Source: Deroplatys truncata (taxonomy: Eukaryota > Arthropoda > Insecta > Mantodea > Mantidae). From it: 64,000 bases of DNA. The stretch's first letter is position 1; each line of letters opens with the position of its first letter. Below the pieces are notes generated by a model. The model searched no databases and was not told the DNA's origin. It saw nothing but the letters and a program-made list of their open reading frames with translations. A program made the translations under genes and the position numbers. The stretch is from the NCBI GenBank assembly GCA_030765065.1, contig CM060989.1, forward strand, positions 56,310,001 to 56,374,000, read 5' to 3'. Below are positions 1-64,000 of the stretch, piece after piece.

Positions 1-976
1 ATTTTGGGTAGCTGAATTTAAACGTGGCCGTAAGAGCTTGGGAGACAAATGTTCGGGACGTCCAAAAATTGCAACTACCGATGAAAACATCGCCAAAGTT
101 CACCAAATGGTGCTAGATGACTGCCAAATTAAAGTGAGAGAGATAGCAGAGGCCATGAACATGTCAAAAGAATGTGTTTGTCACATATTAAATCAACATT
201 TAGACATGAGAAAGCTGTCTGCGCTTTGGGTGCCACATTTGCTCATGTTTGACTAAAAACGTGTTCGAATGAACATTTCCAAGGCTCTGTTGGCGCAGTT
301 TAAGCGCAATAAATCAGAGTTTTGGCACCAACTAATTACTGTAGATGAAACTTTGATACACCATTATATGCCTGAAACAAAAACACAGTCCAAACAGTGG
401 ACTGCAAAGGGGGAACCGGCTCCAAAAAAAAAAAACTTTTTTCGGCTGGGAAAGTGATGGCAACTGTTTTTTGGGATAGTCATGGAGTTATTTTAATCGA
501 TTATCTTCAAAAAGAAAAAACCATTGCAGCAGCATACTACGCATCATTACTTGACAAGTTGAAGTCAGAACTTTCAGAAAAACTGTCACATTTGCAGAAA
601 AAGAAAATCCTGTTTCACCGAGACAACGCACTGTCTCGCACCTCAGCGGTTGCAATGGCGAAAATCCATGAATTACGGTTTGAACTGCTTGGCCATCCGC
701 CTTACTCCACCAGATCTAGCCCCAAGCGACTTATTTTTGTTCCCTCATCTGAAAATTGCGCTTGGAGGACAGATTTTCATCAAATGAAGAGGCGATCACC
801 TTTGTGAACAATTATTTTGCAGAGAAAAACGCCGAGTACTATTTGGACAGGTTACAGAGATGAGAGCATCGCTGGGAGAAGTGTGTAGAGTTACAAGGAG
901 ATTATGTTGAACAATAAAAAAAATTCTGATAAAATGTCTTATCTCTATTAGGTCGGAAACTTTTCAGACCACCCTC
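1..976 (+). mobile_element. mariner transposon, left end cut by window, broken
   Basis: The translated pieces are a mariner-family transposase in order: FKRGRKSLGDKCSGRPKIAT (HTH region), VREIAEAMNMSKECVCHILN, FWHQLITVDETLIHHY (first catalytic Asp), FWDSHGVILIDYLQK and HRDNALSRTSAVAMAKIHEL (second Asp). Breaks: a TAA at 254-256 replaces a Gln codon, the frame changes at the A-run near 423-434, and the frame is lost again near 700-715, so the third Asp region (SPDLAPSD) is disrupted. The right terminus (ggtcggaaacttttcagacc, about 951-976) looks like the family inverted repeat. A plain dead DNA transposon. Confidence 0.9.
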
Positions 977-1058
977 AAACATAAAATGTGGATTGTGTGT
1001 TCCATGGCAAAGAAATTAATTTCGAGAAATGCTTTTGACTAATAGAAACTTAACAAAA

Positions 1059-1064
1059 TTTATT
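1059..1064 (-). promoter_or_regulatory. Polyadenylation signal AATAAA of the host gene
   Basis: The minus strand reads AATAAA 106 bases after the stop codon, giving a short AT-rich 3' UTR of about 130 bases. The mariner relic begins beyond it. Confidence 0.6.
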
Positions 1065-1169
1065 CCTATATACAGCTTTGTACATGTTTAACATTATCAC
1101 AGTTTAAATAAATAATATATAAGCTTCATAAATACATATTTACAGTATATTACATAATAAACTAAGTGT

Positions 1170-1385
1170 TCAAACAAAATACAAAATTGAGATCACAGAT
1201 AAAATGACTAGCAAAAGATCTTTGGTAAGAGAGATTCCTGAGGCTCTTGTAAACTCGCTAGGCTCAGGCTGCAGGATTCGATCTAGTGCTGCCTTCTGTT
1301 GCATAGAGAGGTATGAAAGCTGTACTTCTGAGATAACTGCTGTGCTGAGCAAAGGCAAAGATTTCAATTGTTCTTCATTCAGTTC
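1170..1385 (-). CDS. Exon 24: C-terminus with hydrophobic GPI-type tail
   Basis: Residues 1317-1387 and the stop TGA at 1172-1170. It reads ELNEEQLKSLPLLSTAVISE, then VQLSYLSMQQKAALDRIL, a spacer with small residues (TRASGIS, 1362-1368) and DLLLVILSVISILYFV at the very end. No cytoplasmic tail follows, so cleavage and GPI attachment are more likely than a transmembrane anchor. The acceptor is atttcag, joined in phase 0 to exon 23. Confidence 0.88.
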   Translation of the reverse strand, partial: ELNEEQLKSLPLLSTAVISEVQLSYLSMQQKAALDRILQPEPSEFTRASGISLTKDLLLVILSVISILYFV

Positions 1386-4300
1386 CTGAAATTCAAAAAC
1401 AGTTTGAGTGGAATGAAAAAATATGCTGTGTTACACAAAGGAATCAGACTGAAAAGTTCAGTACCATAGCCATATTAGTGTTTTCCAAGCCATTTCTCTA
1501 ATCATTGAGTTACATGGACACATTGGTGTGACATTTTCTCCATCTGACTCATTTCTCCCAGTAAACATAAGGCTGTCTCAAATTCATTTTGAGACAACAT
1601 ACCACAGTGTCATGGTTCAAAGTCAGGTTATGGCATCAATTTTTTCAATCTGATTCTACTTTTCCAACTTTAAGTTAAACACAGCTTGTGTGGAAGAACA
1701 ATTATTGACCTAATAGTGGTAAACTAACAAGCCTGGGACTTAAAAGCATTCACAGAGTTTAAAGCTTCTATTGGGGTATGTTATCTCAAATTAAATGAGA
1801 TTACCTTGTGGTTTATCAGGAAAAACACAAGTCAGTTGGGGAATTTAATGTTGCATTGGCATGTTGATGATATGGGGGTTAAGGACACTAAACTGCTAAG
1901 GTCATCAGCGCCCTTATAATGTATAAAATTTAAAATCCAGAAATTTTAATACGGGACACAAACCCGCGTAGTCGAAGCATTAAAATACATATCAAAGTCT
2001 AAAAACAACCACACTAAAAGTTTTGTAAATCAAACAATAAAAGAGTAAACTAAGTGTCAGGATCTGTAGAAGCCAAGGGACCAGAGCGTCATAGGACCCC
2101 AGTGGAGAACAGCCCCTACATTAAAATGGACAATATAAAATCACAAACTAAAAGACGCTCAGCGCATTAAATGCGTCGAATAAAACCACTGTCACGGATA
2201 AAACGTAAAAGACTTTCTACAGTATGCGCATTGTCTGCCAAAACGTTGGCTACACCAACAGGCAGACACACATGAATGCGCAATTGTGCTAAAATCTGAC
2301 ACTCAGTTAAAATGTGACACTGTTAAGGGTGCCGCACACTGAACACAGAGTGGTGCGGGATCACCACTAAGCAAGTGTCTAAGACTAAAAACGCAATGTC
2401 AGATACGAAGTCATGTTAAAATCGCCTCTTCCCGACAAGAAGCACGAGAAGAGGTGGCCCAGACAACCGGGAGAGGTTTAACCTCCCACAGCTTGTTCCC
2501 CCTAAGGGCCGCCCACTCATTGCGCCAATGCGAGAGGATGCGGTGTCTTAAAATAACAATCTGAGGAGGGAACACAGGTAAAACATCTGGGTGATAAAAG
2601 CGCCGATTTGGTAGCGATGTCGGCAGACTCGTTACCTGAGATGCCCACATGACTCTGAATAATCCACATGAAGGAGATGCTGGTGCCAGAAACACCGAGC
2701 ACACTGGCATGTTGCCATGGTAGCTCATTGGTTAGGGAAATGGCACAGTTGCTATGGTTGAAATCCTAGATAAGGCATTGAATTTTTAATCTGTCTTTCC
2801 AGCTTGAGCCTATACACAGTAGGTATGCATGGGAGAATAAACAATTATATTGTGAATGTGTTTCATTATAGCACATATAGCAAGGCTATATTATATGAAA
2901 GCAACTCATATGGAATGTTTATAATATAACAGACAATAAAATTACTGTTTTTGATTGAAAGGAAGCTCTTAACAGTGAAGCTAATGAATAAAGTGGAGAC
3001 GAGGCAATTACAACCCTCATTTTTCACTTAGGTACAACTTACAGAATACACTACAAAAACTTATAAAGCATTTTCAGCATGGCTTTAGAAAAAGTTTTCA
3101 ACAATAACTGCAATCTGTAAATTTTTAGATGAAGCAACAGAAAAAAGAAAATAATGAAAAAGTTAGCACACTTCTTAGATCTTTCCAAAGTCAACACAAT
3201 CTTTCCACATTTGTACTTGGAAACCATACTGGCCTCAAGCAGCAGCTTGAAAAAGTCAGGATATTCCTGCATCAGCCCCTTCAATAATTCAGGTTCCATA
3301 TCCTGCTTCACATCAACTATCTTTGCTAATGCTGCAATGCTAGGTATCCTTTCAGAAATGCATCTTTAGGGAGGTACTTCATAAATGGAATCTGACTGTG
3401 ATACGAGCTCATTGCATACTGGTGCTCTCGAGTTTTTGGCATCTTCCCTCTGCTTGGTTTCTTCAGCTTATGCAAGGATGCAGTCTCTCCACACACTTTT
3501 TTTATTGAGCTGCAGTCACTCTTGGCATAAGTTTGTTTGCTGTAGGATTTTACATCTCTCCAAAAATTGAATAATCTCAGAAATAGTGCAGTAATGCTCT
3601 TTCACAAAAGCAGGCCTCAAAACAATTGCAGTTTGTCATCATTTGAAAGCTCTTTAAAGTAGCTGACTGCTTGATAAGACAGTCAGTTGCTTGAAGTACT
3701 TGAGATCATTGAAGTATTTCTTAACATATAAAACGGATTTTATCCATGAACACCAAGTTGCTACAGAAATCTGAAACATCTTTGCTTCTTTAGCATCAGC
3801 ATGTGTGTTTCAAAAAGGTTATACTGGTGCTTCCTCTTCCTAGCTTCTTGAAGGCTGCCTTAACCACAGAATACACAAACATAAAACTGGGCATCTGCAG
3901 CATTTTGCTATATTTCATGTTTTAAAGTAGGTTTTTTAAAATAAAAACATTTTGCAATATTTCATGGCTTCAATTTAAAAAAAAATAATGGAGTTTCTCC
4001 TACAAATGCAACTTTGGCAACATTAAATGTCATTTGAAAATTTCAGGTTATCGTTAATACAAAAAATCTGTGCCTCTATTCATAATTTCTGAAGCTCTCC
4101 TAAAAATTTCAAACTAATAAGACAGAATGTCAGGAAGACTTTCGGAGGAATTCAAAATGAGAAGTGGAGTTAAACAGGGGGATTGTTTGAGCCCTCTGTT
4201 TAATATCTTTATGAATCAAATAATTAGACATTGTAAGAGAAGAACAAACAAAAAGAGTAGGTTACTGGAAAATGAGACCGGTACATGTGCAAGCTCATTT

Positions 4301-7300
4301 ATGCGGATGGCGGAAAACCAAGAGAACCTGCAACAATCAATAACAGAATGGGCTAGTACATTGGAAGAGAAAGGCATGAATCTAAATGCAAAAAAGAGTA
4401 AAGTAATGATAATTGGTAAAGAGGAAACAGACAAATGCTAATTTTCTGGAAAGGTGAAAAATTAGAAAACGTAACATGCATTGAATATTTAGGGGTGATT
4501 CTAACTAAAAATTGAAGAATAGATCAAGAAATAAACAATAGAATCAGGAAGGAAATAAATATATATTACCAAATTAATAACACTATAATTGGTAAAAGAA
4601 AGTCAAACCACTAAAATGAGAATATATAAGGTGATATACCAGTCAGTTCTATTATATGAGTGAAAGCTTGACAGATTGGATAGAATGCAAGTAGATTAAC
4701 AGCAACACAGATGAATACCTAAGGAGAGTAGTCGGATATACAAAGAGGGATCAAATAAGAGAAAAGCTAAAACAGGAATGTATACTGAAGACAATGGAAA
4801 GAAACCAACTAAGATGGCTGGGACACTTAGTAAGGATGTATGAAGAAAGATTACCTAAAAGAATATTTGAAGCAAGAGCGGAGGGGAAGAGAAGAATGGG
4901 AAGACCTAGGATGGAATGAAGACAACATATGGAAAGAGTGGCAGTCAGACATGGGACGACATTGAGATGAATATACTAGGATCAAATACAGAAAGTGGCT
5001 GAAGGAACTGGACGTTTAACGGCAGCAGGGAAAGTGAAAGAAGAAGTCAAACTGTGGTCCATGGAGCATTTTGAATAGTGAAAAATACTTATAAAAATAG
5101 AAAAAGAGGAAAATGGAGTTTAAAGTTAAATGCAATGCTTTACCTAAATGGTACAGGACCAACTAAATAGCCATTTGTGGCTTTAAAACTTTTGATATTA
5201 AAAGACCATCCTTTGTTCCAAGGTACTGTTTTGCAGTGAATGTTAGGGAATACCTTGATGAACAGTTCAGGCAAGGGACTGGTTGTGGTGGTCCTGTTCC
5301 ACACACTGTTCTTCTGGGTTCACGTGAAGAGCCTAGTTCATGAGACTGTCTAATATGGAGCTGATTGATAGGATTGTAGCAACTACCGACGATGTGCACG
5401 AATCGTCTGGAATGCTAGTGCATGTGCAACAGTCAGTCCATGAGAGGTGATGCTGAGGAGTTTGTCTTGAGATAGTGGTCAACATTTTGAACAATTACTT
5501 TAAACAGTGAAATGGTGTAATTTGGTTGTTTCATGTCATTTTTGTAATGATTGGTTATCTATACCTAAAAATAAATAATTATATTGTCAGGAGGTGATTA
5601 ACTGGTTACAAACTATAATGTAAACATGCCCTACCACAGTTGAAGGTTGGCTTTGTTTGGAAACAGTATTCAGAGTAAACAGATACAAAAATGGTTGAGT
5701 TATTACAAAATAAAAACAATGAAATTATTCGGTGATGAGCCACCATGGACCATGGGTTCCTTATATCAAAACACTCCAAAAACAACTTAGAAGTTTGCCG
5801 GTAGAGTTCAGATTTACACTGTCTATTGAAGCTTACCAATGAAGTTTGAGGTAATAGAGGCTAGAATATTTGCGACAATTTATGGATAAAAGTTCAGCAG
5901 AATATGTTCTAAAGTTTCTTAAACTTGGCACAGCAAACACATGGAAAGTTAAGTTAAACTTTTATGGTTTTAAACAAAAATATTCAACTAACCTTAAATA
6001 TTGTTGGAGGAATACACTTCACAGCAGAAGGGCTTAGCCCCACGAAAGCATTACTGTTAAGCTGTCTCCATTGCTCGCCTTTGAGTCCTGCAATATAAAG
6101 TATAATATTAAGTACCTGCAATAGATATATTGAAATGACCACTCTACTGCAATAAAGTTTATTTTATATACTGAAAGCTGGATATCCAGCTTGATTAGCA
6201 CCTGCTACTATTGTTCCTAATGTCACCATATCATCAGCAGTCCAGGTCTCTGGAGAACCAAATGCAAAATCCTTGGTTGCCAGATGAGTCAACTTCTTGA
6301 GACAGAATGTAGGGCAGTCTTGTATTTTCCCAAGAACAGGAGATGCATTGAAGAATACTGAATGTTCAAACAGCAACCTATGTTCTGATGTAGCAAGGAT
6401 TTCACACAGAATTCGACCAAGAGCAATGGCAGTCTCTGTTGTGATGGTTGCCAAGGATGGATTGCTTTTGGTGAATTTATTACTGATGGCTTCAAGCTGT
6501 AAATGAACATTTGTGTTAACACAGATTGCACTGGAAATGAACACGCACTCATATTTACATAGAACAAAATTATGTGGCTAGAAAGGATATATAGCATAGT
6601 GGTGGAAGCAAGGGTGTTGTACACAGCAGAGATATGGGGGCTGGAAAAAGGATGGGAAAATGTAAATGTTATACAGAAGTTTTACAAAATAAGCCTGGAA
6701 TTACCAAGTAGTTCACCAAATGGAATAGCACAAGCAGAAATAGGGAGGGAGGGAGCTAAAGGCAAAATGGTAGAAAGGGCAATCAAATACTGGTTCAGAA
6801 TAAAGCTACTAGAGGAAAACGAGATACTAAAGCAATGCTTGGTCGTACAGGAGAAAATGGGGAAAAAAGAAACTTGGATGCACAAGATACAGACAACATT
6901 AGAAGAAATAGGAATAGGGGAAACATGGATAGAAAGAAACAGAAGTAAGGTTTTCTGGAAAGAAATTAGAGCAAGAGTGGAGAATATTGAAAAGCAAGAA
7001 ATTACAAGTAGTTTCAAGGAAAAAAGGTCATTAATAGATTATAAATATTTTAAAATGGAATGGGAAAAAGAAAGATACATCAAAGCATGCCACTAAGAGG
7101 CCAGAATGGGGTATGCATAGGCGAGAACAAGTGTAATGAATTTAAGTGGTCTAGCAGGGAGAAGCGGGGGAGGGGGGGAAATACACGAATGCGAGGACAC
7201 GGATAAAGTAAGAATTTAATACTATAGAAATGGAAAAAATTTTACCAATAGAGCTAAAAGTTAGGAAGATTTTTAATAAAAGATCAAATGAATATATGGA

Positions 7301-10300
7301 TAAAGCAGGAAAATATTTATGAAAAATTAGGCTAAAGTGGTTAAAGAGATGTGAAGCAAATGGGAGAAAATGCAGAAAAAGGGTATCAAGGCAATAAGTC
7401 TGCTGAAGAGTGAAGTTTGGCAATGTGGTTGCACTGTATTGGTTCTTGCAAAACTTTACGAGGTTTACACTGCACTATAGACTATTTTATAAACTGTAGT
7501 AGCTCACTATTCTTTTTTATGCCTGTGATTCATTGAAAAGCAACTTGATATTTTGCATGTAGTGGTTAAAATCTCTCAAGTTGTTTTGCCAAGTCTGACA
7601 AATTCTGCATGCCAGTTTCATAACTTTTACAGTTTAATTTTAAAGCTTTGCAATGAACACCAACTTCCTCTGCATCTATACATGTATGCTGTGCTGAACA
7701 ATTTAAAAGCTGAAACAAGGAAGTTGACAAAGATACCCTTATTAACTCTTAGCAAGACAATGCAACAACAAATGTGACCCTATAGCATCAGATAGTTTAT
7801 ACTAACTTTATATTGTGGTATAATAATTTTGTCATTACCAAATGCACTGTTGTGCTGTATTGTTGCTACCAGACGTAGCATTATGGAGTCTCCTTAATTA
7901 TATTTCGGCTTAACGGTCCCTCCTTTTGGTGCGGATCACACCAAAGGGAGAGATCTGTTTGAAAGTGTCTGGTATGACGTCAACCCTGTCTGGCTTTGGC
8001 TAGACACAGTTGGTGGGGGTGAAAAGATAGATCACTAGAGTGGAAGTGGTTGTTGGAGCCAGGCATGTGTGTGGCCGGTCTACAGTTGCGCCCCCATGCA
8101 AGTTTTGGTTTGACCTAAATTAATCATTTTCTGGTAACCTTTTGGGCCTTCATCCCAACATGCAACAATATGCACACTGTACATCCTTGGACAAAAAAAA
8201 GTCATGTCTTGAATACCAAATTTTTTTCTAAGCCCTACACAGCACAGCACGTCATTTACACCACACAGAACAGTTGTGTAGCTGCTGCAGGAAGTAGTTG
8301 TATGACATTATTAAACATGCTACCTTCCATGTGTCTTCTTTGTAGTGTTGTGACAAAGCATAGGATACTTGTGGTTAAGACTGCGGGTTCGCTTCTTGCA
8401 CGTAGCAAATGCTGGTTTTTCCTTCTGTTATATAATGTTTAATCAGCACATAATGACTACTAATTTTCAATATACTCCATTTCATACTTAGAATTTGATT
8501 AAGTTCGTAATAGAATAGTTATTACAAGGCAAAATACATGGCTTTACAGTTTCATCATGGCCGCATATCTGTATGTTGTTGGATATCAAAGGACAGTCTA
8601 GGTGTGCTGTGGCAGCTTGATACAGTGAATAATGTGCAATACATTGTAATGCTTGAAAATCTAGGAATGGTTATTCAAAAAGGAACAGATTTTAAATATT
8701 CATTTTTAATGGACAAGATAGCAACACACATGACATTGAATAGAGGCAAGTTCAAGGATTTAAGCCCCCACCTATTAGTTCCATTCAGTGCCTACAGCAG
8801 TGCTGGGTTTGTTTACGAGAAAATGGCAATGCCGGAGGAAAAGTTGTTTTGTGTGTGCAGTATGCAACGTGCATTTTGTTGCAAGTTCAACAAAGAGCCA
8901 CCTTGTCATACAAAATTTACAATTGATACAATAAATTCGTAGAAGATGGTTGCATATACAAATGGAAAAGCACTGGTCGTCCTCATAACAAATGGTGCTC
9001 ATTTTGAGCACGCAAAATAAAATGTTGAACTTTCCTCTATTCAGTGATGTAATTCATTAGAAATAAATATTTAAAACCTGTTCCTTCTTTTTGAATAACC
9101 ATGCATTTTGATTCACTCTGTGAGGATAAGATATCCTGATGGAATTCTTGAGTTCGTACAGGATTCTGGGCACAAATTCAAGAAGCCTGGGGTGTTGTAA
9201 CTTCTTATCCTCATTACCATAGGAATTTAATTTCATCTAGTTATTTAATTTCATCAATTTGGCAAAGTAAAAACCCATGCAGCAGTGGTTGGCAGCCAGC
9301 GTTGCATGGTTCATTGCTGGTGCTGACTGGCCTAGTAGAAGTCCAGACCTCAATCCTTTGGTATAGAACTTTGGCAGTACTGTGCATTATGGAATATTCC
9401 ACTAATAGTGGTAATAGAACATATTTAGTCCTGTTGAGGCGATTTAAGCTCCTTTAAAATACATTACAATGCTGCTTTTAATAAGGGAGATTTCAATAAG
9501 AAGTGAGCAGTATCTCTACTTATACCCCCGCCGCTGTAACATTGCACTTGACAGCTAGCATTTAAGTTGGTACACTCGCAAAAAAACAGATTTAAAGCTT
9601 TAACTGTTTGACTTCCTAAGCCAATCACAAGGCAGCACTCTAGATGGTCAATGAAAAGCGGAAGCGGAACAGGAGCTGGAAGCAGCTCTGTTGCCAAATG
9701 TAGCTATTCCCAACCACGTGCTTCAGTTTGTGAATCTCTAGCATGAGCGTTGAGTTGTTCTTTGCAAGCTACACATTGTTCATTGTTATTCGTATTTGTG
9801 GTTATTGTTTTATAGTTTTGTTATTGTTTGTTTATATATATTTAAGTAATATTTATTTTTACAAGATTTAAGTGCGACAATGTCTGAAAAATGACATCGA
9901 TCACCGAGTGATGATTCACGAAGTGAAAATCCTTTGCGCCGAAGTGTGCCACTTAATAGTCAGGCATTGGAACTATTAAGGATGACCTGAGAATTCTTTG
10001 AACAGGAAAAGGAGTACGTGAAGCTTCATGGCCATCCCTCTATTCCTGCTGATAAAGCCGTACACTGTCACTTCAACCCTATCGAATTAGTGTGGTGCAA
10101 CATTAAGGCTTATATGAGGGAAAACAATAAGTCCATTTACCATTACCGAGATGGAAAGGCTTTTATGGGAAGGTGTGGCGATGGTGGACGCGGCTTTGTG
10201 GAAGAAGAAAGTAGATAATGTGAATAAGCTAATACGAAAAACACAAGAAATAGACTGAATTATTAGTGAATGTGAACCATTAATGATATGCCTTGGTGAA

Positions 10301-13300
10301 GATGACTGGGATTTCGATGGAGTTTAGCCATTGCAGTTTTAAATCGGTGAATGAAAATAACTTCGTTATCGCAAGTTTATAATTTGTTTTATTTCTCCTC
10401 ATTGTAGCACGCAAGTTTGCATTGTTCTGTTTCTATATTATCAAAAGGGCGTAATTGATTCTACATATGCTGCAATGTTTGTGCAGAGTTATTTTCAATT
10501 AATGATAGTAATACAAAATAGTTATTATTTGACATTCGCTACTTATGTACACTTTTTGTATGTGGCTTAGACACGATAAAAATAACTATCAGCTGTTGTT
10601 TACTAGCCACTCTGGCAATGTCGCAACCACAATATAGCCAACTTTATGCGAAGTCACACAAACTGTCAAGTGCAAAGATTCGGCGGCAGGGGTATATTAT
10701 CTGATCATGATCATTATCCTGCAAAAGGTAGTTATAGATTTCAGTGACCTATTACTTTAAGAAGAAAGTGTACTTACAAGATAGGAATCCTTTACATGCT
10801 GGCCTAGAATAGCCAGGTTATCCAAACCATGCACTGTGTTCAGATTCAAGTTTAGATTCCAAATCACCTCTTCATCTATGGCTTGTATCAGCTTCCCTGT
10901 TAATGACAGCTCTTCAATAAATTTCTCCTACAAACAAAAAATTAACTTTCTTAATGAACCATAAAGTTTTATTTATGAAGAGATGCTAGCCAAGTCCTGT
11001 TAATTCATTCTATTTAAAAACATTGCACAATGGTCATTAGATAAGTATTGAGAAAAGAATAATGAATACTTTTAGAAACATTGTTTATCCCAGGTTCTCA
11101 AAGTATTCCCCTGGCACTGTACACAGCATTCCATCCTCTAAATCACTTCTAGAAGCTTAAATGCCACCCAGTTTCTGCACAAACTTATGTTTTGCTGAAG
11201 TTTAAATTCCTGATAAAATTTCAATTATCTTGAAGATATCTTTGAAGACGAGAGGCTTTTATTACGAATGGGAGAGAAAAAAATTACCATGACAGTACTG
11301 GTAGGGACACACCCATCACTTTTGATAAATATGTGTCTTGTGACAATGGGCGTAACAAATATGGGCATCCAAGATGGATAAAATTTGCAAAAATTAAATG
11401 AGGCAGAATGATGGAGGATGAAGAAATGGTAATAAACATCTGATTCACTCCTAAGTTTCCAAGTAGTAACACTTTATTGTCCTTAATGTCTGTGTTAATA
11501 TGAAAAGATTAACTTGTTTTATTGCAATAATTTACTAAATAATTTCAATATGTTCATGTGATTTAAGACCAACTCTCGCTTAAGGGACAAGAAAAAGGCC
11601 TCCAACAATGAAGGGGGATTTATTTTATATCATTAAGTTTATCCAAAAATTCCTACCTAGAAGATAACCATTGCTGAAGAGTTGCACACAACACAGATTG
11701 TGATGCAGCTATGGCTCGAACTATTGGATGGTGCCGACAGCTGACTATGAAGAGAGATGGCAAGATAAGGGGTAGCACTCTCATCCAGTATAAACACAGA
11801 AGTGGTATCGAGAGATAACCAGAACTTCTGGAAGTTTCCCCTCTCCCCACCTCCCGAACATTCTAGAACTTTATGGAAAATTCCAGCAGCTATGTAAGCA
11901 AGTGCACTTATAAGTTCAATCAGTTAGTGTGTTTTTGGTGCAACAAAGTGCTGGCTATTCTTCGTACTCTGAGTGAGGTTACGACCATAGTTGTGACATG
12001 CAGCGAGTATTGCTACTGAGAGAGATTAAAGCCCCTTGTACACGCTCAAACTTTTTTTTCAATTCAAGAGTTTACAAGAAAAATTGTGAATTTTTTTCAA
12101 TATGCAACAAGATTGGAAAAGACTTGGTAAGACCTGGCAAGACTTGACAATGTCAAAAATGTGTATTTACAAGTTGTCTCTTCGCCAAACTGAAACCCTT
12201 CATAACACATTGATAATTTATCATGCGCAAAGCAATTTAGTATTTACGTCACAGTATAACAATTCGTAATTAAATATTAAATATTACATAGCACTTTCAC
12301 GTATTATATCCAATGAAATCACATTAAGAGTGTGAAATACAATGGAAATAACACCAACCGACAGGTTAACCATACTATATAACACTACATTAATGTATAC
12401 TTAGTTCGGAAAACTGCCTGTCAATTATTTTTCATAATCGCCTTCATCTGCTCCATCTTTTGATAATCCACGGAGCTCTCGATGTACAGACATGGCCACC
12501 TTACGTATAACCTAATCAGTTTGGATAAGACATACCTTCGCTGGGTAGCCATTTTTGTTTACTTTTTGCTTTCAGCCATGTTGCAAATTTCATGACGCAC
12601 TGAATACTCGCATTTCATTGGCCAAAGCCATCAAATCATTGTGAAATCTTTGACCGTTTAGAGCATATCCTTATTTGCTTTCAAGACTTTTCAAACACTT
12701 TGAAAGTATTGGAAGCAATTTGACAAAAAAAGTTGTGAATTGTAACAACTCTTGAAAAGGTTTGTAAAGTATTGAATTAGACAAAAATTTGATTGTGTAC
12801 AAGCGGCTTTAGAGGTGTCTTGTGTTCAACTCCCCAGTGAGTGAACCATCCAAAGAGGAGACTGCATCATGTACATTTCATTATGCTGCTATGTTGTGAA
12901 GAAAGTGAAGAGACAGCAAAAACTGAACAAAGTCACAATATAACCAACTAATTTCTTACAGCTATGGGAGAAGGTGTCTTAACATACCTTATTCATCAGG
13001 CTCCATATTACTTTCTGAACTCTGACATCAAGTTCTAACAACCCAAAGGTGTCAATGCATTTATCAAGCTCTTTTGGATCCATTCCCCTAATGTCATTCT
13101 CATCCAAACCAAACGCTGCTGATAAACCTGCTGCTCTTATAGCATCACAGGAAATCTGAAAATCAAAACATTATTAAGTTGAATGAAAGGTTATTAATTC
13201 AGCATTGCTCCATTAATCTTACAAATCAAGAAGCCATTGCCATTGGATCATAAAGACTTACCTTAGGCCATGGACCTGGAATATAACCATGTTCCGTGGT

Positions 13301-16300
13301 TGTTAATACTGAAACCGAAGTATGGTTGGTTCCAGAAGATCTATTCTGAGAAGCCATTAGAATTTGCCTCAGTAGATCTCCCGACTCTTCCTGTCTTATG
13401 CTGGACCATCTTAACTCTTCATGTTCTAAAACAAATATATCTAAGCTTCAGCATTATCAAAACAAAAGTCCTCAACTGGTTTCACTTTAGCTTCAAAGGA
13501 GTTGTAAACAATATGCGATGTGGGAGTATCTCTTCCTGTATATTAAACAGTTTGGATCAAACGTTAGCATTTTGTGGTTATTCTTGTGCAGAGAAATTTA
13601 AAAAACCCATTATAACAGTTCAATTTATGAAAAAGATGTGTTCGTTCAGATTAATCTGTAACTGAACCATTAAAGCAGAGGGTTTAAGAGGCTGTGCAGT
13701 CGCTGTAGTTCATTTCTGGTTTCCAGATAAGTTTGTACTAACCATGTTTTGAGAAAATATTTCTTTCAATAGTGTCATGGCTGAGAATCCTCTGTCATTG
13801 TGGAGAAAACCTTTGAAAGTAGAGAAAACAATTGTGTTAAATATTAAGAAATTCTGTGAAAAGTATCCACTTCGTGGTTAGCTGTTTAGCAATAACTGAA
13901 CTTCATTGTTAGTGATACAGAATTGATTTCTTGATTGTTTGAAATCACATTTTTGGTTACATTTTCTAACCTATAGTGCTCATTTTTAACTTTATCTTTA
14001 AAAGTTTGAAGAAAAAAATGGTGTACTGATATTAACACAATTTATTAAAATCATATGAACTCCACATACGTCAAGTAGTTGGAAATGCATTTTGAGAAAA
14101 TTCCTGGCCAAGTCATCGTGTCCTATGGCTACTGAGATCTTGCAACTGGTAGGGTATCAAAATTCATAAAACGAGGCTCATTCTTGGTGATAAAAATTCT
14201 TTCCCATATATCAAGTGCTAAGGGAGTCTGTGCTTTTGGGAAATGGGATTTCCCTTTTATTTCATGGTTAAAGTTTCAAAAATGGGATGAAACTGCAGAC
14301 TTGTCCACTTGTTTAAATTTTATGTTCCTTAAATGTTCCTTCATTCTAATTTCTAGGCTCCATTCCGAAGTAAATTTTATCACTAAACATTCCATTTTAT
14401 ATATTCCAGCCATCTTATTTTAGGTAAATTTTTATGAAGGAACACAAACTTTAAACAAGTGAATAAGTCTGCAGTTTCATTCCACTTTTGGAAACTTTAA
14501 CCATGAAATATGGGAAATCACATTGCTCTAACATATCGAGACACCCTTAGCACTTTATACATGGAAAAGAAGGCTCGTCCAAACAAAATATCTGTCAGGA
14601 AATTGCCAGCATTACCCAATGTGAACTACGGTGAGTGATGGATAGTTTTAGCATCTTTCATAAAGTTGGTGAGTAAAGTCTTTAAAAGTAGTTTTAAAAA
14701 TGTACGGTTTCATCTGCGCCTTTCTATGATAGCGGCACCTAGGATGTGGACAGGAAAAACGTCGCACAGCCAGTTCATAGTTTTTTGGCTCACTCTACTT
14801 TATGTATGTGGAGTGCATGTGTTTTTAATAAATTGTATTAAAACTTATATAACTCCACTGTTAATGACTTCATTTTAATTTCATAATACTGTGAAATAGT
14901 AGATAGAGGTGTTTAATTACTCAGGCTGCATTTATTTGCTTACTTCTAGTATTATGTGTTAGAAGTTTAGGATGTAAGGCAAAATATAGGAATAAGAAAT
15001 ACAAATTTTTAAAAGCTAATTATCCCCAAACTGCAGAAAGTTTCTATTTGCATATTGTGTGGAGCAATTTTCTCTTGCATGTACTTTATTTCATCATCCC
15101 TCCACATGGTGCTGCCATGTGCTCAGCAAAGTGATACATTAAGGCTTGTTTACTTCTACCTTGAACTTAAAGAGTGAAACTGGTATACATGTTAAAATAG
15201 TTTATGCATGTTCATTTTGTGATGGAAATGCTATGGTAATAGCTTGAGTATACATTTTGGCTGTTCACAAAAGTTTAGATTTAGACATCTCTTAAAACAT
15301 GATATAGTATCTGCTGCATAACAGTTATGATTATGAATAAATTTCTACAGTTGCAGCTGCTCCCAACAATAATGCATAACTTGTCTGATGAAAGAAAGGG
15401 TAAGTTTCATGAATGTTTATTGTCTATATAGGTACAGCATTTTAGGACAAGAATGAAGTAATGTGTAAATTAAATTGTGATCGGAAGGAAGTCCAAAGAG
15501 CAATTGGAAATCTGAGAAGGATGGATATATGGAAGTTACATCACTGCTACGTGGGGCTGGTGGGAAGAACATGGTTGTGTCAGAGAGAAGATTGGGAGAC
15601 GACATAGTGACGTCAGATCAGAGTGACGTAAGGGCAACAGCTGGCAAAGTTAGGAAAGTTACATCATCGAGGAGGGAGGACGTTCAACCGCCACGTGATA
15701 TGGTTGCGGTCAGGGCAGAGGCGTGGTTTCAGAGTGGCGAATTGGTGGAAGAAGAAAGCATTGTGTTGACACCCAATGGGAGTTTACAAGTTTTGGACAC
15801 AAAGCGGGACCATCAAGGGAGCCAACAGGAATAGATTTATGGAGTAGGAAAGTGTGCCATACGTATAGAAATAGAGCAGGCTCTGCGAGAAGTATGGGAA
15901 TACAGAAGCAGTAATAATGGGGGAGTTAATAGAATAGGGAGGGAGAGTGACTATAGAATGAATAGAAGGGAACAAATTAGAAAAAGTAAAGACAAGTGTA
16001 TTGATAAGCAAGTGATAGATTTATATGAAATCGGGAAGTGAATGAAAGGACGGTAAACACGGATAGGGCTAGAAGGGAGAGTTACATTTCTTAATATGAA
16101 CGATGATGCAGTAATTTGTATCACAAATTACTTAAATGTAAATAATGATTGTAATATGAATATGCATTTTTATGTGACATTGATTTCAGATGTTTATTAA
16201 TTGTAATTATTATTGGGAAATAAGTTTATACGACCTTACTGAAACTGTCAATAATAGCACACAATAATGCAGAGAGGGGGGGTGAGCTGTTTATCATTAT

Positions 16301-19300
16301 TGGAAACGAGGAAGTTACGTAATTTTGGCGCGTTTTTTTCCCGTTGAGAACCTTCTGGAATATTTCCCTAGAGCATATGTATTCATAATTTTCATTGGAT
16401 ATTAAAATAGACGCTAATGTTGGCGCGTTTTATTAGCCAATTGCAGTTCAGTTATAATCTTTAGGCGTATCTGGATGAAGGAGTATAAATAGGGTAGGTT
16501 AGAGGTAGCTTGAGGCCAGTTCATCAAAATTCTTAGTACATTACATGTCGCCTTCAGTCGGCCAGTTCATCAAAAATCTGTGTACACTACACGTCGTCTT
16601 CAGTCAGTCAATTCGTCGAAAGTATTTGTACGGCAAACGTCGGGTATCGATTCACAAGTTACGCACAGCAGAATTATGAATAATCTAAAGTGTTGTAAGG
16701 TTAATATTACAAAAAGTTGAAGTACGCAAATTAAGAGTGATCAGTAAGAAGTTATTATAACAGTTTCAGTTTGGCGAGTATCTAGATCAATGTGTAAAAG
16801 TGATAGTGAACGTGTTCGACAATAAAAATTATAAAACAAATTTCTTCATCAGTGTTCTTTTTGGATAAAAGATTCCTTTCCGTTTACACAACCCTGATCA
16901 AGAGATATGTTCGACCGAGAAATAATAGCTAGCCGGAGGACAGTAAACAAAACTTAAAAATTCTTTCAAACACTAATACTACCACAAATTACTAACACTA
17001 GATGGAGCTACAAACCGAACAAATGAATGACATCACAAGATGGCTTCCACACGTGAAGTAAACACAAACAAACATTATAAGTAATATCGTTGCAAATTGG
17101 CTACCACAACGTGGGGCTACAATCAATAATGTTAAATAAATACAATAATGTTACTTCAAATTGGCACCCAAACGTGGGGCTCAACAACAAAATAAATATA
17201 ACAGAAGAATGTTACTTCAACGAGCAAGTGTTGTGTACTCCATGCTGATTGGCCATAAGTATTCTCTAAATTTGCATCTAATAGTTGCCATTTCCTGCTG
17301 GTAGTAGAAATTCAAAGACAACGGAGGAAGTAAGGGAAGGAGATGGGAATGGGAGAAGAACATTAAGCAGAAACTGTTAGCGATATGAAGCTAACTCAAC
17401 ACACATGTTTTGTAAATGTGGAAGCTTGGGTATGATCTGCAATAGGAGCCAGAGCTCGACGCTGATCATGCCCAAATGTATTGTATTAGCTCAACACTCA
17501 ATAAATTAAATTGTAGTTGAGAGTATGATTGTTAGAGAAAAAGCAGTAGTAGTTTGTGCATGTTAACTATTTCTGCCATAGTGAACAACCATTAGCGGCA
17601 TTGATGTAAAATTGTAGTGATGGTATGGAAATGCAGAGCAGGATAAACTTCTAGCCTAGTGCAGCCTTCAAGCATGCAAGACCTACATGTGTTTGACCAA
17701 TAAGATAATTACATCACACTAGTTATGCATGCGCAAAGCTCCTTAAAATTGCACAAATCAAGACGTGCAAGCAAACCTGTTGCCATGTTTCATCAAGTTT
17801 TAGAGGAGTAATGCAGTAGATTTTACTGCATATTTCAAAGAAAAATTAAACTAATAAATGTGCAATGTGTCAAAAGTTAGTGTTTACATGCTCTTATAGA
17901 GCAGCCTCCACTATGCTTGAGCTTTTTTGTTTTAAGAAATCCGAGAAAAGTAATTACTTGGTCTAAGAAAAAATGAAGACTAACAGATTTGATGATATAG
18001 GATTCCTCACAGTACCATAAGCTGACCTGCTAAAGAATTAGAAAGTGTCAGAGGGATTAAAAGTACTTGAATGTAGGGCTTATAATATTGGGGGATTTTA
18101 TAAATCAGAATAGCTGAGGGCAACATGGAATTTGGGAGCAATACGTTATGGGGCAACGAAATAATGACAAAGGAATATTGTCCGACATAACAAAGACAAG
18201 GACATAGATATGGCAAGGAAATATTTTACTGAATTCTGTGGAGTGAATGGTCTAGCACAGACATTTTTGAATGGTAACTATGGAGAAAATGCATTTGGGG
18301 AATATATATTTTTTTTTAAATAAAAATGGTCAAAGTGTTAATTATATATTATAGCCAATTAAAATGGAGTATACTATACTATGTAACTTTAGGATACTTA
18401 ATTTTAATTGAAGTAATGACAATTTCCAACAGGTAATGTATTGCGAGTAGTGTGCTGTGCTATCTGCAGGCCACAGGCCCAATACCTGGGTGGGGCTGTC
18501 AGAACAATAACCACCATGAAACAATAGACTAGCAAGTGTGGAATAAAAAGCCCCTTTATGTGCCACTTATTGGTTCCAGAGTCTTCATTTTGGCATGTAT
18601 TAGTAGGCTCTTGTTCTAAAAGGTTCCACTTTGTATACAAGGCCTATATAAGGGACTTGCTCTGCCAATATGAATCAGTCAAGTTCTGTTAGAAGTGACA
18701 GTGCAGTTTGTGAGCTTTAACTCCGTCGGTGGCAATTTGGTTTGACAGATCAGTTGAGTTACTTTGATACACAGAAACAGTTAGAGCAGCATATTTTGCA
18801 CATGTGCACTCACTCCTAAGTTATGGAGTAGTCTTCTGGGGTGAGTCTCCAACAAGCAAGTCAATCTTTATTGCACAGAAAAAAATTATCAGAACTATTG
18901 AAGGAGTCAGCCCAAAGTCGTCATGTAAACCTCTCTTTAAAAAACTGGGGATCCTCCCACTTCCCTGCATTTACATATATGCAGTTATTCTGCTTATAGT
19001 CAAGAACATTAATGCTTCTGATTCACTATTCATAACTAATAATATGGTGCATGAACACAATACTAGGGAAAATACACAAATACATGTGACCAGCTGCAAC
19101 ACCTCGCTCTACCAAAAAAGTATCTTATTCTCTGGCATTAAACTTTATAATAATTTACCAAGTAATATTAAGGCAATTAAAAATGTAAACCAGCTGAAAT
19201 CCAGTCTCAAGGCACATCTAGTTAACCACTCCTTTTATTCTATTAATGATTTCCTTGAACACAAATGTATATCATGAACCATAGTATTTAGCATGTAAAT

Positions 19301-22300
19301 ACCTATTGTATAATTTAAAAACATATTTTATATATTGCAAAAACCTATTATTGTTTATGTTTATAGCTTGACGTGTCCAATAGTGAATGTACATTGTACC
19401 AAACCACTTTAACGGATGAATAAACTAACTAACTAACTACACACTTGAATACAACACAAGTGTTATCGTTTATATTACATTGAGTGCCTTGTGATAAATT
19501 AGCTATTTTTGCAGTAACTGCATTCAAATTTGTCACAGTATATAAAAATACAATCAGAAAAAAATTGAGATTCAGGTCTATACTACCCAATATTTAAAAA
19601 TTCATTTCCATTTTAAAAATACTAATTTTAAGTAAACATGTCAAATGCAAGATAAAAAAATGAATTGACAAACAAGCAAATTTTACTTATGTTTAATTTA
19701 TATATTGGGGCAGTATTTTAATACCTGAATAATTTTAATTGCATTTTTACAATAAGTAAATTCAATAACAGCCCGCCTTGAAACAATATGTATGTAATAA
19801 TTATTTAAATTGTATGTAACAGTCATTGCATATGACTTTTTATTGTAAATCTGTTTTATTAATGTTATGTGAATACATTACATACTTTAATAATGCAAGA
19901 GCTGTGAGAATAATAAGTTTTAAGTTGCTAACAATGAGGTAATGAGGTAACCTTGTAGCAATAATGAGTTAAGAGTTTGAAAAGTTACCAGTCATGATTA
20001 TATCAAAGATAAGGTAAATTCAGTAACAGTTTAAAATTAGCTAATCAATAGCAAGGAAAAGTTTAAGTAAAATGCAGATATTCTATTGGACTAGAATTAG
20101 CCAATCAGAGACTTGAAATACCGAAGCTTACGGGTTTAACCGTTGAAAAGTTACTCAGTTGCTGGCAAGCCGGGTAGTGAACAGATGGAAGATGTGTTCT
20201 CTATGTGTGAATCATAAAATATCTATACACGCTAAGTGAAAGTATTGAAGATTCTCACAGTTCTTAAAAAGTGTAGTGCTTTATAAATATGTGCAAGATT
20301 TAATAAAAGAAGTGAATTTAAAAAGTAAAATTCTGTGTTGTCTACATTCTTGTTACACCGCACCCTGCATAAGATGTACGCGACTCTACAAACAAGACTG
20401 ACACAGCCGAGGCAAATTCAAACATACATAATATATAGAAACAGTTTTAATAAATTTAAATATTATAGTGTAAAACTGAGTTTAATAACAAAAACACATC
20501 TTAAAATCAGTTTCTCGTACATAGCAGCATATTGCATAATAACAGTAACTATTACGTAATCAACAAATTCAGACAGACACCCAAAGCGTGTTCTAGAAAC
20601 TCGCTAAATGCAAACTTCCATAAATGCAAGTTAGATAAAATATTACATAACAAAATAACAATCTTCAAGTTTTAAAAACATTTACGTAAACATATTTATG
20701 AGAAGCAAACTACTACAAGTTGGCGCACATACCTGGGGCTAACATCAAAAACTAATGTAAACATCTACTTCAAGTTGGCTCTTAACTTGATAAAATAAAT
20801 AAGTTATGTAATTTATTACGTAACAATAATCCTATCTCAATATGGTATATAACATTTCAAATCTACATGGTGGTTCACAAGTGGCTTGACACAATAATAT
20901 TAATAGGGGCTCTGTAGTTGTGAATGCAGCTATTTGAACAATCTGATTTGTCCCCCCCCCCCCCCCCGTTGCAGCTTATAGGATTTATACTATCAAGTTA
21001 TTTCATTGTGGCGTTTGGCATGCACTTGTTGAACTATTTCCTTACCATGCATTATTTCTTCTATCTTCCTTTTGTCTCTGCTGGTCAGATCTGCTTCATT
21101 TTCTACATCAAGTTTGTTCTGTACTTTGGTCTCCAGAACAGCAATACTTTCAGATAGATGAGTAAGCAGGTCTGTACGTTCACTTTCTGAACTCTCAACT
21201 CTGTTTACCCCATGCTCAGCATCTGTGGACTGACTAGAAAGAGTATTAACTCCATGTTCAATTTCTCCATTGGTACTTGGTTCTTCCAACAGTTGTTTCA
21301 TGGTTTCTTTGTCAACACTGGCATAATCTGATGTGGTTACAGTGGAACTGATGCTACTGTTGGCATTTCTAGATACATCTATCAGAGTTGAAGTTGTACT
21401 CAAGTTCTCTTCATGCATTTCTGGAAGAGAAAAGGTTTAGTTCAGAAATAATTCTGTTAACACTTAATATATGAATATGCCTAATCCAGCCCAAGAAAGG
21501 ATCCTCGTGTAAGCAAACATGACTTCACTGCAGCACACCTTTCAAATGATTACTGCTGCACTAGATTTTTTTGTACTTCAAATATTATGGCAGCAAGTAA
21601 GTATAGTGCTTTAATAATTGTTAGATTTAAACATAACTTTAGCTTCTATTTATTAGTATGACCATGCAATCATCTGTATTCCTGCATTATTTACTAGAGT
21701 GAAGCAATTGCGCTAATGAAATTATTGTTTAAGTTCCAATCATGGCTAAGAGTGCAACAGATCAGAGCAGTTTAACAAAAAAGAAAAAAAGGGGGGGGGG
21801 GGCAAATCTTTAAAAGTGGTGAAAAAACCAATAGTTTTATTAAAGTTTTTGTTTGAGCATTATTGTTAAGGATGTCTTAAATTATCAGAAACTACCAGAG
21901 TGAATAGTTTCCAATGCGATGAACTACGTGAAGTAGGCAGGAACTGTAAAAATTCCAAAAAGAAAAGAAATTTACATGCAGCGTTTTAGACAAAGTGGAC
22001 AACTTTGTAAGAAGTTGCCATACGCTTCAAAGTGCATAGTGTTTTCTTAAACAGCAAGGCTCTTAGCATAGATAATGAGCTTTCTGCAGTAAATGGTAGT
22101 AAAATACATTTCTTCATCGATTCATAATTAGAATATTTTGTTTCTTTATCAAGTATTATAATGTATACTTGATAAAGAAATGAAATGTACAAGTTAAGGA
22201 AGCTCCTCCATGCATTCGAAGTCAAGCGCAGAGCAATACTATGTGTACTGTATGTGTAGACCTATTCTTGGACTGGAAAGAACTAAATTGAGCTGGAAAT

Positions 22301-25300
22301 TTGAAATGCTAAACATCACTTAAATACCTTAAATGTTCGGGTACTGTTTGTACCCATGTGTGACTGGTTTCTGGTGGATGAGTTTGTGGAATTGCAAAGT
22401 GGGCGACATCTGTTGATCACTTCCAAAGATGGTTTACTGGTAACAAGCCATCTCTGGAAGTTCAGAATCTCGCCAACAGATGCAATTACTTTGGACAATT
22501 CCAGCACACACTCTTCCATTGAGAAACAGCTGTATACCTGCTGGCGATGGGTACAAACAGTACTCCAACATGTTTAAGGTATTTAAGCAGGTTGCCAGAT
22601 GTCCCGGATTTTACAGAACAGTCCTGGATTTGTGCTAAATGTCCCCAATTTGTATCTGGCATGGTAAATGTCCCATATTTTTTAAAGTTTCAGAACTTGG
22701 GAAATAAAATATGTAGTTCCCCCCCCCCCCTCACCTCTGGAGTTGGAAACCATGTATTTCCGAAAGCACTACTACTATATTTCTCTCTGCTGCAAAATTA
22801 ATTCCCAGCAAGTTTTATGGTTATAACAGTTGGTAGTGTTGGTACCAATTCTTATAATTGATTCATTGTCTACAAATTTTGTAATTTTTGGGGGTTGTCC
22901 AGCCTGGCAGATATGCCTAATAACAATTACTGTGTCACTTTTCTGTTTTAATTGATATCTGTCAACAATGAAGGATGCTTGTTAGAAGTTCGTGAAGTGA
23001 ACACTAACACAAGGTTATTTTGTTGGAAAACAGGAAGTAAATTAATATTGGAAAGGATAGGAATTTGAAATGCAAAGTTGATTGTTAAAAAGTATAAAGG
23101 CTGTGTGATTTTTCCTAAAGACTGGGAAAACTAAACTGAAGGTGTAACATCACCAACATGAAAAGTAACATCACTGTTTATAATCCTCTACTTAATATTT
23201 TAATTCTGTTAAGTTTATGTACAAGGTATATTTTATAAAGTAAGAACTGACTTTTTAAATGCATTCTCAAAACAATTCCATTGAATTCTTATACCTTAAG
23301 CTATTTCCCTACAGTTTTTGCCATTACAGGGAACCCAAACTACTCTATTTCAAGATGTTAATTAAAATTCTTGTCTTCAAAAACTTCGTATGGAAGAAAA
23401 AAGCAAATGAAAAATCTCTAGTACCAAGTCAGGGCTGTAAAGTAAACTTTGCACGATTTCTGTGCATCTCTTCCTTTTATTATAGGATCATAACCAGTAT
23501 TATTCTACGACAAAATGATACAAATTTTACTGTTTCATGATATGTGCTCGGATAATGGTGCAATGATGAGAATGTAATGGGTGCTTGCAAAAACAGGCTT
23601 TCCATTATTTATTTTTTTTTTTAAACGAGTTGTGTGGAAAGTTCATATTTATCTTCTGCAAGTTAACATATAAATGAAGGACAGGAATGAATTTCCTAAT
23701 TCCAACACTAATTTAGATGAGAATTTGCTGTGTTGGGATTAATCCCATACAGAATATATCTCCTCCCTCCCCTACAGAGATGATTAGTATTTTGTCTATG
23801 GTTATGTATTTCCATGCCTTCCCCCCCTCAGTTCTATAATCTCATTTTTTCCCATAGATGGGAATTTGGCTTTTCATGTCTTTTATGCAGTCATACCTTA
23901 AATTATATCCTACAAGGCCACAAGCTGGACTTTGTTATTTCTGTATTGATTTGAATTGATTGTGTGATTATGTTCCATATATTTAACAAATTAACCATTA
24001 TGATTTATGTTTATTTCCCTGACAAACTGCACTTTAAGCATATGAGACATGAGGATGGAGAGAAACAGCAACAAAAGTAATAAACTAATGCGATACAGTT
24101 AAATGCACAAGTGGAGCATGGGCAATGATGCTCAGTTTGTTTGGCAAAGCATGTGCCTTCTTAACTGACCATTCATAGCACCAGAAGTGTAGGGCTCAAG
24201 AAAACGTATGGAAATAGTATGTGGAGAGTTAAGCCTAGAAAAGCAGGTGGGGGGAGGAATAAAGAAAAGGAAAAATTTAAAACCCTTTTAGTGCTTTACC
24301 AAAACTACATGAATTAGAAAACATTTATTCATACTTTACCTGAAGAGGAAACTGTGGATTTTTCTTCTATGTTGGGTTCCAGAACCTGGACAACAATTCC
24401 TGAAGGCACTTTTAAATCTGGCACTATAACTCTGGTGCCATCAGCATGTTGAGCACCTGCCAAAAGCTTCTGAGCATTTACTACAGTTTCCATTTGACTT
24501 TGGACTGCCATTAGACGCCATCTTCCAAGCCAGTGTACCATCTTTATGTACTCCAGAGATTCATTTTCAGAAAGCAACTTGCTACAAGCCTGAAGAACCA
24601 AAATGTTTGTTAACACTTGCAGGGGCATAAATAGACTAAACAAAACAATTCCAGATAAAAGATGACTTAGTGCATGATGCTTGGTCTTACTGCATATGCA
24701 TTACGGGTGGGAAGGAAACTTTCCAGGCATAAATTAAGGTACCAGTTATGAGGACTGAGGTAAACCTCAGTCATGGAGCACAGTCTTGGCAGGATTTGAA
24801 CCCCAGATCTCCTATTCACACTCCATGTCTTAATGACCTTGGCTACACTTTCAGTAAAAAGATGACAATGCTGAAACAGCAGTGAGCTCAGAGCGACTTA
24901 TCAGAGCAGTGGTATCTTTACTAAAGCTTGTTAATGAATTATTTGGTTCCTCTGGATTAAAAGTATCCTTCCTTTAAGTCTCTTTCACAACACTTTAAAC
25001 ATCTGCACTGTGGCAGTAATGTAATTTTATGATTTCATGTGGAATATTAACACATGTTCTTTAATTGAGAAAGTTGCAAACAAAACTGGTTACTTTAGAA
25101 GAGACTATAGTGTGTCATCACTTTGAGAGAGAGATTTAAGCTTACAGCTTGTGTAAAACATTGTCCTCCAATCCTGAAGCATAGATTCACAATAACACTA
25201 ACCAGCCCACTTGCATAAGAGTTGGGGGGTCAGCGTTTCATTTGCTGCGAGTATGATATTGCAAGCTTAAATATTTATTTACAATGCATTGTGCATTACT

Positions 25301-28300
25301 GCCTCCCAAGTTCCGATATCACTTCTAGTCCCTTGCTCCCCGCCACTTCACTTCTCTTGCACATGTGGAGCATCACAATGTTTTACACAAGCTGTAAATC
25401 CCTTAACATGATATCAAAAAGTTTTCTATACTTTTTGTTTACAATTGATAAGCAAAAGAGTTTTGAAAATGTACTCTTTTGTTTGACAGAGTTGGAAATG
25501 TCTGACATTTGAGTGCAGTTGTATGGATTTTGATTATTAAAAAAATTAATATTTTTACAATATAAAATGGCTATAAATATGCTTTAAGGGTAGTATAATA
25601 TGAAATTAAAAAACCTAAAATATAACATGGAAAAAAAAAAATCTCAAATATGGTAGACCATGCTATAAGGCAAGGGTGCTGAAAACGACTTCCTTCCGTG
25701 AGTCAGCAAATATGCAACATGCACCACATCACTCAGCAGCATGTGAAAAAGAAATGGACAGTTGCAGAGAGGGAACGGTGCCTGCGAGTCAAAATGACTC
25801 GTGAGTCACGTTTTTGCCACCTCTGCTATAAGGGGTTAAAATACTGTAGATGTTAAAAAAAAATGTGGCAATATAAAATAACCTGGCATAGGAAATGAAA
25901 TATGCACAACATTCTACTCTTTATTCACCTTTTTAGAATAATCAATTTAGACCAATAGAATATATTTGGTATTCCTAAATCCATGATAAAGGATGGGGAG
26001 GAGCCAAGTAAAATAACTGGTGTGATGGCATACTTGGATCTTGATGGGAGTTGCATTTCAATTAACAACCGAGGCATGTTTGTTTTCATTATTGAGTATT
26101 ATCGAGAAGTCTTACATGGAAAAGCAGCGACGCCTGCTGATAGGATTTCGCCAATGAGAACATTTACATGCCTCACAATAACAATCACAGTAAGAAAAAT
26201 ATTTTACAAGCACAAGGTAATGGTATTTAATGGAAACACGTGTGGTAACAGTATGGAATTATCTGGTTTTGATGCAAAACAAATAGAGAATTATTATTTG
26301 TGTGTTATGGAATTGTCCTTTTTTTATTGAAATACTAGTTTTATGATACTTTTTCTCATGTAAGTGACTGCTTTTGAACCAAACAGTTATAAATTCCCAA
26401 TTGCTGCCTATGTAAAGCTACCAAAACCACAAAAAGCTTAACTTGTAATTTTTGTGGAAACACCAGTTTTGTTCACAATCTCCACAATTCTAACTCCTTG
26501 AGTAGTTCCTTAACGAGGCTGTTAGAAGTCTTCATTAAGAACTTATTTAAATCATTAACTTCTTGATTTAAGAGCCTATTAAAACTAAAATCAGGGCAAG
26601 GAGATGCCATTTGATTGAAAATATGTGCAACACAACTTTCTCTGCACACCAAAAATTCACATTTGTTCATATATACAAAGTGATTCTTCTATTCACATTA
26701 GGTTATTCAACATAAATGTGCTTAGGAATGATTTAAACTTAAGTAATAGGAATGTTACATACAGCATGTAATATTCCATACAAAATTTAATGGCAAAACA
26801 ACTTTTTTTTCCAACTTTAATTTTTCTTATTAATAAACGGTGCTAAGGAAAGTGTGTTTATCAAATAGCAGTATATAAAATCAGTATATTGAATGGTAAA
26901 TTTAATACAATTCGTTTTGTGCCATTTTAAGTGCTCTCAACTCCAGAACACTTTCAGAATACTGAATCAAATTTTATTTTGGGTAGAATTTTATTGTAGC
27001 ATATTTAATATTTTTATTATATTCATAAAATGATATACAGTTTTTATATATTTTAAGCAGCTTTGGACTTTCATAAAAACAAACAGATTCAGATCAAATC
27101 CTAGTATTAAGAGAAGTGGCTAATGTTGGCAAGTGGTGGTGCTAGGGTGTTTATAGCTATATAACAAAATATGAATAAGTACGATATGTTGTTTATGCAC
27201 AATGTTCACCAGACACACTGCAGCAACACATGAAAGGAGTGGAGGTTTGATGCAGTGGACTGATTCAGCAATGTACAATACAAACTCATTTCATGTTTAT
27301 TTCCATTCTCTATAGTGTTTCCATGCACTGGCAAGGTTTAATAGCAAAGTCTTGTGCTTAACTCTGACAAGTTATTCATTAGCATGCACAGAGTGAGCAA
27401 GTATAAATTTGTGTAGCGTAACTCAAAAATATAAAGTTGGATAAATATCAACTTCATATTTCAATTCAGCATCTTCCAAGAACAAGATAAGATTTTCAAG
27501 CAATTTATTCCTCTCCCAAACTACCTATACATGAGAAAGGCTTTGTTATTGCTGATTTTATTGAAAGTGGTTCCAAGATTTTCATTAAAATACTATACGT
27601 TTAAGGTACTTGCATGCCTAATAAAATGTATTATCTTGAATTTTCACATTTGGGAATTTTCCTGTACAAAATGTATTTATTCAAGAAAGTAATATTTACA
27701 TTAGGCAATATTCATGCAGTACTTTAAATCATTAAAAATTAATTCAGAATGTACTGAATATCTGGAGTGAACACCTGGATACAAATATATTATGAGCTGA
27801 ACAGGGCTTTCATACTCTATATAGTGTTAAGGTGAAAAAGCTATCTTTTGCTTCGTTTCAGAACATTTTGTTTATGCAAATTAGGATTCTCTACTCTTGC
27901 TGCAATTAAATTTAACTACTGTAAAAACTAAAATCCTTTGTCATTAATAAATTTAATATATATACATTGTAAGACTGTTTCCGATTATAGCCAATTTAAA
28001 TCCTACATTTATAAAATTTTGGCACTTACATGAAAGAAGGGTATAGTATGCGTGTTCCCAGGCCATTCTACATGCAGGTGATATGATGTTTGGTCAACTA
28101 GAACATCTGCTGCATCTCTGTAGCTGCTTGCTGGTATAGTGATTAGTTCATCAGTTGGCACCACTAAGAGGAAATCTCCCAATGTTGCCAGAACTCCAGC
28201 AGTCCAAGTGAATGGACTCCTGCAGAATTAAGTTTTTCTTATTTATAAACCCAATAGAAATTTTATACAGTGAAGCAAGTATATCATATGAACAATTGCC

Positions 28301-31300
28301 CAGTTAAAGAGTTTTAACACTACCTTCATTCACCTTTAATTTACTACAATATGTTTGGGGAACGATTGCTCCAATCTTCAGCTATGGCCTGACTGGTAAG
28401 AACCTGGAGACATCTAGTGCGACAACTGGTAATTCTTTTAGAGGTGGCAGGATGATGTATGGTCTTGCAGAAATATCTCAAACTTATTATGTAGTCCTTA
28501 TTCAAGATTTTTCCCCCCCACGTTATCAACTCAAATGGGATATTTGCAGATTTTATAAAAGAATAGAAGCTTTGTCACAAATAACACATTGAGCAGGTGC
28601 TCATAAGCAGTTGTCTCATCAAAATGTTACATTAACAAGAAATTCTAAAGATTACAATATCAAAATAAGACAGTTTGTATCCATATAATTAATGAAAGTC
28701 AGTTTTAAGTATGGCTTAGAAGTTGGGACCTTGTGTGCCTAAGCGACCAGTATTCAATGCCAAACACCACCTACCAACACAGAGGTACTGTTACAGAGTA
28801 CATGTGTGTTAGTTTTGTTTAAATTATACCTATAGCCTCAGTTGACCGCAGGTCGCATCACATCCCATCCCAAGTTCCATGCCTTAGTTACAAGAAAAGT
28901 TGGCTTTGAACATTATAACTATTTATAATTGCATTACAATTCATGATTCATATACTCGCTAATTGCAGGTTTTTTTTATAAGTTTTACAGTTTGATTAAT
29001 TTCATGGTTATGTGACCAAAACTATAAATTTAACCTTTATAGTCTGATTTACCATATCTGATACAAAGGTTTCTTTTAAAAATAATTTTTTTCAATAAAA
29101 CACTAGTTTTTTTTTTTTTTTTTTTAATATATGCAACTGCAGTCAAATTTAACACCATCAGCATTCAAGTGTCATTACATCAGTTATTTTACTTTGGCCC
29201 ACCCCATCCTTTACCACATGCAAATCATTGAACTTGAACTTGCAATGTTTGGTTTAAGTGTGGATGTCAGGTTCATTTCGTCTCACTTTAAAGATCACAG
29301 CTATTTGAATTGCTTTGATAATGGTACCAGTGAAAGGGATATGAAAGCCAGTTTAAGAATTAGAGGAAGAGTGGCTTATGTAGCAGAACAATTCCAACTA
29401 TAAAGGCTCCCTCCCTCTCTAAAAAAATACCTCTATATTAGATTGTTCTTATTGCACCCCCATCCAGGTTTACATATGGAAAACAATCTAGAAACCAGAG
29501 TCAAGAAAAACTTTTAAAACATTACATTTCAACAGCTAAATCAGCAGCAGTCACCCTTTTTGGACCTATAACCAAGAAATTTACCTAACTGCAAAACTTC
29601 TAAAATATGCAAATACCCCATTCAAATTCACAACATGATAGAAAAAACATCTGCAAGAATGACCAGGTAATGAATTTTGAAGTACCTTCACAATTTTGTA
29701 AATTATCATTCGCTATCTCTACAAGAGTTACAAGTTACTACACTAGATGTCTGCACAGAGGGTTCCTCCAGGATCTTTCATCAGTCACACCATAAATATA
29801 TTCTAACAAATTACAAGTGTAGTGTAGTGTTACAACCATTTCAGAAGTTTTTCTAGTTTTAGAACTGCTAACACAGACTAACTTCAGAGGAATAAAAGCT
29901 TGTAATTTAATATCTATTATCGGTCCACTCTTAGAACCAAATAATGTTAACACATATTACCTAGGCTGCAATTTGCAGGAAACCAAAGCACAGCATAACA
30001 TATAGTACCTTAAATATGTGCAATTATCTGTGAGGTTTCTATGTTAATAAAACATAGTTTGAAAACTTTTATTAATTAAAAATAGTCAAGAATATTAATA
30101 AAATAAAAGATGTTTGTAATCTCAGTTTAAGTGCAACATCGCTCAACCTCCTCCTGCATTCATATGCTAACAATGAGCAGTCAGTAAGGTAATAAACATG
30201 GCTGCTTCTTTAAGTGCTGTTGCTTGCCAAGTGACAATGAAAGTGAAGCATTTGGAAGTTAAGGCATTAAAAAGTGACAAGAAACTAATTGTTTTGAATG
30301 TTGTTTAACATACTAATGCAAGAGAACCCAACTGTCATGAATGACTGACAAATTAACTACAGATTATACCAGTGTTTCCAAGCAAGTGCTGCATGTGTGT
30401 ATAAGGGAATCAAGCAAATTGGAGGACTGAACACCAAGGAAGAATAGAAACAGATGAGCCAAAATTAGGAAAAGCAGATTAGTTTACTAAATGTGCTATT
30501 TGTAGGAAAGGGCACCAGGTTTTCTTCAATAATGAACTGCCAATGTTAAAGTCTTAAATTTTGTCTTATATTGTCCTTTTTTAACCAATCCACATTTCAT
30601 AAATTACTGCTACAAATTAGATGTAGGTTTGTGAAGAGAAATAAATGAATGCAGGTATTGCAGAGGATATAATGTGATGAAGACCCAGATTTTACAACTC
30701 CCTGATAGTGATGCAGCTAAAGATTAACACAAATGTTATTTTAATTATTCTGTATTTAATTTCAACTATTATTTCCATATTATTATTTATTAATTATTAT
30801 TATTACTATTATTATTATTACTACTCAAATATTGCACCGCTCTTATGCATTAAACACGAGACTTGAGTCCATGTGGCATTTGTTTAGATTTCCTCCTTGT
30901 GGGCATACAGACAAGGTAATGCACAGGAATACAAAATGTTTTGTTTACATCAAGTCCAGTTCTAAGAATGGATCGACTAGTTTATTTTCATAAAATTGCC
31001 ATGTCCATTGCTTCTGCAATACTTCTCAATTTGGTGGTTTAAAAACAAATTACCTGCTTATTTTGGGGCAATGTAATCTTTCTTATAAAAGTATGTTCTT
31101 AAGTAATTCAAAGGATATTCAGGTCTCTCCAAGTTTGCTTTTGCAGCTGGCTTTGAACCACAATTTTTGCTGGAAGTTTAATGGTACTTGTGCATCCACT
31201 TGTTTAGAAAATATTCTTTACTGCAACCCCATCCAGTTAACATATTTGATGTGTGGAGCATTGGATACTCCAAGATGAAATTTTGGATTTAATTCTAAGC

Positions 31301-33886
31301 AATGGTTGCTTCTGCTAATTTCACAGTAATAAGGATTATAAAGCAAGGCCAACCACACTAAACTAAATCTGATAATAAACTTTGAAGAAATTCATGTAGA
31401 TCTGGAAAAAATGTAATCCATCAATGCCAACAAACTCTGCATTACTGTTTAGTTTTATTTTAATATAGAATCAAAATAGTCTCATACTGCTGATATTCAG
31501 AACTGAGATGCTATATTAGCTTATAAATCACATTTCTATGAAGTAATCATGTTTGTAAGGGGCCATTCATAATGGAAATTAAGCATCAACATAACTACCT
31601 AAAACTTAAGCATAATAACACAATGTTATTCATAACAGCAAGCGGAAACAAACAGCAATGAATCTCAAAAGTATGAAACAGCTGAGCTAATATGGCAGTC
31701 TGCAAAGTGACTGACAGTCCACATGTCAAAAGGTTATTTACACATCAAAATGAACCAAGAGCTAGCGACCCAGTTAAAGGACATTAAACTTGCAAAAAAA
31801 GAACCATCTACCATCACAATTTGTTTTATTGTAATTTTTATAGATATCTCAATGATTCTGGGCCTGTGATCTTACACAGAATGGCAGTTAGCAAGTCAAT
31901 ACATACCTAAGGAAAATATGATGCAAGATAGCAGAATAATCATGTGCTGAGAATCACACTGTTATTGTCTAACCAAAGCTTGGACCTAGCAAGCTTCTAA
32001 GCTTACGTTTAATTCACTGTTTATGTTTACACGATTCATTATGAACGGTTCCATTATAATACATATCTAAGATGTTTTTAAGTTTGTTATACTTATTTTC
32101 ATTGTGAATGGGGCCTTACTTCTTTCAAGTCTTAAGAAAACTTAGCAATGGAGATAATCACATGTATCATAAGAATCTTTTCACTTACCCAAATGCCCTC
32201 ATTATGACATCATAGAAAGCCAGCCTAACTTCACTGTTACCACACACCATTTTTGATCTTGGATCTCCAATAGATTCCATGAATAGCTTAAAAGCTGAAG
32301 GAGTTATTTTTAGGATTTCATCAGGCTGAAGAAAATGAATTAGATTCCCCAAGCTGAACAGTTGTATAATTTCTATGTTGTGTCTACCTTTTGCCTATAA
32401 ACAAGTTGCAGAATTTATTAGGACTATATCATTTACATTCACAAATATACACAGTAAAAATATGTACACCCTAAGACACAAAAGAAAAGCGACTTGAAGC
32501 ATATATTTATCCAAGTCCAAATCATTTCAGTGGCCGTTTCACAATGGTGTCTTGGAATGCATGCCTTTCGTTTCATTCTGTTATCACCTTTCATACCAAG
32601 ACCCAGCTACTGAATATGTGCTGACAGCCAAGCAGTTAATGTATGTAATACTGAGGCCTACTGAGGTTCATCTCTCCAGCATATATATAATTTTTTGTAC
32701 AGAAAAATGCAATATTGTAATGTAATTTCCAATTGCTAAGACTTATTTGATTTCAAGGCATTCATGCTCTTGCACAAAAACTGAAGAGCACCTTTTTGTT
32801 TTCAAACTAAATAAGTAAATATTATATTCCTAAATAAAAAAGCAAATAAAAATATAAATTAATATTGGATGTGTAAACCCTCTGCTTCTATTTCTGCTCT
32901 CATAGCATGGGGTATGGATAATACACATAATTACATTTAAACCAGTATTTTAAAACACCTCCTGTAATAAAAAGTCTGCTTTTAAGCAATATCATTCATG
33001 AATTTGTGAACACACATGTTAAAGAAAATGGTTTATTGTATAAATCCAATTATACTTTAGTTGGCAGCTCTGCAGTTGAGGCTTTCAATTTCCTAAGCTT
33101 ACACTCAATTTTATACACTTATATAACTTTTAATGTGTTCAATTAGTGTGAAATCTTGAAACGTGTTACAATGATTTCTAATTTATAATGTAGAATGGCT
33201 GTTGCACAGAAGTAAATTGTTTATTAAAAGAATAGCTATTTTGAAATTTACAGGTTTATGTTTTGTGACATTACTTCTCCTTTTATGTTGATAAAGGGTT
33301 TTATGACAAACTGAGCAAAGGATTACGAGATCTATGCAAAACTAAGCAAACTAGGCTGCAGATTTCTTTAAAAAGTTAAGGTTATAGTTAGGATAGCTAA
33401 TCTTTGGAGAAGATAAAAACTTAATAGGAAATTTTGAATCTATTTGAAAGGATAGATCTGCAACTATGAAGGAAATAAGGAGTGCACCAAAAACCTATGG
33501 CCGAGGTGCCTTGTATCTTTGACAGCTCCCTTAAAAATCTAATACAATCAAGGATAATACTTTTTTTAATATTTCTTACATAAACTACATTTTGTATTCT
33601 TCTCTTATGATAGTTCATTTGCTTAACATAATCTGAACAATTGATACTATGAAATTTTGTTTTATTGGCTAAATTTTAGATTTAATTCTTTGATATTTAA
33701 TTTGTTAAATGCAACATACTGAAAATTTTACTATATTGCCAATGAATCAATTTAAAAAAACACCACGATTTTATTAATATGATAGCTTTATACAAATCCT
33801 TTCCATCACAAGAGATTTTTGTTGCAAATAAGCATTTGAATGCCCTTTCCACATATTGGAACCTTCTTGTTGAATTTAAAATAATT

Positions 33887-33962
<76 letters not shown>

Positions 33963-36900
33963 CTGAATGTGAATTTGGCATCAGCAAAGAAAGTAGCAAA
34001 AATGCACATCTGATTTTTTTAAATTATGTATTCTATTCCAATAGGCTAAGTAATAAGCTTTAATACTTTAAGAAACAGCAAAAAATTACACACATCTAGC
34101 AATCTTTTCAAAATCTAAATAAGTGAAAAAGGAATTTGTTTCAACACATTGAGTAATAATCTTACATACTTTTAGAACTGAAGCAGAACTGCAAAAGCTG
34201 ATAAAGATTTTTTTATGTATATGGATGCTCCAGACATCTGTGGACCATGCAACTAACTATAGCTTTGCATTAATCCTAAGTGATTCATCAGGAAAGTAAT
34301 CATTAACAATATTGCTTAATAGTGTAATATCTTTACAATTTCACACAACATAGTGTTTGTATTTTATGTAGAAATTTGAGTGAAAATTTGAATTTTAGTC
34401 ATCAAATTTTCTCTGCATTATTTCTGCACTTTGGGCCCTTCTATTTTGAGATATATCTTACTGTTTCTTAAAGCAGATTAATTTTTAAAATGTGTACATT
34501 ACATTTCTACATTAATAATAGTCTTGTGCATGAAAAATTTGTCATTTATCTCAAAATCTCTATTTTCTATTTATACTATTAGGTTGACCAAGCCTCTAAC
34601 TGCAGGTTTAGGTTAGCATTCTTCCATCTCCCCCCCCCCACCAAAAAAAAAAAAAAAATCACATTTGGATAAGCAGTTTCTGCATTAAATGATTTCACAT
34701 AATGTCAGCATACGTACACTTACAAAGTAATTCATCATGAACTTTGCTAGACTGTGTGGCTTGGTTTCTTTTGTTGCCACCAGGAGCTCTGTTAAGGGTA
34801 GGCTTCCAATGGCTTCCAAAATTTCATAACCATATGTAGCACTCTCAATGTTTTCCAGAGGTAAATTTGCTAAAACATAACCTAAAAGAAAAAGGGTAAA
34901 GATTTCAGTTATATTACTTTAAAGAGTAATATTAAGACAACTAAGCTGTTGGTATTGCTTCAGCACTTTAATATGAAGTCAGGTTTTATTAATGAATGTT
35001 AACACAACTGCTCGGCTGCTATTGTAAACCGAAATTTCTCATGGTATGAGAGAATTGAATACTTTTGAAGCACACAAGAGTTTGAACTGTGTACAACCAT
35101 TGTGTGTACTGGTAACACCGTTTCTGCAATTTTCAGATCTGTCAACCAGTTGCTGGATTCAAAGCAAGTTTTCTTGGCTTTTAGAAATTACCCGAGTCTA
35201 ATTTGTCACAACTTCACTTACACTTTTAGAACAGACATGTTTCAAGAGCTATTGCCCTCAACCTCGACTCAAGTAATTTCTAATAAGCTTCACTGTTACC
35301 AACTTCTTTCAATTTAAACTTAAAGTTCTTGGCTTACCGACATCTACAACAACAAAGATGCTATCTAGCAAAGAAATGGCAAACTTCCAAGTTGCAACCT
35401 ACAAAATGCTCTACATAGATCGCAAGGAATAGTGCATAGTTAATATATAAAACCACAGACTATTTGTTAAAAAGAAGTGATACCATTTCTTTCTTAAGTC
35501 CTTTTTTTGTATTGTATAAAAGTTACAGGTTGAAGCGACTTGAAAAATGTTACCATAATTCTTTTGGGATAAAAACAAGGACTAAATTGGATGAGTTATC
35601 AGCAATACATGCTGTCTCAAAATATAAAGCTTCAGCTATAAGTGTTTCTCATAAAAATGGATAAATATTCTGTAAAACAGAAGTAACAATATTTCAGATT
35701 TAAGCGACTCTTGAGATAATGATTTAAGAAAATTGCTGTTTAACCATTTTGTTGCGACTTTCAATAATTGAAGGTTTCTTTAACAAACTATTTCTGAAAT
35801 ACTTGCTTTCTCTTGGCTAAACATTTTTCTGAAAGTTTGCCAATCAAGAGGTATAAGCCAACATACAATAACTGAATCTATATTTTAAACACATTACATT
35901 GAATAAGCAATGAAATAACCTGAAATAATCTAAGGATTACTTTTAAATCTGAAGACAAAGTGAAAAGATAAAATATATGTATTACAATCTAAGGATGTTT
36001 GTTTAGATGTTAAGACATTTTAATGCCATCCACTTTATAATATAAAAATATTACTCAGATGGCATAAAAACCATCCATGTTCAAATTGGTAGAATGAGGA
36101 TTATCGCCACCATTTATTTCTATTCAACCAGCTGGAGCAGTCAATGTTTCTGAAATCTGGGAAAATTTGTTTTTTCCAGGATACTTGATAATCATACTTT
36201 TAAAGTTCCCATATAATTCATGTATTATTTTGTTATCTATATCTTTGCCACTTGGAACATACATTTTCTCTGTTCAGTTGTTTCTCATTATAGCCTTCAT
36301 TGACCCATACTTTGGAAATGCAATTGTGTTTACTAAAATACATCTGACATACTCTTACCTCCTATAGCTTCTATTTCCGGTGGTTCAAGATAATCAAGGT
36401 TATATCTTTTGCTCTTATCCTTCAACAAATTTGCTTTCATTTTAAGATACTGCATCAGTGCAACTTGACTGCAGTACTGCAAATTCTTTGAAAACTCCTG
36501 AGGAAAAGACGATGCATTACAATATTAATTATGCATTACAGAACATTCTATATAGACCATACATAAAACAAAAAATAGCCATATCATCACACTTAATATC
36601 AGCCACAGACGGGATAGTAAATTATAATAATAAAACAAGAAATATATAAAAAGCCTAATTAAAGCAGTTTAAACTAGAAATCATGTCCCTCTACAATGGA
36701 TTCCAGCTCATGTTGGGCTTTTGTGCAATGAACATACAGACCAATTAGCAAAGAAAGGTGTAATACACCAAATATAAATACCCTGCAGGACTAATAGAAA
36801 TAAATAAACAATTAAATAGCATTAAACAACATTTAAAAAGACAGCAGAGACTTGTAGATAAATTAAAAGATAAAGATTATAAGAATATTAAGGTTTATGA

Positions 36901-39900
36901 AAAAGTATGAAAAAATTTTATATTATGGCATTCAATTGTTTAATAAAATCCCCACATATTTAAAAAAAAATTAAAACCCTAAGTCTTCAAAAAAGATTTG
37001 AAAAAAATTCCTATTACAGGCTTGTTTTTATTCAGTGGAAGAATATCTAGAAATGAATTAGTTTTTATAAGCTTTTTTATGGAATATACTATGTTTACTA
37101 CTCCAAAATTTAGTTAGATACCTACTCATATAATAAATTAGGATTCTGTATTTGTGTATTACATCTAATTAGACCTGTTCTTTTTGTACTAATAATTGTA
37201 TTGTTGAAATGAAGCAAATATTTGTGTATTGCAATCAAACTGAATAAATTTGAGTAAAGATAGAGTTGATATACAAAAAATGCCAAGGAAAACTGCAGCA
37301 GCCTTATTTAGGATGGCAAATGGCCACGATTGCCTCGCAGAACATCTCTACAAGATACGATGCCTTCCTACACCCAAGTGCACTCTTGGATGTCATCCTG
37401 AACAAACAGCATCTCGCCAAATGCAAAGGCCTTAAAAGTGATAACTTACAGACTTTTATATTGGGAAGCCAGAGGGAAAATGATGCAGATCAACTAATCC
37501 CCAGTGCCATTGGTGAACAACATATGTTATCTTCAAAGAAAGCATATAGTACAGAAACCATTACTTATGACCTACATAAGAGACCCGTAACAATTGAAGC
37601 AGGAATCTATCTGGAAATAATCGTTCCAAAGCTAAGTATTACAATTTAAATATGAAGCTTGAAGAAATTTTATATTAAGAGAATAGTTAAGAAAAAAAAA
37701 GGTTTACTTCAAGAAAAAAGAAAACGAGAAAAGAATAAGAAAAAATAATAAATCAATCTTCTTAGCTAATTAAAGAAAAGAATTCTACCATACAATGGTA
37801 AAATGAACGTAATTTGTGTTGAAATAAAGATAATGAATAAGTAATTATTTGACATAAATGACAGAAAAGGGGTAGTTAAATATACATATGCATAAATAAA
37901 CTGATAAGGAATGTTGTCAAAAACAAGAGTTAACCTAGTTAGAATGCAAAGGAAGAATAATGTAAATAGACTGTAGCAACAAAAGGTTGAAACAATGAGA
38001 TTCAGTTGCTAAAGTAGAAGAAAAATAAAAACAGTGTAAGTATCATTGCAAGAAAATGATGCTATGCATTGCAGAAAAGAATTTATCTCCAAAGGAGATA
38101 CAAAGTTATGAGAGATGTAATCATATGAGAGCGAGTTTCCATGGTAATTACGAAGTGAATTGGGAAAATATCTGTAGGAGAGTATTAACAGTACCATGAG
38201 CATCAAAGTTATGCATACATGTAGGAAGCTTATTTAAACTCTGCAGATAGGTGTCAAGTATCGTCTCCATACAAAGAAAGTACCTACACTTTAATTACTG
38301 CAAAATATTTAATTTATGCTGACTAGCTGAGAATTTACATATTGATTCAGAAAAGCAAATCCTTTAACTTGAAAATAAAAGTAATTGAAAATTGCTATAA
38401 CAAAGTATCTTATAAGATTATTATTTCACAACTAAGCTATCATGAACATGATCAACAACTATCGAACATTAAATTCTGCTACAAATGAATTCACTGTGTG
38501 AAAAATTTGCACATTTAGTAGTCCTTATTATCAACCAATAATGGCATGATTAACTGAATTTTTCTCCTAATGAGGAGAGGAAAACTATACAATTATACTT
38601 ATTACTGAATGTATAAAAGCATTTTGTACCACACTTAACATGACTTAAGTATTTTCTCATAATTTAGAATATTTATTTACATAGTTTTAATCAATAGGTT
38701 ATTATCTTATATAAAGTTTTAATCAGAAGAAATATTTTATTTTGCAATTGTAAAACTATGATACAGTCCTATTAAATACCATTTAAGGTTTAGTTTTCTG
38801 GTGTTAATCTAGAATACCAAAGCCTCCTTGGTAAGAACCTAAGGAGAAGGGTAGAAATTGTTTAAACATCTACAGCAGTTATACCTTCTTTCTTTTGAAG
38901 TTGTTTATTTTTCCATGAAAATTTACATGCCACATTTATTGCCCATGTACAAATGTAAAGTCCTTCACAAATCTTTTGTGCCACATAACCCCACCCCAAC
39001 TGTCATGAAAATGAGCATCCATTTTCACATTTCTTGAGAAGTTTTGCAAGGACTGTACTGCAAATATTGCCATTTACATTAATTATCCAAATCAAACTCT
39101 GTAACAATAATAAATTAATTTGTGAACTCACCCTTTTGAGCCTCTGACGTTCCATGTTATAATGCCCCATTATATAAATGAAGTCCACAGGATTAATAAT
39201 ATTAATATCATTGCAGGACATACCAAGAAGACCAAGTCTGCTTTTGCCAGAGAGAATAGTATCAGACGTCCATTCTTTAGTAGCGTTTCCCAGTTTGTCT
39301 TTAGATATCCTCAAGATTACCGAAAGCTGTAAATTTAGATGTTACATTTGCTTTATAAAATAGTTTCAGAAAAATTAAAATAATTTCATATTCTTGTCAC
39401 TGGGCTCCTTAATACTAATAAAATGCATAATTTACTATCTATTGGAATACTTACAGTATTTCTTGGAAGAGACTTGATTGCTATCTGCATTTGATCACTC
39501 TCTGGAAATTCTAATATTTTTTCCAAAAGTGGGTAAATCAGAGTCACCTGATGAGATGTCAGCAGTTCAAAGAACTGGCTAGCTTCTGGGTTTGAAAGCA
39601 TATTTTTGACGACTGAGATATCTATAAAGACAGAATGAATTATTCTTTATTATGCCTTATTTACCAACACTTGTCAGCCAAATAACTAGCAAACTTAAAA
39701 ACAGACAAGTTCTATTCCAGTTTTTACGTAGCTCTGAGTAGAGAAACTATGGGGGGGGGGGGGGGGAAATGCCAAATATCTTTTACTTTGAGCAGGTTTA
39801 CTTCATTAGTCTGCCTAATAGACTAGATGTTTGTGCATATTTAATAATGGACTATCAAATATAATATCTTAAATTACACTGAGTTTATAGATTTTAATCA

Positions 39901-42900
39901 TTGTGAAATACAAATTGGAAAAAAGTTACTGGTTGCTTTGTCCTTAATACTAGTTACAATATGCCACTAAAACTAAGAATAAAGGGCATTTAATTTTGCT
40001 TGGACCATCACATACAGGAAATGCTACTTTTCTCAACTGTACCCAACTTGTTTGAAAGGGTAATGCAGGTTTTTCCAGATGAATTTCCTGGAAAGAGTAA
40101 CTTGGGTTTTAAATGTGATTCACAGAAAACTACCCAAATAGAATATTGTGATGCAGTGGTTATGGTCCAAGGTTATCGGAGGTCAGTACCAGGCAGTCAG
40201 AAGATAAATGATATGTAGCATGGCTAGCATAAACACTGGGAGCACTATTGACAGATAACCAGAATTTTCTAGAAGTTTCTTCCCCTCCACTAGAACATGT
40301 GTCCAGATAGTTCTAGAATGTTCTGTGGAAGATTCCATTGGCTACATAAGCAAGTATTCTCACAAGTCAAGTCAGAGAGAGCAAGTTAGCAAGTGCGATT
40401 CTGTTGAAACATCAAATTCAGTTCTATAAGCAAGTTTGTGATCACAACTACAATATGCAGTGAGTGCTGCTGCTACTTCTGCTGCAGGGGAGATTGAAAT
40501 CTTGTGTTCAACTCCCTAGCAAGTGAACTGTCCAGAAGAATTGGCTACATTGTGCCACTACGTCAAGAAGGAAAGTGAAATGAAGTGAAGCAAAAGGGAA
40601 ATTCAACTAGCTCACATTAGTGAAGCAACAGAATGAACTAACTGAACTCCCAGTGAAGTTGAACTAGATAAATACAGTGAAACAGCTATGAGAACTTAAA
40701 CATTTGAAACACTGGCCAAAGTCACAGTATCTGGAAAGTTAGTCTTTGCTAACAAACATTTTATAAGCAAAACGTGTTAAATCTTGCAAAATATGAAGAT
40801 TTTACCAAAATATTTGTCATATGTCTTTAATTCTGTACACTGCAAAAAACTATAAGAATACTTATTCCCATAATGATAGCATCACTTAGAATACCAAATT
40901 TCATATTTTGCCTGCCTATTTAAGAGATTTAAATATTACTTCAAATATTACATTACTGTAATCATCTTAAGAGCCAGATGTACAACTTTCTCTATGAATT
41001 AGCCTATCGGAGCAATGCTACAAATCTAGAAGTGGATATAAATGTTTACACCTAGAAAATTAGAAACCTCTTTCTTTCTCTTGGCTTTTCCTGAAACGGT
41101 CGCAAACAGATTCTTTGAGCCAGGTTTTCACACTTTCATTTTAATAAAATGCACATTGCTTTTCTGAAAATGTGAAAGTTTTCATTTCATTTACTATATA
41201 AGCAAAATATCTGGAAAGCCGACAGAATATTATTTAGCAAGTTTCATTAAAAGCTCTGTTGTAATGAATACCAACCTAAATGCATGCCGACTCTCTGAAG
41301 AAGTGCTGCACTCTGCATTATAGAACCAGAGGGAAGGTTTCGCAATAAGTGTTCTAAAAAGTATTGTTTCATATTGCCAATTGTTATTTGAAAAGATGAA
41401 ATTGCTCTGAGCATGCCATGTTGATCCATTAGTAGTTCTGGTTCATCCACAATGTAGGCATCTTTTCCTACTAACAGGCGAGCCTGAATAAAGAAACAAG
41501 GATTAATTTAAGAGCAATTAGAGCACTGACTCCTGAAGTCATGCTATTACAATGCTTCAAGTTATTTTAAATTACCCATGACCATATCCTTGGTAAGTTT
41601 GTACCTATACTCTACTTAATTGTATCTCTTTGAACAGGGGTGCCCATCCCCCCAAAAGGCTATGGAACATTCTCCCAAAACAATCATCCTACCTCTAATT
41701 TTTCTGAAAGCTCATTTTCAACTATTTCATTTCTTTATGCTGCTGGAAATCTTCGCAAAGGGGCTGTCTTATAGGCACTATAGTAGCTATTGTGATACCA
41801 ATACGCAATAAAAGCTTAAATAATTGGAAAGTTAAAATTAATAGAATATCTTAATATTTACAGCAAAAAGTTAAATAATAAAGATTTGGCAGGTGGTGTA
41901 CTTTATCACTTGGTATTTTAATGTATCCTATGTATCCTTCTAAATAGACCAATATAGCAAGTAACAACTCTTAACTATATATCTACCTATTCTTTAATAC
42001 ATTTCCAAAAATCTGATATGCCACATATTACACAGTATGAATTGTACTTAGCATTACTTTTTAAGGAAGATGCAACATATTTAGGACGGTTTCACCAACT
42101 GATGTTAAAAATACCCTAACATCTTGTTTAACATAATGTTAAAACTTTTACATTTCATCAAGGTTTTACAGTAAATTGTTAGTTAACATTTTGTTAACAT
42201 AAAAGACAACTATGAATGTTAACTTTCGAGAAGGCAGTGGCCAAACTACACTGGTTCTGAATGTGCTCCAATGCACTTTTGTCTGCGTCAGTAGCAGACA
42301 ACTATTTACATTCATGGCAATTGCATTTGATGTTCCTGATTGAGATTAGAATAGTGATGTCAACTGAAATGTTTCACTGTTTGAAATGCGTTCACATTGG
42401 TTAATAAGTATAGACGTATTAAGTGCAAAAAAGCTGACAGACTTACATTAAAGAGTAAGATTACAGCCTGTGACAAACTCTGGAAGTAATTTAATTGGAA
42501 TGAATCCATTTCTCCTAAGTCCATTAAGCAACTACAGTAAATTTATGTTAAAGTGTAGCACCATAAACGTTAGGTGCCAAGAGCATTTAAGATGGTTTAA
42601 AACTCGTGATGGACACTGCATTGAAACTAAAGTGGACGAAAATGTGTTATTGCTGACTAATCAAGGAGAACCAAGAAAAATGCTGTTTGCTTCTTGAAGC
42701 AATTGCTTGTAGTTTTGGAAATACCAACATTATTACCCACCAAGTAAATGAAAAATGCTAATAGCATAAAATCCAAGTACCTAATTAACATTTGTAGCAT
42801 AGGAAAGAGGGGCATGCTTCTGTTGGTAGTATTCTAACCTCTTATTTTCCATAAAACCATGCTCATGACCCCTTGGACAGTCTTATATTTCATTAAAAAT

Positions 42901-45900
42901 TCTTCCTTTTGCAGGCTTTCAAATTTATTATGATGTACAACTGCTCTTCTATTAGGAATGGCATTAAAAAATGCTGATTGTAACAAACTTACTTGTTTTG
43001 CGGCAGCCATTTTCCAACTTCTAACATTTGTTAAATGCCTTAACATAGGGGTATGGTGATGTTAACTTCAGTGTTAAATCAGTTTATCTTTGTGTTAAAA
43101 TTTAGCATTTGTTAGTGAAACCGGCCCTAAGATTAACAAAGATACAAGCCAAGTTGACAAAAATTCTAATAAATGTCTTTATATTACCTATGTTAATTTA
43201 CTTCAATACTTTCGTATTCCCAAAATTTTAAATTTTCCCCCAAAAATATTCCTGATGGTGGAACTTGCACCATGATTCACTTATGGCAGGCCTGGCTTTC
43301 AAGACATCAAAGTTCAAACTGCATTCTTACCTGCCTCATTGTGATTTTATTAGAATCTATTTTTGATAACAAAAATGGAAGTGGAGGTACAGATTTAAAA
43401 CGTTCCAAGACATCTGTATCCAGGGCATAAACAAATTTTCCAATATGCTCGATACCATTTCCCCATTCCTCAGGTTGTATGCTTTTCAGCCGTTTTGACA
43501 GTAATGCTTGTGCAATCAAAGATTCTGCTATCTGCAAAATTAAAATCATTACTTTTATGCATATTTCATATTAAGTGCACCAGGATAATTACATATATAA
43601 ACAACTAAATTTAAGACTAAGAAAAATACACATTTTATTAAGAATTGCTTTTCAATAGGTTTCACAGGTGATTTCAAAATCTGCTACTAATCGAGACCTG
43701 TAGTAAACAGTGGCTACAAAACATATTCAGATAAATTGTTAGTGAAGCAATTCAAGTGCCCATTGAACTCCCAATGTAATTTAGTATTATTGTTTGTACT
43801 TCACTTCCAGCTTTTGGATTATAACCAACTCTTTGATACTTTAAAGATGTTTTTTTTTTTTTATTCAGGACGACCTCAAAATAGGTTTCTATACTTCCTC
43901 TACCTAACATTGGTAAGTGGTAAAGAAAAATGAGCAAAGAATTTCCTTATCAATCCAAGGTAAAAGAGAGCCACCAAAGTAGCACATGAAGTAGTGTAAC
44001 TCCTGGACGGCAGTTTGGCAGAGGTAACTGTGCGCACAGTGCTTCTAACTGGTTCTGGCTCCTGTTCTACCTCCACTCTGCACATCAGTGCATGTGCAAC
44101 CATTGCTGGCATGAGTTCGTGTTTTGTCTTTTGCGGTTAAAGTGTGATAGTCCTGTTATAACCCCAAGAAGTGCATTTACTTTAGAACACTGCATATTCA
44201 TGCATGTGTGAACAGAGTCTTGTAGACAAGCGACATGGCTATTTATAGACAGATTCCCTGGGATCTGTGCACCTCGCAGAGAGAGTGTTCATAGTCTTTT
44301 AAATTGATTTAGAGAAACGGGTTCTGTTCTTAATAAGAAACCCAAAGTAACTCACCGTGTTCTTACAGAGGAAAAGTCTATGAGATAGGTTAAAGGTTAG
44401 AACATAGCCCAAGAAAATTTGAGTAGGTTATCGCAGGAAATGGAAGTTTCACAATCTCTGCTTGGAAAGCCACTAAACACTTAAACTAAACCTTATAAGA
44501 TAACTGCATTTCAGGAACTGTAACCATGCGATACTGTGAGTAGAGTAAATTTCTGCAATTGGGCATCAGGGTAAAGTTAATGCCGGTTCTACGGGCTCAA
44601 AAGTTAATTTTTTTTTCTTTAAATGGCCAGGTATCGACACAAAACAGATACTGGAGTGCAGAAAAACCCAATATTGTACACGAAATGCCATTGCACGACC
44701 AGATAATTGGTGTTTAGTGTGCTGTGAATGCATACCAAATTATAGGGCCTATATTCTTTGAGGATACAGTTAATGGACAGAGGTGCAGGGATACAATAAT
44801 CAAACCATTCCTGGAATATTTGTGCGACATTGAATGCACACATGCATATTTTCAACAAGACTGCTACAGCACATACAGCTGATCTCTTGTTGAATTTACG
44901 GAAATTTTTGAAGATAGGGTTGTCAGTAAAAGACTATGGCCACTGCGCTCCCCAGACCTTAAGGTATACCACTTATTTATGGGGGAATTTAAAAATAAAG
45001 TATCGGAACAACCCATATATGTTGGAAGAACTGAAAGACAATATCAGAAGAGAAATTACTGCAATTTCAGAAGAATTAATACATGTTAATGGAAATTTTC
45101 TTAAAAGGTGCAAGATGTATGGCAGCACAAGGACATCATTTCCAACACTTTGTGATAAAGGTATGCGGTTATTGTATGCATGTAAAGCTATGCGCTTGAG
45201 TTCAGGGTCTGAATATTCAACTCGGCTGGCAGCAATGGGCTGCAAAGCAGCCGGCCAGGAGTCAGAAATAAGACACTGTATTATGAAGAAAAACTTGGGC
45301 ACCCAGTTTATCATAAAGGGCTTAGGTTTAAGAGATGTAGAATTAAATGGTACCTGTATCCAAGCTCTGAAAACATTAAATCAAACCTTCCATTAATTTG
45401 TTCAAAAAAGTTTGGGTATTAAAATATTTAAATCCAATTACCTGTTTAGCAGTCGCTAATGAGCAACTCTCTTGTGCTGTGAGAATGGTGAAATCTGTAG
45501 CATTTACTTGAAATTTCTGCAAACTGCTTGGCAATAGCTTTGAAGCTTCTGGCAAAATACGTGTTAGTTCTCTCCTTCCAAGATTAGAACTTTTGTGTAA
45601 AATGTTGAAAACTGTGCGAAACTAGAAAGAAAAAAAGGTTATTGAATATACTGTTTTATGTAGACTGTTAATTTAAAATTAGCCAGCATCTGTGAAACGG
45701 AACTCTAATCTAGTACTTCTGCGAGTGCTGAGGCCAGGCCAGGCTTTAATATGACTGCATATTCTTGTAGTAGCTATAATGGGGAATACAACTGTCTTCT
45801 GAGAAGACAGCTGTATTCTTCTGCACAAGTGTCTTCTGAGAAAATAATTCATACCAGATTTCAAACAGACAGATGTTTCAGAGCATTTCAACACACATCA

Positions 45901-48900
45901 TTTGTAACCAACACACTCTTTATTGATTTATGGTTCCCAAGTGGAGTATGACTAAAGCTTATTACAATGCCACACTTATTGCAGCACTCTTAGCTTAGTT
46001 GTAGAGTTAGCTTACTGTTCCCGAGATTGCAAGTTCAAATCTCCATGGGGCTACTCAACTCCCCCTCCCTCTTTCATTTTAAATATAAGAGTGAAAATAT
46101 TACAGGTTTTATTAATTTTTTTATGTATGTGGAACTTATTTAGTAGTCCATCATACCGGTAGATAGCATCCATGACAATTTATTCATCAGGAGGGGGTTA
46201 TATACTTAATTTAATTTTATAACCACAAATTTCACTGTTACTGTAATTATATTTGCAAGTAAAATGAAGTAACACAAGCAATATTGCAATTAATTGTTCT
46301 TTCACACAAGCCGTGTGTTGGACAGGGTTCAAATCCCGGCTATGGCATTGAATTTTTCAGTCATCTGATTCTACCTTTACAAGCAATATTAAAAAGATAA
46401 ATAATCCACTATGTAGAATTTAACTCTTCGCTACTTGCATAGCTTAACCACTGCTCCACAAGCATGATGTAGCTCAAATCAATGCCTTATGGCTTTATTT
46501 TAGAGTTAGCCAAAGCAGCTCACAGAAGTTGACAGTTATGAACCCCACTCACGCTGGAAGGGACGAAAAATTTAATGGCTCAAGAAATTGGCTACTTTTT
46601 GTTTGACTAAGTGTAGATGATCTTAAATTTATTTTCCAAAAAGGCTCTGGTGTCTCACCTCTGAAAATGAAGGGCTAAATGCATAAAAAAAGCACACTTA
46701 AGATTTATTATTTTACATACCCAAGTAGTAGTAGAAGAAAGTAATCTTCAAGAAAGCTGCTGTGAAACAACTGTTTTACTATTAAAAAAAAAAATCTAAA
46801 TCTTAAATCCCTGCTCCCAGGGATCTAAGCAAACTTAAACCATCCGCCGAGGCCAGGCCTCATGACTACCCTGTAAATCTGATTTAATATTTATATAGCT
46901 GCAAGAGTGCATTTTAAACTTTAACAATCCATATAAAATCAACTAATATAATGTGACAGTGCATGCTAAGTTCTACAGATCAACAGTGTGAGCGCCTCTA
47001 GCCCATCTATCTGATGTAGGTTAGACTAATAACCAGTCCCTCTAGAGCAATCGGCACTTTGAACAATAGTCATTGTGTGCCACTTCCATGCTCCAGAGGA
47101 TTCCTTTTGGCCCTTTCTGGTAGGTTCTTGTTCTTGAAAGTTCTTTGTATGTGAGGCCTATATAAAGGGATCTTTTGGCAGGACTAGAGTGTTGAGTTCA
47201 GTCGAGTTGAATGCTATTAGAAGTGATGAAATGAACAGTTTGAGTTTTAACTCGGCAGTTGTGAGTCGTGCAGTTTAGTTGGGATTTAATTCAATGGACG
47301 AGTTGTTATATTCCTAGTATGTGCCAAAGTGACTCCAGTAACATTTGTTACATTGCATGCCTAGCAATAAATAAAATGCGTTTTCGCAGTAAACATACTT
47401 AGTGTGTTCTCATTTACTACAATAATTTTTTTAATTTTTTTTTATGCATTGAGTTGCCAATCTTGATATGATTGTGTGTGGTAGATCTCTAAACAGTTCT
47501 CCAAATGAAGAACGATGCTTCATTTTTGCATTGCCAAGCACTTTTTCTCCCTACTATAGCACAAAACATCCTTTTGTTACACACTTTTTCTTGTCTGGGT
47601 AGAAAGTGCATGTTGTAGCTTGTAGTCTCAATGGGGTATGTCCTAGCTTCTAACATCATACTCTGGCAGTGTTATACCTTGTAGCAGCAGATGAGGGACA
47701 TTGATTCTTACCAGTTATCTTGTGAAAAACAATGAAACAATTGAATACCCACATTTCTAGCTGTGCATTGCATTACATTACAGGAAACAAAGCTGTCGCC
47801 TGATTTTGCAAATCAACACCTTCCGTTCCTTTTTGGTACTAATGGCACACACTGGTTTCCTTACCTCCTCTATGGGTACCTCACTCTCCTTCTCAGTTTG
47901 CCTGTTGCTATTATGATAGCAGGTTCATGTTTCATCAATACTATTTATCTTCCATTTCACTCATAGCAGATTCTCTGTAGACCACATTTCATAATTACCA
48001 CATTTCAAAATATCAGGCAGCACATCTTTCCTATTTACTCTTGTGGTACCAAAGCATTAGTTTTTCTGTACATTAGTCCTCTTAATGGGAGATAGGCAAC
48101 TGAAGTCTCAAAAAAATTTATTCCATTTTAAAAAAAACTGCAATTCTTGCTGAACAGAATGATATATGGGTTTACATGGTTTCAATATTATTTACACTCT
48201 TGAATAGCTATTTAATAAGATAGTGCACCCTTTAAATGCACTGCCATGCCTCCACTGTAATTCTCAAAACTACATTTTCTTTGCTTTGTGTACCTTTTTA
48301 TACGAAAGAGTTGGCCAATCAACCTTGTAGGAACGTGTAAAAATAATGCCTGCTTATTTTTAACTATCATTGTATATTTTGAATAATATGGAAATTTGTA
48401 AATATTATTAAAAAAAATTTAAGCATTTTTTCCTAAATTTTAATTTTTTGTGAAAGCTGTAATTAAGCTATTGGGTTCATTATAGCCTGAATTTAAAGAA
48501 AATATTTTCCAGTGTGTCTGTACTAAATTTCAAGTTGTATCCTTGATAGTTTCTGCAAAAAAGGAACAAAGTTCTATTAAAAAAGGTATATAATATATAA
48601 CCTCAGGATAAAAAAAACGGTTTCATGACATACATATCATATGTACACAAAATTTATGTTGTGCATGTAGCAGACATTAGTATACATGCATAAGAAATTT
48701 GGCAAGCTTATCTGCAACTGCTTAAGAGAAATTTTTTTACTAAAAGGGATACACTTTTGCTTAATTAAGTCATCTATCTACCCCTAAAGAGACCTGGAGA
48801 TGCTTTGAATGCTATTTGTAAGTTAGCACACACTTGCAAGTTGTGTTCATAATGCGATTTAATGCCATTACTACCTTATGCAAGTACAGCTTGTCATACA

Positions 48901-51900
48901 ACTCAATGGGTTAATCAGTATATCACCGATTCCAAGTTTCAATTCTTATTTTGGACCAAAGGAAATCTAAATTAAGAGTTTCAGTTCTGGTTTGCATGGT
49001 TGCTGTCAGAATTTGAAGGTTGTCATTTCTGTTTGAACTTTCACAAAGATATGAATTTTTAATATTGCTGAATTTTTTTTCCCCGCTTCTCTATCACTGA
49101 AAATATTAGGGATTTCTGCTACAGCCATATGGACCATATGGGCCTGGGTGGCAAATTCTTAGGGTCTGCAACATTGAGAAAATGAATATATACATGCTGA
49201 AAATAAATTTTCACATGTGCTAGAAAAAAGCAGCTATGTAGCAGCAATTTTTATTAGCAAGAGGGAAATTGTAGGTGGACATATCTTACATGCATAGTAA
49301 AACTGGCAGAATTACCTTCCTGCTCTGTTTTTGAGTGGCAGAACAATTGTTGGACCCCATGAGTGTAACATCCCTTAAATACAGGGTCATCCTCTGTGGT
49401 ATAGTGGTTAACATGCTAGCCTCTAGTTCCCGAGGTTGCAGGTTCAAATCTGGCAGAGGGTGATGGATTTTTTGGGGGTAAAAATCCTTAGCATGGCTTC
49501 CTTCAGAAGGGAAGTCAGTGGTTCTGTGTGTAGATTTATGGCATGTAAAGGAACCTCAAGCCTGATAGAGGCCTCTGAGCAAAATTTCTGGTCTTTCCAT
49601 GCCCAATATAGAATGGGATGCTAGGACCACGGTAGTTAAAGAGCATCCATAAATAAAAACTTCATTTGCCTAAATGCAGGACTGACTACGGCTATTACAC
49701 AAAACATTCCATAGAATTTCTTGAATGACCAATTTGAGTACACGTGCTTAAATCATGGAAATTTAAATCATTTGTGATTAAGCAATGATTACAAGAAAAA
49801 ACTTATTACTGCGGTATAAGCTAGAATCTGATCATCTCTCAAAAGTATAAGCAAGCATTTAAGATGTGTTTGATCTCTATCTTATTTGTCACAAATAAGA
49901 TGAACATGCTGTTCTTTGAAGTAATATGTTAAAATGTAATTATCATCTGTCCTCTGCACTTGATACCATAACCAAGTTTAACTGTCCTCAGTGTATTAAA
50001 ATTCTTTCAACAAAAAGTATTTACATGTAAAAATGTCTTCTTCCTTCTTCTCCAATGACATAGGAAATCTTGGTTATGCCATTCTTCCTCTAGCATCCTA
50101 ATAAAGTGATGTCAGGTTCTTATTTCATTTATCCAAAAATGGGGCATTGTAGCTAATACTCCTGAATTCAATTATTGCACAGTGTTTAGTTGTTAGAATT
50201 TAAAACCTTTAGTGCATAGAAGTGTTTTGCCAGGTAGTCATGTCCCATCACCATTCTAAAAGAATTACTTCGTTTTCTTGCTTGTATAGGTTTTCATTCC
50301 ACAATGAATCTGATTGAATCAGATATGAATTGTATCATGCTTTTTAATGATGGCATTGCTGGTCAGTTTAATACCCTTTTCTACTTTATATGGTTGTCAA
50401 ATTTTTCATTTCCCAGAAGTCCAATACCAAGAAGATCCATTGGAAGGATATAATTTTATTTAGGTTTAGCAGGGTTTTTAGCATGCTTTTTATTTCCATT
50501 ATTGTTCAGTATTATAGTATACTATTGGAGACTATTCTTATTATTGCAGATTTAGAATCGACTAATACAGGTTTCAAAATAAGATAGTTTCTAAAGTAAT
50601 TATTGGAGTTAGAAATGCATTGCCTCTATTTCAGTGTCAGTTGTTTTTCCCCTACTGGTATACAGTGACTAAAGAATGTAAAAATAATGTTTCAAAAATA
50701 AATAACTTTCATTTTTATTGGGTAATTAAAAATTAATATATTCATTTGTTACCTGTAATTTGTGGAGATTTCTGTGCAGCAAATGAGGGGGCATTTGATG
50801 CTCATTCAAAAGTTTCAGCTCATCAGGTGTAGCACCCTCCAGAAGGAAGCTGAAACTGTACACAGTGATTGTTTGTCATATACTAAATGTTTAAATTCAC
50901 ATCAAGATTCTAAGAAGGTTAAAATCCTACCTGTTTGCATCAACTGGAGTCCAATGAGACAGGTTAAATGGGTATGAATATCGTATAATAGTGTTTGTCC
51001 ATACCCTCTTCTGTGCTTCAGACTTGCCTTCCCAAGTATTTACAGGCCTATCCCAGTGCCAATTCCGTAAGTAGAATAAGCTGCATCATATATTAAAGAA
51101 TTAGCATTTTAATTTTTCTTTAATTTCCACATAAGTACTTTTGTAATAAGTGATAAAGCAAAATAGTGCACTATAATGAATTTAAGAGGAAGTCTATTAA
51201 GGTTTAATCCTATAGAAACATTACTGTGCAGTTATATACATCCATCAGTGTGTTACTTTTATAGGACCCTAAATTTCCAACAACATTGGAGTGTATTGAA
51301 AAATTAATGTAAATAATGAGAAATAAATCATTCAATTCAATACTGTACAGTTTTGTCTAGCTATGTTTTAATCTGGTGTCTAAATTTCTTTTTGTTTTAC
51401 CTATGTATATTTGGTCACATTCTGGGAAATTAATTTGATAGATTCCTGCTGTTTTTGTTCCGAAGTATTTGGCCCTTTGATTTGTTACCTATCCTTAAAG
51501 TTGTTCCTCCAGTCAAAGCCCCCAATATTATAGAAGTTAAAGGAGGCTGTTTAAGAATATATTTTTAGATAATTTTCTGAATATATAAATGTGTAATATT
51601 TCCGGTTTCACGGACTTCATGTAATTATTGGAACTACATTCTTAATTACATGTTTATTTCGAATAACTTATACAAATGAAACAAAATACACTGGCAGATT
51701 ATGCAGATTAATTATACTCACAATTTAACAGCCACTGCCTCTGAAACGGAGGGCAGAAAATATGGAGGTATATGTGCCAAAAGTGGATCGCCAACCTTCT
51801 CAATAATGCCAAACAATTCATGGTTCCAGTTAGCTGCATCTGGTTGCCATTTCAACAGTGACTGAGCCACAATGTCTTGCGTTCTCTGAGGCAGCTGTGT

Positions 51901-54900
51901 TCCTTCCAACTGAAAATAACCTCAACTCATCATGCTGCATATGACTATCTATTTAGGAGTAAAAATAGATGGAGGTAATAAATGGGAGAAACAAAAGAAG
52001 TTTGCATTGGCAAAAGGTAAAGGGGCGATGGCAGCAATTAGAAGCTGCAAATATAGAGTACCTAATATAAATGTTAAATGGCTGGAAAAAGTTTACGAGA
52101 TGGTTGTGGAGGCAAAAATGATGTATGGTATAGAAATATGGGGATTAGATAGAGGATGGGAAAGTAAGATGTGGTGCACAGGATGTTTTGTAGAGAAATA
52201 CTAGGGCTACCGAAGTCAATTGTAAGACAGGTAGCGCAATTAGAGATGGGCAGGTGGCAACTAAAGGGAAGATAATGGAAAGAGCTTTGAAATTTTGGTT
52301 CAGAACTTTAAATCTAGGAAAAAGTAATGTGTTAAGACAATATATTGAATACCAAGAGAATAGCTTAATGAATGATTGATGGGCAAGTAAATTACAGAAC
52401 ATTTTGGAGAAAAATGGGTTAGGAGATATGCGGAGAAGGAGAGAAAATAACGTGAAATTTTTTTGGAAAAAGGCGAGGAAAAGACTGGAAGATATAGAAA
52501 TACAAATCATGTTCAGCGAGATTGCCGAAAAGAGCTCATTAGTTTGTTATAGGCCAATGAAAAATACATGGGGTAGGGAAAAATATATAGACATAGTAAA
52601 TAAAGAAGAGAGAATCTATTGCATGAGTAAGAACCGGAGCATGGAGGCTAAGAGGGTTAAGACAGGGTATTCCTCAGAACCATTGTCCGATATGTGGTGG
52701 TAATGAAGAGATTGAACACACAGTATTTAAGTGCCAAGGAACAGAAAATTGGAGAAAAGAATTTTTTAATAAGAAGTGGTTGAAGGGGGATAGAAATACA
52801 CTTATGATCGAAATGATGTGCAAGGACACTAGAAGCATTGGACAGTTTTTGTGTAAAGTAAAAAATAAGTGGCTTTGGACAGTGGATAGAGAAAAGTAAG
52901 AGGTAGTGCATCTTACTTTGAATGGAAAACTATAGTGAATGTGTGATGGTTAAGTAATCAATAAGTGACAAGTGAAAAACAAGTGGAAATGGGACATGAA
53001 AAAAACTGAAAAAAAAAAGAAAAAAGAAAAAAAAAGAGCAAGACAATTTATTGACAAGAAATTTTAAAATGTAAATAAACTGTAGTGATTGTCTACTAAA
53101 TGAGTGACCAGGGTCAAAGTGCAGTAGACAATCAAATTTGTAAATCTCTTAGCACAATAAATACTATACTACTATATTATCCCAAGTTTACCGTTACTTA
53201 ATGTGTTAATTACCATCTTAAAGAAATCTCTGTAGTGTTTTGGGAAATCCAGTGCTTCTGTCATCTTGAACGCTATCACTGTATCTATCAAATTTTCTCT
53301 CAAGTTCCAAGCCAATGCTGATCCAGTCACATCTTTAAGTTGTTTTGTCTGCAACAATAGAAGTTATTACACTTTAATAGTTTCAATGCAGTAAGTGGAT
53401 AATCTTTATGACATGGTACAAGTGAATGTTTGTTGCATGAATAACAGGTATCAAGACAATGGATAGAACATTTTATGCAATCTTAGCATTATAAATTGTA
53501 GGAAGTAAATTGTGAAATAACTCCGCATCCATATCCGATATAAGTGAGAGCATCACCTTATGTTCATAAATGAGATGTTAGCTTCTCCCCATGCATATCA
53601 TTTATTACCTGGTGCATTGAAATGATAATACGAGGGCTGATCAATAAAGACAGACTGATTTTTTTTTCACAGATATTTATTACTCCATTTCAATGTTGAC
53701 ATGATCTTTTTCAAAGTAGTCCCCTCCTAACTGAATGCACTTTTTATAGCGTCTCTGCCAGTCCTCGAACACATGGTGCAGGCCATTCTTTGTCAGGTCT
53801 TTGAGTATCACCTCACTTTTCTTTAGCACTGCTTCAGTGCTCTCAAATCGAATGCCCCAGAGCTTTGCCTTTATTAATGGGAATAAAAAGAAATCACAGG
53901 GGGTAAGACCGGGGCTTTAAGGCGGATGCAGCACACAGGTAATGTTGATTTAGCCAAAAATTTCTGGACTTGATTTGCGACGTGAGGCCGCGCATTGTCA
54001 TGAAGTCGCCACCCATTCCGATGATCTAGATGTTTCCTTGTAATGTGCTTCCTCAGTGTAGCCAATACTGACGTGTAGTAGCTGCAGTAACAGTAGTGTG
54101 AGGGGGGAACTGCATGCTGGTAAATCATTCCATTCCGAAACACCAGGCCCACCTTGCTTAGCACAGAGGACTCGCCCTTCTTTGAAGTCCTTGAACCACC
54201 TAAACACCATTGCACGAGGTAGTGCATCTTCACCGTATGCTTGCTTCAGCTTTTCCAAAGTTTCAAGGCTGTATGATTTAAACGAAAATAAAATTTTATT
54301 GCGCTGTATTGCTCCTCTCGTGTCACCTCCATTTTGTGGTATGCGAAATTCAAGTAGGGTCAACAATATACAGCATTACTACCAACCTACTGTTACGAGA
54401 GTGCTGTCGCTTATGGACATTATACATGAAACCCTGCTCTTTTCAAGTATTCGTGGTAGAGACTTAAAACTATCAAGGAAACTACAGAAAAAAAATCAGT
54501 CTCAGTCTTTATTGATCAGCCCTCGTACTTACATGATTCTCTTCCTGGGAGTGAAGTGAGCAGGTGTTACAGACTTTGATGTAGTCTATATCAGCACAGC
54601 ATAGTAATTATAAATCCAGATCTTAATAATTTCACATCTAATAATGTACAGAGGTTTTTGCATCTTCATTGTTCAGAGAAAATATCACAAAATGGCTTCA
54701 TCTTCTCTCCATAAATGGTGGCAAGTTGGAATACCATTACAACTTTGCTATTATTGGCACATATGCCATAATGAGCCAATTATGCACATGGCACTGAATA
54801 TATTAACTTGATTATAATGCTATAATTGCATGAAATATATTAATCTTCCATTACTATTAATAGTTAAAATGCATCATTATGATACATTCTACTTTAACTT

Positions 54901-57900
54901 GAAATAGTGGTTCCAATAGTGTGCAATATTTAATGGATTTATTCTTAAACCTTTAATATTTTAAAGGTAATCGTCCAACAATTATCAGATACAATGTATC
55001 AAAATAATATACAACTTTCACTGATGACTATTTGCCCAAACTTAAGTGCCTTGAACTCAATTTATCATGTAATTAAACTATATAATAGATTGCCTAATAT
55101 GTTTAAAAGACACCAGAAGCAAAATTTAAACAGAAAATCAAAACTGCATTACTGTAGATGAATTCAAGCAGCATTATAGCAAGTATATTTTTAAATTACA
55201 TTACTGTATTGACTGTGTGTGTCCTGTTTTGTAAGAAAATGATATGTCCCATATTCAATGGAAACTACCCCTCCAAGAAGTGTTAGAAGTCTTACTTAAA
55301 TTCTACTGCAAGATGGTTAGACTAACCATCAAAATTAAACATTTTAATCTCACCTGCATGCAACAGACCAAATGTTAATGTTTAATTTTGGGGAGGGGAG
55401 TGCAAAGAACCTCTATGCAGTTTTCTGTGGCAAGATGGCAAGAAAAACCAAATTAGTCAATAGTAAACTACTAGAAATGCACAAAGTAATAAATGTATAC
55501 ATTTTTGCAACTACAAATGTTTATATTCAAGTAATTTCCTTACTTCTGAACTACTGAAATGTAGTGCTAGTAAATCTATTTCAAATATTAAATATTTCTA
55601 AGATACTTACAGGAATCAAAAGTAATAAAGGCACAGGAATTTGAACAAACTCATCTGGCGATAATACTGATAGTTTTCCACGGCGACAGCTTCTTCTCAG
55701 TGTAACACTCATATTGTTGTATAACTGCTCTAATCTGTCAGGAACTTGTGTATCTGAAAAAAGGCAAGTTAATAGAAAAGGTCTTTAAATCTGATGTAAT
55801 CAATGAAAGCATTTTAGTATTACCATAGTGTCAATTATCTGACAAACATGCCGTGGTCTGGTTGACGATTGGGAAGGTTGGATGATGCAGAAAGTAACAA
55901 ATACAACATTAAAAACGGCAAAATATATTCATTTAAAAAATGAATGAATTTAATGTACAATTTGTTTTAAAATTTTTATACAATATATATTTCTCATACC
56001 CCTACATTTTATGTACAATTTATCTGGTGCTTGTCTTCTAATTGAGCCACTCAAGATTGCTTGGCTCCCAGGCAATATCGCTCACTGAGCCGCCCTTCTT
56101 TCTTTGTCATACTTTTCTAAACCATTTTTCCTTTACCTTCCTTAAAAATTTCCCCAAACCCTTCATTTTCTTTGCTTCTTTCCCTGTCAACATCTTTATA
56201 GCTACTATTTTTCTATCCATATTTTCCCCATTTCTTTTTCCACTCTTTTCCCTCCAGCTCCTCATTTCCCTAGATTCCATTATATAATGTTCTGTGCTTT
56301 CTCTTCTTCCACACAGCTTGCTTATTCCTCTTGCACTGCCTCTCATCTCTCTTAAACACCTTGATCCTGTTCTCATCCATGCTAAACCTCCCCTTTCTTT
56401 TCTATTACAGTGATCAATGTACCTCTTACCCACCCCTTCTTTATCAAACATTACTTGTGTTACTGTCACTTGCTCAGAACACTACTTTTCTCCCTCCTGT
56501 CAGTCCTTTTCCAGACTTCTATGATGGTTTTTCCTATGTTATTACCCTGTGTCACTTAATGTTTCACCTTTGTTCAATCTCTTCAAAGCTTGAAGTTTTT
56601 CTTCTATTGAAACACACATTTTTCCTCTTTAAAGGATATTTATATACATCCAAATAATGTTACGCTGTTTCATTTTTGTAACCATTGATTGGTGGCCAAT
56701 TGCATCTAATAATGCTGCAGCAACAACAGTGTACTGTCATTTGCGTAGTCCCAGCAGTGTGAACACTCAATGTTATTTTTTTTAACAATGTTTTTCTGCC
56801 GACCAGGTCAGATACCTGGATTGTACTGTTATAATGTATACTACTTATACACACTAGACATTTATAATCATTTGGAATATGAATTAAAACTGGAAGTTGC
56901 ACATAGTGAAGCAAAATTATCATTTTATAGAATATTATTTGAATCTACCATAACTGAGGATGCAGACATGTCTGTTGCTATAGAACATGTTTTGCAAAGG
57001 TTAGTGAAGCTAGTTAAGTGTAAATTTAACTCCAATAGTGTTCTATAAAAGTTATTTGTAATTTTAGTTGGAGATTCAGAAACTTTGTAATACAAAATAA
57101 GATTATCAGCCAAACCTTCTCTTAGATAATCCTATTTATGGACCAATTTGAGTTTTACATGGGCAAACACATCAGCATGATAGTGAAAGTTTGGCACTTA
57201 GGATAAGTCTACAGCAATATTAATTATGAACACTTCATAAATAATGGACTGAAGGTGGAAATTTTCCCCCTAGGCTGAAAGATAAGGCACCATTATTCAA
57301 GTTTTTCTGAAGTCATTAGTCAATGGAAGTACTTTTTTCAAAGTAGGAGAAAACAAATGGTTAGTAATCTACTGGGATGATAAATATGAAAAACTTTGGA
57401 AAGGTCAATTTGCTTATTGCCAAACATCAATACATTACGATTATTTGAAGACAGGCTAAAGATTATCCAACTTATTCAACAAACCAGTGATTAAGAAATA
57501 ATATTCTAGATTTTTATTTCACCAAATGAAGCTACGGGTATATTCTGCCACATCACATTTCAAAATTGTCATTTTCCTGACGAAAGCTATGCTAATTATA
57601 CAGCAGATAAGCTGTATGATAAGTTGGTAAGAAATTTTAAGAATACTTTTTGCTAACTTAATGGCAAATTCATTTATTTTACAGTGGTTGGTTTACATAT
57701 GTCTTAAAAGGAAATGAGTTATTATAAGGTATGGAAACTAAGTGAATCAGCAGGAAAATGTGTTAGTGTAAGAGAAGGCAGGTAGAAACACTAGAGATTG
57801 TTAACGATTTCATTTATCTAGGTATAAAAATGAATATAACATAACTGGGGAAGTAAAACAAGACAAGACTGGCAAAAGGAAGGTCTGCTATTAAGTTGAA

Positions 57901-60900
57901 ACTGTTTACTTATAGCAAAAGTAACTGATGCAAGATGGTTTAGTAGAATTAAGTTGGAGTTATGAAGTAGAGATATGGGGAATAAAGTAAGGTGGGAAGA
58001 AATGAACAAAATCTTTGACTCGTGATGCAAAATTGTATTAAAAATTACTCCCAATATTCTGCAAACCTGGGTGCTATGGTAGAGATGGAGAAATTTGGGC
58101 TGGAGGGGATGATTAAGGCTTTTGAAATACTGGTACCAGATTCAGTAACTCCTGAAGGGCATATACTAAAAGATGGTTTAAAACATCAGAGGAACACTAA
58201 CAGAAACACAAAACAGATTAGATTCCTGAGAAACTGACAGAAATATGCAGATAGAGAAGGACATTTCAATATATCTTATGATAAGGTATGTGCTTATTTT
58301 AATTGTCACTGTAAACGAGGCAATTACAGGGATATTATAACTCTTGGTGGGAGTCCAAGCTGCAGCAGCCAGCACATGAGAAACCATGGTGGCCACAACG
58401 TGAAGGAAAAACACTATACATAGCAAATAGGTCATAGTATATTAGTGCATTTAAACAACTGGCACACTTTACTAAATATTGCTACATGCCGAGACCTCAG
58501 AATTACAAGCAAAGCACCAATTTTTAACTTTTAACTAGCATTGAACCAAGCTGCCAATTTCAGTATGTATAAAATATGTGTTTGTCAATTTTACAAACAA
58601 TTTAAATGCAGATTAATATACTAGAAATTCTGCACATGTTCTTCCACTTACCTTCAGACACAGAACAAAAGTTCTTTGTACCCAAGCGCAACAGACATGC
58701 TAGTTCTGATTTTGAGCTGCGAGATCCAACTGGGCCTGTAATACAAAATGCTTGAGAACCTCATTTTAGATTTTAACAAATATAGAATACCATTTCTGTG
58801 AACAAATCAAAAAATAATCTGACGAGTTGCATTCACATGACACTACCCACTGCTCTACAAACTATCCTTACTAAAGCTTATTCCCCTAACTGATTCACAT
58901 TAATCCAGATAAACATTTGCAGAAGGGTTTCATTATAAGTTACAAGCTTAAGCAATAGTCACATCTTTTAAAAGACGGTTGCTATGATTCTATTCTGTGA
59001 CCACAAGAAAAAACAAAACTGAACACATTTTAAGTTGTTCAAGTTGTGTGAAATATGTTAGTTTATTTAATGCTGTCCCTAATGATCTTAAGGGAAAAGT
59101 TGACAATTTCAATGTCTTTAAAACTGCTATTAAAGAGTATCTATGCTCATAAGCATATTCTTCTGTACAAGATTACCTGAATGATAAATTATCCTGATAA
59201 TACATATATAGCTCTGTTAGTAGTATTAGTAAATATTAATGACAATTGCCAATTACATTTGAAACCTGCTCTAGAACTAATGAAGCTATTTAAATGTATG
59301 TATATTAAGAACCGACAGTAAATGCTATATTTTACAAATCAAATAGAACAAAATGATGGGACGAACAAAAGGTACAAGCCTAGTGAAAGTTAAGATAACT
59401 TGTCTATAAATATAATGTTACCCTTATAACGGTAGGGAGATATTTGATTTTGCACAAAATTACACCCGATTTATTTCATTTTATATAATGTCTCTTAAAT
59501 GTTCTGTATTTTATGTAGTATTTATGTATATATGTAACTATATTGTACATTTCCTTGACATGCATATAGTATGTCATTTTTAAATGTCCTATATTCTATG
59601 TAATATTTATGTTTATATGTAATTTTTCTACATTTCCTCGACATGTTTTATGTTCACAAGCCTTTATGGCTGCTGGTGAACTCTCAGAATCAATCTAATC
59701 TATTTTTGGGATTTGGGAATGAAATCAATCTTCTTTCTATAGATATAAGATCCTTTAAAACAATTTTCAGCACAAAGCATAGTTAAATAAAAAGGGAAAC
59801 AATTTATTAATATATTATCATTGATCTTTATTAGTTATAGGGCTTATATAACCTGTGGTAGTATAAAATGCTGCCAATTGGAGAATGACAAATAGACGAT
59901 TTCAAATTTGCATACAACACAAAATTGGCTACATACATTTATACACATGAAACTACTAATAACTAGTTTTGTTTATATAGTGAGTATCAAAACTCAATGT
60001 TCAAAAATCAGTATTGAGTATCAAGAAAATGACATTGTCCCATCACTACTTAAATAGATTATATTTTAATCAAAATTGTTAGCCATTTTTGAGAAAATCA
60101 AATATGACTAAAAAATTGTCCATATTAAAGATAGATTTGGGATTTTCTTCAAAATCTTTGTGTTGCATCCTTGGAAAATGTTAACCAACTTTTCGATTTT
60201 GAATTACAGTACTCACTCTTAAACTTTCTAAAATTATTTTTGAGATTCAGTGGGCCTCAAAACGCGTATATCGGTGGCATTTTGGAATATAATTTTTGTG
60301 GTTTGACATTGAATTTTTCAGTCCTCTGATACCTTTCCAACCTTGTCCTACACACGGCTTATATGGAAAACAAATTAATTTCAGGAGCAATGTATGGCCA
60401 AAAGAGAATCTGGAGTATTAATTCATGATGGTAAGTAGGTATCCTTTAGGCAAAGGACCCTTAAAATCAATATAAGCATTCAAATGTTAGATTTCCTTCA
60501 CATTTTATAAATCTAGGCTTGAGCTCGGCACAAATTCTATAGTCACTTTCGTAACTATTCAATAAGCTGAACGTCTTTTTAGAAAAATAGGGGCCGATTC
60601 TCTCATTGCCTTGAACAGTGAAAAATCGCTAATGATCAAATCTGTCAATGTCCCGCCTTATTGCGGTCTTCATTGCTCATACTAGCGCCTTGACACAAAA
60701 GTAACGGCCAATTGCGTAACTAGCGAAGTCTTCGTAACTGAATTTTGCCAGGATTTGCTTCTTCCGAGAATTCTCAATTGCTGTAGCACGCGAATGGTTC
60801 GGAATGTAGAAATAAAACCTTTCTTTTACACCAATATATACTATTTTCATATCATTTAACGGCAACAGTTGCGAGATCAGTAGCATAAAGGATCTTTATT

Positions 60901-62755: not shown

Positions 62756-63184
62756 TCCAGCCAGCGCACGACCTGTAAAAGTTACACCATCAATACTCTA
62801 TGTTCTAGACATACTAAACGTCAACATGCAATGGATGCTAATAAGTTTGATAAAGGGAACCGACTAATTCCCAAAATTAATGTGTAGAAAATGGTAAGCC
62901 AACAAAGTATTGATGCACAAAAACATCCAGAGCAGTGGCAACAACTTTTTAGGAAGATTTTAGTGCCCAACAGCAAGGTCACTGCTTATTTAACCAACTG
63001 AACGTGAATACTTTTAAGCATGTAGTTTTAAAACGTCAATATGACTAAACTTGCGTAAAGGACCACTATTTTTTTTTACTTTCCTACTACCTATAGTAAG
63101 TAGGGGAAATATTGCATTCCAACCAAAAATTTGATATCGAGATTTCACTGGAAATGTTTTTGTTGCCCCCAAAACTTTTTTTAG

Positions 63185-63648
63185 AAAAAAATCTGATGTG
63201 TTACACTCACATGACTTTCTCTACTCTTGTACAATCTATTTTTACAAACGCCTATTCTCCATATGCTTCATATTAATGGAGATATCGAGATGTCAATCTT
63301 ATTTGTAATTTTCTTGTAGATGCAAGGGGAATATGGTAGCTTTTAAGCGATAGTCAAATATTTTATCGCTGGTTGCTATGTGGCGCATTCCATTCTCTTT
63401 GCATGTCCAGGACATAAAAAAATCTGATGTGTTACACTCACATGACTTTCTCTACTCTTGTACAATTTAATTTTACAAACGCCTATTCTCCATATGCTTC
63501 ATGTTAATCGAGATATCGAGATGTCAATCTTATTGGTAATTTTCTTGTAGATGCAAGGGAAATATGGTAGCTTTTAAGCGATAGTCAAATATTTTAACGC
63601 TGGTTGCTATGTGGCGCATTCCATTCTCTTTGCATGTCCAGGACATAA
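63185..63648 (+). repeat. Two-copy tandem duplication, 231-bp unit
   Basis: The unit beginning atctgatgtgttacactcac starts at 63191 and again at 63422. Both copies run through ttttaagcgatagtcaaata, gctggttgctatgtggcgca and gcatgtccaggacat. Only a handful of differences separate them, so the duplication is recent. Confidence 0.9.
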
Positions 63649-63739
63649 AAAAAATGAATAACGAATTTGAGAAAAAGTATAAGTATTGGAAAATTTAAGA
63701 AAATAACAAGCAATATCTCGAAAACGGTTCACTCAACAA

Positions 63740-63985
63740 AAGAAATGTATATGACATAAGTTGTGTATTTTAACGAGATCTACATTTTTTGTGCAGTAAA
63801 ATTTTGTCTATCTCTTATGGTTTACCAGTTATGCAAAAGTCGTTCACAATGAAGAATACTTTTGGAGACATTCCCAGAAAATTCGAGATATACATTTCAT
63901 TTCTCATGACATTATCTTAAACATATGATATTTTAATCAAAATCGTTAGAGCCATTTTTGAGAAAATTAAAATTTTCGAAAAATG
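63740..63985 (+). repeat. Inverted arm of dispersed repeat, right of exon 1
   Basis: Partner of 62090-62290 in opposite orientation. It continues into atattttaatcaaaatcgtt and agccatttttgagaaaat, shared with 60055-60130. It ends at or beyond the window edge. Confidence 0.7.
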
Positions 63986-64000
63986 TTCCATGTAAAGGGT

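What the first reader, a model, noticed from the sequence alone, without database searches (positions are those of the whole stretch)
1170..62755. Intact arthropod gene resembling stereocilin/otoancorin/mesothelin
Twenty-four exons, found by splice sites and phase alone, give one 1387-residue open frame with signal peptide, Trp/Leu-Gly helical repeats and a C-terminal anchor signal. In vertebrates this superfamily attaches extracellular matrices to cell surfaces (otoancorin and stereocilin in the inner ear, mesothelin on mesothelia). A secreted member in an arthropod would suggest an older role in apical matrix attachment, for instance in cuticle or chordotonal sense organs; that role is my inference.
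Basis: partly seen in the sequence, partly recalled or inferred. Interest (0 to 1): 0.85.

Follow-up and report, generated by a model that had tools for sequence, protein, structure and literature searches.

The report
Insect gene resembling mesothelin-type surface proteins
This insect chromosome carries an intron-rich gene for a secreted, probably membrane-tethered, helix-rich protein that weakly but repeatedly resembles the vertebrate mesothelin/otoancorin/stereocilin adhesion proteins, which would extend that hearing-related family to insects if orthologues and expression data bear it out.

Summary
The gene is real: minus strand, ATG at 62755 to TGA at 1170. A splice-aware search scores the minus strand 93, plus strand 23, 100 simulations at most 6.9; with transposon-like stretches scrambled 85 and 11. 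Exact junctions are unsettled: 24-26 exons, 1351-1387 residues. The genome is an insect's and shows no second copy (capped).
Architecture: signal peptide; two modules sharing AFGSPxTWTAxxxxTLG; S/T-rich linker with furin-like RDKR; hydrophobic GPI-like tail.
Family assignment is weaker. No mesothelin match in Pfam. Against human mesothelin, 0 of 400 full and 1 of 400 local shuffles reach the gene's score; one of its exons is mesothelin's best match among 1152 six-frame ORFs, but only at E=0.029. Some controls go the other way. Single-exon folds were uninformative. Membership is probable (about 0.6), not proven.
Corrections: a tempting exon (3172-3302) is a repeat; the tail overlaps a sequence found on three other chromosomes.
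The matrix-attachment role is inference; a gonadal role is an equal rival.

The parts
62677..62755 (-). Exon 1: start codon and signal-like peptide (MISISKWDLRGSVSFLMLLSLLTVAP)
   Evidence: In-frame stop just upstream; donor CAG|GTAAGC; second most hydrophobic 17-mer of the protein
51722..58735 (-). N-terminal part: exons 58652-58735, 55611-55753, 54533-54544 (doubtful), 53214-53348, 51722-51909; contains LSPDEFVQIP
   Evidence: 4 of these 5 exons appear as separate matches, at the window only
45442..51047 (-). Least certain stretch: exons 50931-51047, 47865-47901, 46659-46674 (doubtful), 45442-45611
   Evidence: Alternative exons score nearly as well; 2 of these 4 appear as separate matches
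36359..43531 (-). Body: exons 43331-43531, 41276-41483, 39455-39621, 39132-39326, 36359-36497
   Evidence: all 5 appear as separate matches, at the window only
34718..34881 (-). Exon carrying the clearest mesothelin-like stretch (GYVLANLPLENIESATYGYEILEAIGSLPLTELL...SLAKFM); the alignment runs across the junction with exon 36359-36497
   Evidence: Middle part vs mesothelin 66, shuffled 36.6 +/- 5.2, 0 of 500; its ORF is top of 1152 by phmmer, E 0.029; three helices predicted, mean pLDDT 61
24340..32394 (-). Exons 32189-32394, 28030-28219 (AFGSPFTWTAGVLATLG), 24340-24589: end of first module
   Evidence: Internal repeat with exon 6202-6496: 2 of 300 shuffles, 0 of 500 for the trimmed modules
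21046..21420 (-). Exon for a 125-residue S/T/E/N-rich linker with furin-like RDKR (residue 1015)
10868..13425 (-). Exons 13262-13425, 12988-13155, 10868-10927 (or 10778-10927): start of second module, Cys1083...Cys1113 (CDAIRAAG...GMDPKELDKC)
   Evidence: GMDPKELDKC is the best hit of a motif matrix made from mesothelin, 11.5; end-to-end alignment to mesothelin 0 of 500 shuffles with BLOSUM62, 1 of 500 with BLOSUM45
5993..6496 (-). Exons 6202-6496 (AFGSPETWTADDMVTLG) and 5993-6087 (LSPSAVKCIPP)
1170..1385 (-). Last coding exon: ELNEEQLKSLP... and C-terminal hydrophobic tail KDLLLVILSVISILYFV, stop at 1172-1170
   Evidence: Most hydrophobic 17-mer of the protein; AATAAA at 1064-1059
1077..1296 (-). 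Stretch covering the last 41 codons, the stop and early 3' UTR that recurs at 73-76% identity on C16, C7 and twice on C12
3172..3302 (-). NOT an exon: repeat fragment (resembles a hAT transposase C-terminus, label recalled) that my gene finder chained in at first
   Evidence: 8 of 11 off-window matches are to this piece; 6 of the 8 checked by blastn, repeat spans 3201-4085

Best explanation
An insect gene, with no second copy found, encodes a secreted glycoprotein of about 1350-1390 residues, tethered to the outer cell surface by a GPI anchor. Its body is a helical solenoid made of at least two mesothelin-type modules separated by a flexible, possibly furin-cleaved linker. Like mesothelin, otoancorin and stereocilin, it probably works as a non-enzymatic adhesin: the superhelix binds glycoproteins or polysaccharides of an apical extracellular matrix and the lipid tail fixes that matrix to the cell. 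Shown: the gene, its layout and an internal repeat. Statistically supported but not proven: common descent with mesothelin. Inferred: signal peptide use, GPI attachment, solenoid fold, furin cleavage, matrix binding and tissue.
For: Gene score 93 (85 with transposon-like stretches scrambled) vs at most 6.9 in 100 simulations. Signal-like N-terminus, 11 N-glycosylation sequons, RDKR in the linker, C-terminal hydrophobic tail. Whole gene vs human mesothelin 66; 0 of 400 full and 1 of 400 local shuffles reach it; reversed gene 49. phmmer of mesothelin ranks ORF 34688-34918 first of 1152. First module vs mesothelin, local, z 8.1, 0 of 500, reversed 26; module vs module z 5.7, 0 of 500, reversed 29; second module vs mesothelin end to end 40 vs 11.3 +/- 5.6, 0 of 500, reversed 15. 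Mesothelin is a right-handed helical solenoid with disulfide C442/C468 (PMC10035497, passages); the second module has Cys1083...Cys1113 with the same P-x-[ED]-L-D-x-C ending (read by eye from the sequences). The family is thought to bind carbohydrate and to attach cells to the tectorial membrane (PMC2628672 Discussion; PMC7886070 passages).
Against: No PF06060 match at E <= 10; NCBIfam gave only a chance hit for the two parts tried. phmmer against the PDB, with an early 1681-residue chain, finds nothing of the family. E 0.029 in 1152 ORFs is marginal, and the second-ranked ORF (+10118-10255, E 0.15; Smith-Waterman 53) is not part of the gene. Second module, local: 46, below its reversed control 51 (2 of 500 shuffles); BLOSUM45 75 vs reversed 78; BLOSUM45 end to end 60 vs reversed 57. 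First module end to end: 7 of 500 and 23 of 500 shuffles. As first cut, the C-terminal part gave 27 of 500 and the N-terminal part 67 of 500. Whole gene with BLOSUM45: 2 of 300. Single-sequence hhalign probabilities 0.5-1.2%. Module borders were chosen after seeing alignments. Single-exon folds have pLDDT 48 and 61 and no useful PDB match. The C-terminal tail overlaps a repeated sequence.
Confidence: 0.55

Rival explanations
1. An insect-specific secreted helical-repeat protein unrelated by descent to mesothelin; the likeness comes from shared helix-turn grammar (hydrophobic-x-P-E-x-L-x-x-L).
For: No curated family match; motif enrichment is modest: 20 vs 12.9 expected (19 of 500 shuffles), 12 vs 6.5 (16 of 500), 3 vs 1.3 (64 of 500) at rising thresholds; the reversed control beats the forward local score for the second module.
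Against: Reversed gene gives 11, 6 and 0 motif hits at the same thresholds; the best stretch aligns over about 60 residues across an exon junction; the second module aligns end to end with 0 of 500 (BLOSUM62) and 1 of 500 (BLOSUM45) shuffles.
Confidence: 0.33
2. A member of the mesothelin superfamily acting in gonad or gametes (testis or seminal surface adhesion) rather than in cuticle or sense organs.
For: Botryllus otoancorin is expressed in testes, and human otoancorin is also classed as a cancer/testis gene (PMC4523013 passages). Two semen proteome papers (quail PMC12853081, catshark PMC11083954) hold the term 'mesothelin-like' once each (search listing only).
Against: No expression data here; otoancorin and stereocilin act in the vertebrate inner ear (PMC7886070 passages).
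Confidence: 0.3
3. The protein is secreted or transmembrane rather than GPI-anchored: the C-terminal tail is a low-copy repeat fragment captured at the end of the reading frame.
For: Window 1077-1296 recurs at 73-76% identity on C16, C7 and at two C12 places, all four matches beginning at 1295 or 1296; two pairs of copies share about 70 further bases upstream that the window lacks; the C12 copy has an internal stop.
Against: The tail has a GPI-like form (small residues, short spacer, terminal hydrophobic run; by eye, hydrophobicity). Differences from the copies by codon position: C12 6/4/14, C16 9/10/15, C7 6/4/6; small numbers, two of three lean to third positions. An ancient family of last exons would explain the copies equally well.
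Confidence: 0.2
4. A decayed or mis-assembled gene: the chain is a product of the gene finder.
For: Introns hold transposon fragments, and my unguided chains pulled in transposon-like open frames; stop-free frames and GT-AG borders are imposed by the search.
Against: Score far above simulations, also with transposon-like stretches scrambled.
Confidence: 0.03

Closest known systems
Mesothelin / mesothelin precursor (PF06060; structures 7ued, 8cx3)
   Same: Signal-like N-terminus, N-glycosylation sequons, a furin-type site between two parts, C-terminal GPI-type tail; weak similarity, mainly to the part from mature Cys442 on
   Different: About twice as long as the 622-residue precursor; two modules; long S/T-rich linker; no curated match
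Otoancorin
   Same: Similar size (1153 residues) and GPI-anchored apical attachment protein by the literature; a likeness of the x-P-x-x-W...LG motif is recalled, not tested
   Different: No otoancorin sequence was at hand, so no direct comparison was made
Stereocilin
   Same: Larger relative of mesothelin (1775 residues) that links hair bundles to the tectorial membrane
   Different: Not compared directly; the insect protein is shorter

Membership tests
Mesothelin superfamily | Match to the Pfam mesothelin profile PF06060 | tested here: not met
   No match at E <= 10 for an early 1681-residue chain, three parts or the first module; only chance hits to BipA_C. Positive control human mesothelin E 4.7e-172
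Mesothelin superfamily | Detectable sequence similarity to a member | tested here: inconclusive
   Whole gene 0/400 and 1/400 shuffles, BLOSUM45 2/300; top of 1152 ORFs but E 0.029; hhalign 0.5-1.2%; reversed controls mixed
Mesothelin superfamily | Extracellular ARM/HEAT-like helical solenoid | tested here: inconclusive
   Two single exons predicted with helices and no strands at pLDDT 48 and 61, no PDB match of worth; full protein not sent to the predictor
Mesothelin superfamily | Conserved disulfide equivalent to mesothelin C442/C468 | tested here: inconclusive
   Cys1083 and Cys1113 lie 30 apart, ending PKELDKC, against 26 in mesothelin, ending PQDLDTC (by eye); pairing unknown, and the printed alignment does not put the cysteines together
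Mesothelin superfamily | Signal peptide and C-terminal GPI signal | tested here: inconclusive
   By hydrophobicity only: the two most hydrophobic 17-mers are the C-terminal and N-terminal segments. No signal-peptide or GPI predictor was run
Mesothelin superfamily | Carbohydrate or matrix binding on apical surfaces | not testable with these tools
   Needs protein and tissue
Stereocilin / otoancorin subgroup | Closer to stereocilin or otoancorin than to mesothelin in a tree | not tested

The most novel reading that the evidence does not exclude
Insects keep a mesothelin/otoancorin/stereocilin-type anchor made of two tandem modules, so the protein that holds the tectorial membrane in our ear descends from an anchor of apical matrix already present in the ancestor of insects and vertebrates, and in insects it fastens cuticle or sensory caps to cells.
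Probability: 0.2. Interest if true: 0.75.

Novelty: new member of a known kind. Interest (0 to 1): 0.42.

Why it matters
If orthologues confirm the link, a deafness-gene family becomes open to insect genetics, and attachment of apical matrix to cells could be compared between the inner ear and insect cuticle or chordotonal organs. In the listings I saw I found no insect member by title and abstract; outside vertebrates I saw a Botryllus otoancorin and one mention of a mussel stereocilin. If the link fails, this is an uncharacterised insect surface protein without a Pfam model.

Tried and rejected
Exon 3172-3302: my first chains included it; rejected because it belongs to a repeat spanning 3201-4085 found on several chromosomes. 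Searches were made with an early 1681-residue chain, with a 1392-residue one and with parts, the first of which still held that piece; they were not repeated for the whole of the final model. Open frames at 56.1-56.5 kb and 53.9-54.4 kb (minus) entered the unguided chains and were penalised; the second carries a Mos1-type HTH. PF06060 over the whole genome: nothing, but the search rings in none of 14 control genomes, so it shows nothing. PDB sequence search: two chance hits, E 2.2 and 2.4. NCBIfam, C-terminal and middle parts only: one chance hit. Foldseek with the single-exon models: 26 chance matches at E 3.7 or worse, and none. MAFFT alignments of the modules put the repeated parts out of register and were not used. 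Paralogues near the tail copies: one 10-kb stretch on each of C7, C16, C12, nothing beyond the tail and chance hits at E 1.5 or worse. Literature: listings (one search was too broad to use); I saw passages of PMC7886070, PMC4523013, PMC10035497, PMC8696127 and the abstract, Results and Discussion of PMC2628672; the others were seen as listings only.

Full report
What is there. The window (G000:C15:56310001-56374000 of a 4.29-Gb genome) is 65.5% A+T (base counts). A splice-aware dynamic-programming search with generic insect donor/acceptor matrices and a codon model finds one strong chain on the minus strand: 93.2 against 23.5 on the plus strand and at most 6.9 in 100 second-order Markov simulations of the minus strand. 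That chain includes some transposon-like open frames; with 11 such stretches scrambled the values are 84.9 and 10.9, and the 26-exon model alone scores 65.8. My working model, with the shorter exon 10868-10927, has 26 exons and 1357 residues; without two micro-exons 24 exons and 1351 or 1381 residues. Freedom from stops and GT-AG borders are imposed by the search.

Copy number and organism. A protein search of the whole genome (33 of 86 first-look candidates scored) returned 34 places: 23 in the window and 11 elsewhere. One of the 23 and 8 of the 11 are to the piece 3172-3302; blastn on 6 of those 8 shows it to be part of a repeat at 3201-4085, so I removed it from the model. The other 3 of 11 are to the C-terminal tail. 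The remaining 22 window places correspond to 22 of the 26 exons; none of these 22, the last exon's tail apart, was matched elsewhere. At this capped sensitivity no second copy is seen. The genome has 37 matches to 7tm_6, the insect odorant receptors (specificity recalled), so I take it for an insect.

Architecture. The two most hydrophobic stretches are the last 17 residues and the N-terminal signal-like segment. There are 11 N-glycosylation sequons, 14 cysteines and two R-x-[KR]-R sites, one (RDKR, 1015) in a 125-residue S/T/E/N-rich linker exon. AFGSPFTWTAGVLATLG (residue 752) and AFGSPETWTADDMVTLG (residue 1234) mark two related modules on either side of the linker; module against module scores 62 vs 31.2 +/- 5.4, 0 of 500 shuffles, reversed 29.

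Is it a mesothelin relative? Against: no PF06060 match at E <= 10 with an early whole chain or parts, though human mesothelin gives 4.7e-172; no related family in NCBIfam for two parts and nothing in the PDB for the early chain. For: the 1357-residue protein against human mesothelin (piece recalled, confirmed letter for letter against 7ued) scores 66, with 0 of 400 full shuffles and 1 of 400 local shuffles reaching it, reversed gene 49; with BLOSUM45 2 of 300. By Smith-Waterman over 598 ORFs of 40 residues or more the best is the ORF holding exon 34718-34881 (63), the next an unrelated plus-strand ORF (53), the rest at most 38. phmmer without filters over 1152 ORFs of 30 or more puts the same two first, E 0.029 and 0.15. 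By thirds, the middle part gives 0 of 500 shuffles, the C-terminal part 27 and the N-terminal part 67 of 500. Trimmed first module: local z 8.1, 0 of 500 (BLOSUM45 0 of 500), end to end 7 and 23 of 500. Trimmed second module: end to end 0 of 500 (BLOSUM45 1 of 500, reversed 57 vs 60), local 2 of 500 (BLOSUM45 0 of 500) but with reversed controls of 51 and 78 above the observed 46 and 75. Module borders were set after seeing alignments, so those figures are inflated; the whole-gene and all-ORF tests do not depend on that choice. A matrix of mesothelin's repeat motif finds 20 hits against 12.9 expected (19 of 500 shuffles reach 20), reversed 11; stricter thresholds 12 vs 6.5 (16 of 500) and 3 vs 1.3 (64 of 500). 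I judge common descent likely (about 0.6) but short of proof.

Structure. The predictor takes only proteins that the DNA gives letter for letter, so two exons were folded alone: helices and no strands, mean pLDDT 48 and 61, with no meaningful PDB match. This adds nothing beyond 'helix-rich'.

The tail. Window 1077-1296, covering the last 41 codons, the stop and some 3' UTR, recurs at 73-76% identity at C16:127792651, C7:139487075 and two C12 places, all four matches beginning at 1295 or 1296. Two pairs of copies (C16 with C7, C16 with the second C12) share about 70 more bases upstream that the window lacks. No other exon of the gene is found in one 10-kb stretch around each of three copies. 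The C12 copy has an internal stop; the C16 copy is open to a stop at the same place as the window. Either the copies are remnants of related last exons, or a low-copy repeat supplied the anchor signal; I cannot tell. Window 900-987 is a separate repeat (35 of the 40 matches, a capped list).

Function. Mesothelin is a solenoid of 24 short helices (PMC10035497 passages); the family has been proposed to be superhelical lectins (PMC2628672 Discussion), and GPI-anchored otoancorin anchors the tectorial membrane (PMC7886070 passages). By analogy the insect protein would tie an apical matrix to cells. Botryllus otoancorin in testis (PMC4523013 passages) makes a gonadal role a serious rival. Nothing here measures expression.

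In print. Searches for stereocilin with arthropod, stereocilin with insect, otoancorin with insect, otoancorin with Drosophila and ortholog, and '-like' forms with insect listed no paper on an insect member by title and abstract; most listed papers were not opened. A mussel transcript called stereocilin is mentioned once (PMC8696127 passage). Subscription papers and annotation databases were not searchable, so an automatic annotation may exist.

Noticed in passing
window 3201-4085: Repeat on several chromosomes whose translated copies resemble a hAT transposase C-terminus (label recalled); one piece mimics an exon of the gene.
   Followed up: partly
window 1077-1296; C16:127792651-127792872, C7:139487075-139487251, C12:118278651-118278853, C12:118355473-118355677: Low-copy sequence shared at 73-76% identity that overlaps the gene's C-terminal hydrophobic tail; the C16 copy stays open to a stop at the same place.
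   Followed up: partly
window 900-987: Repeat just downstream of the gene's 3' end (35 matches in a capped list, a lower bound).
   Followed up: no
window 376-804 (+), 54001-54375 (-), 61206-61526 (-): Mariner-type transposase fragments: Transposase_1 (E 1.9e-17) and Mos1 HTH_48 (E 2.6e-5); the third has no Pfam match at E <= 0.01 and is labelled by eye.
   Followed up: partly
window 6563-7093, 51920-52201, 52380-52700, 18768-19274 (+), 56110-56481 (-): Open frames that look like LINE remnants by eye; none of the five has a Pfam match at E <= 0.01.
   Followed up: partly
window 44800-45393 (+) and 15481-15831 (+): Open frames of 198 and 117 codons on the strand opposite the gene without Pfam match at E <= 0.01; origin unknown.
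   Followed up: no
window 10118-10255 (+): Short plus-strand ORF that scores second best against human mesothelin (Smith-Waterman 53, phmmer E 0.15) though it is not part of the gene; probably chance.
   Followed up: no
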